Of a stretch of DNA of 64,000 nucleotides, positions 1-64,000 are shown piece by piece (positions within the stretch are counted from its first letter, which is position 1; every line of letters begins with the position of its first letter). Both the position numbers and the translations under genes were made by a program. The stretch comes from Trebouxia sp. TZW2008 (Eukaryota; Chlorophyta; Trebouxiophyceae; Trebouxiales; Trebouxiaceae), in the NCBI GenBank assembly GCA_002118135.1, contig BDIU01000232.1, positions 124,001-188,000 of the forward strand, in the 5' to 3' direction. The notes below the pieces were generated by a model that searched no databases, was not told the DNA's origin, and saw only the letters and a list, made by a program, of their open reading frames with translations.

Positions 1-3000
1 GCAGAGACAGCGCAGTATCTCCTGTTGGAACCAGGTGACATCGCAGTCAAAATAGATGCAGTGATGCCAAGCCCTGTAAGCATACTGCCAGATCCAGCAT
101 TCAGCTTGTGACAACATGCTCAAAAAAGCTTTGGACTGTACAGAACAACTTGAAAAGCAGATCACCTCCTGCTGGAACCAGGTGACATTGCGGTCAAAGT
201 AGATGCGGTCCTGCCAAGCCCTGTAAGCATACTGCCTGATGCAGGATGCGACCATCTCATGTCTGCTCAAAACAGCTTTTGACTGTACACAACAGTGATG
301 AAGCAGTTCACCTCCTGCTGGAACCAGGTGACATTGCGGTCAAAGTAGATGCGGTCCTGCCAAGCCCTGTAACTATACTGCCTGATCCAATGGGGCAGGC
401 GCCGGATGTCCTCCCTCTTCTTAGCCTCCAGGTCTGCCTCCAGCAGCAGCTCAGCATGAAAGGCACGCTCAAAATCCTGCAGCCACAGCAAAGCTGCTTC
501 AACAGTGGCACTGCTTTTGGAAGGAATTTTATGTACTGAATGCAAAAGGCATGCTTTTGAATGCACATGCAAAGTCCTGCAGGCACAGCAATGCTGACGT
601 CACTTGGCACTGCCTGGAACAATTTCTTAAGTGCAGGTTCCTGGGAGCATTCTGGCTCTAGATCAGAAAACTAAGCATGGAAGGCACGCTTGAACTCCTG
701 CAGCAATAGTCACCTCCCTGTTAAACAAACTTGAGATCAAAAGACAGGACACTGTCAAGAAGATGGTACTGCCTTGAATGGTCCTTTAGTCAAAGATGCT
801 GGAAGTATTCTGACGCAAGATCATTCTCCAGCAACAGCTCTGCATGTTTAGCGCGTTCAATATTTTGCAGCCAGAACCACCTTGTTCAGGATTGGCATTT
901 GGACAAGACTTGAGATCATGTATGGCCTCCGCATCAGCTGAGCAAGAAAGGCACGCTCAGAGTGTTGCATAGGACTGCTGCGTTGAACCAAGTTTGAATT
1001 CCTAAATTGAGTTGAGTTTGAAAGCTGAGTTGAGTTGGCTCAAGTGCACAGTGAGATCACGTGACTTGAACCATTGAAGCATCTTGAGACCGTTGTCTCA
1101 TGTGCAGGGTTGTGACAGTATGCAGATGATACACTGATACGTTGATAACTCAGTAGAAGACTTCCAGCGTACGGGGATATGCTGCAAGGAGACATGTATC
1201 ATGACAATAGTTCAACAGGTACCATGAGGACCCAGATTTCAAACATGAAGCAGAATGTATGGGGACCAGGCACCTCATGTGCATGTTCACCAATACAGCT
1301 CCTTTGCAAGAGCAGCTTACATGCGGCTTGAAGTCTGAGAGAGGCTTGATCTCCAGGATTCCACAAATCTTGTCAAACAGCTCAGGTGTGAGGGTCTGCA
1401 GCACTCCATGAGCCCACAGCACATTGCACAGTGCTCCTGTGTGCCACAGTATCAATGGTTTAGGATGCTGCAGATCTTATCAAAAAGCTCAGGCGTCAGT
1501 GTCTGCAGCACTCCATGAGCCTACAGCACATTGCACAGTGCTCCTGTGTGCCACAGTATCAACGGTTTAGAATGCTGCAGATCTTATCAAAAAGCTCAGG
1601 CGTCAGTGCCTGCAGCACTCCATGAGCCCACAGCACATTGCACATTGCTCCTGTGTGGCACGGAATCAATAATTCATGATGCTGCAGACCTTGTCAAACG
1701 GCTCATGAGTGACTTTCAGGTGTGAAAGGTCCATAATGTGCTTCAGCCATCTGCTTCAGCGATAAGCAGATTGACTGTTCTAGTGCATACAGAAGCAATG
1801 ACATGCCTACAAAGCGGAGCATCACCTGCTTCCATGATGTGTAGGTTTGGTAGCATGCGCTGCGTCATTTGGTCAATGAGGGGTCCTGGGTGATGCACCA
1901 TGTTGGCATATGCTGACACCATGTCAGCCAAATAAGATGGCAAAAACCCGTCCACCTGTAGGAGAGACAGCACAAGTCAAGCAAGCGGTGTCCTCTGCGC
2001 AGTGATGTACCTAGTGGCTTGTGCCTTTAGGTAGTGCACCATGTTGGCATATGCTGACACCATGTCAGCCAAATAAGACGGCAAGAAGCCATCTACCTGT
2101 AAGAACAAAACAGGTCACTGATGTCTGCTTTGTATCATGCAATAGCTCTTGCATGAGTTGTGTGACGGCATGACGGCAAATGACATGACAGGAACATGTC
2201 CACCTGTAGTATAAGACAAGGCACCAGCAGCGTCATACACTAGATCTTGCAGGGCTCGCAAGACTACAGGATTGTACAAAGCCAATGTGAGTGATTGTGC
2301 CTTTGTCATGCAGCATATGGAGTCAGCATGGAACGGAGCTGAATCAAATTGCATACACCTGTTGCAGCGCTTCCACAGCCATAGCATCATCCAGGTGGTG
2401 TGGCAATGAATTACTGTTTTGAATGACAGCATGACATTGGCGCAGGGTGTAGCACCTGTTGCATCGCTTCCTCAGCCACAGCATCATATAGCTCTTCATG
2501 GTAGTGATGCAGCGTTGAGAAAGCGCACAGCAGGCGGCTGAGCTACTCATGACATTCAGTCATCGCAACACTTTGAAGTTCTCTGTCAAGTTTGCAGGAA
2601 TGTGGCACCTGTTGCAACGCTTCCTCAACCACAGCATCATACAGCTCCTCATGGTGGTGATGTAATGTCAAAAAGGCCTACAGCAGGCTGCTGAGCTGCG
2701 CAGAAAGCAGCACTGGAACTGTAGGACTAAGTCATTGTGGCTATGTTCAGGATTGCATGTAGTGCAGCACCTGTCGCATCGCTTCCTCAGCCACAGCGTC
2801 ATACAGCTCCTCATGGTAATGATGCAGTGTAGAAAAGGCCCACAACAGGCGGCTGAGCTGCTCAGGGCCAAAGCTGCCCATCTGGCTGATGCACGACTTG
2901 GCTATGTTGTCTAGTAAGGTCCTGGTTCTGCGATTTCCATTGCCTCCGTACTCTGTTTTGGCCAGGGCCCACACAACATTGACCATGCTGCTGGGCTTGA

Positions 3001-4905
3001 GCTCCTGCAAGCGCAGTGCTTTGCTGACCAGACAATGTTGCTTATGCACTGAAGTGCCTGACGCCAATGCAATGTCTAGCTTGAGATTCAGTCCAAGCCT
3101 TCCAAGCCTTTGACCAGATCAAGCTGTTTTACAGGCTGGTACTCTTGGCACAAGCGCATTAGCAAGGACACAAAAGGGGCATGTAGCAGGCGGATTTGAT
3201 GAATGCCAAATGGGGTAGCGCTTGGATGCCCTGTTGCACAACAACAAAGCTGCATGACCAACAGCAAAGCAGCAACCTGTACACAGACAGGCAGCACATG
3301 CAACACCTTACAGGGCATTAACATCTGCAAAGCATCACCCGGTGCAAATGTAGCACTTGTAACAAGCATTCCTTCATTCATTCATCAATGCCTACAGAGG
3401 CCGTCCATCAACTGTGGAGCAGCACCTTATGCACACGCAGCATCCTGGCTACAACAGCGTCAACCCAGTCAGCATCAACATAGCTCCAGTGGCCCAAGCT
3501 AGCATACGCCCACAGCATGTTGGCCATGTCGCCTGCCTCAAAGGCATTGACCTTCTTCAGCGCTTCGTCAGACACAGCATCCAAGAAAACATCTGTAACT
3601 GCGTCTTTGTGCTTGAGCACCGCAAAGGCGCACACCATTTGACTCATAGCTGCAACCGGCATGCTGCTAAGGCGAAACAGCAGGCTCTGCGTGACTACGG
3701 TGATCATGTGGTCGTGCCTGTGGTTCAGGACTGCAAAGGACCACATGAGGTCTGACAGTTCCACAGGGCCAAAGTGGTCAACCCTGTCTATCACCTCCTT
3801 GGCCACCGCATTCAGCAGCTTGACGTTGCGGTGGCCCAGCTCTGCAATGGCTAGCATGAGAGTGCCCAACTGACTAGGCGTGAGTTCTGCAAAGTATGTA
3901 CGGGCCAAGGAAGCTCTGATAGCTTCAATCAGGGTCTCAGAGGCCTGGTGCCCAAAGAATGCAAGGCTGTTAAGGGCTGTGGTGAGTTCATCAGCGTCAA
4001 ACTCCTTGTGTAAGACTTGCTCTAGGCGCTGGCCCACTTGCTGCAACACTCTGGCTGGAGGCTGCACGTTTGAGGCAACATAGGCTGACAAGGCGACTGA
4101 AAGCTGCTGCAGGGTGAGCTCCTGGACCTTGTTCACAGGCGCTGCGTTTAGCTGCTCCCGGACTGCTGCCGCTGCCCAACCTGTACAATTGCCAGTCAAG
4201 TCAGTCAGTCAAGTTAGTCCGTCATGTCAGTCAGTCAAGTCAGTCAGTCAAGTCAGTCCGTCATGTCAGTCAGTCAAGTCAGTAGTCAAGATGCAGCAAA
4301 TCGTTTTGTTCAGAGTTGGTCGGATGAAGCCTTGATTGCCAGATAGACAGCAACATATCATGGCGTGCTTTAGGCGGTAAAGCAGGTCTCCAAAGGGTCG
4401 TAGAATGTGTGTACCAGTTGAACACACACATGGTTCAGGAAAGTATAAGAGCTGGTGTCAAGCACAAGCATGTGAGAACGGTTTGAATGCCGTGTGAGCC
4501 AATGGCAGCTATGAGGTGCTTGCCTGTATCCTCATCATGCAGCTCCTCAACGTCACTTGGAGCTAGTGTATGCCGCAGTTGCTCTACTGCATCCTTCCCG
4601 ATGTTGTCCAAGCTTTGCTTATACACGTGTAGCAGCCCTTGAAGACTGGCTAAGCTAGGTGCATCTGCTGCTGTTGTTGCTGGTGTGGACAGCAACGCAT
4701 GGTAGAGCCTGGGCTGCATGCTAGGTCGAAAGGCTGCCAAGCTGCAAAGAGGCTGATGCGCTTGATATACAGATCTAGCCAGACAGAGACTGCAGAACTG
4801 CGCAGAAGCTGCTTGGGAGGCGGCATGCCAGCGGTTACCGGCTGGCTCAGTAGCTGCAAGGTGTCTGCTTGCGAGGAAAAGCCTGCTGCTTGGGAAATGA
4901 AGCAA
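1..4905 (-). CDS. Organellar helical-repeat protein of the HPR/RAP (FASTK-like) class, incomplete at left edge
   Basis: Recognisable exons lie at about 4430-4905, 3426-4178, 2771-3023, 1826-1955 and 1321-1395, plus one around 300-490. The protein is built of 35-40 residue helical repeats with cores such as LSDLMWSFAVLNHRHD, MANMLWAYASLGH, VNVVWALAKTEYG and LSRLLWAFSTLHHYHEEL. This is the heptatricopeptide pattern of green-lineage proteins that bind organellar RNA, often ending in a RAP domain; no RAP domain is visible here. The first exon reads like an Arg/Ser/Ala-rich targeting leader, but its frame has no ATG until 4719, so the start is not fixed. The segment near 300-490 (WIRQY, RIYFDRNVTWFQQE) belongs to no family I know and could be a second gene. 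At least five exon-edge duplication arrays interrupt the locus. Class is fairly secure, exact exon set is not. Confidence 0.6.
21..390 (-). repeat. Donor-side exon-edge array, period 146-147 bp, 3 copies
   Basis: The motif CCTGYTGGAACCAGGTGACA recurs at 21, 168 and 314. On the minus strand each copy carries the end of an exon (RIYFDRNVTWFQQE) and its GT donor. Only the copy at 300-390 joins a longer upstream reading frame, so 21 and 168 are downstream partial copies. Confidence 0.85.
461..985 (-). repeat. Acceptor-side exon-edge array, 4 diverged copies
   Basis: Related starts of an exon coding LQDFERAFHAELLLE occur with anchors at 461, 682, 850 and 949 (spacings 221, 168, 99). The 461 copy is intact and leads into the full exon. 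The others are upstream in the gene and broken, for example by a stop after FHA in the 682 copy. The same exon carries the donor-side array at 21-390, so it is flanked on both sides. Confidence 0.7.
1396..1700 (-). repeat. Acceptor-side exon-edge array, period 107 bp
   Basis: The anchor GCACTCCATG recurs at 1401, 1508 and 1615, exactly 107 bp apart, with a degraded fourth unit near 1680. Each unit holds intron end, a CTGCAG acceptor and the exon start TLTPELFDKIC. The full exon (1321-1395) follows the last copy in gene order. Confidence 0.85.
1826..2100 (-). repeat. Acceptor-side duplication, 141 bp
   Basis: The exon at 1826-1955 begins VDGFLPSYLADMVSAYANMV after a CTACAG acceptor. The same acceptor and first 20-odd codons recur about 141 bp upstream in gene order (2036-2100), then decay into intron. 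Confidence 0.8.
2368..2870 (-). repeat. Donor-side exon-edge array, spacings 97, 154, 161 bp
   Basis: The exon at 2771-3023 ends ELYDAVAEEAMRQ and a GTGCTG donor. Copies of this end recur downstream in gene order, with CGCTTCCTCA-type anchors at 2780 (true exon), 2619, 2465 and 2368. The copy near 2465-2550 keeps a long stretch of the exon. Confidence 0.8.
4195..4291. repeat. GTCA-based minisatellite in an intron
   Basis: Tetranucleotide-based repeats of the type TCAGTCAGTCAAGTCAGTC are interrupted by GTCCGTCATGTCAG at regular spacing. It lies in the intron just upstream of the second exon of the HPR gene. Confidence 0.85.
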
Positions 4906-5501
4906 GCTTGACAGGTGTCTACAGGCAGGGTCTATAAAGTATGAAATCGGTGCGTCGCTAGTGGCTACGGTCCCTGCACATGTGCAATCTTGATCTGTAC
5001 TTGAGGATTGATTGTCTCAGATGATACAACATGTGCAGACGGTACCTGACAGTCGTAGACGGGACAAGGCGGTAGCGAGGCTTGATGACCGGCAGCGAAA
5101 CATCTCAACCGATCTCCGGTGTGGCTTCAAAATTAGCAAAAAGGACCGTGAATGGTGGCAGCAACGTGGCTGAGCTGCTAGGAGATTGGTCAGTTTCAGG
5201 CGCGGGCAAGCTGCGCTTTCAAACACTTCGAAACACCACACGTGTGACTTCAGAGCTAAATGTTGGTCAGCAGCGCTTGAGAAGCTCTCGCTAAAGCTAC
5301 AACAGACAAAGGGGACATTCAACAACAGTGCGCAAGCAGCATCAACCAGAATGAGCGTTGGTCCTGCATCAAACTGCACTTGGCTTCCTCGAGTGCTGCT
5401 TCATTAGTCATGCAGTCAAACGAGCTGTGTAACAGTCTGAATTGCGGACCTTTGTTTGCCCGCTTTCGCGAGGTGACAGCCGGAAAGGATCAGCGGCAAA
5501 C
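4906..5501. promoter_or_regulatory. Shared upstream region of the HPR protein and mARC genes
   Basis: About 600 bases separate the most upstream codon of the minus-strand HPR gene from the mARC ATG. Nothing in it reads as a convincing exon and no obvious TATA element was recognised. The head-to-head layout is the basis of the call. Confidence 0.4.
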
Positions 5502-8500
5502 ATGGGCATCTTCGATGCTGTGCTGCAGTCAGTCGGATTGGGCCCAGTTTCTTCTGCCAAAATGCGCGTCGCCTCGTTATGGGTCTATCCGGTCAAAGGA
5601 TGCAGAGGTTGCGAAGTTTCGCAGGCGGTGGTCGAGGTTACAGGTGAACTCGCGTGATGCATTTGGAGGTTCTTGGCGCTTCGTGCTGACACAACAAATG
5701 GCGTGGCAGGTTTCGCGTACGATCGCTATTGGATGATCGTGACCGAAGCAGAAGGCCGTTTTGTGACCCAGAGACAAGAGTCAAAACTTGCATTGATACA
5801 AACACAGCTTCCGCAGACAGCTTGGACCCATAACGAAAATATGGAGCCGAATCCTATCGCCGCGCTGACGCTGTCTGCGCCCGACCTGGCGCCGATGCAG
5901 GTGAGTGCAAAGCAAACTTGAACGGCAGGCTGTGCTGGTGAATCAAATACTGTACAGGCACCGAGCTTTGCAACACGGAGTATCGTGTGCTGATTAGGTG
6001 CCACTTCAGGCCCAGAGCAACCCCAGCTGGTTGTCTGTGCGCTGTCATGACTGGAAGGGTGATGCCATAGATGAAGGCGATGAAGTTGCTGCCTGGCTGA
6101 GCTCGTTTCTGGGACAGCGTGTGCGGCTGGTCAAGTACGGAGGTCAGTCATGCAATTGTGCCACCTCGCCTTCTGTGTTCTGATGCACACGCATGCAAAG
6201 CCATTTGAGTACGAGCATGGACAAAGCATGGTGCATGACGCTCTGTATGCTGCGCTGTGGTGCCTGCAAAAACAGTGCTCTGGACATACATTCTACAAAA
6301 AGCAGTAAGCAATTCTGGTGTGGTGCCATATGCGCAATGCAGCAACGGCTTGCTTAGAGCAAGCAGGAGGAGGCAGCAAGGTGCTCTGCATCACCAAAAC
6401 ACCAGCTGTATCTGTTAGCAAGCTTACCAAGAGTGTTTGTTTCTACATGCTGAAACATGAGACTGCTTGCACAAGTGCCATAACCACTCCTACATGCTAC
6501 AGCTGTGTGCAGAAACCATCTACAGTAATCTCTCAATGTAACGACTGCGTTGGATACCAAGAAAAATGTCCTTACATTGACTTGTCCTTGCTCAGAAGTA
6601 CCATCGTAGTCAGAATGCAGTGCTTGGTTCCCAAATGGATTGTCCTTACATCAAGACTGTCCTTATATCAAGTGTCCTTATATCAAGAGATTACCGTATA
6701 GTGCAGCACTGCCAGCGTCCACAAAGGCTTGCTTCATGACGCCTATAGCACTTTCCTTTCTTCTCCTCTTGTTGTTTACATTTCATTCCTTCACAACCTT
6801 TTTTTCCTGAATTTATGCAATGCAGCAATGCAGGGGTGCCAGGCCTCACAGGACTGGATGGGGACCCCCACAGGCGGACCTCTGCTAAGGGCTGGAACAC
6901 CAAAGGGCAGAGTGAAACTGCCTTTGCTGATGCGTTCCCCTTTCTAGTCACCTGGCAGGTCTGTCATACATCAAAAAACAACTGTGGTATCATCACAACG
7001 CAGTTGCATCAAAGGCTGAGTTTGTTGATTTGCCTTACTTTCATTTGTCATCACACTTGAACAGACAAAGTCTGCACTGATGGGCATAGCTTATCAAAGT
7101 TGAAATGCCAAGCCTTTTTCGCCTGCTGATATCACCCAGCATCTGCATAAGTGCTGTCGTTGTACGTGGACATGCTCATATCAGCAGTTCACAGCAGACA
7201 TACTCTGCCAGCAAGTCCTGCCTGTGAATGCATTGCATTGCACTGCTTGCAGATTTCAGTGCATGCCTGTTGTTGCCAGTCAAGCTTGCTCTGCCCATCA
7301 CTCGCAGTGACCTGAATGTATATGCTTCACTTTGCATGAAGCTGCACAACAAGCTTCAAATATGCAAGGGAACATTACAGTGAGCTTGCTTGGTGCATTT
7401 GTGCTGTGGCGGGTAACTTGATGCAGCAGCTTCAGCAGCAAGCATCGTATCAGTATTGGTTGCAGCAGACCCTGTTGCGTTATGCAGGCATCTCTGGATG
7501 ACCTGAACAACCATTTGGATGATCCAATCTCAATGAACCGCTTTCGCCCGAATATTGTGCTAGATGGCGATCAGTCAGCGTGGGAAGAAGACCAATGGGG
7601 TCACCACAATCTTCACATCAGAGTCAATAGTGGCAACAATGTACAACTGGAGCTTTGCAAGCCATGCAGCCGATGTACTGTAAGCAGCTGTTTCACTCTT
7701 GTCTTGCACATACAGTGACACCTTGATGTAATTACTGCATTTTTACCAAGGAATGCGTCACTACATTGAATTGTCACTATTCAGCAGTACCGTTGCAGTC
7801 AAAATCCAATGCGCGTGATTGGTTCCATATTCATTATTGTCACACCAAGCATGTCACTACATTGAGTGTCACTACAGCAAGAAAACACTGTACAGTGCTG
7901 CTTGATATCTAATCATGCTGACATGTATGACGCTCTGTCAATTGTGAGCAGAGATGTCATTCCCAAAGCTGTGCCCCTTTCCTGCTGTTAACAATGAGCT
8001 GTACAAACTGCATTGAGGGCTTTGCGTGAGGCATGCACACAGCCTTTAGCATTCTGTGACGACATGCAACCCTGTGGCAGAGCTTTGGCATATGGGCTTC
8101 ACGTGATGCAGCTCTGCAGCACCTCAAATGCATGCGTCTAACAGACAGTGAGTACCATGAACATGCACTCTGCTTGCAGCTGAACTTAGAGACAGCAGCT
8201 GAGAAGTCTGTATGCCCTTGCTCAGGAGTCTGTCACCGGGCTTGGCTTCATTACACCAGATGGCAGCAATCTTCTTGCTCAGCTCTGTTTGCTTGTTGCC
8301 TGCAGGTTCCTCTTGTGGAGCAAGAAACTGGCGAGAAAGGGTCTCGGCCAATACTTGCCATGAAAGATTTCAGGCTTGGCAAGCACTTGGGCTTTGACAA
8401 GTTTGGGTCATATGCCCAAACACCAATCTATAGGGGAAGCGCTTAAGGCTGTTGGGTTTTGTTTCAGGTGCCCCTAGTGGAGCAAGAAACTGGCGAGAAA

Positions 8501-8695
8501 GGGTCTCAGCCAATACTTGCAATGAAAGATTTCAGGCTTGGCAAGCACTTGGGCTTTGACAAGTTTGGGTCATATGCCCAAACACCAATCTACAGGGGAG
8601 GCGCTGTCAACAGTACGACATTCTTCGGCTGGGATGCTGTGCCATTGCAACTTGGTGCCATCATCTCAACAGAAGATGCTGTGACGGTCAGATGA
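5502..8695 (+). CDS. MOSC-domain molybdenum cofactor protein, mARC-like (amidoxime-reducing component)
   Basis: Six exons close in phase: 5502-5643, 5710-5900, 5998-6142, 6834-6958, 7488-7679, 8468-8695, giving 340 aa, the usual mARC size. The N-terminal MOSC beta-barrel has LWVYPVKGCRG and GFAYDRYWMIV; then come AFADAFPFLVT, ASLDDLN and MNRFRPNIVLDG. A Cys-rich CKPCSRC motif just before VPLVEQETGE matches the site of the Cys that binds Mo in mARC. Such proteins take electrons from cytochrome b5 and its reductase to reduce N-hydroxylated compounds. An in-frame TGA at 5655-5657 falls inside the first intron (66 bp) and is removed. The last exon is preceded by a 162-bp partial copy of itself, which could give a shorter C-terminus. 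Confidence 0.9.
6529..6706 (-). mobile_element. MITE-like element, main subfamily (copy a)
   Basis: It lies in an mARC intron. Its reverse complement matches the elements at 56010 and 57590: repeated TGTAAGGACA-type motifs, then CTGCATTCTGAC and a middle TACCTCTGAG. No coding capacity. Confidence 0.7.
7735..7895 (-). mobile_element. MITE-like element, variant subfamily (copy b)
   Basis: It lies in the last mARC intron. Its reverse complement reads TGTAGTGACACTCAATG where other copies read TGTAAGGACACTCAATG; the same change is present in the following motif too. One end reads CACTGTACAGTG. Confidence 0.65.
8306..8612 (+). repeat. Acceptor-side exon duplication, 162 bp, in mARC
   Basis: The last coding exon starts at 8468 after TTTCAG. 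A near-identical copy starts at 8306 after CCTGCAG. Copy 1 stays open for 46 codons and ends in TAA at 8444-8446 where copy 2 continues to the normal end. Both acceptors look usable. Splicing to copy 1 would replace the 75-residue C-terminus by a 46-residue one. Confidence 0.9.
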
Positions 8696-8870
8696 TAACA
8701 GAGAAAAGGTATTGTGATCATTCGATGATCACAGAAGACACTGTGACAGGCTGATGACCGCAAAGTATATACTGTGACAGTCAAGTGACCACACATGCAA
8801 AAACTGCTGTGATAGGTTCAGCACAGCAAAGGACCATGTGACAGTCAAAGGACTGCATTTGAAGACGCTT
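8676..8870 (+). repeat. Degenerate 31-35 bp tandem repeats starting at the mARC stop
   Basis: About six units begin TGTGACRGTCA or a variant and continue with ATGAYCACA-like sequence. The first unit supplies the last codons and stop of mARC, so the array spans the end of the coding region and the 3' UTR. Confidence 0.65.
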
Positions 8871-9740
8871 GAAGTGTCAGCAGCAGCGCTGACAGAGTCT
8901 GCAATTTTCACCTGAAAGATGCTGTCAGTCAGTGATTTTCAGGCGCCAGCACATTGTTCCCAGATCTGCTAGACACTACAGACCAAGAAATTGCAGAGAC
9001 AAAAAGGAAAGGGCGGACAAGAAGAATCGTTGCCCTTAAAATGTCACAAGGGGAGCCATTGTGATGAATGCAGCGTAGGAGGCTGTCATTGCAGGCTGTT
9101 GGCATTCAACCACCTGAGTGAAGTTGCTTGTTCATTGGAATGACTCAAATGCAGCGCAGCTACTGATGTACAAGCTGTTAAGGCAAGCTTTGCAAAGTTG
9201 GTTTGGTCAGACAAATAAGCAGGTACAAAGGCTCAGGTTGTGATGTACAGTAGCATGCTTAGACAAACCTGATGTGCAGCAGCACCAGCAGCTTATGCAA
9301 TTGTGCAGCAGCATCAAGGCCACTGGCCTGCATAAAAAGGTGTGAGCTTTTCAGCAGCAATGGTCAATCTATAATGACGTCAGACGCTTTATCAGTTTGC
9401 ATGTTGTTGAAACATGTGGTTTGGACCCAATCTAGGAGGTGATGCTTGCGGATTAAGATGACAAAGGGCTGACAAAATGTCTACCTCTGGGTGGTCCTGT
9501 TGAATCAGGGTGTATCATCAGAACATAGCCAGGCTGATGCAAAAGCAACAATGTCATGCAGAATCAGCAGATACTCAGCATGGCTGACACTTGTCGTAGC
9601 ACAGCAGCTTTTGTAAAGCAAAACAAGCAAGAACAAGAGAACGAAGCAAAACTGTCACATTTTGTGCTCTACTGCAATGTGCCTAAGAGCCCCACGAAAC
9701 ACACTATATCTAGTTGCTGCCTGGCTGCACAGCAGCTTCT
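8871..9740. other. Convergent intergenic region, mARC / glycosyltransferase 3' ends
   Basis: No exon-like open frame or known element recognised. It probably holds the two 3' UTRs. Confidence 0.4.
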
Positions 9741-12700
9741 TTATTGAGCAGTCCCATGATGGCTTGAGATATGCAAGTGTCGGTGAAGACGGCCCTTTTT
9801 GAGTCGTGCTGGTCTTTCAATCACATCAACTGGCTCATGCTCGATTGCTAGACGCGCCCATGGGTCAGTGAAGCTCCACCGATCTTGGTAATACTTCTTC
9901 ACCATCGCTGTTGTATTCAAGACCTCACAGTGTTGCAGCATGAACCGATAGCCTTGTGAATCAGCCTCAGTGACATCAGCATCAGCCAAGTCGAAATGAA
10001 TTAAGCTGTCAAGCAGAATGATTGGATCATCCCGTAGATGATCCAGTTCTTGCACGATTGCTGCTGTGTCTTCAACCTCGACTATGTCCTCTGACAAATT
10101 GAAACCTGTAGCCCCAGCTTCAGCCTTGCTGTCCTGCTCAGCATGCAAAGCATGGATGGTGAACTCTGCAGTGCTTGAATTTGTGTCGCTGCCGTTTGAC
10201 AGATGCTGCTGTCTGAAATGGTCCCATTCCCAGGGCATCAGCCCTCTGCCATCGCCCAGACAAAATCGTCTTGCAATCTCCCATGTGGTGCATATCAGCT
10301 GCCCATCAGCTGCAGTCCACGGAAGCCACATGTCTCCCAGATTGATGGGTGCTTTGTCTGTATGCCGACCCCTGCAGACAATTTTACCAGTTTGTGCATT
10401 ACTATAGCCGTCTCTCCAAATGATCAGCGTCTGCACGGAAGCAGCAAGGAACTTCAGCCTGCAACACTGGCTGAAGCGTCCTGAAGAAGGCTGCTGTCAG
10501 TCCTAGAAAGTTGGCCTCAACATGTTGTGATGCTACTGTGGCATAAGCTGCTATGCTGTGGCTACAGCATGCATACACAAGGAGCCTGAATGGCAGCTGA
10601 CATATGGACATTTCAGCAAAATCTCAAAAGCCAATGAGCGAATCAGCTTTTGAGCAGATCACACACAGCAAGCAGCAGCAGCAGCTGTCAGAGAGCAGGG
10701 CGGGCGGCACACAGGTGTAAAGGGTGAAATCGTTGACATGACAGCCTAGTTGACAACGCCAGCAGCATGCATTTGTAGCCACCTGACCCAGCCACCTAAA
10801 AAGCGGAGAAAAAGAACCACTCACATGCTGACCCAGGCGGTATTGCATGGTACACTAGGCCAAGCCACAGCCCTGTCCAACAGCCTTGCCAGCTTAGTCA
10901 GCCCCTGTACTAACAGGATGAATTCCTGCCAGCTGCCAGAGTTACTCAGCAGCTTCTCTGCGCGATCAGTGAAAGCTAGGGCCTTGAGCTGTGAGCAGTC
11001 GCCAGTACATGCGGTGTATAGCATGCTTCCCTTGGCTTGTTTGGCTAAGTCCCAGTCATAGGTCCCAATGGCCATTGGAACAGTGTACTTGAGAATATCT
11101 GTGTCAGCAGTTGGGTTGAAGTGTGTGTGTCCTATGACCTGCAGAGGACAACACAAGTCAAACTTTGCATCTTGGCGTTGTGCAATACTGAGCAAGCAGT
11201 AGAGCAGGGAATACATTAGATGGCAGCATTGACACTTGCATTGAAGTCAGTTGGTGCAAAACAGGGTGCACAATGCGGATGACTCAAACTGCTAGAAGAA
11301 ATCAGCCGTTTTACAATCCACAGAGCACAGTGCTATACAGCAAGCGCTGTCAGCCCTTGCATGCTGTCATGCAGCCAGCAGAGAGGCAAATTACAGGCGG
11401 TTGATTACCTGTTGCGGGACGCCACCTGTTAAGTGTGGGTTCCAGTACCCATGCTTGCCTCTGAGCCAGAATCCCCAGCCCAGCCAATCAGGCATCATGG
11501 CAAACTTCTCAGTAGGCACAGCATCTGCCGCTGCTGCGTTGTTTGCATTTTCAGGGTCTGGCCACATGGGGCAGTCTGGACAGTCATCATGCAGCTGCTG
11601 CAGAAGCTCATTGGAGAATCTGCCGCGCTGTGAGGGGTACCACTGGCCCCCAAACTCCTCAGGCCACCCCCTTCAGTCAGATCATCAGCATAGCGTCGAC
11701 GACATGCATAATTAGAGTGAGAGAATTGTGACACGCTGTAAGGAGTAACACTGACCCCCAAACTCCTTGGGCCACTCCTTTCAGTCGTGGCATCAGCACA
11801 ATGACAAAAATGTGTACCAGAGCAAAACACGAGACTTGTAGTTGCTGTGTGGCAGGTAGAAATGACCTTGGCTGCTTGGTCTTGGTGTTCCTGATAGCAT
11901 CGTGCACCATTTGCATAAGACTGACAATGCTCTAAGCAGATGATGAACATGTCGTCAACAGTAACATGATGTCAGCAATGTAGCAATGCACTCCTGAGCA
12001 TGCATGGGTGAATGCCAAGGTGGTGAGCAGTACTGTACATATCAGCAGAGACTTCATGAGTCACACTTGACAGCGCTGTAAGACTTTCAGATGCAAACTG
12101 CAACCCAGAATTGAAAATGTATGCTGATCAGCAGCTGCAAGCAGTTCCTGTCGATGCTTAAGAGGTCTAGCACTCAGCGGACAAGTAAAGAAAATGGCCC
12201 TGACGCGTACTACCTCTTGGCTTTCACATGAAGTCATAACAAGAACATTTCACCAAGATGGACCATCTTCTTTGGCATGTACTGGGCAGCCATGCTGGCA
12301 CAAACAGCAACTCAGCACGGCAACAATACACAGCAAGCATTCTGCATGGCTAAAGCACCAGCACTAGACATGTCACCTGCAATTGGGCATCTTCATTGTC
12401 ATGTGTCTCAAGGGATATGACTCCTTGCCAACCACGGCCTGCCAGCTTTCAGGTGCATCAACTGTCTCTGTAGTAAAGCCCCAGTCCTCTCTGCACAACC
12501 ATCACACTGTGTATCAGACCAAGTTGTACGCAAGAGCATTGTCATCATTTACGATGAGTAGATGATGACAATGCTGGAGATGTGGATCAACCTGCCAAAA
12601 TGGTTAGCATTGGTCACAAAGGGTGCAACAAGCTTCGCGTCTGATGCAACAAATGCGGTGGCAGCGATGATGTGGGAATTAAGTCAAGCGTGGCAAACAG

Positions 12701-15365
12701 AAAGCTTGGCACATTATGGCATGCATGCGGCACAGACGGCTCTGCAGACATTATCCAGAGTTGCAACGTTGGCATTGACTCTGATGCTCTAGCTGTGGTG
12801 CTGTCCAATTCATTTGACAAGATTGTGATGACATGTCCGGCTGCATGCTGTTGCCTCTGTCAAATAGTCATCAAACATTTTGCTGCACAACCAAATGCAA
12901 TAGCAGGGGCAGCCCTGTCAGCAGCATGTCAAAATTTTGCCAGCAACAATGTGTGAGGGATGCAGGATATGCGTTTGCTTATGATGGTGAAGTGAAAGTT
13001 GTGCTGGGTAATGCCTTGCCCTAAGAGGCCAGCCATTGCTTCATCCACTTCGCGCCAATGTAGCTCAGCCCGTTTTGCCTGCGAGCATAGCAACTTTGGC
13101 AAATGTAGCAAAAAGGAGTTCACATGTGCTAGATGGTACGCTTGACTGCGTCGGCTGAGAAAGGGCAATATGATGCATCACAACTATCGCCATGAAGTTT
13201 TATTTGGCATGTTATAGGTCTAATGAGCCACCATGTGTCTGTGTCTCACACTGGTGCAACTGCAGAAGAGCAGTCAAAGGCAGACTGAAGAGCTTGCACA
13301 CCAGCAATATCAGGATGCCATCAGTAAGTGCTGCAATCCCCAGACAAAGCTGATGAGGGCACTAATACAGCATTTTGGAAGGCAAATCTCATAATGGATT
13401 CAATGCCTGTCTGAGCAACGGTCCATATAAGGCGCATCTGCAAGGGTGCTAGAACAGGTGGACTGCTGGAACAGTTTAGCATGTGGTGTTGGAAACTGAA
13501 GGTGTGCTGGAGCAGTGGGAGGGGTCGGCTGTGAAGGTTGAGTGATGGTGGAAAGCTGCATTGCAGCCAGGGTTGGCTTGTGCAAGTCAACAGGCAAATG
13601 TTGCAGCTGATATGCAGCAGATTGATGCATCATGCAGTGCAGATGCAGGTGCACCAGTGATGCAGGACATGCATGCAGATCTTGGCATAACAAGCTGAGC
13701 ATACTGAAGAATGACATCTGTGCAAATGCACCTTAGGCATGCAGTAATTTGTGCCGCAGCATCACATTCATGTGCAACTGGCCATGAGTGCAGACCGCGT
13801 GTGGCATGTGGCAAGAAAGGTGATGACCAGATTGCCAAAGCAGGGCAATACTTGCTCATGGGGACACACATTTGGGCATGATCTAGAATTGCAATCCTTG
13901 ACTGACCTGGTGCCTACATCATCTTGCCATAATAGCGCCTGTCAACATGTGAACATGCATTTAGCCAATCACTGACCTCTTCTTTGCACCACCATGCCTT
14001 TGGGAAAAGCATGTAGCCAGTTGCCATGTCAGGCAGCACATCAGCATATGCATCCTGATCCATATACAGACAGGTCCTGTGTATTCCGAGCGCATCTGCT
14101 GTCGCCCATTCATCATCTGCCCATCGCAGCGGCCGCAAGACTATCTCAGTAAACATGAAAGCTGTAGGGCCAGCAACAGCCGCATTCTGCAAGCAAGTCA
14201 TTGCAGTCAGCAAGACACATTTGTCTTGCATTCAACCTGGAATATTCTGCATGTGTTGGTAGCATGCATAATCTGCCATGCTTGACAACTGATGACATGA
14301 TGGGGATTTTGTGTGCTGGAAGCTGGTCAGCATGCAGCACATGTGATCATTGCGTATGCTCACTGGCTCATCACTTAAAGCTTGCTGAGCCTGCATTTGT
14401 GCTGCACATTGCGGTTGTGGCATCTGAAAGCACAGGAAAATCCAGCACACTCACCTGTACATATAGAATACCACCATTGGCAGCACCAGCACTCTCTGGC
14501 TGGTTGATGACATTGAAATCCTTGAAAGGCGGTTGTTTGAAGTACTTGTAAGGATCATCAAAAACCGTCACATCAGCATCAAGCAACATGACATTGTATC
14601 CAAATCTTATTGCCCTGCAGGCAGCAGAGGTCGAATTAACAACGTGCTGAACAGGCTTTGACTTGACCATTGCATCACCGCTTGTTTTGCATTTGTGTAT
14701 CAAAAACCCCTCTGCTAGCATGATGGCCTCACGCCATCAGGAAATTGCATCCAGGAGATGAGGCACACAGTGAAGGACGTGCTGCAGGTGGACCATTGAA
14801 GTCACCTGGCAACTGTACGATAACGTAGGTTCCACATAGCAAAGACAGTCCACATGTCGTCAGGGTTCTCAAAGTTTGTCCAGCCACAGCCAACCTCCGG
14901 CACCACATCAGCGATACTAGTACACTCTTCCTCCGTTAGGCTCAGAAGCAAGATGTGATGTAGGCCCAGAAGTTGAAGCGACCGTGCTCCCTGTAGGAAG
15001 CCGTCCAGCCTTTTCCTATCAGAGACCATCAAGATCACTTCCTGTCGGAAGCTTCTGGCTGCCAATGCTGCCGTCAATCCCGCGCCTGGCAAGAAAAAGG
15101 TTTCTCGACAAGAAGACAAGGCAGCAGATGCGACAGGACATTCATCGCGCGTCATACCAGTGAACACATTGCCAAAGAAAGGCTTTACATGCTCCTTACT
15201 GCAATATCCGCTATCTTCGCAAGACAATGTTGAAGCGCAAGGCATGTGCCACGAAAGCAACAGCAGCGCAAGAAGCAGCATCGCGTCGTGCTCATGCAGG
15301 CGCTTGCAGCAACAATGCTCTCGAACCAATTTGGACATGCATGGTCGTTTTGGCCATAGCTGCAT
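9741..15365 (-). CDS. Golgi-type nucleotide-diphospho-sugar transferase (PF03407-like)
   Basis: Supported exons: 14806-15365, 14455-14614, 13977-14186, 12377-12467, about 11400-11655, about 10840-11140 and 9741-10430; the first three join in phase. Near the N-terminus the hydrophobic stretch MLLLALLLLSWHM suggests a type II signal anchor. The catalytic hallmark is LLDADVTVFDDPYKYF, a DXD-type metal and nucleotide-sugar site, followed by SAGAANGGILYVQ. Later segments (FMFTEIVLRPLRWAD, ESWQAVVGKESYPLR, EEFGGQWYPSQ, VIGHTHFNP) fit the luminal domain. In plants the family modifies cell-wall glycans and hydroxyproline glycoproteins; the acceptor here is unknown. The last 230 residues (9741-10430) are poorly conserved to my eye and some junctions are unresolved. 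Confidence 0.75.
11600..11810 (-). repeat. Acceptor-side exon-edge duplication, 108 bp
   Basis: The anchor CAAACTCCT recurs at 11651 and 11759. On the minus strand both copies begin EEFGG-like coding followed by a CAGTG(G/T)TACYCC segment. The lower copy leads into the full exon down to about 11400; the upper is an upstream partial copy. Confidence 0.75.
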
Positions 15366-16469
15366 TTACTGCGTCATACCCCTCCTCCAAACCATCACTG
15401 GTACAGAAACAGCAAGTAATGCCAGCATGATACATTCAAAGCCAGCTAAACCAAGACCTGCCTGAGCTGTGCTGCATGGTCTGTGAGTTGCAAATGATTG
15501 CCCAGCTTTATGCATGAGGGCAGCATGAGTCAAATTCTGCTTGAACTGCAGAACGCAAAACAAATTAGTCTATATTCTTTTACAATATGGTAATAATGCT
15601 GCGGTCACAATGGTGGATTCAGCGTCTATGCCAATGACTGACCTGCGCATGCACCTGAGCATCTGGTTTAGCTAAAACGCACTGGATGTCTTGCCTGCAT
15701 GGTCCATTGACAGCAGTGAAGCGGGCAAAGGCACAAATGCGCTGTTGCTACACACCGCAGCTGATTGCAAAGTCCACAGCCAAGATGCAATAACGCAGAC
15801 CATAGCGCAAGGCGTCACAGGTCGAAATGGTAGTGGTGAGTGCACAGTGTCTTGCACATGTATCGGCAGGCAGTCTTACCGTTGCCTCGACTTTTGTGCA
15901 AAGCCCTGCGCGGCAGTTTTACCAACAACGCATGGGCCTGCACGGCACTCTGCAGTCGCATTCGGACGGGGGATCGCAGAAGAGCTGCGACTTGCGTTAC
16001 CTGTCACGTTGCAGTGCATAAGCAATCCTTCATCGGGCCTGGGTACTTGCGTACGTGCACCCTTCCCTGCGTCTATTGCGGCGGAAGAGGCTCTAGAGGG
16101 TGGCGCGCCGGACACGTTTGTCGCAACGCTGATCAACAGCAAAACTGCGCAAGACCGGCGAAGCATGTGCATGCTCTATGGGCGCGTAAACAAACGTGTC
16201 AGCACTCATGGGCATGCTTTTGCGGCAGCACGAATTGGGTGTCCATGAATAGTGATGGCGTGAGCGCTGCTGCATGCAAATTCAACGGAATGGCTTTCCA
16301 GCTTGCTTTACGCAGGCCGTGCCCCTGACGGTTGCGGACCAGACATGACTAATTTGTATTGAGGACTGTGTGAATGATCCTCTGCGCCCGTTTTGGATGA
16401 GATGCTGCTATCGCAGAGCACAGCAAGTGAAACGGGCGAGGCCACAGCCCAAGCAGCCGCGTTTGCACC
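15366..16469. promoter_or_regulatory. Shared upstream region of the glycosyltransferase and the translocator
   Basis: About 1.1 kb between two divergent genes, richer in G+C towards its right half. Two overlapping + frames of 185 and 162 codons occur (15691-16248, 15840-16328) but neither resembles a known protein. No element recognised with confidence. Confidence 0.35.
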
Positions 16470-18652
16470 ATGAACGCTGCTATGCTGACAAGTGGCTCTG
16501 GCCGTGCATGTCTCCTTCAAAGACCAAATGCCAGCTTGACAGCTGGCCGATGCCCGGTTCACCGGTTGGCGCCTGCTGCAAGGCTGTCAACAGCACATGT
16601 CTCGGTCGTGTCGAGACCTTCTCTGACAAGCTTGCGTTCAAACATCACCAAGGTGTGTTTGACGGCATAACAAAGCGGCTCGCCTATAAGCTCGCGAAAC
16701 ATACCTGTTGATTCCGTGTGCAGCGAGCAAGCCGACCGGCATCCAGGATCGTGCCGGTCCAAGCAGCAGCAGGGGAGTCTGTCAGTGACACTCCCAAAGC
16801 CACTCAGATACGGCTTGTGGCTTACGTTGTCGCCTGGTAGGCCAGCGTTGGCTTGGATTTGGATAGCTCTGCATCTCGTGATCTTGACTTTGCTTTCGAT
16901 TTGTAGGTATGGTGCCAACATCATCTTCAACATTGCCAACAAGAAGTCACTGACAGCGTTCCCATGTCCATGGTTTATTTCAACCCTGCAGCTAGGTACG
17001 CAGGCCCTGTTGCTGTTTGACCTTGGTGACAAGCAGATCTGAGCGGCCTACTAACACCATTTGCCATAAAATGCTCCTGAGGAGTCAATCAGCCAGAGCT
17101 TAATCTTGCATGGCTTAAATGCAGGCATCAGTGGTTTGTTCATGACATTCCTCTGGCTGACAAAGCTTCACCCAGCCCCAAAGGTTGACAACAAGTTCTT
17201 CAAGGCCCTGCTGGTAGTAGCGCTATTCCACACAATTGGGCATGTGGCAGCGTGTACCAGTTTTGGACAGATGGCTGTCTCATTTGCACACATTGTCAAG
17301 TCAGCTGAGCCAGTGTTCTCAGTAGCCCTAGCTGGTCCAATCCTAAAGGAGACTTACCCATACTACGTGTGGTTGTCCCTCGTCCCTATCGTGGCTGGAT
17401 GTGGTTTGTCAGCCATGAAGGAGGTCAGCTTTGCGTGGAACGGCTTCAACAACGCCATGATCTCCAATGTTGGTATGGTGTTGCGAAACATCTACTCCAA
17501 GAAGGCTTTGGGTGAATACAAGGTGAGCAGAGAATGCTGACCTTACTTCAAGCAGCACTTCCAGGTTGAAGAAAGTCATTGACTATGCATCAGCTTGGCT
17601 CCTACTGGTCATGTTGCATGCTGCAGCTCGCTTGTGAAGGACCGCTCAACACTCGAAGTAGTCCATCTTCAACATTGCTCATACATCATCAGAGTTGATA
17701 TTGTATGCCCTGCGTTTTGAAGCTTGTTTTGCATCTGGTCATCTCCAATCTTGAAAGAGCTTTTGTACATTGCACTGGACTGTAGCTCAACTAGTGTTGA
17801 TCTCATCGACATATGACTTAGTCATGGTTGATGAACAGCAAGAATCAGTATCCTCACTTCTACATAGGACCTTTTTGGCAAGGCTAAGCGTCAAAGCCAC
17901 TCTTTGTGTGTCTGCAGCACATTGACGGAATCAACCTGTTTGGTCTGATCTCCATTGCGTCCATCCTATACTGTGCGCCTCTGGCCATCATAATGGAGGG
18001 CAGTGCTTGGTCTGGTGCATACAACGCTGCCTTGGCCAATGTTGGCAAGCAAGAGCTGTTCAAGCAGATGGCCATTGCTGGCATCTTCTACCATCTATAC
18101 AACCAGGTGAATAATTTTTACAGAATTTGACACATCAGTGTGGGTCATACACACTGATAAGTCAAGAGCGCTTTTCACTGCAACTGCTGTAGGATGTTGG
18201 GCCTATCTGCATTAGTCTGTGATAGCATATGACCTGCACTGATGTATCCAAATTCACTTTGTGCTGCAATTGCTGCAGAATGTGTTCTCTGTCTTCATAC
18301 GTTTGAATAGGAGCATTGCCTTTTTATGCTGAACAGCATCTGGCTTCTCCACAGAGGCTTGCAAGAGCAAAACAATACACTGTTGCCACTTCTGTTGAGC
18401 TAAAGCCCATTTCTGTGGTTGCAGTTCTCATACATGGTGCTGAATCAGGGCATTTCCCCTGTCACCTTCAGCGTGGGAAACACCATGAAGCGTGTTGCTG
18501 TTGTGGTGTCAAGTGTGCTGTTCTTCAAGAACCCTGTGGCACTACTGAACTGGGTTGGATCAGGCGTTGCCATCTTTGGTACCTTCCTGTACTCACTAGC
18601 CAAGGACAAAGCACAGGCCGAGGCTAAGGCGTCCAATGCAGCGACTGCTTGA
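16470..18652 (+). CDS. Plastid sugar-phosphate/phosphate translocator, GPT/XPT type
   Basis: Exons 16470-16652, 16724-16836, 16907-16995, 17125-17522, 17918-18106 and 18425-18652 join in phase to 396 aa. The first about 95 residues are rich in Arg/Ser/Ala, a chloroplast transit peptide. The rest has the translocator family pattern: YGANIIFNIANKKS, FHTIGHVAACTSFGQMAVSF, HIVKSAEPVFSV, IFYHLYNQ and SPVTFSVGNTMKRVAVVVSS. The end AIFGTFLYSLAKDKA and the segment DGINLFGLISIAS point to the glucose-6-P or xylulose-5-P branch rather than triose-P. The protein exchanges sugar phosphates for inorganic phosphate across the inner envelope. Substrate cannot be set from sequence alone. No exon-edge array was seen here. 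Confidence 0.92.
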
Positions 18653-19487
18653 TCTGGCATGTTTGACAGGCAATTGATGTCAGGTTGACTGGTGAGGGCA
18701 GTTGTGGTACATGCCATCACACTACCTGCAACACAAGCTTGTGAGGGCAAGCATGTGAATCAGTCCACACAATAAAAGGCCACAAGCCTGCTTGTGAAAC
18801 AATTTTTGTGAACATTTTGATTGTCATGTGTTTTACAGTGGCACAGTTGAGTGAAACCTCCGCATGTACTGTTTTGTACAGTAGCACAGCTGTCAAATGA
18901 GAGCAATGACCTGACCGCAATGTGTTCTGGTTGACTTGTAATTCTACATGCACACTGGGACCAGACTTGTGTGCCCACGCTCTGGAGATGCTGTCAGAAA
19001 GCAGAAAAGCTGCATATGCCAAAACGTTGTGAACAGCATGTTGCGACAGGTTGTTGCTGACAGCAGCTACCTATTTGTCAAATTTACCAGTAGGATCTCA
19101 GACAGCCTTTCGGCAATGATGGTTTGCATCATAAACAAAACACCACTTTGAAAGCGTACAATGACACTCATAATCAGAGCTGTGGTTCTGAAAGCATTGG
19201 ATCAAACAGCAGCCACCTCAACAGGAGCATGTTGCTCAAACGCAGTTGAAATAATGACTTTTGCAGCGTTAAAATGTTGCACATCTGTCACTCATTGGTG
19301 TAGAGGTCTATGGTCAGATTGAGTTGATGAAATTTTGGCTGGAAGATTTGATGACATTGTTTGACACAAAGTCGGGGCGTGTCACGAGATTAGCCTTTGA
19401 TGTACTTCATGCCGAACGATTGCAGCACCAAATGAAGGCCTTGTCAAGCTCAGTTGAGGTCCTGAGCGCAACTCAAGCAATAGATTC
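18653..19487. other. Convergent intergenic region
   Basis: Holds the 3' ends of the translocator (+) and mitoribosomal S33 (-). A TGTAA lies near 18936. No further coding signal recognised. Confidence 0.4.
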
Positions 19488-20126
19488 CTATTTCTTCTTT
19501 TTGCCTGCTCGCTTGCCTTGACCCTTTTTGGGAGGTCCCTTACCACGACGTTTTAAAGCAGCTAGCTGCACCCCTCGCCTGCAATCACACTGACATATCA
19601 GGACCTCTGGCGCTTGTATACATGCTTATAGAAATTCCTGAACAGCAGAAAGCCTTATAGACCAGTCACGCTCAACAACACCATTCACTGAGGCACAATA
19701 AATCAGTGTGTCTGGCATGCAGAGCAGATCAACAGATCACTATGCAATGCAACACATGCGACTCAGTTTGCACCTTTCAGCATCTAGGTTCACAATCAAC
19801 GGATCTTTCATGGGCTCCCCATGCTCATAGTATGCAGCAATCTTCTCCCCCAGAAGCTTCTTTTGCAGAAGCTTCCGACCAGATGGCAGACCATTGCCTG
19901 GATGTGTCCCAAAGATGCGCTGCCGTATTTCTGCCAGCTGCTGTTCTGATATTTGCAGGACAGCCGTTGGTCCTTCGTAGCTGACTGCTGACGTTGGCAG
20001 GATCCTCGCTGACTGAAGACTGCGCAAAGTTGCTAGTCCTTGCGGAAAGGGGTCCCCCTGCTGCAGTACTCTGGGCAAATACCGTGCTTGCAAGGCTGAT
20101 GTTGCCTTGCGCAAGCCTTGTAACAT
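19488..20126 (-). CDS. MRPS33: Mitochondrial small-subunit ribosomal protein mS33
   Basis: Two exons, 19774-20126 and 19488-19578, join in phase (GAAAG/GCGAGG) to 147 aa. The core RIFGTHPGNGLPSGRKLL, then KKLLGEKIAAYY, KDPLIVNLDAER, and the basic end LKRRGKGPPKKGQGKR are diagnostic of the plant/fungal S33 (Rsm27) family. The leader MLQGLRKATSALQARYLPR is a good amphipathic mitochondrial presequence, which is why the ATG at 20126 is preferred over the in-frame one at 20153. It acts in the mitochondrial ribosome small subunit. The stop is TAG. Head-to-head with YCF66. Confidence 0.92.
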
Positions 20127-20851
20127 CCAATATGGTTTGGTGTGGTCAATCAATGCTTTAGCTGCGCTACAAGTCGGCCGAACGCCAAGCCAAGATCTGT
20201 GTGATGCTAAATTTCGCGCGAAGCACGTTTGTAACAGTCTACGCCAACGCTGTTCGCCTCACAGGTCAAGAAGGATGTGTCTGCAGTCGCGGGCGTGTGG
20301 GGTAGTACGCGCCAGCGCAATCAAGCTCTGCTTCAGCTTGAGCTCAATGCTACAGACAATTCTGCTTCTCGCGTGCGGAAGTCGCTGGTGAGCCTGATTT
20401 CCAGTGCCGCAGCAGGGGCAATCCTGGAGGGCTGATGTGTCAGACTGCCCCTGTCCATTGTCGGTGATCAAGCTCTAGCAGAGACCTCATTTCGACTGCA
20501 ACGCTAGCCTGATGGGTCACTTCGACAGTGACCAGTGCCAACACGCCTGCGCGAATCTTGAGCAGCAGCTCATGCTGTGAAACACAAGAGCACGCGCTTC
20601 AAGCACAGGCCATCTTAAGCTTAGCTGCTCTTAGGCAAAAGGTGTTAAGCTGACATAGGCTTGTCACTATGCAATGTGCATGCCAGCGCACGGTTGCACA
20701 CGGATGGGCCGGCAAACCTTGGCGGCTACCGTCTGCACGGGTATGTACACTCGTACACTGGGTCAGCTGAATAAAACCTCTTTCTGCCTGTGTTGTCAAG
20801 TCCGTCTGAGCAAGTAGGGCTGCTGATTTACAGGCGTGTCAAGTGCGCTCA
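20127..20851. promoter_or_regulatory. Shared upstream region of MRPS33 and YCF66
   Basis: About 720 bases between divergent starts. A TTTACAG/GCG sequence just before the YCF66 ATG looks like a splice acceptor and could end a 5' UTR intron. Nothing else recognised. Confidence 0.4.
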
Positions 20852-23120
20852 ATGTCTGTAAGACGCAGTTCCCTGCCAGGCAAAGCACTACAGCATGCTA
20901 GAAGACAAGCTTCATACGCAAGGAGAAGTAGAGGCCCTTTAAGGGCAACAGCAATGATCAATGTTGACGGCAGCCCTCCTCTGTTTCTTGGAGCCGGAAT
21001 GGTAGTGGCAGGTCTCATCTTGTACCAGCTGAGGAACAGCCGCCCCTATATCACCAAGGACTTTGACATAGTGTTGTCTTGCATAGCTATCTTTGCTGGT
21101 GGCATTCTTATTTTCCAGGTACATCTCCATTGCGCAAACAATGACAGCACAGTATCAGAAGCTGCTGTTGTTTGAATTTCTCGTCAAATGTATTTGCTCT
21201 GCTGTTCAGGGCTGGCGACTGGACCCATTGCTGCTATTTGGGCAGCTTTTGACAGCCGGTGGTGCATTGAGCTTTGGTTTTGAGGCTGTGCGCTTGAGAC
21301 AAATTGTGCACAAACAGGAGGTAAATGGGTTGGCCCTGATGTGCAGACCATGTTCAGGGCATAGCAGCATACATGACTTGCATCACGCACTCTGCATCGC
21401 GGAAATACAAAGTCTTTGCTGGCACATCATGCTTTTGCAGTAGCATTCTAACATGGCTGACACAGTGATTGGTGCGTCCCAATGCAAAAGTGGCATTAAC
21501 GTCAGACGCCTGCTATGCCGCTTGCCAACCACAGCACAGGACATGCATCTTGCAGCTTGCAGCAGCAGTTGGTCACATATCTGAATTACTGCTGTCGTTT
21601 CTCACGCGATCTGCATACAATAACACAAGAAAGGACGCCCAAGCGGTGCTATTGATGTAAGCAAACAATGTCAAGACAACTGCAACAAACGAATTGCAGC
21701 TATCGGCACAAGTCATGCAGCACATGTGCTTCAAGCAGCATCAGTTTGCCTGTTAGCATGTTTTCTGAGGCTAGATGTCTAGTACTAGCTTGCTTGACCT
21801 GCTGTGGGGGTTTAATCCTTGCGCATTTACAAGGACTTGTTTGCCTTGTATGTCCAATTTGATCAGTACAAAACAGCTTTGACAGACTTGCATGGAGGCA
21901 AAGATGGCACCTGTACGCACCTCATTGCTGCTTTTCAAACCAGGTTAGCAAATGTTTGGAATGAATAAATTGTTGAATGTGCATGTGCAGCTGATGGATG
22001 CTGAGTACGAGCAGCAAAATGGCCCACCAGGCTCACGCAATCAATACACCCAGCCGCTGCCGCTGCCCCGTCCTTGGGGGGAGCAACCTCAAATGCCAGC
22101 ATCACGACAAGATCCCCAACAGTGGTGGCAGGTCAGCGTCCTAAGAGATGCAGCATCTTTGTGTGACAACTCGGGGAACATCAACAGCCCTGATTTTGAG
22201 CAGCCACTATCAACATCAATAGTGATGAGCATGCTATAGCGGCTAAGGATGGACAAACTTCTGCAACTCACAGCTGCTACATACAGCTTGCTTTGCATGT
22301 TTGGCAAGCTTGATGAGAGAAACACACTCCCTACAATCAGTACATGCGTGTGTGACATATGCTCAGTCTATCTTGGACATCATTAGAATGTTCATGGCGA
22401 TAAGTGCAGAGTGTGGTCAAGGCAAGGACTACCTTCAAATAGTCTACATGGCGTGGTGCATGTACACACACCTGCGGCTCATTGCAAGCTCAGAACATCC
22501 TCATTTCTGGACAGCTTCAGACCTACTCAACTAACTTCGATTCATTCACTGAGGCGAAGATCGTTTGCATATCACGTCACAGGGATCAACAAGAATCTGC
22601 TGCTCATGGGCCCAATATCAGTGCTGCATCTGATTCAAGCAAGTACACTGGTATTGCAAGTATGCTTTCCAGTGATCTCACAGCCTTACATGTTTTGCAG
22701 GATCAGCAAGCAAGGATTGCTGAATACGACGAGGTGCCATATGATGTAGCTACAAGCTCAAGTCAAGACAGGCGTAGTTGGTCAAGTCAAGCTGACTCTT
22801 ACCAAGAGCAGCAGGGCCGAAGCAACACACAGCCTGAGTCAACTAGGCAACAACAGCAGCAGCAGCCACAGCAGTGGTCACAGCAGCAGCAGCCACAGGA
22901 ATGGTTTCAGCAGCAGCAGTGGCCGTCGCAGCCGCAGCAGCAGCAAGATATCACCTCAAGTTCACAGCAATGGTCCCAGCAGCAGCAGCAGTGGCCGCCA
23001 CAGCCACAACAGCAGGAAGGTGACAAGTCGAGGTTGCAGAAATCCAGGCAGCAATCTGGCGGGGCACAGAAGAGCTGGGGCTCCAAGTTTGATCTAGGAA
23101 AGCTGGATGACTGGGACTGA
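20852..23120 (+). CDS. YCF66: Nuclear-encoded YCF66 family plastid membrane protein with Q-rich tail
   Basis: Exons 20852-21118, 21210-21320, 21991-22131 and 22494-23120 join in phase to 381 aa; the start of the last exon is the least certain. After a basic, Ser/Arg-rich transit peptide, the YCF66 domain has two membrane spans (LGAGMVVAGLILYQLR; IVLSCIAIFAGGILIFQ), the hallmark GWRLDPLLLFGQLLTAGGA and FGFEAVRLRQ. The family is found in cyanobacteria and in some streptophyte plastid genomes; function is unknown. The tail is extremely rich in Gln with Trp and Ser spacers (residues about 250-350) and ends FDLGKLDDWD, an acidic close also seen in relatives. TGTAA at 23312 is a good poly(A) signal candidate. 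Confidence 0.85.
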
Positions 23121-23862
23121 AGTGCTGTCAAAGCATCGCTTAGGCATTGTGTGGAATGCTGGCGCTGCAATCCAGGAGCAGCCTAAGTGTAGCACCAACC
23201 GTTGTTATTTGGGGTGGTTCATGAAGAAATGCCAGGAAGCGCTGATTGTGAACATGGCACGCAATGCATGTAGAATGTGCAGATACCTGCCGATTTGTTG
23301 CAGGGTTGTGTTGTAAATCAAATCTCGTGCTTCAATGCGAGTGGAAGTGTCAGCATGTGTTACAGAACGCAATGAGATGAAAGGCATTGCTAGTCAAAAT
23401 CTGATGGCGAGGTGCTGATTCCTCAAATGCTACAGCATGCCACAGGAGCATAGGTTGGCTCAAATTAGGACCAAAGTTGCAACAGCAACCAGCAGACTCA
23501 TGAGCAGCACCTTGGCTCTCACGCAACCCTTTCCCAACCTCTATCCTTCAGAAAGGCCACTGATCACAGTAGTCTGCAACAAGACACCCGTGTAGTGAAA
23601 CAAACTTAAAAGTTCCTGGTTTCAGAGCGATTTCACTGTCTGCAGCCTGTTGTACAGCAGCACAATAGTACGCATGGTTGCGCTGGTCAGCTGCTTTCAG
23701 TACTGATAATGCGATTGGCTGTCGTATAGCCTTCTGCTTGCTTTCGTAGCGATGACGCGGCTGTCACCTGCGCTGGCGGACTCCCGTTTACACTGGTCTA
23801 GACAAATACTTTGCAGAAGACCGAAGGTCAGGAGATTTGTTGACTAGAACAGGCGCTGCAGC
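23121..23862. other. Intergenic region between YCF66 and ARM/BTB gene
   Basis: Contains the YCF66 3' UTR (TGTAA at 23312) and the promoter of the next + gene. No exon or named element recognised. Confidence 0.4.
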
Positions 23863-26800
23863 ATGGTGCGGACCGCACTTTCTCGAGCTGGCGGAGATGT
23901 TGCAGACACAAAAAGGCGCATTGCCGCCGCGTTGGACAGGTATGATACACAGCTCTCTAGCTAAGCTGAGTTTTGGCCAACGCTTACTGCTTCCAATGAT
24001 CGCTGCATACAGGTACAGCGCTTTCACGAGTGCCATCAGGCGAGGCGATGTTTCGGCTCAGGCTTCAGGTGCCAAAGTCCTGGACAACCTGGCCAGCATT
24101 GCAGTGCAGGATCAACTATTATTACGAAACTCTGCAGACCTGAGGTAAGCTTTGGCAATCTCACTGCGCCAGGCTGCTTATCAATTTACTCTTGGTGCAT
24201 CCCTCAGCAGCATCAGGTGCTCATGCGATGTCTGCATGAATTGCAGGAGGTTCTTTTCTACAGCGATCAGCAGAATTGATCTGGCAGCCATGCTGAGCTC
24301 CTCATCTGCGCCGATCCAGCTGGCAACAGTGCAGGCCAGCAGCTCATTGTCTCAGCACGCAGAGACGCTGCCCAGCACTAGCTTGCCTTGCTTAGTCAAG
24401 ATGCTACAGTCAGATGGTGTGCACTTTGACAACGCTCATGTCTTGCTGCATTAGCTGGATGCTATCTGTCGTAGCTGATGTTTCAAGATTACAGGTGCTT
24501 CAGAGCTAGCTGTGATCACCTTGCGCAACCTTGTCCGCCACTTTGGACCTTCGACAATCTGGCAAAGCGTTCATGGTGGGTCCATGCTTTGCTTGCTCGC
24601 TGTGCAACTTGCATTTCTGAAAGGCTGCTTCTTCTGTTTTGTTGCATGTGCTGCAGCCACGTTTGCATTAATGCAGCCTTTGCCTCTCTTGCTCATCCTG
24701 TCCACGCCCTCCAAGAACTGCTTACACTTCCCAGCACATGTGCTAGGTGTATGTGGCCCAAGCCCTGTCTTGCCTGGCTGGCTTTTTCAAGCAACCAACA
24801 AAGTGCCTTTTTTGGGGTTGTGAGCCAACTTTTGCCATGTTGCTTTGCAGATGGGGAGGGTCATGAGACATTGCTAGCAAAGGCAGAAGCCTGGGCACAG
24901 GGGCATGCTCAAGCAGTTCCTCATTTGCGCTTGCTGTGTCATTTGCTGCATAGCAGTTTGGCCGCTCAGCGTCATCTTCTACAAAGCCCAAAATTGGCTG
25001 TCAGGTGATCCCATGCAATTTGTTTCAGTGTTGCTGTTTGCTCGAAACGACTTTCCGTAAATGGCTGCATGTGGGCACTGACTACTGAAGACAGGCTACA
25101 CTCAGGGATCTGGTGTAACTTCTTTATGATGTTGCCCAAATCACAAAGAAGTTACACCAAATGTCTTGCCTGGCTAGCAAATAAGCTTTTATCTACATCC
25201 TTCATTTCAGAAGACGTGTCTGACTTACAGCTTGTGCCAAGGGCATTATTTGCTTGTGCTTGCCAATGGAAATCAGCTGTACAAAGCAGAAAGGACTGCC
25301 GCTCCGCATCAGCATGTTTGTTGTTGCTACAGGTGGGCCACTGCACTACTGGAGTTGCTGCAGCTGTCCTTGCCAGACACAGAAAGAGAAGTAGTGGCAG
25401 CAACTCTTCATGCTATGTCTGCTGTGGCCCATTTTGTGGAGCACATTCAGCAAGACTGCCATGCCTATCACAAGTTGGCAGTCGCAGCTGCTGCAGCAGT
25501 ACAGGCAGGCAACAGGTCAGACGGCATGCAACAGCAAGTTCATCTGTGACACAGGCTGTTTGGTTGTTGTCAACAGCTGAGACATTTGATCCCCATTGCA
25601 TACATACATGCATAATAACGCATACTAGTTGGGCTCAAAGGCCTTGCTAGGTACGTATAATTACCAAGCGACTGTCTTTGAGCAATGAAGTCTGTTCACA
25701 AGCTAAACCACTTCCAAAGCACTGATCAAAGACTATTGCCATTGATTTGCTTGAGCGATGCAAGAAGAGCAAATGTATATGTCAAGTCTGATTGTTTGCA
25801 ATCTGCTTGTGCAGCGCTGCTGCAAGCTGCAGCAGATTCTCAAACTGCCCAGATGCTGCCAACATGTTAATTATTGGCTGGTGAGAAAATGGTCAACAGC
25901 CTCTTTCCTGTGCAGGACTGCGTGGACAGGAGGCAGCAACTTTTGAGTCCTTGATGGTTGCAGCATGCAATTTGCTCAACAAACTTGCATGCATCACTCC
26001 TCTCTGCCCACGTCATGAAACTTGGCTTGCATGAAACATGAAAGCCTCTGTCCTGTGCAGGGTTGCGTGGACTGGAGCCAACAATCTTGGGTCCCTAAAT
26101 GTCGCAGCATGCAATCTGCTGGACACACTTGCATGCATCACTGCATCCTGCCCTTGTCATAACACTTGGCTTGCGTCAAATATCAAAGCAACTTTCCTGT
26201 GCAGGGTTGCGTGGACAGGAGCTGGCCACCTTGAGTCCCTGACTGTCACAGCATGCAATCTGCTGGACACACATGCATGCATCACTCCTCCCTGCCCACG
26301 TCATGAACCTTGGCTTGCATGAAATGTCAAAGCCTGTTTCCTATACAGGGTCTCTTGGACTGGAGCCAGCAATCTTGAGTCCCTCACTGTTGCAGCATGC
26401 AATCTGCTGGACACACTTGCATGCATCACTCCTCCCCATGTTCACCAACATCAAGGCAGCAACATGAAGACAACAAGGGGCCCTCAAGAATCTCAGAACA
26501 GAGAGGTACGTGCAATGACTCTGTTAGACCCCTCACTGTTCTCCATGCCAATTTGCAGAAGCTGATTGTCAAGTGCAATTCCAGTGCATTGTCACTTGCT
26601 GCTAAGTCATGCAATCTGTCAACACACATGTGTGAGCTTGCATGGTGTGTTGAGACAGCTTTGCCTCCTTTAGGAGCACATACATAATCAGCACAATCTG
26701 CTACACTGCAGGAGGTTCTGCACTCCCCTAAAGCACAGCAGCAAGCCGCTGAGCGCAGCCTAGCAAGTGCCCTGCGTCAGCTGTTGGCCGTGAAGAGGTT

Positions 26801-29800
26801 CAGCATCCAGCCAAACAGTCCTGGGCACAGGGTGCTATCAGCAGCCCTGAAGGCCATATGTGTCCTTCTGCTGCCGCCCCACTTCAGCCACGGTTTAGGT
26901 CAGTGTGAACTTGTACTGCGCAGAGGTCACGTCAGTCTAACATTGCACTGCCCTCCCCGTGCATAGGATTGGACAATCTTTGTATATGGCTTGAATGCCA
27001 CGTGCGCGCTTCTGCTGCCGCTCACTTCACCCATGGTTCAGCTCAGTCTCTACAAAACAGCCATTGAGCCATGGTAGCAGTTGCTGTTGTGCTGTGCCTG
27101 GCATGCCTCCAACATTGTTGTCATTGCAGCACCCTGTGCTCTGGTCAAGTCCTTCTCAAAGACTTACAACACCTTATCTATGCTGTTGCCATGTGGGTTC
27201 GATGCATGCATCACCGACCCAATGGTGATTTTGAGAGCTGTAAAATAAGTGAAGTCAACATGACAGCAAATGGCCTGTCTGTCCATGATGCAGGTGCACG
27301 CCAAAGCCCTTGGGTTGTTCCCCTGGGGTCCAATCTTACCACAGTCATACTGTCACTGCTGTCCAAGTCTAGACAAGATTTTGCAATGGACACCTGGTGC
27401 TGGCAAGCACTGTACTTGCTGCAAGCACAGCTGTCTGCAAGTCAGATCAGCCAGATTCTGCAACACCCAACACTCCATCAGAAGGTGGGCGCCCTGTGAG
27501 ATTTCATGCCAATGTCTGTACCCTGAAGCCATGCAATGACGTGTATGCTGAGGTGTCAGCTTGTTGTGTAGTACGCAAGTGTACTGTTGGCTGCAACATC
27601 AAAAGCTCTGCCTTCAAGTTTGTGGTAGATATGTCCTTTGTGTGCACCCTTTGATCAAGTGGATTGTGACATCTAGCCTGCAAAAGCTTGAAGCTGCATT
27701 TGAGCATGTTGAAATTTCTTTCACACTTCTGGTCGTTGCGTTGTTTGCGCATTGGGGAGGCTCATAAACAATTATTGACTGAGCATGTCCTTTGTTGCAG
27801 ATTCCTCCCACATCCATCTTGACCCTGGAGCCTCTCTACTGCTCCTGGTCAGCGTTCAGACTAGCTCTAGCCTGCCAAGCAACTGTCAAGCCCCCGCCGC
27901 ACCTCACACACTCTGTCTACCTGCCAGCAACCGACACCCATGGCCACCAATCACCCTCAGCGGCACCCTCCCATGGCCAAGCATCAACGAGCAGCTCTAC
28001 CCTTCAGGGTAGCAGGTCTCAATGGGCAGGCCAGGAATCAATAGGCAGCTCTGCCCTTCAGGCTAGCAGGCCCCAATGGGCAGGTCAGGAATCAACAGGC
28101 AGCTCTGCCCTTCAGGCTAGTGGTCATCAAAGGGCAGACAGGGAGGCCAAAAGGCAGCAGTGGGCAAAGGGGGACAGTCAAAGGCACCATTTGCTGCTGC
28201 CAAAGGCCTTGCCTCAGGGCAACCTGATGCGCTACTTTGACCTGGCCTGCGTGACGGCTGCACTGCGGTGTCTAGATGGGCAGCAAGGCGCCTGGGAAGA
28301 TGCTTGGTTGGTGCTCATGCATGCTTTGCCCAGATTTCATGATGAAGGTGAGTCTGATGCTGTCTTATCAGTAATCTGCATACAGCTGCACATGGCTGGG
28401 CAAACTGGTAATGTGTCACATGATGTTTGCACAGTCTCGTTGCAAAAGTCCCACGCAGCGCATGCTGTTGCGCCTTACACTAGGCAGCAGGAAGGCAGCT
28501 AACAGATTGCAGGCCTGCTGAGGTATGTTTCTTGACTTGGGGGTGAGATGCCAGTCGCGACTCACTTGCATCTGTAGTTGATCAGATCATCGGAGCATCA
28601 CTCGCAGCAACAGTGATGCAATGTCAGACCAGAAGCAAGCCTGCCTGGCGAGACACCAGGACTTTTGCCACACATACCTAGCAATGGATGCTAGAAAGTG
28701 TAGGGATTATCATTGCCATTCAAACGAAGCACAGATCTGACATGACGCTTGCCGTTCAGATGGGGCAGCTTGGACATCAGCCATTATTGCAGCACTTCAA
28801 TCCCTCACTGAAGCAGCCGCCATGGGTTGTCTTCCCACTGACATTTGCCAGGAGCTGCTGCACCTATCCCAAGATACCAAAAACACCAGCAGGGAAATGT
28901 CCACAGTGTTAGACTCATTGCCTCCTGAAGTGGCCTATGGAGATGCAAGCGCTGCTAGCAGTGGCAGCAAGGGAACCCTGGTGCCGCCACCGCTGCAGCA
29001 GCAGGAGAACGCCCAGCTGCAGCTATGGTGGGCAGCAGCCACAGCTGCCTGTTCTGGGCGGCTTGCATTACCAAGCGAGCTTGGAGAGACCCTGTCAAGC
29101 CTTTTGGGTGATAGCAGTTTGGCTGATGTTGCTATCAACCTGCAGGATCCATCAGAAATTGTTTGGGCCCATGCCTCGATATTAGCTGCTCGGTGCCCCA
29201 AACTGTATGAGGCTGCGCAGCAGCAGCAGCAGCAGCAGCAGTTAAAAGCATCAACAAGCAGCACAGAAAGCGACATCATACAGCTGCATCTTGGCAAGCA
29301 GGTCAAAGCATCAGCCCTAAGGCAGGTGTTGGAGTATGTATACACTGGTCAAGTCAAGACTCTGGCCAGCAGCGAGGAAAAGATCGCTCTACGCAAGCTT
29401 GCGCATGCACTGGATTTACCACAGCTAGCAGCACTGGCAGCAGGCACAAAGCCTCTACCTGGCGCTAGCTATGCTCCTCTGACTTTGTGTGCTTTGGTGC
29501 CTAGCTCGCCAATTGCCATCCCTTACAAGGCAGAGCTGCCAATGCATCATGGCAAATTGTCAGCAAGCTGTCATCAAGATGACGTGGGTAACATGACAGG
29601 ATGCGACAGTCAGTTGGCATCAACCCAGCCAGAACACCATCATGCAGACACAGGACAAGTGGGTCCGCCACATGCGCTGTCTCAGCAGGAGCATCAGCAA
29701 CTAGACTTAGGGCAAGTGGGGTTGCCACACGCAAGCCAAGCCAGCTTGAGAATTGAAGCTTCCAACCAGGTTGAGGGAATTGATGAGGCTGATGTGACTC

Positions 29801-30552
29801 ATCAGCAGCATCCGAGGCTCAATGATATGCTGGGTTCGAGCCTTCAGTTCAGTGTGCCTGCCAGGTTGCTTAGGCCCAGCAATATCTCAACGCACTTTGA
29901 TCTGCTGCTTGTACCTCAGCAAAGGCAATTTCATGCCCACAGCAAAGGAGACACAACTTGTGGCCAGTCACAGCAAGAGAGCAGAACACAGCATGAGGTT
30001 GCGCAACAGGATGGGTACAGCGTCAACAGCAGCAGCAGTGACCACAGGGTCAGTAGCACCTGCAGTGCGGCTGGTGGTCAATCGTTTCTGCAAGTGCTGC
30101 CGGCTCACAGAGCTGTTCTGGCAGTCACAAGCCCTTACTTTGCTGCAATGCTGTCGGACAGATGGCAAGCTGGTCATGGCCATGCAACTGACTTTCAGCA
30201 AATGTCTGTGGCTCACTTGCCATCCTATGACATGGATGTGTTGCTGGCGTTTGTGCACTTTTGCTGCACAAGGGAGCTGAAGCTACTGCCCAGACCACAA
30301 GCAGCATTGGCTGACGATGATGCCACAAGGAGCCATAGAATCTGCGGCGGCTGTTGGCAATCTCGGACAGCTGTCAGGCTCTCATCTGCTGCTGAAGCTT
30401 GGATGGTACCACAGTTGCAACAAGAGTGTGTTAAGTTTCTGTCAATCAATCTTGATGTCCTGTCTGCTGATTGCCAAGCTGCTGTATATCAAGACCTCAG
30501 TGAATTACAGACTTGGGGCTTAGCCCAGGATCTAGCTGACAGCTTGTCATAG
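23863..30552 (+). CDS. Large ARM-repeat protein with two C-terminal BTB/POZ domains
   Basis: The start MVRTALSRAGGDVADTKRRI (23863-23939) joins in phase to 24013-24144 (YSAFTSAIRRGDVSAQASGA). Middle exons (for example 25336-25515 and 26712-26899) code helical ARM-like segments such as ALLELLQLSLPDTEREVVAA. The last exon, 28760-30552, has BTB1 (SSLADVAINLQD, WAHASILAARCP, LRQVLEYVYTGQV), an Asp/His/Gln-rich linker, then BTB2 (LPAHRAVLAVTSPYFAAMLS, LPSYDMDVLLAFVHFCC). The order ARM then two BTBs resembles plant proteins like At1g04390, likely CUL3 substrate adaptors. A CAG tract codes Q8 at 29217-29240. TGTAA follows the stop at 30614. Many middle exon limits are unresolved because of the 144-bp array and neighbouring duplications. 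Confidence 0.75.
24738..24790 (+). repeat. Interspersed repeat family B, copy
   Basis: GCTAGGTGTATGTGGCCCAA continuing CCCTGTCTTGCC matches the copies near 35070, 48420 and 55460. It lies in the ARM/BTB gene. Confidence 0.5.
25111..25159. other. Perfect 15-bp stem inverted repeat
   Basis: TGGTGTAACTTCTTT at 25111-25125 is perfectly complementary to 25145-25159, with a 19-base loop. It sits between exons of the ARM/BTB gene and would fold in the transcript. Confidence 0.8.
25622..25710 (+). repeat. Interspersed repeat family C, copy 1
   Basis: TTGGGCTCAAAGGCCTTGCT then AGGTACGTATAA and GACTGTCTTTGAG; matches 54013-54075 in the KsgA gene. Confidence 0.55.
25905..26570 (+). repeat. Exon-bearing array in ARM/BTB gene, exact 144-bp period
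   Basis: The anchor CAGCATGCAA recurs at 25961, 26105, 26249 and 26393, each exactly 144 bp apart; a decayed fifth unit sits near 26527. Each unit has a TGTGCAG-type acceptor and an exon-like frame VAWTGAxxLxSLxVAACNLL, which reads as part of an ARM helix. Units 2 and 3 are the best preserved. Confidence 0.9.
26857..27045 (+). repeat. Donor-side exon-edge duplication
   Basis: The exon ending AICVLLLPPHFSHGLG (to about 26899, donor GTCAGTG) has a partial copy near 27000-27040 (CTTCTGCTGCCGC, then CACTTCACCCATGGTT and a similar donor context). Confidence 0.65.
27989..28152 (+). repeat. Coding minisatellite, 54-bp unit, three copies
   Basis: GCAGCTCT anchors at 27991, 28045 and 28099 are exactly 54 bp apart and code an 18-residue repeat of type GSSALQASRPQWAGQEST inside an open frame of the ARM/BTB gene. 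Unlike the exon-edge arrays, the period is a whole number of codons. Confidence 0.85.
28640..28700 (-). repeat. Interspersed repeat family B, inverted copy
   Basis: The reverse complement reads TTGCTAGGTATGTGTGGCAA, then GTCCTGGTGTCTCGCCAGGC, matching other family members. Confidence 0.55.
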
Positions 30553-30862
30553 CTTGCAATTCATTCTTGATAGCTGTAGGCACGATGTGATTGGGTGTTG
30601 ATGTCGCTTTGTTTGTAAGATACGCATGCCTGAGCGAAAGGCGTGCACATGATGCAACCTGTGGGCTGAGCGTTGACAAGTTCTTGGTTGTACATTGTGG
30701 CGGGAAATGCTGAAATGCAAAATGTGTGTATATGTTTCACCTGCACGCTTCGACCACGAAGGGCCAATTCGTCTCCTTTGTTCTGCTGGCACGCGTTGTG
30801 CCATAATACCGGACCAGGTATAACCTTGTACCAGTACCACATTCGATCTCGCCAAAACAAAT
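30553..30862. other. Intergenic region, ARM/BTB to scramblase
   Basis: Short spacer holding the ARM/BTB 3' UTR (TGTAA at 30614) and the scramblase upstream region. Nothing else recognised. Confidence 0.4.
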
Positions 30863-33619
30863 ATGGCCTGGTGCTGCGGTGCACCAGATCCCAAAATGAC
30901 CAACCTGGAGCAGGAAGGTCAAAAGCGAGCCGAGGCTCCTCAAACGCAAGAGATGAGTACAAACCTGCTGGTATCTACGGGCAGCGCCCTGGTACCTGCC
31001 GGCAAGCAGGTCAGTCAAACATGATCTTCACCAAACTTGGATCAGATGCTGTCAGCAGTGATTGGTTGTTGGCACAAAAGCAGATCGCGTGACATTGATC
31101 GTGTGCGTGCAGCAAAATGAGCTCCTCGGTACGGGAGTATTCGCCTCTCTCAACACTGTTCATATCAAGTACAGGGGGTTCTTTGTAGAGAGATATGTGT
31201 GCTGTGCAGCCCCACTGCGCGAGGTACAGCGTCACAATTTCAAAGTTGTCAACAGCACTTCTTTAATTCACAAAAATGTTTGTCCTGTATATTGCCGCCT
31301 GAGGGTTTATATCACATCGGCATCCTTTTGTCTGTGATGTAGTATGAAGTCAAGCCGTGCGTGAGAGGTTTTGGTGAGATGCCAACAGATCAGGAATTTG
31401 ACAATGGTGACTTGACACTGGTGATGGATGACGCCAATCCTGGACGCAGCTGCATTTGCTGTCCAGGCTATTACAAAAGGCTGACCATCACAGCAAAGGT
31501 GAGGCAATGCACCTCTATCCTGTCCGTCATATAGTCAAGACTGCACTGAACAAGCCCGTAGTCTCAGTTGTGGCAGCTCATACAAGGCAACAATATGGCT
31601 GCTTCTGTTTGAGCAACTTGACAACTATAACCTTACTCCGCATTGATGATATGAAAGAGCAGACACGCATCAGAACAGCCATGGCTGCAGTCAGCTTCGG
31701 ATCTTCTCAGTTTGACTCGACTCTCTTGTTGAGGCTTAAATCATTTGCGGTTTACGTTTCAGAACATCAACAAACCAACACACAAACAAAGCATGCATAC
31801 TGAGCAGAACATGCACATGCAGGACAAGAGTCACAAGCTGAGCTTCACTTTTGAGAGGCCCAAGGCCTGCCCTATCACCTGCCTGCCCTGGCCCTTCAAC
31901 TGCACCATCCTGTGTCCTTTGAAAGTCTTTGTGCGGTCACCTTCTGGTGAGACTACCTTTTCCCCTTCACCCTATGATCTGCATGTCTTGTCGCAACAGC
32001 ATTGCATCGCAGCTACTTTTCTCATCGCCTTTTTACAGCCTGTCAAGGCTGCTGGTTGTCACTGTTGCTTTGCAAATGATGTGTTGACCAATTTTTGGAA
32101 AGTAAAACTTTTCTAGCAAAAGGTGCTGTCATGAAATGGCTTTTGCATTTGAGTTCACTTTCACCTCAACCACCAAACAGTGACTGAAGATATCGTGAAT
32201 TGTGTCTGACCTTGTGCAATCAGCACTGTACATTGTGATGTACCAATCCTTCCTTCAATTTAGGGTTTGTGCAAGAAGATTGCTTTGTTGGCTGTTGGCA
32301 GGTGGTGTGTTGGGGTATGCTCAGCAGGTGAACAAGTGCTGCAGCTGTGCTGGGTACATTGAGGTGCTGGATGCTGCAAACCAGTTGCTGTACACCATCC
32401 AGGGTGCGCCTCTCATCCTGAACGCTTGACATGCTCACACCCGCTTGCTTGCGAATTGGGCTGCTTGCCCCTGAACACATGTTTTGATCACAGCATTTGG
32501 CCGCTTGTTGAATATATGTTGTGATCATAGCACTCAGCTGTTCATTGGCAAGTACCTGTTGTGAGCATTCTACTTGGCCTTTTGATTGTGTGATCTTGCC
32601 TATGCATCATAACACACATAATTGGCAGACTTGTCTGCCTGTTTATGCGATCAAGTTTTCCTATGCATTGTGATCACGTGTGTGAGCATAGGATTCAGCT
32701 ACTTCTCTGTGTTCTCTTGGGCAGCCCATCCCCAACACCTACACCAGCGATGCCTGTTGCTTTGTGTTGGTCTCATGCATGTTTTTGTGACAGAGACTCA
32801 GGGTGACGCATGCTGTGCATTTACTGATTGATTACATCAAGGTCTTCAAGCCCAACCTGACAAAACAACCAATCGCATAATTTTGGAAGATTTGCCTGAT
32901 GCCTCAGCATATTCAGCACGCCAAAGCAGCAAGATGAACGTTCTCTCTCCCTATCTGCCCTGGTCGTCATCATTTGCAGTGAACTCTGGTTGCCACATGA
33001 CATACATGCATAGATGCAAGTGATTGATGTTGGAGTCAACATTTCATACTCTTTTGCTGTCATGTGCAGAGCCATGCTGCCAGGGCTGCATCTTGTCATG
33101 CTGCTTGCCCAACCTGTGCTGCAAGCGTAACCGTCTCAGCATCCACCCAGCCAACAGCCATGACACTGTGGGCGAGATTGTGCACACTTACCCTGGCTGC
33201 TTCAAGTGAGTTCTCTGACCACAGTTCTGTGCCTTCTAGCATTGACGCAAGATGACACCTTTGTATACAAGTAGCGTTGCTGTGTGCCACTGGCCAGGCA
33301 AATTGCTAGCTTGCAGAAGATAGACCCTGTGATGCGGATGAGATGGCTGTCGTGGACATCTGATACAATCCAGAATTGCTGTTGCTGCCAGTATGCATCA
33401 AATTGGACGCTCATGGTATCTGTGCACGTTTGCGGTGTGCAACTACGTCTGCTGGTCTTGCTTGACTGGTGTTATGGTTGATTGCTTTGCAGGTCCTGTT
33501 GCACTGCTGGCAGCAACTTCTTTGTGTCCTTCCCGCCTACTGCCTCCCCTGACCAGAAGGCCATGGTGATGGCAGCAGCTTTTCTGGCCAACTACCTGTA
33601 CTTCAACAGGGCCTTGTAG
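30863..33619 (+). CDS. Phospholipid scramblase family protein, Cys-rich
   Basis: Seven exons join in phase: 30863-31009, 31113-31223, 31343-31498, 31823-31946, 32302-32403, 33070-33205 and 33493-33619, giving 300 aa with a TAG stop. Family marks are FASLNTVHIKY, ERPKACPITCLPWPFNC, IEVLDAANQLLYTIQ, the Cys-rich PCCQGCILSCCLPNLCCKRN, and the end FVSFPPTASPDQKAMVMAAA then FLANYLYFN, equivalent to the last beta-strand and buried C-terminal helix of scramblases. The start is MAWCCGAPDPK; its Cys pair could be palmitoylated, as in animal PLSCRs. It probably acts at a membrane face in lipid redistribution or lipid binding. Conserved Cys pairs could bind metal. No exon-edge array is evident; a short GATCAYAGCA-type repeat occurs in the intron near 32480-32570. 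Confidence 0.85.
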
Positions 33620-34425
33620 ACTGGCATGAGCCCTGTGTTGCTGAGTGAGCCTGACTGCCTGCAGACTTTGCTTCATACCCACTTGTTGTGCTGGTACACA
33701 CTTGATCAGAGTACACACTACTAGTGCAAGCGATACTGATTCCTCTTGTTTCGGATGACTATGACTATTGAACAATGTGCTTTCTTTTGTGCTTGAATGC
33801 GTGTTGCCAAGCACCATATAGTGTCCGCTTGCCCTACGTTGTGAAATTATTGGACCTTGACAGCTGCCGTTTCTGGTTGCACCTCAAAGTCATGTAGCAG
33901 ACTTGAGACCAGTTGTTGCTTGATGCTCAGCACTCATGGTCGGCCAAAATCAGCGCAGCTGCAGCTCAGGCTACAGCACAACACAGATGCAGCACCATCA
34001 GCAACTGTAAATTCCAAGTTTAATTGTGCGGCATATGCATCAGCTGAGGTGTGAGTGGTGTCACAGATACTCTCATGCCCAAGTGACCTCTGAGTCTCAA
34101 AGTCATGTAGCGCAGAGAGGGAGAATAATTTTACATGCTTTAGCCAGCCAACAAGGCTGATCACATGTGCTACACTGTGGCAATGACTATATGTCCATGA
34201 AATTCAGGCAGTCTATGACATAGTGAATGCAAGCAAGTCGAGTAAGCTGTTTGTCATAGCGAGCGTTTTTAATATCTCGTCACCTGACGTAATCAAAGTC
34301 TTATTAAGGTCGATCAATTTCCTGCTCGTTGTGCAACAAGGTTTCTGCGCAGACAGCCATAATGACCTTCGCAACAGGACAGCCTTACTTCAAACGCTCG
34401 TGCTCTACCAGAGAACAATCGATAC
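33620..34425. other. Intergenic region, scramblase to UGT
   Basis: No coding signal recognised; TGTAA at 34006. Includes the UGT promoter. Confidence 0.4.
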
Positions 34426-34986
34426 ATGATGGCAAGATGCAAAAGCGGTCTTGTTGCCTTGCTAGTCTTTCTGACCGTCGTTGCACCCGTGAACGTGCGA
34501 GGCATTTCGATTCTTGGCTTTGCTGCCATTTCAGCCCGATCTCATCAGTACTGTATGCTGAGGATCGGTCAAGAGTTGGCGGCTCGTGGGCACAAGTTTA
34601 CTCTGGTCGTCAGTGACGTCGAGGGACTTAGCCTAGGTAAGCTTGGATCGAAAGCGTTCCCGGGGCTGGAACTTGTTGCTTTCAAAGGACCACCGTATGT
34701 CGGAACGAAGGCGTGGCATGATGACTATCCGCGGGACTTGACGAAGGCAAGCCTCTTGACAGGCTTGTTGGCTGAGAGCAGTGGACACTGAGTTGACTCG
34801 ACTTTGAGACCAATTGGGACCTTGCAGGCCTTGAAGCAGCTGCAGAACGAGCTGGTAGCGGGAGCGCACCATTTGCACAGTGATAACGCATTTCTGGAGC
34901 GGCTGCGAGCTGCAAGTGAGTTTGGCCCCTGCAATGGCTGCGCTGACACAGCAAATGTACACAGCCTCTTGGCAGCAGCATTTGCC

Positions 34987-35020
<34 letters not shown>

Positions 35021-38000
35021 ATGTACATATACATAAGAATAATCACATATATTCCAGCATATACTGCTAGGTACGTGTGGCACAAGTCCTACCTGATTTA
35101 GGATAAAGCCTGATTTGCCATAATGCCTCATGTCTCATCATACTGGAATGCTTTCTACAAGATCCTGCCTTGCTGCTACAGACTATGATGTTCTACTGAG
35201 GGATGCAATGTACTGGCCGGCATCAATTTTTGATGACTTGCTTGGCATCCCAAGCGTGGAGGTCCTGTCAGCGGCTCCTCTCCAGCCCTTCTTTGGTCCC
35301 ATGTGGTCCATTCCAGACCCTGTGGCCTACCTGCCTCAATTAGGATCTGGCCTAAGTCCAAACATGGTACAATGCCTTGTCTCTCTCCAGCATTTATGGT
35401 GGTCGGAGGCAAATGTCCCAACAGCATGGTATCATCAAAGAGACTCAACAAATGAGTTTGAATGACAAAGCCATGATGTTTGTCAGCATCTTTCAAAGCA
35501 AACTTGCAAGCATGAAACAGTTTCAGCTGTAGGCGTGCTCAAAATTGGCACAGTCTCAAGGTACATGAAAGTCTAGCCTGCTATTTGTTTGCAGCCCACA
35601 TGCAAGTCCACTGAAATTGCAGGGCTTCTTGCAAAGGTGCCAGAACTATCTCCAAAAAGTCTTGATTGAGCAGATTCCAATGCGTCTAACCCAAAGCAAC
35701 CAGAGACGATTCATGATCGAGTCAGGCCTCAAAGTGCGCGCGTATCAGCAGACGCGCTCGATTGCAGCAGCAGCAATTTCAGCAGCTGACTGGGCCATAG
35801 AGCATCCTGTTCCACTTCCGCCAAAAGTGCATGTAAGCCTTGGTTTCCTCCAATCTATGTCTTTGTTGTGGTTCTGCAAATTGTGCAAAGTATGGCGGAA
35901 TCTGCTTGCTTGTCATGGGCCTTGACTTTCAATGGGCTTTGATCTTTTAGAGTGAAGGACAGGGTCATCAACAGACGTGCCAAAAGCGCATGTAAGCCTC
36001 TTTGACAACAGGGCTGCAACATCTCAAAACATATTACAGATTCTGCTTGCTCGTGATTGGCTTTGGTTCCTTACAGCAGCAAAGGCATTGTCATGAACAG
36101 AGCCAGAGTGGCAAAGGCTCAGGGCATGGGGCCATTTACATGACCATGGGCAAACGAGGCAACTCTATTCTCACTCTGCTTGCCTGCACAGCATGCAGAT
36201 TGTTGTCAAGTTGTGTTGCCTTTGCTTGTAGATGGTCGGACCTATCCTATCAAAAGCAGCCGAGCCTCTGCCTGCAGATGTAGCACCATATGTGAAGAGT
36301 GGCAGTTCCTGAGAGCAAGGGGCAGTGTATGCATGCAGGGCTCTTTTCTTGACCTGCTTGCTTTCACAATTTATACTGCTTGTCCACCCAGCTGCCTGTG
36401 TCTGCAGATGGTGGGGCCCATCCTATCAGAAGCAGCCAAAGCTCTGCCAATAGATCTGGCAATTTCTGTGGAAAGTGGCACGGTGCTGTGTATGTCTCCA
36501 TGGGCACGGCACCCCATCTGACTTCATTCAAGTCACTGTCAAGCCATGTTGCCTGTGCTTGCAGATGGTTGGACCCATCTTGTCAGAAGCAGCCCAGCCT
36601 CTGCCAGCAGACCTAGCAGCCTCTGTAGCGAGTGGCAAAGGCTCAGGGCACGGTGCTATGTATGTCTCCATGGGCACAAAGCGTAGCTTTGTCCAGTGGT
36701 TGTCAGCCTGCATTGCCTGTGCTTGCAGATGGTTGGACCTATCCTATCAGAAGCAGCTAAGCCTCTGCCAGCAGATCTAGCAGCCTTTGTAGAGAGTGGC
36801 AAAGGCTCAGGGCACGGTGCTGTGTATGTGTCTATGGGTACAGCAGCCCGCCTGACAGCTGCAGAGCTGCACAGCTTGTCCAAAAGCCTGTCTGCCATCC
36901 CCAACCCTGTCCTGTGGAAACTGTCAGACTATGACCTGCCAAGTGAGGCCACTCCGTTGTTCCATTGTGTGTCTGATCTTTGGATGCTGTTTTCAGGTTG
37001 TCTTGTTACTGTACAGCTCTCAAAAACCTGTCTGCCATTCTCAACCCCGTCCTCTGGAAGCTATCAGCCTTTGGCATCTGGTGATTGTGTACTCTTCTTC
37101 TGAGGCATGGGTTGATGTTAATTGCATTGTGGTAGTGCGTGATTTGCCATTTTGTCTGCCATCCCTAACCCCATCCTATGGAAGTTGTCAGACTACAAAC
37201 TGCCAAGTGAGGCCACTCATTTTTTTCATCGTGTGTTTGGTTTGTGGATTTTGTTTTCAGGTTGCATTTGCTGCTTTGTTACTGTACAGCTTGTCCACAA
37301 GCCTGTCTGCCATTCCCAAGCCTGTCCTGTGGAAGCTGTTAGCCTATGACATGCCAAGTAGGGCTTTAGTTTGTTGCTGTTGCTGTTCTCAGGTCAGTTG
37401 GGGTGCTCGACGTTACTTCTCCTGTGTGATTCGTACCTCGATGGTGATGCTACTGTGGAAAGCACTTGTAAGATCAAGTCTTGAGTTTGGGTTTTGGATC
37501 TGCTGAAATCTTGTGCTATCTTTTGAAATCCGCATCATGGTGCTCATATGATGAGCATCAGCTACATTCAGTCCATTATCAATTTGGTGGCTGCTCTCCA
37601 ACGGCTTGGATGTCTGCCTTGTGCTTGTAGATGACATTACAAACTTGCGCATATAAGTAGCACAGCATGAAAGATACCAATGTCTGTCATTTGCCACTTT
37701 GCAGACAACATGACCACAGCCTCCCTCAGAGCTCCAACCATCAAGTTCATCAGCTTTGCACCCCAGAATGACGTCCTGGGTCATCCAGCTGTCAAGGCGT
37801 TTGTAACGCATGCTGGCAGCAACAGCATCTATGAAGCAGCCTATCATGGCATGCCAGTGGTGTGCATCCCGCTTGTTGCAGACCAGGCTGATAATGCTGC
37901 CAGGGTGAGCACTTATACTCTGTGTTGACCACTTGTGACCCATGCGGCCGGTGACAGCATCTATGAGGCGGCTTATCACGGCATTTTAGCAGGTTGCGTG

Positions 38001-39535
38001 CCAGCAGGTTGCATTCCACTGGTTGCAGATCAGGCTGATAACGCTGTCAGGGGGAGATGTTAGTTGAATTGTTGGAATTTGGCCTTTCTTGTTTTGCTTA
38101 ATCTGCCGTCCCTTACTGAGCCTTCACCAATGCTGCCAAAAAAGTAGCTGCATGTGCATTTCTGGTTTGTTGTGCTTTGTTGCTGTGATGTGGACGTGAA
38201 GTTGCAGTGGCAGCCCACGCAGTTTTCACGGCTGCTGAGCAATAACTCAGCGCTGTCTGAAACAATCTTCAGACAAGCAATCTTCCGCTTGCCTGTCACT
38301 GAAACCAATCAAACAGCACCAACAGTCCAAGTGAAGTCATTGTATGAGCAATTTGTGGCGCATCTGCATCTGTCAGTATAGGTAGCTGGCCTGCACATAA
38401 TTATATAATCATCCTGAAAGCGAGCATTGCTTGATTTGAACTCCACAATTGTCAGCATCTTGACTTGAGCATTTTTGTCATTGTGCTGCTCATGCCTGTA
38501 GGCAGAGTATCATGGGTTTGGGCTGATTGTAGCTCCCAAGCAGGTCACAACATCTCAAGCTTTGAGCCAGGCTATCAAGCGCATTTTGACTGAGCCAAGC
38601 TTCAAGGTGAACAGCTGCTTGCACTAGAGTGTGACCGTTGCCAGCCCTTGAGCATTGTGAAGTGCTGCTTGCAAAAAAAAAAGTACATGGTGCAGTTACT
38701 AAGGCGATCTTGAATGCAGTTGCAGCCTGTTTCAGCAGTTTAGTGTTAAGAGTCTTCACTTTCACATTGTGATGAGTTCTGCACATGCTGTTGTGTCAAG
38801 TGGTCAGACTTCAATGCAGCACATTGCACAGCAGTCCAACAGCAGGTCCATCAAGCAAAACTCATAGCCTTGCACTGTCCCACTTAGGCTTTCACATGCG
38901 CCATGCAGCTGGACCTCATCACTTGCTGCTATTTCATCACTCTTTCCAAGTCAAATCTCAAAAGAGGCAACACTGATTTTCTTGGCCTTTGTTCTCCGAA
39001 CACAACACTGATTGACTTTGTCTAAGGTTTGCAAAGGCAACACCGATTGGTTTTGTGCTGGGTTTCCAAAGCATTGACACAAGTTGTCATATTGCAGGCA
39101 AGTGCAGTCAAGGTGCAGAAGAGGCTCAGCAACAAGCTTTTTCTTTGGTTTTAACAGGCAGCATGGATTGACTTTTTCTTCGTCTGCCAAAGGCAACACT
39201 GATTGTTATAGCTTGTCATATTGCAGGCAAATGCAGTCAAGGTGCAGAAGAGACTCATCAACAAACCCCGTCACCCAGCACAGCTAGCAGCTGATGTTGT
39301 CGAGCGTGTTGTGGCAACTGGAGGTGAACAGTATCTGGAAACACAGATGGGTTCCCTGTCATGGTGGCAACTTGCCATGTTCGACGTGAAACTCGCTTTA
39401 GCATTGGCTGCTGTTTTGCTTGTTGCCGTAGCAGCAAGCTTTTGCTGGCTTGTTGTGCGTCTGATTAGCAGCAGTTTCAAACGTGTTTTTGGTGCCCAAC
39501 AAAAATTAATGAACCAAACAAAGAAAGCAGCTTGA
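34426..39535 (+). CDS. Animal-type UDP-glycosyltransferase (GT1), ER membrane, KKXX tail
   Basis: Eight exons join in phase: 34426-34746, 34828-34915, 35182-35366, 35623-35832, 36729-36942, 37705-37904, 38502-38606 and 39227-39535, giving 543 aa. The N-terminus has a cleavable signal peptide (GLVALLVFLTVVAPVNVRG). The UDP-sugar signature region reads FAPQNDVLGHPAVKAFVTHA, then GSNSIYEAAYHGMPVV and ADQADN, closest to animal UGTs. The C-terminus has one membrane span (LALALAAVLLVAVAASFCWL) and a basic tail ending KKAA, a classical KKXX ER-retrieval signal. It should transfer sugar from UDP-sugar to small hydrophobic acceptors in the ER lumen. The first intron begins GCAAGC (GC-AG). Exon-edge arrays flank the exon 36729-36942 and follow or precede two others. 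Confidence 0.88.
34987..35019. repeat. (AAT)n microsatellite
   Basis: About eleven AAT/ATA units in a UGT intron, followed within about 50 bases by a family B repeat, as also near 55430. Confidence 0.95.
35052..35120 (+). repeat. Interspersed repeat family B, copy next to (AAT)n
   Basis: ATATACTGCTAGGTACGTGT then GGCACAAGTCCTACCTG. The upstream (AAT)n would be the 3' tail if the element is read on the minus strand. Confidence 0.6.
36090..36800 (+). repeat. Acceptor-side exon-edge array in UGT, spacings 176, 157, 164 bp
   Basis: Copies of a (C/T)TGTAG or CTGCAG acceptor followed by ATGGTNGGACCNATC start at 36232, 36408, 36565 and 36729; a fifth fragment (GGCAAAGGCTCAGGGCATGG) lies near 36108. 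Only the 36729 copy runs on into the rest of the exon. The others code MVGPILSEAA-like starts and then decay. Confidence 0.9.
36888..37365 (+). repeat. Donor-side exon-edge array in UGT, spacings 140, 124, 151 bp
   Basis: The exon end SLSAIPNPVLWKLSDYDLP plus its GTGAGG donor (tail anchor TCTGCCAT at 36891) recurs at 37031, 37155 and 37306. Together with the preceding array this single exon carries repeats on both edges. Confidence 0.9.
37805..38055 (+). repeat. Donor-side duplication in UGT, 132 bp
   Basis: The exon end (from CAGCATCTATGA at 37823, coding SIYEAAYHGMP, to the GTGAGC donor) recurs at 37955. The second copy has a small internal insertion and its donor is changed to GGGGAG. Confidence 0.85.
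39091..39265 (+). repeat. Acceptor-side duplication in UGT, 129 bp
   Basis: ATTGCAGGCAARTGCAGTCA recurs at 39091 and 39220. The second is the true start of the last exon (39227). In the first copy the frame soon enters Phe-rich intron sequence. Confidence 0.85.
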
Positions 39536-40209
39536 GTCAACACATGCACATGCATGCGTTGTCGTTTGCTGGCTGTACACATTTGTAGCAAAAAGGACTT
39601 GCCAGTCATTGGTAACTGTTGACCACCGGTAGGTGCCCACTTATTAGTATGAGTAAACACTGTCGTTCTGTGAGGTGCCTGCCATGCATGCACTTGCTGC
39701 ATGCCTACTCTGCTGCTCAATATTGCCATAAAACTGTGCAAGCCTTGCAAACCTGCCTGAGGCTGGCTTTGGCAGAGCAAGTAGCAGACTAAGTTGATAT
39801 GGGCAGAGTTCGCAACTTTGCTCATGAATGCGCCAAATGGCATATCTTGTATGCCTGCCCTTTTGAGGAACCACCAGAGCCTAGTACAGAAATACTGTTG
39901 TATGCATGCTTGCGAGCGAGTCCTCGTGTACGTGCCAAAATTGCTTGCCGATGCATGCTGGTCCAGAGAGGGTTTTGCGATGCTTTGGGCAGTGCAAGTC
40001 AAGCACAAGACCCCCACCGGCCCCTCAGACCCGCACCCCACCGGCCCCCCCTTGGAGCTTTCAAATCATCCAAGCGGGACTGAGGATCGTCACGGCCATA
40101 GTCTGCGCTCCGGTCGAGAGCATTGCTTGCGACGCCCGGACTCGCATCTTGTTACGTGTTATTGTCTTGGCGCTGCTGTATCTTTGCTTGCTTGGATCGA
40201 ACTGCGGCC
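39536..40209. other. Intergenic region with a C-rich tract
   Basis: UGT 3' end and upstream region of the next gene. A C-rich stretch near 40007-40052 repeats GACCCCCACCGGCCCC-like units. A 94-codon open frame at 39799-40083 has no recognisable features. Confidence 0.4.
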
Positions 40210-43200
40210 ATGTCTCTCACGCTTCTGCTGGAGACATATATGCCTGAGTTTGTCGTCAAGCAAGCGCCCGTAATGGAGATACTAATGCTCCTGAGTGTGC
40301 CTTCGATTTGTTGGGGGGTGTCGTGCTGGCGGATCTTGTTGGCGAGACTGGTGCGACAAGTCGCTGTGGCGCTTCGGTGAGCTTGCAAGCTGAGAGATTA
40401 GCTCTCGTTGGTCTTGAGCCTCTCGTTTGTCGCCTCCTTTCGTGCTGAATTGCGTCATCATCATTGCGCAGGCCCTACAGACTTCCTCTACAGTTGCTGA
40501 TGGCCTCAGGCATAGTGTTGGGGCTAGGTCTCGCGACCTATCTCCTTACTGTTGTCGATGACTTTCCGATCCCCGGCAGAAGCTTGCGACAACGCTTCTG
40601 TTGAAGATGTGTGAAAGTGGGCGAGGATTTACTTCTTCGTGCACTGCTGCGCGATGGTGTGCTGGATCCTGGCCGTATGGGCAGCACAAAGAGACGCCTC
40701 AGTCTTGATGCTAGGTCAGCTCAACTGAAGGCGTTTGCCTGTGCTGCAGCAAACACAGTTGCATCATATTCCAACATGTGTCAAATTGGTTCACACTGTC
40801 TCTCACTTCTTGCAGGATGCTTGATGGCCAAGTTCGTGCCGAGTGTTTTGCCTCTATACTGCGAAGTGCCCATCTGGGCTGCGGCAGGTGTTCAGCTTGT
40901 GAAAGCCTACGCCAGACTGGAGGTGTCAGGCGTTCCGCTTGGAGATCCCATCATATTTGCTGTCTTTTGGTCCATTGTTAGCTGGGTGGCATACAGGTGA
41001 CTTGCTGCCACCATGCTTTGCATGTGCAGCTCTTATTCATTCACACCTCAAGATTATCTTGCCCACAAGCCCTTTGCATCAACTAAACACGTTGATATTT
41101 AGTTTCGGCAACAAATTGCACCTTGACTTGGCTTGCACTGGGTTGCATGTCATGTTTTGGTTCTTAGTGCCTGTGTCTGCTATAGCTACAGGCATCCTTC
41201 CTCAGATTGCTTCTAGCCTAGGGCATTCATTAAATGCTTGCAATGATTCCGCAATGCTCAGTGTGAGGGACTTGTCATACTGCATTTATGTTGCTGAAGT
41301 TGTGCTCAGCTTGCATTGCAGGGATTTCAGGTGGACTGTATGCAAGCGAGCTGTGTGTGAGGAAGCAGTCACATCAATTTTGAATATATGCTTGAGATTG
41401 TTTTCTGCTTGCATTGCAAACTCATTGGGTGGAAACACCGCAAACGGGCTGTTTGTGAAGAAGCAGTCACACCAAATTTGGCTATGTCCCTGATGCTGTG
41501 CTCTGCTTGCATTGCAGAATCAGCAGGTGCGCAGATCGCAGATGAGCTGTGCCTGGGGCAACAGTCACACCAACTTTGAACGTGTGCCTGAAATTGTGCT
41601 CTGGTTGCATTGCAGGATCACCAGGTGGGCAGATTGCAGGTGGGGTGTATCTGAGGCAACAGGCAGATGGATAGTTCACAACCTTCTGATGCAAGAGGAG
41701 GAAGAAGAAGAAACATTGCCTCTTCCCCAAGCTTCGTCAAACAAGAGGGTTGGCACAAGTTCCACTGCGTCACAGACAATTGACATTGTGGCAACTTCCA
41801 GCTCTTCTGTACAGCTGTCTCCGCCAATAGCCCCACCACCCTCCAGCGATGTTCCAAATGCAGCTGGGACAGCTTCCCTCAGTCATGCAGCCAGCATTGC
41901 AGCTGAAAATGCCCCCTCTGCTGACCGTGTCCACCCTTGTGCCACTGTTGCTCCTGCTACTGCTGCTGCTTCTGCAGCCACTTCTGCAGCTGATACTGCA
42001 GCCACTAATGCAGCTGGTGTTTCAACTGCCAGCAATGTCAGCAGGCGTCTGGGCAGCTTGTGCACAGCAGTGCAGCAGTCAACCATTGTCCCTGTCCAGA
42101 GCTCTGCTGTTCTGTCTGAGGATGTGGTCATGGTCTCAAGGAGCTTGAGCGTGTTTGACTTGATGACACGGCGGCGCTACCCTCGCATGGCTTGGGCACC
42201 TATCAGGTCTTCTCAGGCAACAACTCCTCAGGTACATTTCTATTGCTTCTTGCCAGATGTGAGCTTGCTGCTGTGACTTAGGCGCAAGAGCGATCCCTTG
42301 TATTTTGTTGCAATGCAATCTGCAGGAGCCTTGCTTGCCGTGACATAGTCAAGACAGGTCCAATTTGCACATGTTCCATGCAATGCAGCCTGCAAGGACT
42401 CAAGTAGTGCCTGTTCTTGGTCTTCGAAACTGCCGTCTTCTTCTTTCTCTTCTTTGTCTTCTTGTTGATGCTACCCTTATGCTTATACAATCGACAAGTC
42501 AACTGTTGGTGTTTGGCTCAACACAGCTAACACTTGCAATGCTGTCTCACAGGCTGGAGCTGTCACAGTGGGAACATCTGGCACCTTCTTCAACTTCCAC
42601 CAGGCTGTGGCCACCACCACCAACACTCATCAGGAGGTCAAGGCCAACAACCCTGATGCCACCAGTGCCCCTGACAGCGCCAGCACTACTGGCCACCAGA
42701 CTGAGTGCAAGTCTGTTGCTGTCAACACTGATGATGTGGAGGTCAGCACCAAGTCTGTGGCCGTCAATGGTGACAATGAGGATGCCAAGTGTGGTGGTGA
42801 GGATGCTGGCAGTGCCCAGCAGGACAGCGTGAGTGCTTCCAGCGAAGTCGCTCAGGTATGTTATTCCCCGCCTGAGTGTTTCTGTTCCACTCATAGGAGC
42901 AAGCGTCTTTCATCAAGTTGCATTTGTTGCTGGCTGCTGTTGTCTGCTGCTGTTGATGATGTACAAAGCTGAGGCTGCTTGAGGCGTGTTGAGTGGATTG
43001 TGCAGCCAAGAAACTTGCCTCACAGGCAGCATAGGTTGTGCCTGCTGTAAAACCCGCTCATGCCAAATACCTGTAGATGGACTGTGCTTGCAGATTGCGG
43101 CATGCAGACTGTAACAGTGGCGCATTTGAACAGAATGCTCACTGTAGTCAGCAAGGCATGCACTGCCAACCTGCACTTGGAAGCTATCATGAGTCATGTG

Positions 43201-43556
43201 ATGAGTCTTGACAGGCACTCATGCATCATCATACTATATCTAACAAAGTTGCATCACAAAAGTCTCATGCTCTCTTTGTACCTGCACTTGAGGTTTGCCC
43301 TGCTGCCCCTTATGGGCGCGGCACTGACGACTTTGTCGACTGGAGGCGCCACCCCATTACCACCACAAAGACCAAGGCCAAGAAAACTTACCTTGCAGCC
43401 AAGGCTAGGCTGTCCAGGACAAGTGATGACCAGCCGTCCGCACCCTCAAACAACAGTAAGAGGCAGCTGACAGCAAAGATGACTCAGGGCGTGGCCAAAG
43501 CCAAGAACAGGCTGATGCCGTCATGCCTGACCAGGGCTAGGACACTCTATGACTAG
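40210..43556 (+). CDS. Unrecognised multi-pass membrane protein with Ala/Ser/Thr-rich C-terminus
   Basis: I do not recognise the family. The first exon 40210-40376 joins in phase to one starting 40472. Together with 40611-40996 they give several hydrophobic spans (EILMLLSVPSICWGVSCW; LLMASGIVLGLGLATYLL; SHCLSLLAG; DPIIFAVFWSIVSWVAY). Downstream is a long low-complexity part: an acidic run (EEEEEE), SSSVQLSPPIAPPPSS and Ala/Ser/Thr stretches. The basic final segment VDWRRHPITTTKTKAKKTYL then SCLTRARTLYD ends at 43556. An in-frame TGA at 40602-40604 interrupts an otherwise continuous frame, so an intron must remove it or the exon model differs. A 98-bp array precedes the low-complexity exon. 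N-terminal model is moderately sure, the middle is tentative. Confidence 0.5.
41311..41665 (+). repeat. Acceptor-side exon-edge array, exact 98-bp period, 4 copies
   Basis: TTGCATTGCA, a branch and acceptor context, recurs at 41311, 41409, 41507 and 41605, each exactly 98 bp apart. Each is followed by an exon-like start (GATCACCAGGTGGGCAGAT in the last) and a GCA(A/G)CAGTCAC-type end. Only the last copy enters the long open frame. Confidence 0.9.
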
Positions 43557-44469
43557 CATACTCTGTTTATGTCCTCCACGTGGGAGTTGATCTGTTTTAT
43601 GGTCAGTTGTGCTATGTAGGACAGCATATTTGTTTGTGCGTAGACTTTGCATGTGACTGTGTCCCAGCCTTCAGACAAACAGCCCAATGCTATTTGCCCG
43701 AAAACCAATATGAGTCTCGTGTTTAGGGAGCAATTGGCTCAGCTGCAACACGCTGAACGGATTTTTACAGATGCGGATTTAGTATGCTGTCACTGACAAA
43801 GTGTTTAGCATCGGTTACATTAAAATGACAATGTAATGAATGTTCTGGTTAGTATCATTGCAATTGTTTCATGATCTGCTGTTCACCAAGGCGACGAGGC
43901 GATATTTTTGTGGAAAACATTAGCAAGCAATGGCAGCATATGTTGCCTCGACACACAGCATCTCACAAGCAGGTACTGATGCATCACCTTGCATACAACG
44001 ACTGACATCCTTATTTAAAATCAGCCATAATTAATTAGGCACTTCTAGGGCATGCCTCAACACGACCATGGGCAGGCCTGCAGAAAAGCTGCGAATTTGT
44101 TCCAGCTGTTTGACTTGAAGCAAAGTTGCATAGATGCACCTCTAATGTTCCAAGCAGGACAGAAGACAAGAACCCAGTGTCAAAACCTTGAATATTCTGT
44201 CGTTCAAAAGACAGCTGAATGGCTCAAAAACCAAACCCCCTTGCTGCAGCTACACAGCCTTTGCTTATGCTAAGCATGAACACTTCTCAGCGCAGCATGA
44301 AAAGTATTGAGTGCTGCTCAGCCAGACACAAACTCAGTTAGACCAGTGGCGACGACAACGCACACGATGATCTTGCTCTCATGTGACTTGGTGCTCCAGG
44401 GTGACTCTGGGCCCTGGGTGCATTTCAGCTTCTGATAAGTTGAGCCTAAGCCTCTGTGTCCATATCTTG
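43557..44469. other. Convergent intergenic region
   Basis: 3' ends of the membrane protein gene (+) and TAF1B (-). TGTAA at 43832. No exon recognised. Confidence 0.4.
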
Positions 44470-45860
44470 CGCCACAGCTGTGCAAGTCTTCAATGTACAG
44501 CTACATTGGAACAGTCCACAAGGATTTGCTGCCAGCAGCTTGAGTCCCTGTGAATTGTGGAAATGAGAAATTTCTGCTGCAAACAACAAGCATTCTTTGA
44601 ATGCTGACGGAATGTGCTGCAGAGGCCTTCTGACACTGTTCACGGTCATGCTGTTGTCTTCTGCATGCAATTGCCGTGGGGGATTCAGCATCGTCTTCTG
44701 CTCAGCAAAAGAGCATTCTTCTGCCGATCATAGTGTCCCAGCACACAAAATGACCCTTTTGGGCTCCATGAGGATGATGTTGGATCTATCGCAAATCATC
44801 TTGAGCTAATGGCAAACGTCTTGCAGCTGCTGCCAGATGAAGTGCAGCAGATTGCTGATGGCCTTCCAGATGTTGACGCATCAATTGCAGCTGACAGCAG
44901 ATGACACTGCAGTGACCAGTTTGGGCTGTGCACTTGCGTGTCGCACTCGCATGTCGCACTCCAGTTGTGCAAGTTGAGTGCGCAGATTGAGTTGTTCATA
45001 TTGTGGCAACTGAACTTCAGCTTTTTGCAGTAAACACCGCGGCCTCCACTTCACATCTCACACGCTGCTGTGCACCTTATGGCTTTGCAGCTCCAGATGG
45101 CCCTGCAATGGCAGCAGGTGACCCTCAGCTGAAGGCAGATGGAAACACAGCAAACTCTTTGTACTTTTCACAGTCAAGCTGTGCAACTGCTGAGTGCAGC
45201 AAGAGCTGATGCTGCATAAACTTCATATGGCAGAAGACCCTGAGCTGGACGCAAATGAAAATGCAGTAAACTCTTTGCACACCTCACACTCAAGCTGTGC
45301 AAGTGCTGAGTGCAGCAAGAGCTGTGACGCTGAACGACCTTTGAATCATGGCAGATGAACTTCAGCTGAAGACAGATGAAACCGCAGCAAACTCCTTGCA
45401 CATTCCACACTCAAGCTGTGCATCTACTACGCGCAGCAAGAGCTGATGGTGTGTGACCTTTGCCAGTTGGCAACTGCTTGTCAGGCTGTAGGATGACATT
45501 GCAGCCTCCACTTGCAGCATCTCACCTTCCTGCTGTGCAATTTCATTGTGCAGCTTTGGCTGATGCTTGTTGACCTCTGCTTCAAGGCAGATGACCTTCA
45601 GCTTGTGGCAGATGACACTGCCAGCCCCCACGTTGCACAATTCACAGTCCAGCTGTGCACCTCTGCCCTGCTTTGGCTGACCTTTAACTGCTGGCAAAAG
45701 CGCTTCAGCTGGTGGCCAATGATACTGCAGCCTTCCCTTGGCACATCTGACACCTCAACTGCGCCACTTTAGTGTGCTGCAGGGTGATCTTTTTGTCACA
45801 AATCATATTAGCTGGTGGCAGACGACACTGCAGCCTCCACTTCCAACATTTCACACTCAA
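44470..45860 (-). repeat. Array of about ten diverged copies of the TAF1B C-terminal codons
   Basis: Units of about 115-120 bp code AQLECxM...AVSSxxS and mostly end in a stop (AGCTGAAG or AGCTAATA on the minus strand). Anchors lie near 45854, 45751, 45643, 45521, 45408, 45287, 45170, 45057 and 44930. A longer related segment at 44470-44545 also copies the preceding codons. The 45854 copy is the one joined to the TAF1B last exon. Confidence 0.75.
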
Positions 45861-48800
45861 GCTGTGCCACTTCAGTATGCAGTTGCATTGGGGAAATCCA
45901 CAAATATCTGCTGCACACAAGCAGCAAAGCAGCGTAGTCAGGGGTGACCTTGTCCCTGGTCATGCGGCGGTACTCTGATGTAAACAGGTATGGGTGCCCA
46001 TCACTGCTTGTTGTGGATGCAGCTTCTGTTGGCTGCGGATCTGCAGGCACAGCAGCTTCAGCATCATGTGTGTCATATGTAGACTACACGATGAGGCACA
46101 GAGGTATGGGCGCCCATCATCACTTGTCATGACATTTACATTGAGGCACATGGTTACGAGCGCCCATCACCATTTGTTGTGGCTGCGGCTTCTGATGACT
46201 GTAGATCTGCAGGCACAACACTTGGGGCATCTCTTTTGGAATGTGTAGGGTGTGCAAAGAGGCACATGGGTACAGGGTACCCAGCAATGCTCGTGGCAGT
46301 TGCAGCTTCTGATGGCTGCAGATCTGCAGGCACAAAAGCTTCAGCATCTGATTTGTCATATGTAGACTACACAATGAGGCACAGAGGTATGGGCGCCCAT
46401 CATCACTTGTTATGACATATACATTGAGGCACATGGGTACGGGCACCCATCACCATTTGTTGTGGCTGCAGCTTCTGATGGCTGTGGATCTGCAGGCACA
46501 ACTTTCGGCATCTGATTTGGCATATGTAAGATGTGCAAAGAGGCACATGGGTGCGGGGTACCCAGCAATGCTCGCGGCAGTTGCAGCTTCTGATGGCTGC
46601 AGATCTGCAGGCACAAAAGCTTCAGCATCTGATTTGTCATATGTAAATCATGCAAAGAGGCGCAGAGGTACAGGTCACAACCATTTTTGGGCTGCAGCTT
46701 TTGATGGCTGTGGTTCTGCGGCACAAAAGCTTTAGCATCTGTTTTGTCGTATGTGACTAATGCAAAGAGGCCTATCACCACTTGCTGTGGCTGCAGCTTC
46801 TGCTGGCTCTAAATCTGCAAGCACATGACCCTTGAGCATTACTGGACCTGAGCTTATATAAAGAGTTAAGGAGTGTTGAGACAAAGGGTACAGAGAGCGT
46901 TGGAGGCAAACGTCTGACAACGACTTGAGAGTCACGAGCACAGGTGCCTGTTTTGCATCAGAGTTGGGCAATGCAAGCTGTGGGTCAGAACGTGCATGCA
47001 GTGACAGACTGAGGCAGAACCCAGCAAAGAAGGCATCAGGGCAAGACAGCCAGCCTATGTGGACTGGAATACGCTGCAATGCCAACTCAATAGAGCAAAG
47101 AAGGCATCAGGGCAAGACAGCCAGCCTGTGTGGACTGAAATATGCTACAATGCTAAAAAGTATCAACTGGCAGCAGTTCAATTTGCGCAGCTTGCATGTT
47201 GACTCTTACTGGCTTGGGTAGGCTCTGAATTTGACTGGTGCAAGTTATCACTCAACATAGCATCAAATTGGTCTTCAGCTGCCATGTCAGAATGGGAGAT
47301 GTGGTTTTCCAGCATCCTGACCCATTCTTTGAGGTCGTCAGGGGCTTGCCAGCCAGTGAATACATACTTCTGCAGGTACTGCTTGTACTGCAGCAGCTCT
47401 GCATTGCTCATGTCTGTGGCCTGCACAATGACAGAGAAGTGAAATTTTGTGCTGCAAAGCAGACAGCCAAACAGAGCACCAGAGACTCACCAAGAAGCGT
47501 GGCAAATTTAGTATTGCACAGACTTGTCTGTGCATGCGGGCATTTACACTGCAGGTTGTGACCCTCTTCGCGTGCAGGCATTTGACAGCTGCAATTGGGT
47601 GAGATGCATTGCAACTGTACACGCTAGCCATGGCGCCTGCACATGTCTGCATGCAATGCTGCAACAGAGCATGCTGGCCGATTGACCCAACACCATAGAG
47701 CTGCCTGACCGTTGTTTGGGCAGGGGCAAACTTATGAACAGCAGCACTAGATCTATTGACCAATCAGTCATTCTTTGGTGTGCGTGCAATCAAATCCGCA
47801 CAAAGAGCAGCATTGTCAAGCCATAGCAGAAGAAGCTGGCTTGGCCAAGGACAGGACTTGGCGCACACACATCAAGTGCTTGTGCTGGTACATGCAACAA
47901 CTCGGTTGTTACAGGAGACACATGCCTGCTCCAAACATGCATGCACATCTGCACAAGGCAAAACCTTTGAAGATTTTCCCAGGAAATCCTTTCGGAAACA
48001 TACTTTCAATTGTCCTTTGGGAGGCAAAGGACAATGCACAACATTTCTTGCTTATGAAAGCACAGCAGATTTCTACCTGCTCCAAAGGTGAAGGGTGCAA
48101 AGGCCCCTGCAGGCGCTCAAGCACAGACTGAGCCCACTTGAGCCAGGTGGGTGCAGCAGGCAGCCCCAGGGGGGCAGGGCAAGGTAGCCCATCTAGTCCG
48201 TACAAAACCTTGATGGTGACTATCAGCACTGCCATGGTGTAGATGTATGGTGAGGTCCAGCTTCTATTCTCTACTTCAAAGAGGCGCATGTAGATGGTGC
48301 CCTCTCTGTAACAGCGGTATATCGCCATAGCAGGAGCAAACAGAGCCTGTACAGCGCAGACCACAGACTGTACCCAAACATGAGGAGATAACAAGAAGTA
48401 CTCATCTGTACAGTGTCTGGCATACATTGCCAGGTGTGTGTGGCGCAAGCCCTGTCTCGCCAGGTAGACTTGACTGGAGCCTCATGAAACAAATGTTTGA
48501 TGTTCATGTTGGATATCAGACAAAACAATGTCGTTTCAGCTGTTCCTAGGTCCTAGATCCTGGGCAGGTAGGTAGATAGGTGGGTAGGGAGATACTGCGA
48601 CTTTCTTCGCCTTTGGATGCGTGCCAGATATTGCAAACCAAATCTGCAAGCTTGTCCGAGGCTCTGTGACCAACAACCTGAGTCCCAAGACATTGCAGTG
48701 TACACCAGGAAAGCACCGACCACTGCAAGCTGTTTGCATTTGCCAGGTTGTTTACTCTCCTGAGGTACATGAGAGCCGTCGTGACATGCTAAACAAAGAG

Positions 48801-51800
48801 CCATGCTTATAGCCTGCGCAGAATGGTTTCTGACACCTTCTGAGGGTTCTCACAGTGACAAGTCTTTTCAGAACAGGCAGAAAAAGAAAGAGACCAGTAT
48901 GCATGAATGATACCAAGCAGGGGACTATCTGCCTCTGTGAGCTACCTTCGTTAGTACTGAAAGCCAGTGATTGACGAATTGTCAGATGCACTAAAAGCTC
49001 TGCACAGCTAGCTTTCCTCACAGCACAGCCACTTGTTCCAGCTGTGAAGTCCAACTCATATGCATGTGGTGAACATGCCTGAACACATGTACAAAATCGT
49101 GCGTAATTGTATTACCAGCAGTCACACATTGAGGACAGAGGAAAATTCTGTACCGGCTGGGGATGAGAGGGTTCAAGTCATTGTGATAGTGCAGCAGGAC
49201 ATGGAGCACTCACGTCCGTGCAGCTGGACACTTGTACATGTGCATGGATATTACATACCAGGTACCTGCGCATACCTGTAAATATTCATACACATGTAAA
49301 TATGCGTACACTTAAGTGTGCAACTTTGTGTTTGAATGTATGATCAAAAGTCATTCAGCCATAAATTATACCTGAGGCATGGCCAGCTCCACCAGAGTGC
49401 GCTCAATCACCAAAGCTGCATTCAGCGGCGGTATCTTGAGTTCCAGGTCTGCTGCAGTCTCAGCTGCCTTGTTCAGTAATGTCTGAGCGTTGATGAGACC
49501 TGCATGGAAGTTTGTGCATGAGCTGAGAAGCTCTGTCAATACCTGTCGTAGCATGCTGAAAATCACTGCTACGACGTCATTGCAAGTTGATGCTCTTTTG
49601 TAGCTTGAATGGCAGCTAAGCATCATAGCGTGTTGGATCACGCCGTCATTGAGCTCGTTGTCAACAGCACAGTGCAAAGCAAACAACAAGCAGTTATGCA
49701 CTGATGAGTCAGCTGTGCAAACTGAAGACTTTCATGCTTGAGATTTCAGCTGCAGGTGGAAACCTGGCTTCCTTTGCACAGCACAAACATCAGCTGGAAA
49801 CTTGCCAATCTTATTTATCATGGGCTGCATTCATCAGGATTTGTGGGCAGGCGACTGACCGTAAGGAGTTGCACTCTTCATCGTTGCAAGTGGCAAAAAC
49901 TGCCCAGCAGGCGTCTGAAGCAAATCCCTGCATCTGGTCGGCATGTCCAGGAAGGGAATCTGACCCAGTAATGCGCCTCTGATTAGGTCAACATGATCAA
50001 CTGCCTCTCTGCCCAGCCAACAGATGAGCAGACAGATCACCAACAATGTATTTGGGGTTAGCAGCTGCAGGCAACAACATCACCCTCAGCAATTTGTAGA
50101 AGTGAGATGTGAGTTTGCAGGGTCCATCTGATCTGGTGTACTGACTCGTAATTTTGCCACTTGACCAACAGACCAGAGGATTACTTGCAAAGTATGTGGA
50201 GGTAGCAGCTGCAAGCAATAGTAGCAGCCTTGGGCACAGGGAAAACGGCTTAATCTGATGCGCACAGCAGTCACTACACATGGCTTCATGCACAATTACT
50301 GATAGAATTGTAAATTCAGGTTGTGTCTTTGATGCAGTGCAACAGCCTATGACCGCATGCACAGACAAAGCAGGAGTGTTGTAGAAGTCTCAGGCAACAA
50401 CATGTTTCACTGCAGTGGAGCCTTTGCAGGCATGATGTTTGAGACTAGAGCACTTGCCACTGTCAGGGAGTCACGCAGCTCAGCTCTGAGAGGCCGCTTG
50501 CGGTGCTTGGTGTCTTCGTTGTCATCATATTGCTTGCCCATTGCATGCAATTCCATCTGCCTGCACCATATCTGAGTCATGAGTGCACTGGAAATTCAGG
50601 CTGGTGCCACCCATTCCTAGCAATTATGCTGGCCATAGCAATGAGTACACGATTGGTGGCGTTTCTGTGTATACAATATCTTGCTGAGAGCTGCATTTTG
50701 GACAATGTGGACATACAAGCTTGCAAATGCGATGTCTTGCATGCATTGCACCATGCAAACAATGGCAAATGCACAATGGGTGTCACAGTTGCTTACTCCT
50801 GATTTGCGTCACTGAGAAGGCCGCTCTGAGCAAGCATGGCTGTCCATATTGGCAATGCTGCCTCTGTGCTGCTGGACTGAACTCCATAAGTCGTCACTAG
50901 TGCCTCAAGCTGTGCCTGTGCATACAGGAAAGCAGTTGCCAAAGTTGTTGATTGCTCCAGTACGTCCTAGCTAGGCCTGCTGAGCCTGTCAGCATGCTTT
51001 TGTATGATGAAAAAATTGAGTTGCCAAAGCTGCTGAAGCCATACAGGAGCTGTCAAGGACACAAAGTAGGCAGTGCTTGAAGCAGCAAGGAGATGTATAA
51101 TGTCCCAAAACAGCTATGTGCAGGGAGGTCACTAAGGGCTTCGGGCTGCGGCTGTGCATACAGAAAAGAAGGTGCCAAGCTGCTGAAGCACTGCAGTAGC
51201 TGCCAAGGACACAAAATAGACAGTGCATTGAAGCAGCAAGGGGGTGTACAATGTCCCAAAACAGCTGCGTGAAAAAGGTCACTCAGGCTTTGGGCTGCGC
51301 CTGTGCATACAGAAAAGCAGGCGTGAAAGCTGCTGAAGCCATATGAGAGCTGTCGAGGACACAGACTAGACAGTGCGTGAAGCAGCAAGGGGTTGTACAG
51401 TAAGTTCGCTTTGTATGGGCACTCGATGTAAGGAGTTTCTGATGTAAGAACAATGCAACTGGGAAGCGATCACTGAGTTCAGAATGCAGTGGTGTCTCTG
51501 AGTACAGACATTGTGGTGTAAGGACTATTGTCTTGGTGACCAAAGCAGTTGTGATACAGAGAAATCACTGTACAGTGTTTCAGCCAGCTGTGTGAAGGGA
51601 GGAGCTTGCCTGCAGCATGACTTGCATGCACTTGCAATAGCATTTCAGCTCCTCACGCACGGATATGGCAACTTCATCGCCAGCAATGATTGTTTTTCTT
51701 GTGGTGAGGCGCACCCTTCTGCGTTTGCTGTCATCGATGCCAACCTGAAACTCAGCTGTTTCCTCTACAAAATCCTGCCACAACAATACATATGGATTGC

Positions 51801-51955
51801 ATGATGACTGGCTAGGACATAGGTACAGCAACAACCACATCGGAAATCACCTCTGCCTGAGTGCCACAGGCTTCACACACGAGCAAGCCGTTTTGCAGCA
51901 CCAGAGCAGCCATGCCGCATCTGCTGCAGACTTGGTCGCCTGCATCCTCCTCCAT
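45808..51955 (-). CDS. RNA polymerase I factor TAF1B/Rrn7-like (TFIIB-related)
   Basis: The first exon (51851-51955) codes a zinc ribbon, CSRCGMAALVLQNGLLVCEACG. It joins in phase to 51610-51774 (RLTTRKTIIAGDE...KCYCKCMQVMLQ), then 50807-50915 (AQLEALVTTYGVQ). Later exons include REAVDHVDLIRGALLGQIPF (about 49880-50040), KIPPLNAALVIERTLVELA (49380-49580), VLIVTIKVLYGLDG (48050-48280) and LLQYKQYLQKYVF (47250-47410). The last exon 45808-46040 reads DKVTPDYAALLLVCSRYLW. Zinc ribbon, cyclin-like core and the KLLYGLDG-type motif define TAF1B/Rrn7, which recruits Pol I to rDNA promoters in the nucleolus. The second intron has a GC donor. Some exons between 48.8 and 47.4 kb are not placed. Confidence 0.85.
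46041..46830 (-). repeat. Acceptor-side exon-edge array in TAF1B, 7 copies
   Basis: A CTGCAGGCAC-like acceptor (plus-strand anchors 46041, 46207, 46324, 46490, 46605, 46716, 46815; spacings 166, 117, 166, 115, 111, 99) is followed in gene direction by exon-start copies coding DLQPSEAA. Only the 46041 copy runs on into the full last exon. With the array at 44470-45860 this exon is flanked on both sides. Confidence 0.85.
48418..48485 (+). repeat. Interspersed repeat family B, copy
   Basis: ATTGCCAGGTGTGTGTGGCG, then CAAGCCCTGTCTCGCCAGGT; lies in a TAF1B intron. Confidence 0.6.
48566..48592. repeat. GGTA-type microsatellite
   Basis: Short run of GGTAGGTAGATAGGTGGG type in a TAF1B intron. Confidence 0.7.
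50916..51400 (-). repeat. Acceptor-side exon-edge array in TAF1B, 150-bp period
   Basis: GCTGCTGAAG anchors at 51029, 51179 and 51329 are exactly 150 bp apart. On the minus strand units carry the acceptor TGTATGCACAG and a GCACAGCTTGAGGC-like exon start (acceptors at 50916, 51152, 51301). Only the 50916 copy leads to the real exon AQLEALVTTYG. The copies lie upstream of it in gene order. Confidence 0.9.
51397..51577 (+). mobile_element. MITE-like element (copy c)
   Basis: It runs from GTACAGTAAG to CACTGTACAG, giving terminal TACAGT/ACTGTA inverted repeats. Internally it has GATGTAAGGAGT, GCAACTGGGAAGCGATCACT and GGTGTAAGGACT. It sits in the TAF1B second intron, beside the 150-bp array. Confidence 0.75.
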
Positions 51956-52523
51956 GAAGGCTGACGATTTGTCACGCTAGCAATCAGTCACCATCACTGC
52001 AACCACTCACTGAAAAGAATTGCTGCACGACAGCGCAAGGTTTGTTGTTGGCCTGATCACAGAAACCGGCATCTGGTCTGCATGCCTGGAGGAAACGACG
52101 GAGCAACATGGAACACCACATGCACAGAGGCACTCGTTTGGGATCTATAATGATGCGATGTGCCCTGCGGCGTTGACTTGTTGACGCGACCTGACGCATG
52201 CGCACCGCATGCTTTGCATATCATGCTGCGTCCAAACAGGCATCAGAGCAGGCTGATCACATGCAAACATGCATGGTCGTTTGCGGACGGTAATCTGGTC
52301 GTCATATTCTGTTCGATACTGAGAACAAACTGCAGACCTGACGATGTTACCGCACCACTAGTCACCGTAGTGCAGCTGCTTGGCCTGACGTTCAAGCATG
52401 CTGCGTCTTGAAAGGCAAAGCCTGCTCGCTTACAGACAGCCGGCCTTCCGAATGACTGTGTGTGGCATGCACGGGGATTTGCTTTTGTAAGTCTGATGGA
52501 CCTGGCTGGGCAGCTTGAACAGC
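51956..52523. promoter_or_regulatory. Shared upstream region of TAF1B and KsgA/Dim1
   Basis: 568 bases between divergent ATGs of two genes whose products both serve rRNA. No motif recognised. Confidence 0.4.
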
Positions 52524-54526
52524 ATGTATAAGCAGCAGCTAGCACAGCCACCACATACGGTCAGAGCGCTTAGCGTACAATGTGGGGCAAGACTGCAGAT
52601 CAAAGCAGCATACTTCAAGCAGAAAAAGTATGCTGCCCTTTGTCATGCTTGGACTCTGCATCTTTTGCCTTTGATGCTCAACTTGCAGCTCTTTCACAGG
52701 TCGTTAGGTCAGAACTACCTGGCCAACAAAGACTTGTTGACTCGCATTGCAAATGCTGCTAAGCTGACACCTAGCCAAGCTGTGATAGAGGTTGGGCCTG
52801 GCAGAGGTCTGCTGACAAAGTACTTGGTTGATCAGCAAGCATCCGTCACCGCAGTGGAGAAGGATAGCAGGCTCATTGCAAGCTTGACCAAGGAGTTCCC
52901 ACAGGTGCGTAACAGCCTTCTTTACTCCCCATGTTTTCTGGCGGGGGAGTCACCCAGACTTTGCATGGGCAAGTTGCCTCAAGGTCCATGCAGTGCTGTT
53001 GCAGCCCACGCAAAGTGCCCTGCACCCCACACACAGCTGTGCACACAACCCCGAGATGTTTAGAGCCCCTGTAGAAAACTAATAAAAGCTGAACTAGCTT
53101 GCTTGAACTGACTAAACACAGTCTGTGTTGACCGTGAGTGGCATGCAGGTCAATGTGATTGAAGCTGACATCCTGACATTTGATCTTGAAGGTCTTTTAC
53201 AGGAACTGATGCAAACAACAGGGTAAGATCATGACCTGTTGAAATTAGCAGCGTTTTGCGCATTTAATGAGCAGGTGTCACAATGTTGTCTGCTTCAGGC
53301 AGAGAGTCAAAATCGTGGCCAATCTACCTTTCTATGTAACTCAGGACTTTCTGCAGAAGGTGCTGCCTCTTGGGCAGTATGTGTCAAATGCCATACTACT
53401 TCTTCAGGTGGGGCGCTCCCTGTTGTGGTTGACAGATTGCATCAGGCTGCCCAGCGTCAGTGATGGCAAACTTATCTCAAAATTGGCACATGAACATGTG
53501 TATGCACATCCCGGCCGCATCAGACAAGGGCTCCTGTTACGAGGCCTGACAGTGTAAATTTTTCTGGTCTTTCTTGTATGCATGGTTGTCAAATGATGCT
53601 TTTGGCTTGACTTTGTCCCATAGTGCTTCTGTCTCAAATAATAGCTTGCCCCAAAGTGCGTGATCAATTCATTCAGCAGCAGGCATGCTCTTATGACTGA
53701 TTTTGACTTATCAAACTGAATTCTGTTGTTCTGCTTGTCAGGAAGAGACTGCACTGAGATTGACCCAGCTTGAAGCTGGTGCGTTTGACTACCGGGCAGC
53801 CAACATCGAGACTCAGCTCTACAGTGATGCAAAGTGCTTGTTTGTTGTGCCAAAAAAGGACTTCATGCCAATTCCAGACTGTAATGGCATGGTTGTCGAC
53901 TTTGAGCTGTACCCTCCTGAGCAGATGGCTGTGGCTGATGCCAAAACCTTTCTGGCCATGGTGAGCTATCTTGACTACATTATGACTTATGCAAACCAAC
54001 AAAAGCATGCTGGTTGAGCTCGAAGGCCTAATTAGGTATGTACAATCAATGGGCAGCTGTCTTTGAGTAAGCTTGACTGTGCACACGCAGAACCACTGCA
54101 TCTGCAGTGGAAGAAGCAGAAGGGTACATGTCATGTCTCACATGACATGTCATGTCAGCACGTCAAGCATCATTGCATCAGGTCTGCTCTCATGATCTGA
54201 TACCAACTTGCAAACAGTCCTGAGTGCTTCTTGTCACTTGAACTTTTGTCAAAGCAGAGCCTGCTCCATTCTGCCAATGCAGTCATGTGTGCCTGAATGC
54301 ATGCCACAGTGTGTCTACCTGAAATGCACATCATCCACCACTGCCTGTGCAGGTACGCTTGGCATTCAACTCAAAGCGGAAAATGCTGCACAATAACTTG
54401 CAGGCATCGTTTTATCAAGCCCAGGTTGCGCATGCCATAGAAGTAGCAGGGCTGAAACCTACTGTACGGCCTCAGGAACTGACCTTTCAAGAGTTTGTCA
54501 GCTTGTTCAAGGCATTGCAGGAGTGA
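52524..54526 (+). CDS. Organellar rRNA adenine dimethyltransferase (KsgA/Dim1 family)
   Basis: Six exons join in phase: 52524-52627, 52700-52904, 53149-53222, 53299-53407, 53742-53960 and 54353-54526, giving 294 aa. After a short basic leader come KKSLGQNYLANKDLLTRI, SAM motif I VIEVGPGRGLLTKYL, the acidic motif II AVEKD, VIEADIL, the catalytic-type motif IVANLPFYVT, and the family end FNSKRKMLHNNL. It should dimethylate two adjacent adenines in the small-subunit rRNA 3' hairpin. The Arg/Gln/Ala-rich N-terminus suggests import to plastid (PFC1-like) or mitochondrion rather than the nucleolar DIM1. No exon-edge array seen. TGTAA at 54603 is a good poly(A) signal. Confidence 0.92.
54013..54075 (+). 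repeat. Interspersed repeat family C, copy 2
   Basis: TTGAGCTCGAAGGCCTAATT then AGGTATGTACAATC and GCTGTCTTTGAG, in the last KsgA intron; pairs with 25622-25710. Confidence 0.55.
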
Positions 54527-55259
54527 CATGATTTCAAAATTGATACGTCAGGCTGCTGCATGACACGCAATTATGCCTGCACTTTTGGCATGTCACATGA
54601 CATGTAAAATGCTTGTTAACCAGGTGTGTGAGCTGCGAGGTTATGCAGCAACATTTTGCCAATGCTATTTTACTGTATGTGAAGTCCTTGCTCTTTCGTC
54701 AGTCAACACAAGGCAGCATGCTTTTGCGCTTTTAGAGCTCAACCCCTCAGCAATCAGCTAAATCAAGCTGTGCTTGTTTCTCTTGTCAAGGTTGAGAACT
54801 TACTGAAGTACAGCGGTAGGTGTGCACACACAGAGACTGGAATAGCTACAAACTTCAAGCTATGCAGTCAGGCGGGATTTCAACCTTTGACATCTGACAC
54901 GTTCAAATGTCTACGCGAAACGATTGTGACAGCCTGCATATATATATTTCTGAGCGCTGACCTTTGGCGTTTTGTTAAAACCATCAATTCATGGTTTTAC
55001 AGCACAGCATGCAAATCCGCAGCAAACACCTGCTCCTAAGGCTATTGCAGTGCACTGTTTGGAAGCACAAGTGGTACACCACACATGTATTGTCCTCAAC
55101 AAAGGCAGTTGAGCGGCCTTACGCAACCTTGAAGCAACTTGTTGTAGGCCTGCATGCTGCGCTGCTTCTAGCATTGACCACGTCTCAGCAGCTTTGATTC
55201 GTTCACGACTGCTGGTTGGCAAAAGCTGTGCGTCACGCCTTGATTACGCCTGCCTAAAA
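54527..55259. other. Convergent intergenic region, KsgA / NSE2
   Basis: Short open frames on both strands (for example 54991-55197 and 54989-55222) lack recognisable features. Likely two 3' UTRs plus spacer. Confidence 0.35.
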
Positions 55260-58200
55260 TCATTCTACGTCAAAGACATCTGCTTGGGGTTGATTCTGGG
55301 TGCCATACATGCGCTGCTTCCTCTGCATCTTCAGCACCTTGATTGCCTTCTTCAAATCTTGGATGGTGATCATATGCGATGTAGCTGCAGGCACAACATA
55401 TGCGGTGTATAGTACTGGGTCTATAACAATAACAATAATAATTGACACCTGCTGGCATATACTGCTAGGTGTGTGTGGCACAAGCCCTGTCTCATCAGGC
55501 AGGCTTGTTTTGCTATGGTATCAGGTCTGGGCCGCTCCTACTCATTGAGGCTCCCACTACCATGCCTAACGGCAGAGAATCCTCTTTTCTTTTTGAGTAT
55601 CAGGAACGTCCATTGAACACAGGCAGGAGCAAGCATGGCAGACTCTTGCGTCATGATGCCTAACGGTGCACACTTTTGTGATTTCTCTTTTCACAAACAA
55701 GCAGAGCAGCAGGATCACTGGCTGCATTGTAGGCCAGTCATCTTGGCTGCTGCAGATGGTGTTGTGACAACCATGCAGGCATGTCTTGAGCACATCATAC
55801 GTCCAGCAAGCATTGAAACAGAAGTAGGCACATGCAAGACACCTTGCATGCGCTGGTTTGTGGGCATACATACCTGTAGCAGGACACTTAATGCTTCCTC
55901 TATTCTGTCTGATATACTGCTCAACGGCGTCCTTTTCATACACATAGCCCTTCTGATCAGCCACAGGATTCTCAATCTCCAACAGCTGCGTACCAAGCAC
56001 ATACAGCAATCTCTCAATACAAGGACACTTGATGTAAGGACATCCTTGGTGTAAGGTCAATGCAACAGGGAACCAAGCACTGCATTCTGACGACAATGGT
56101 ACCTCTGAGTATGGACAATTTGATGTAAGGACACAATGTTTGGCAACCAAAGCAGTCGTTACAAAGAGGGTTCAATTTACATTGTATTCAACACTCTCTC
56201 TCAAGGACGAGCATTTCATGCAATCCAGCTGCAGAGCGTATGAAGCAGCACACCAGCTGTTGGCATCATAACTGGCTGCCAGAGTGCAGGAGCAACAAGT
56301 AGCTGGCTGACGGAATGGTGGCGCATCATTCACTAATTATCTGCCTACCTACCACTGCCAACTACAGGAAGGATTCAAAAAAAGAGATAATATAGTAGCA
56401 AGAGTTGAGAATCAGAGCAAACACCCAAAATATCAGAGAAGAGGATAAAGAATTAGACAAACAACGCAGATCTGACAGTCACTGGCACCCTGCAGCCATG
56501 GCTGCAGACAAATGCGATTGAACTTGTCAGCAAACAACATGTGTCCAGCCGCTGTAGGATATCACAGTAGCAGAGCAAGCACAAGCTGCTGATGCAAGCA
56601 TTAAAGCAGTGCTCTTAGTGCTTTCATAGCCAGGGGGCATTGAGCATTAAGTGCTGCGCCTGAGCAATTACTGCAGAGATGTAGACAAGTGCAACTGAGA
56701 TTGTCAGCAATTTGTGTGCAGCCAGTAAAGACATAACAAACAGCGGAGCTGCTAATGCCTGCAGCAAAGCAGGGTTCTTACTGGTTTCATAGTGAGGGGG
56801 CATTAAGCATTAGGCGCTGCGCCTGAGCAATCACTGCAGAGGTGTATACAAGTGCAACTGAGATTGTCAGCAATGTGTGTGCAGCCGGGAAAGACATCCC
56901 AGTAGCAGAGCTGCTAATGCCTCCATCAAAGCAGGGTTCTTACTGCTTTCATAGTCAGGGGGCATTGAGCATTAGGTAATGCGCCTGAGCAATCATCGCA
57001 AAGATATAGATGAGTGCAACGGAGATCGTCAGCAATGTGTGTGCAGTCAGTAAAGACATATCAAAAAGCGGAGTTGCTTATGCCTGCATCAAAGCAGGGT
57101 TCTTACTGGTCTCATAGTAAGAGGGCATTGAGCATTAGGTGCTGCGCCTGAATCGCCCCCAATCTGTACTTCAATGTCGTCGTCCTGCTGCTGAGCTTCC
57201 TCTTCCTCATCTTCATCTTCCAGCCGTTCACAAAAGTCCTTGTAGACTTGCTGAAGTTGAGACCTACAAGCGGCATGGGAAGTCTAGCACAAGCTTTATC
57301 AACAACTTTCCGTAAGTACACTTGCCTTGTAAGGACATTGCCATTGGGAACCAATGACTGCACTCTTACTGCAGTAGTGGCTCTGCAATTAGGTAACAGC
57401 ACTTGATGTATGTAAAATCCAATTGGGAAGCAATTGCTGCACTCTGAGTGCAGTAGCCCCTCTGAGTAAGCCTAATTTGGTGCAAGGATACTGTTCCTAG
57501 TAACATAAGCATGACAAAGAGAAGTCAGTCCAGGCTATATAGAATTCTTGAGGCATTTGTTCTGAGGCAGTTGAGCTTCTCACAACACGGTAAGTGCTCT
57601 TTGTAAGGACACTCAATGTAAGGACATGCTTCATCTAAGGACAATGCAGTTGATAGCTCATCACTGCATTCTGACTGCAGTTGCACCTCTGAGTGATTAT
57701 ACTCTGGTATGAGGACGTTTTTTGGAGAACTAAGGCGGTGGTTAGAAAGAGAAGCCACTGTACCTGGCTGCACGGTGCCTCTGAAAAGACGCAAGGAAGA
57801 ACAGAGCACAGACGGCAACAAAGACAAAACCAAAAGAAAGTGAGTTTATGGATCCTTCAACCAGAGAAACACATAAACACAAAAGTGCAAACATGGAGTA
57901 CAGCAAGCAAGAAAGGGCAAGGCTAAGACCTGAGGCTGGGTTGGAGCCGTGTGGCGTGGCCTTCCAAATCCTGCTTGAAATTTGTTGTCTCATCATTGAC
58001 TACATAGTTGTTTGCCACAGCAGCCCAGGCTGCTCCATAAGCCTTAGCCTCTGCCTCAAGGTCTAGGATCTCTTTGACAACCGCCTTTGCAGCTGCAGTC
58101 TGCAAGCAACAAGGCCTGCAACCACTGCAGTGCGCAAGCAACAGGGTTTGCCATACTGTGCAGTACCTGCTCAAATCCTTCTACCCCAAGCAAACACTCT

Positions 58201-58448
58201 GCCAAGTCAGCGATCTTTTCAATGAACACCTCAGCATTCTGCATAGGCCATGTCAACTTGTGAAGCAGCGTTGCAGTACAGCGCTGCAGAAATGAGGGCC
58301 AAAGCTCAAATGCACATATTGTCTCAGCACTGGCTGGTGGATTGTCGCGTATCAAGCTTACATTTGCCAAATTATCCATCTTGACACTCTGTGAGCTCAT
58401 TGCGTTGGTGACCTCAACTGGATCATAGTCGCACTGCAGTGAGGCCAT
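55260..58448 (-). CDS. NSE2: E3 SUMO ligase NSE2/MMS21 of the Smc5/6 complex
   Basis: Five exons join in phase: 58167-58448, 57930-58099, 57107-57263, 55874-55985 and 55260-55384, giving 281 aa. An N-terminal helical part (ETICAFELWPSFLQR) should bind the Smc5 arm; next come SQLQQVYKDFCERL and an acidic EDEDEEEE linker. The SP-RING runs AQCPLTMRP / LLEIENPVADQKGYVYEKDA / IKCPAT, split across three exons. The tail ends in QADVFDVE, whose VFDVE could be a SUMO-interacting motif. The protein attaches SUMO to Smc5/6 and cohesin subunits in recombinational repair. The third exon has a four-copy donor-side array, and three MITE-like elements occupy its introns. Head-to-head with a RAD5-class gene. 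Confidence 0.88.
55425..55510 (+). repeat. Interspersed repeat family B, copy with (AAT/AAC)n flank
   Basis: AACAATAACAATAATAATTG is followed by ATACTGCTAGGTGTGTGTGG then CACAAGCCCTGTCTCATCAG. The simple repeat beside the conserved part mirrors 34987-35120. Lies in the last NSE2 intron. Confidence 0.65.
56010..56195 (+). mobile_element. MITE-like element (copy d)
   Basis: In an NSE2 intron. Contains CTTGATGTAAGGACATCC, GGTGTAAGGTCAATGC, GAACCAAGCACTGCATTCTG and GATGTAAGGACACAATG. Confidence 0.75.
56600..57130 (-). repeat. Donor-side exon-edge array in NSE2, period 162-163 bp, 4 copies
   Basis: The anchor G(G/A)GGGCATT recurs at 56633, 56796, 56958 and 57121. On the minus strand each unit carries the exon end GAAPNAQCPLTM and the donor context CCAGTAAGAACC. 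The 57121 copy belongs to the full exon; the other three lie downstream in gene order. Confidence 0.9.
57300..57530 (+). mobile_element. MITE-like element (copy e, compound)
   Basis: GCCTTGTAAGGACATTGCCA, then two successive CTGCACTC/TGCAGTAG segments each followed by a CTCTG-A motif, look like two overlapping partial copies. In an NSE2 intron. Confidence 0.6.
57590..57780 (+). mobile_element. MITE-like element (copy f, best preserved)
   Basis: CACGGTAAGTGCTCTTTGTA at one end and GAGAAGCCACTGTACC at the other. Inside: TGTAAGGACACTCAATG, TGTAAGGACATGC, TCACTGCATTCTGACTGCAG and CACCTCTGAGTGA. In an NSE2 intron. Confidence 0.75.
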
Positions 58449-58920
58449 TCCGGTGCAAAACCGCGAGCTTAATATGATCTACAAGTCCGCCCACTGCCCC
58501 GCAACCTTAAGCGGCTTACTGCTGGGGGCTGCGCAACGTGAGCAGCAGTGATCACTCTTTGAAAGCCAGCTCTGAGGATAGGCTTTTTGCCGGCGAGCAC
58601 AGGCTGTGGACGCCGGCGTGCGATGGGCAGCCTCTGGTCAGTCAGGCAGTGACGGACGAGGCCGACGCAGACACAGTACAGCTCTCAGCGGACTGGTGCT
58701 CTGCTTTCGTAGGTGCTTCACTTTGAGTGTGTGCATGAGTCATCGGCTTCCATAGCGCAGCATGGCCCTGTGCTGTGCAAATCACGACACACACTTAGGT
58801 TGATGCGCTGATGACATGTGTTGCGGCTCTGGTCGCAAGTTTTGTGCTGTTGTCGCGTAACAATGCATGATCTGAGACTCTGTCCGTGAGGTCGTCCTCA
58901 GAGTTGAACGCAAGTCACCG
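58449..58920. promoter_or_regulatory. Shared upstream region of NSE2 and the RAD5-class gene
   Basis: 472 bases between divergent ATGs of two genome-maintenance genes. No recognised motif. Confidence 0.4.
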
Positions 58921-61900
58921 ATGCAGGATGCAGCGGCGAGGGCCAGCGATATAGAACGCATCAGAGACTTCGTAGGGCCCACAGTACCTAGACGCCGGCT
59001 GCAAGAGTTGCTGGAGGCAGCTTCTGGCGACGTGCAAAGAGCGATCGATCTGCACTTCGGTGCCGAAGACGACACTACAGCTGCAGCGGATGCAGCCTCA
59101 GACGACGTTGTCGAAGTGGCAGCTAGCTCTGCTCAGCATGCTGGTTGGCAACCACAGCCGATTGAAGCTAGACCTCGCAGTCTGCCTCGTGCTTCCAGGC
59201 AGGCAGGGATTTCAGCTTGGCAAGCTTTGAATGACTATGTAGACCTCAGCAGCAGCACAGACAATGACTTCGACCCAGGTAAGCTCTGTTGTGATTGCTG
59301 AATCAGCAGATCACACTAGACAGATTGGCATGTGTTATGTGATGCCGTCACAGCAAAGTTGCAACTCTGTGCAGCTGCCAGGAGCTCAGAAGATGAGGAG
59401 GTCGTCAACAGTGTCGAGCTAAGTGAGGACGACGATGGAGATGAGGATGCCGCATATTTTGCAGCAGCTGCTCAGCGCCCTGTCAAAGACTGGTCAAACC
59501 TATCGTTCAGCATCCTGCGAGATTGCGCTGTACTAAAGGTAATGATGACAAATGTCACGACATAACCTGGATGACTAACCCTGTGGCAAAGATGACTCAC
59601 AGTCCTGCTGAAGCTGCTCATAGCTGCTTGTCCCAGCAGCTATCACACAAACACCAAAGCTGCATGATGTCTGCTCTTGTACATGCAGTCACGCTCATAC
59701 ATGCTGCATATAAGCATGTCTCGATAGACAGAGGCTCCCGTTTTGACGCCTCACTGCCAAGACTTTCTTCCTCTATTTCGTGTCTGACGAGCACATCTGC
59801 ACTAAGGTTGCATGGCATCTTGCAGGGTGACACAGCTAAACACACAAAGGCATTGCCTTTGGAGGAGCAGCGAGCGCCTAATGGTCACTTGTTTTGCCGT
59901 GATGTTGCTGAAGTACCTGAAAAGGCTGTGGTCCCAGTCAAATATCCAGTTCACCTTGGCTCCTTGAAGCTGCCTCTGGCGGTGAGGATCACTTCATGGC
60001 AAGGACCATCGCCTCACATTTCACGCTGGTCACCAATACAGCTTGAGCCTGTTGTGCAAGTGCAACATGTCTATATACATAAACATGCTCAGTGCCATTC
60101 TGACAGCTTTCCACTTTGTTATACACACTTTCCAGAGCGTATCTACTGACAAAGCAACATCAAGTTGGCGCAACTCACTCAGTGTTTGATGCTGTCCTGG
60201 ACAAGTGGTCTCTGCTACATGGCCTTACATCAGGTGCTCTGCCTTTTCTGGGAGGGGACAAATGTCTTGCATTGCCCTTGCAGGAAATGCATGGCTCTGC
60301 ACGAGTCCGCTGTACATGCCAACTTGGTGTCCAGACGGGTCTACATTACTCAGAATGGTCACAGAGATTCCTCATTGCTCATTATTTCTCTTATCATTTT
60401 GAGAAGTAAGCTCTCGACAAGTACTTTGTTACATGTCAACCTGTGTGCCAATGGTTGGTTGTTCGCAATGTGAAACTGTACCTACTGATGCTCTACATGC
60501 CTTGACTGACAGCAGCGAAACACATTTCTTCTGACTACTGCCATGCCTAAGTCGAGCTTGTCGTCTACATTATCTCTTGTTCACTTGTCGCTGCACATGT
60601 TGTATCTGGTACTGCAGGCAGGCAATCATGAAGATCTTCTCAGCAACAAAGGTACATATTATGCGCTTATGCTTGCTGCTGCCTTGCAATTGCTGCTGCA
60701 GGGCAGTGCTGATGCAACTCTGCAGAGCATTTGGCATGACTGCTTTGCATGCACACCAAATCAAACACATGCGTATCAAGTCCAGCGCAAGTCGATTGCA
60801 TGCCAAAACTTGGCTTGATCTTATGGCAAATTGGATTCGCTCCAATGTCAGCAAAGATTGCGCAGACTTTGGAGTTGCCCACAGCGTCTGTCCATGCATA
60901 TGTGCAGAAAAAGGAGCCTGAACATGTAGCAACAGTGGGTGACATGTCAAAAGGCGTCACAGCTATCACAAGGCTTTGCTACCACTTAGCAGAGCTGCAA
61001 GAGGGTGGACACATAGAGCTGAAAGCAAAGCTGGCCCAAGGACCAGCACACCCAGAGTTCATCAAATTAGCAGAAGCAGATGCCTGTGGTGAGGCTGGCA
61101 GCAACAATGGCAGAGCCAGAAAGCCCATGCACGCTGTTGTGGATATTTTCCTGACAGAAAAGGCTGTTGTTGCTGGTGGGGAAGACCCAGCTGATGTTGG
61201 GGTTCCCATCAAGAACAGGGGCAAGGGCAAGAAGTCCACACTCCTCAACACATGGCAAGTCCACTCCCGTCACATCGCACCGGTCCTGAACTGGCTGTTG
61301 CTGACTGATCCTGAGGGCCTCCAGATCGGCCCTGATAGCGATGGCCTGGTCAATTTCTGTGACCAAGCAGAGAGCAGCAAAACCACACCTGCTGCCCAGG
61401 CAGAAGAAGAGCTGTGTCAAGAAGCAGCAGAAGGGTCCAATGCGCTTCTTGCCACAGCAGATGCTGCAGCAGGTCCATCAAAGGTGGCCAAGTCAAAACG
61501 GCCACCCTCAGAAGAGTCGTCACATGAGGCAGTCACTGTGCAGCAGATGCTGGACTCAGTAGCACTGCCTGATGATGCAGCCACAGCTGTGGCGCCAGGT
61601 GCTTTGAGGAGTATCCCAAAGCAGTTCCAGCTGCAAGGGCTGCAGTGGATGCTCGACCGTGAGAGGCAAGGCGATGCTCTGGGCAGGTGAGCAGCACTCC
61701 TGCCAGCTTGCTCAGTGCTTTGCATTGGCCTCTGCCATGCCCCTTGTATGTCTCCTTACATCTGTTTCTTGATCATTGCCAGCGTCAGCTTTACTCACGA
61801 TGTTCACTTAGGCAGATCATGTCTTCTTAGACGTGTTGTGGTCTTCACTCTATAGAGGTTTTACTGATTAGGCAACACATTCTGACAAATTCTGCCTGAA

Positions 61901-63001
61901 TGTTGAGTGTCAGTGTTTTGCGTGGGACGGGTGTGAGCTACCATACTTCTTTTGCACATCTGCAACATGCTTGTGTTTTGGGTGCACTGCCCTCAATGCT
62001 GCGCACATGCTGCAGGGGTCAGCTGCACTTGCATCCAGAGTGGCTGCAGCTGCTCAGTGCTGACAAGCAGTTGCTGCATTACAATCGTCTGGCCAACCAC
62101 TTCTCCGACACCTTCATATCAGCTCCAGTTGGCGGCACCTGTGGGGGCTTCCTATGTGATGAGATGGTGAGTTAAGCTGCCAGTGCTAAAGCTCCCTTCT
62201 CCCCCTTGGTCCCTCTCCCCAACCCCTCTCCCAGCGACACATTTGCCCTCCCTCCTTTTCAGTGCATATGCCACCTGGCAACATGGTTTGTCTGTCCAAG
62301 ACTTACTTGTCTCGAGTGCCTGTATGCATGCTATTGCATTCGTTTGTCTGCCTTGGCCCTCTGAATCTGTAAATGTCCAGCTGATGTGTTTGTGTATCAT
62401 CTTGCTGCTGGTTGCCTGTAGATTTGTTCTCTGCCTGCCTGTCAGAGTGCGTGGTCTTATTCTGCAAAGCCAGAGACAACTACACAGGCTGCTTGAAGGT
62501 CAGCGCATTGGCAGCCAGATTGCTGTGCAATTGCCAGCCACTATGCTCAAACTTGAAACGCCCAACTTGATGCCAAACTCTCTGCATGCCAGCTGCTTTC
62601 CCATACCCTGTGAAATGTGTCCGCAGCTGATCTCTACCCTAGCACTTCCCATGCAAGGCTCTGCTGGCATTCAGATTGACGAGAATGTCAGGTGCAACTC
62701 CAGATGGGGCTGTAAGCAACCTCTGCTGACATATCGTACAACAGTGCTGTCAGCAGCACGCCCCTATGACTGCAAATAGTCTGCTGCCGTCACAGGGGCT
62801 GGGCAAAACCCTGCAAAGCCTGATGCTGATACTGGCCAACCCCCCTCCAGCCTCCTGGCCTGTGCATGACCTGGACAAGAACACACATGACAAGAGTGAG
62901 GCTGTTCCCATCAAGACCACCCTCATTGTCATGCCAGCCAACCTGCTGCAGCAGTGGCAGGATGAGATGGCCAAACATGTGCAAGATGGTGCCCTCAAAT
63001 G
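58921..63001 (+). CDS. SNF2-family ATPase of the RAD5/HLTF (or SHPRH) class, incomplete
   Basis: The first exon (58921-59278) codes a UBA-like segment, RDFVGPTVPRRRLQELLEAA then GDVQRAIDLHF. It joins in phase to an acidic exon (59375-59538), then about 59826 onward (FCRDVAEVPEKAVVPVKYPV, compatible with a HIRAN-like region). Exon 60749-61687 ends SIPKQFQLQGLQWMLDRE, the RAD5-type entry to the ATPase. Exon 62016-62166 codes HPEWLQLLSADKQLLHYN then GGFLCDEM, completed by 62796-63001 as GLGKTLQSLMLILANPPP (Walker A) and TLIVMPANLLQQWQDEM (motif Ia). The rest of the helicase and any RING finger are not seen. RAD5 extends ubiquitin chains on PCNA and remodels stalled forks. Class sure, subfamily less so. 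Confidence 0.78.
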
Positions 63002-63440
63002 GTGAGCTGCACATTGCTCACCCATTACATGTCTGTCTGTCTGACAAGCTCCTGCAGCAGTGGCAGGATGAGATCTTCAAACAAGTATAAGCCGACGCTC
63101 TCAAATGGTGCGCTGCGCATTGCTCACTCAATGCATGTCTCTCTGTCCGTCTGGAAAGCTCCTGCAGCAGTGGCAGGACGAGATCTCCAAGCATGTGCAA
63201 GATGGCGCTCTGAAATGGTGCGCTGTGCACTGCTGCACCTCAATGAATGTCATCTGTCTGAAAAGCTCCTGCAGCAGTGACAGAATGAGATCTTCAAACA
63301 AGTGCAAGACAACGCTCTCAAGTGGTGCGCTGCGCATTGCATACCCATGGCATGTCTGTCTGTCTGAAAAGCTCCTGCAGCAGTGGCAGGATGAGATCTC
63401 TAGACAAGTGCAAGATGGCGCTCTCAAATGGTGCTTTGAA
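62943..63440 (+). repeat. Donor-side exon-edge array in the RAD5-class gene, 106-110 bp, 5 copies
   Basis: CTSCTGCAGCAGTGGCAG anchors at 62943, 63049, 63159, 63266 and 63372. Each unit repeats LLQQWQDEIxxxVQDGALKW plus donor-side intron. Copy 1 is continuous with motif Ia and ends in a GTGAGC donor. Copies 2 and 4 have in-frame stops (TAA; TGA), copies 3 and 5 stay open. Confidence 0.92.
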
Positions 63441-64000
63441 CAGCCTCACCTGAGACGCATGTTCTGTCTATCTGGTCCTGAGGTCATTGCTGCAGGAATG
63501 GCAGCATGGCCTCATTTAGCATTTGCAAGATGCCATTCTCTCTTGTGGCACTGTAATGAGCCTCATGCCAACACTAGACACCAATGTGCAAACACAGTTC
63601 CTCACATCCCTCTATTCTGGCTCTTGCAAAGCCTGTGATGCATGAAACCAATTCAGAGAGTGCCTTGGCAGTGCAGATTGTTCACAGTCCAAGTCACTCG
63701 CAAGCTGATGTTGCTGTTGGGCACTTTGTCAGCGCTTCTGTGCCAAGGATGGACTAGCTGAGCAGCATGCTTGCGCAGATGTGTGTGTGACAGCAGAGCT
63801 GACTGGCTGGCAGCAGTCAGGCAAGAAGGGCACAAGGGCAGGGGCAGCAGCAGCAACAGCCTCTGCTAGGACCCCCATCTGCATTTCAATGGCAGACTGC
63901 GGATCTGACTTAGAGGCATGCTTGCACAGGTGTGTATATGACGGGAGAGCAGACTGGCTGGCAGCAGCCCAACAGCCAGGCAAGAAGGGCACAAGGGCAG
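63431..64000. repeat. Right edge: unresolved region with a 159-bp duplication
   Basis: GCAAGAAGGGCACAAGGGCA recurs at 63821 and 63980. The minus strand has an open frame (63729-63992) reading IEMQMGVLAEAVAAAAPALV, so an exon of a minus-strand gene entering from the right is possible. It could equally be intron of the RAD5-class gene. The array is cut by the window end. Confidence 0.5.

Follow-up and report, generated by a model that had tools for sequence, protein, structure and literature searches.

Tandem copies of exon edges in a Trebouxia genome are structures of the same kind as the mirages of amphioxus

Do tandem repeats in the genome of a green alga respect the edges of exons and, if they do, what could place them there? 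The question is raised by a 64,000-nucleotide stretch of DNA (the window) from Trebouxia, green algae of lichens, for which a reading made from the letters alone (the sequence-only reading) had named 19 stretches of repeats. The window is part of contig 223 of an assembly of 68.5 Mb in 527 contigs; an Rfam scan of it returned no family at threshold, and ARAGORN, run on it with the bacterial code, returned zero tRNA. Arrays were sought with Tandem Repeats Finder and self-BLAST in a 304-kb sample composed of 104 kb of contig 223 (the window included) and twenty 10-kb stretches of other contigs. The arrays are real: the sample holds 97 array clusters that occupy 49,859 bases (16%), or about one cluster per 3 kb, and a shuffled control (first-order Markov, one shuffle per sequence of the sample) gave 0 array hits. 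Under stricter criteria and with arrays collapsed to single units, which takes 26.9 kb out of the 304 kb, there are 81 units (one of zero length having been dropped beforehand, and one having found no match to its class in a later table), with periods of 88–387 bp, a median of 143 bp and quartiles of 123–166 bp. The units mostly carry 35–160 bp of an exon edge, together with the splice site and part of the intron.

Three genes of the window have nearest named proteins that are all from Trebouxia. The UGT gene, a UDP-glycosyltransferase gene, aligns in eight exons with P0001 (543 aa), 541 of 541 aligned residues being identical; because the 1963-base contig that is the source of P0001 is intronless, P0001 appears to derive from RNA and is probably a spliced transcript of this gene. 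The structure of the RAP-domain (RAP/FAST-kinase-like) gene comes from spliced alignment of P0046 of Trebouxia sp. C0005 and from Pfam, and that of the SNF2 gene from P0054 (Trebouxia C0004) as orthologue; the exons of these two genes are thus based on orthologues rather than on RNA of the species itself, and their end exons are uncertain. Together the three genes make up a verified set with 52 splice junctions. Other gene models come from a self-trained gene finder, later retrained, whose training gave the splice signals CAG/GTRAG and TTGCAG/G (slash at the junction) and which placed 41 (first model) or 42 (retrained) of the 52 verified junctions exactly. Its start and stop calls are poor, genes that it misses end up counted as intergenic, and on uncollapsed sequence its predictions include false exons inside arrays: there, the retrained finder called 67 junctions in the three verified genes, 25 of them false and many of these within arrays. 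The features of the window are as follows.

312..476, minus strand: exon of the RAP gene (P0046 spliced alignment, Pfam), with arrays at both ends
19..389, minus strand: array repeating the 3′ edge of exon 312-476 at donor 312, with copies at 19-96 and 166-243
477..985, minus strand: weak copies, at irregular spacing, of the 5′ edge of exon 312-476 at its acceptor (476)
1355..1717, minus strand: array of period 107 on the acceptor (1436) of exon 1321-1436, with an in-frame stop in each of two copies
1826..2096, minus strand: exon 1826-1955 and a single copy (2030-2096) of its first 67 nt, with a non-homologous spacer between them
2356..2865, minus strand: array at donor 2771 of exon 2771-3004, with an in-frame stop in each of two copies
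8285..8605, plus strand: two-copy array at predicted acceptor 8468 of a MOSC gene, 95% identity over 141 bp, spacer of 21 bp
11614..11798, minus strand: array at a predicted exon edge near 11670, exon-only in the retrained run
25815..26441, no strand: array, intergenic by prediction
26848..27047, plus strand: two-copy repeat at predicted donor 26898
36729..36942, plus strand: UGT exon confirmed by P0001, with arrays on both sides
36105..36828, plus strand: array with copies of the 5′ edge (acceptor 36729) of that UGT exon
36867..37364, plus strand: array with copies of the 3′ edge (donor 36942) of that UGT exon
37801..38056, plus strand: copy of the 3′ edge of UGT exon 37705-37904 (donor 37904)
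39016..39264, plus strand: copy of the 5′ edge of UGT exon 39227-39532 (acceptor 39227)
41256..41668, plus strand: array close to predicted exon 41616-42231
44949..45887, minus strand: array overlapping a predicted coding end (stop 45808)
45971..46839, minus strand: array in the same predicted gene as 44949-45887
51019..51399, no strand: array, intergenic by prediction, near a weak 23-bp dispersed-repeat match (50966-50988)
56503..57151, minus strand: array at predicted donor 57107 of an Nse2-like gene
62901..63565, plus strand: array in which the 3′ edge of SNF2 exon 62796-63001 (donor 63001) is copied five times
63751..64000, plus strand: copy of the 5′ edge of SNF2 exon 63930-64217; the repeat extends to about 64034, past the window end

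Outside the window, a weak intron-only array of the RAP gene lies at -1035 to -709, and an array at acceptor 66723 enters its exon by only about 10–15 bp.

Local direct repeats were recovered in all 19 of the stretches named by the sequence-only reading, weakly at 461-985 (short matches of 71–83%) and, for 44470-45860, only as 44949-45887. Its observation of arrays at exon edges is confirmed and strengthened. Ten of the stretches lie on splice sites at supported junctions, in the RAP gene (21-390, 461-985, 1396-1700, 1826-2100 and 2368-2870) and in the UGT and SNF2 genes (36090-36800, 36888-37365, 37805-38055, 39091-39265 and 62943-63440), and six more (8306-8612, 11600-11810, 26857-27045, 41311-41665, 46041-46830 and 56600-57130) do so at junctions that come from the gene finder on uncollapsed sequence, 11600-11810 being on a junction in the first predictions but exon-only in the retrained run. 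Two others, 25905-26570 and 50916-51400, are intergenic in the predictions. The remaining stretch, 44470-45860, had been assigned to a coding end and does overlap the one predicted at 45808, even though a donor was placed by the retrained run within what is apparently the same array. The polarity offered as a further clue, with copies before the exon at acceptors and after it at donors, is indeed seen, but it follows necessarily from the position of the copy in the intron and is not independent.

Copies of their own exon edge are found in the adjacent intron at 13 of the 52 verified junctions (7 acceptors and 6 donors), compared with 0 of 364 when the same edges are set against non-adjacent introns of the same gene and 1 of 29 for exon-internal windows; by hand count, 25 of the 32 copies in the census list end within 1 nt of the junction. 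Across the sample, 51 of the 81 collapsed units lie on a predicted junction, against 23.2 (s.d. 3.9) at random placement, or 55 against 24.2 (s.d. 3.8) with another definition of unit ends. The junctions concerned are 31 acceptors and 19 donors, and the other classes stand at 8 observed against 20.6 at random (intron-only), 12 against 26.8 (intergenic) and 7 against 9.1 (exon-only). When units are shuffled within their own genes, a check that the sequence-only reading had itself proposed, 47 of 62 are on junctions, against 26.9 (s.d. 3.7) and a maximum of 39 in 2000 trials. Likewise, under uniform placement in the verified genes, with intron lengths collapsed by hand, 13 of 13 arrays are at junctions (P = 1.3e-6), the array at acceptor 66723 belonging to this 13 and not to the 13 of the copy census; with the weak intron-only array included and placement restricted to junctions and introns, the probability of at least 13 of 14 is 5e-4. 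In a held-out stretch of 10 kb (L026), all five of five array clusters contain a predicted junction, as judged by eye on uncollapsed sequence. The raw, uncollapsed count shows a weak excess (59 of 69 against 50.4, s.d. 3.6), because the introns have been lengthened by the arrays. At coding ends other than splice sites there is no enrichment (6 against 5.0, s.d. 2.1, with the poor start and stop calls noted above), and only 8 of the 16 young full-unit arrays lie on a junction. Placement on junctions is about twice that expected by chance and goes beyond geometry: the collapsed count and the same-gene control reject plain geometry, and an ordinary minisatellite, indifferent to gene structure, fails these two tests and that in the verified genes, in agreement with the earlier claim that the arrays are unlike minisatellites in being tied to splice sites. 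The excess is a measured result, its cause an inference.

In the cases tested, the copies form no part of the message. P0001 contains the full exons of the UGT gene, and none of the copies (one gene). In the RAP gene, 4 of 6 copies contain a stop, and 26 of the 28 copies that are separated from their exon by a spacer (spaced copies) and lie outside predicted exons are out of frame or contain a stop, which largely excludes that both copies are coding; an origin in frame is disfavoured by a period divisible by 3 in only 7 of these 28. Differences between the 28 spaced copies and their exons fall on the codon positions as 91:80:192, close to 1:1:2, the ratio that an unconstrained copy of an exon under constraint should show. 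The splice dinucleotide is kept in 47 of 55 acceptor copies (AG) and 29 of 42 donor copies (GT), mostly at predicted junctions. The differences are somewhat patchy (Fisher p = 0.034 and 0.0005), as at position 1955, where 44 identical nucleotides adjoin clustered differences. Verified introns have a median length of 762 bp with an array (n = 12) and 362 bp without (n = 14; p = 2.9e-4), the RAP intron with the weak array at -1035 to -709 being counted among those without. In none of 94 intron–array pairs does the intron length equal the period, and intron gain by tandem duplication is rejected on this count. The sequence-only reading was thus right that the arrays repeat existing junctions and lengthen introns. 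The best explanation is that the copies are spliced out and lengthen the introns; no function of the spare copies is visible, and they would act by making introns longer and by supplying decoy splice sites.

The same reading had held that no described system was like this one, which is wrong, because the mirages of amphioxus consist of exon/intron boundaries duplicated in tandem, the units being 150–160 bp long in a globin gene according to the parts of the account consulted (PMC3087553). The arrays of Trebouxia are the same kind of structure. As far as the consulted portions of the two reports go, mirages are known from the Adh3 and globin genes, with similar repeats in PGBD5; they are minisatellite-like, occur on both acceptor and donor sides, have AG or GT in the copies, leave a normal mRNA and show signs of homogenisation; and they come from a handful of amphioxus genes, their mechanism being called unclear there (PMC3087553, PMC3902484). 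In Trebouxia, too, units span exon/intron boundaries (at 13 of the 52 junctions verified, and at predicted junctions for 51 of the 81 units), acceptors and donors are both affected, copies often have AG or GT, and the regular mRNA is undisturbed in the UGT gene, to judge from P0001 as its probable transcript. Trebouxia differs in being a green alga with 97 clusters in 304 kb, in having an enrichment measured against controls, and in the 36 of 76 alignments that show a spacer and unmatched intron flanks. A search of titles and abstract openings in the open-licence literature found no report of such arrays in Trebouxia or another green alga. Other known processes are related to a lesser degree. 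The AGGT model of intron gain, and the gain in a potato RdRp gene, where the abstract describes a duplication across an intron–exon boundary (PMC4974935), share with the arrays a boundary-crossing duplication that copies splice sites, although the copies of Trebouxia lie inside existing introns and no intron matches a period. Repair-mediated capture of proximal DNA in vertebrates likewise duplicates closely linked DNA, in lengths of up to 619 bp that sometimes include exons and splice sites; a preference for junctions is not claimed in the abstract of that report (PMC2671141). Fill-in by Pol alpha-primase turns staggered breaks into small tandem duplications, and the abstract contains nothing on a preference for exon edges (PMC8355091).

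The 76 distinct junction-array alignments fall into two groups. In 36 of them (group 1) exon and copy are separated by a spacer without homology, and the matching part takes in the exon edge and ends within 25 bp of the splice site; in the other 40 (group 2) parts of the intron are homologous too. Among group 1 alignments of at least 85% identity, 12 of 14 end within 15 bp of the splice site (hand count), and homology limited by the splice site persists even at 85–95% identity. Homology of the flanks is not significant in group 1 (p = 0.10 and 0.08, copies in predicted exons being left out) and is strong in group 2, a lack in group 1 that is partly one of selection, because the groups are defined by spacer and flanks. 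The deciding contrast is with a simulation in which duplications arose at random, exons were under constraint and detection thresholds were kept the same: spaced copies account for 9 of 17 junction arrays of at least 82% identity in Trebouxia, and for 4 of 118 simulated young junction arrays. Simple duplication across a junction would be expected to leave homologous flanks. The differences in ten young spaced arrays fall mainly on the third codon position (10:10:40, hand count), above the level of a neutral copy. To account for the flanks of group 1, one has to assume a diverged template or a long conversion of the exon part.

The spacers themselves are mostly singular. Of the 35 spacer rows searched in the sample, 21 have no other match, 8 match only or foremost their own locus and 6 match elsewhere; three of these six (two distinct spacers) hold a dispersed repeat. 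With 21 rows lacking another match in the sample, the spacer is poorly explained as a mobile element, and the one spacer tested across the genome matches only itself. Relatedness across loci like that of introners was not found in three genome queries, one of them with that spacer; in the other two, the array at 1367-1705 matched itself alone and the exon at 8468-8686 matched itself and its own copy alone. No close homeologous gene copy is present in the assembly for the two loci tested, and for one locus tested there are distant relatives, of 25–35% identity, on other contigs.

We propose, with a probability of roughly 0.45 and thus at slightly less than even odds, that most of these mirage-type structures come from repair-type local duplication that begins in exons and runs outward past the splice site. 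The repair of a break within an exon would copy some 100–200 bp in the outward direction, over the splice site, and the new end would then be end-joined to the other side of the break, as in synthesis-dependent (SDSA-type) repair. The gene would then have one exon edge attached to it and a second, spare edge in its intron, and selection would retain only those events after which a functional splice site still adjoins the full exon. Thereafter the spare copies could multiply, contract and decay, and exchange with the conserved exon could rewrite parts of them. Breakage biased toward exons would presumably be the source. Simulation is what favours this copying: random duplication, with or without conversion, falls short of the observations. 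Without conversion, the simulated junction share is 0.35, against 51 of 74 (0.69) observed, or 50 of 73 without the unit that spans a whole intron, and an exon overhang of less than 38 bp occurs in 64 of 305 simulated and 2 of 46 observed arrays; a decay bias made up of geometry and slower exon decay is thus too weak in its simulated effect. Conversion models, which are crude, gave over 22 parameter sets (14 + 8; 21 with conversion) a junction share of at most 0.42, a spaced fraction among young arrays that did not exceed 0.36, and a small-overhang fraction of 0.17 or more. The closely linked copies of neighbouring DNA that SDSA-type duplication leads one to expect are present, and array breakpoints are blurred by decay. 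Counting against the proposal are the spacers with unmatched flanks, the third-position excess in the ten young spaced arrays, the lack of enrichment at coding ends, and the junction placement of only half of the young full-unit arrays.

It is informative to set the other explanations against the same evidence, our confidences in them overlapping because the explanations are not exclusive. The strongest of them, though we regard it as doubtful, is a process aimed at splice junctions and tied to transcription or splicing, for example through RNA–DNA hybrids or spliceosome-bound DNA; the idea of an ongoing, genome-wide duplication of exon edges into adjacent introns, linked to splicing or transcription and not to random breakage, is the same claim and shares its doubtful standing. 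Homology in spaced copies ends at the splice consensus, intergenic arrays are depleted, and junctions are enriched where coding ends are not, the last leaning towards a cause specific to splicing; nonetheless no motif or intermediate has been identified, the exon-side ends are scattered over 35–160 bp, and the gene finder is weak at gene ends, with missed genes inflating the intergenic class. Somewhat less likely is concerted evolution anchored on exons, in which duplications arise anywhere, the ones that include some 35 bp of exon or more survive because the exon stays conserved and goes on converting the intronic copy, and the rest decay. It would account for the rarity of arrays with less than 38 bp of exon (to which the minimum length for detection contributes), for patchy tracts of identity such as that at 1955 and for homology that stops where constraint stops, and concerted evolution is reported for one amphioxus mirage in the part of the source consulted (PMC3087553); against it are the low junction shares of the crude conversion model in all 22 sets and the coding ends, which are not enriched.

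Random tandem duplication, with units spanning junctions by chance and exon-bearing copies recognisable for longer as the exon is constrained, is in our view improbable. It fits a unit median that is close to that of exon size (142 bp), the small raw excess, the neutral decay of copies and the half of young full-unit arrays that are off junctions, but it falls far below the observed junction share and spaced fraction, leaves far too many small overhangs, and is rejected by the same-gene control and the verified genes. For the spaced class only, we give a little less credence still to copying of an exon edge with its own intron from a diverged homologue (an allele, a hybrid partner or a lost paralogue). 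Flanks lacking significant homology beside exons up to 95% alike, the third-position excess in the ten young copies, alignments in which both flanks resemble intron ends, and the largely unmatched spacers would all follow from such a template; however, neither of the two loci tested has a close second copy in the assembly, some pairs have only about 11% third-position differences, at which introns should still align, and the 28 spaced copies taken together look neutral. That the copies are functional coding or alternative exons is very unlikely: 10 of 38 spaced copies lie within exons predicted on uncollapsed sequence and most copies keep AG or GT, but the transcript-like UGT sequence omits them, and stops or frame disruption affect nearly all of the 28 and most of the RAP copies. 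Repeats are a classic source of misassembly, yet the copies differ from one another (58–95% identity), track exon boundaries and show the same pattern on many contigs, and an assembly artefact has next to no credibility.

Relative to the mirages of amphioxus, what is new here is that the structures occur in the green lineage and on a genome scale, that their excess at junctions has been measured, and that homology stops at the splice site even at 85–95% identity. One practical consequence is that the arrays mislead gene prediction, as in the 25 of 67 junctions called falsely in verified genes by the retrained finder on uncollapsed sequence. An alga with about one cluster per 3 kb would make the origin of mirages, the growth of introns and intron gain of the duplication type testable by comparison of strains. 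If a process that acts on exon edges as units is indeed at work, then introns owe their growth to decoy copies shed from the exon edges beside them.

Where the SNF2 exon ends at L004:962 (64962 in window numbering), it is followed by a GC-AG intron (CAG/GCAAGC), and the alignment shows that this GCAAGC is retained in the intronic copy of the exon edge.

Two of the array spacers, the non-homologous sequence between an exon and its intronic copy, carry a dispersed repeat of ~80 bp, possibly, at a guess, a SINE-like element. It is present in both orientations and in some places lies inside introns; across the whole genome there are 632 candidates, 40 places of which were scored. Places include:

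L008:2112-2190, dispersed ~80-bp repeat
L007:3794-3872, dispersed ~80-bp repeat
window 50966-50988, weak match to the dispersed ~80-bp repeat

Two further tandem repeats occur in the window. The 54-bp repeat at 27975-28158 is coding and in frame, inside a predicted gene that looks BTB-like by eye, and differs in kind from the junction arrays, which are partial copies of exon edges within introns. The other, at 4193-4290, is an intronic 13/39-bp repeat (CAGTCAAGTCAGT) 13 bp off exon 3426-4180.

For the minus-strand exon-edge copy at L024:6353, whose source exon is presumably asparaginyl-tRNA-synthetase-like (going by its peptide), 9 of the 10 differences fall at third codon positions. This codon-position pattern is more coding-like than expected of a free (intronic, non-coding) copy.
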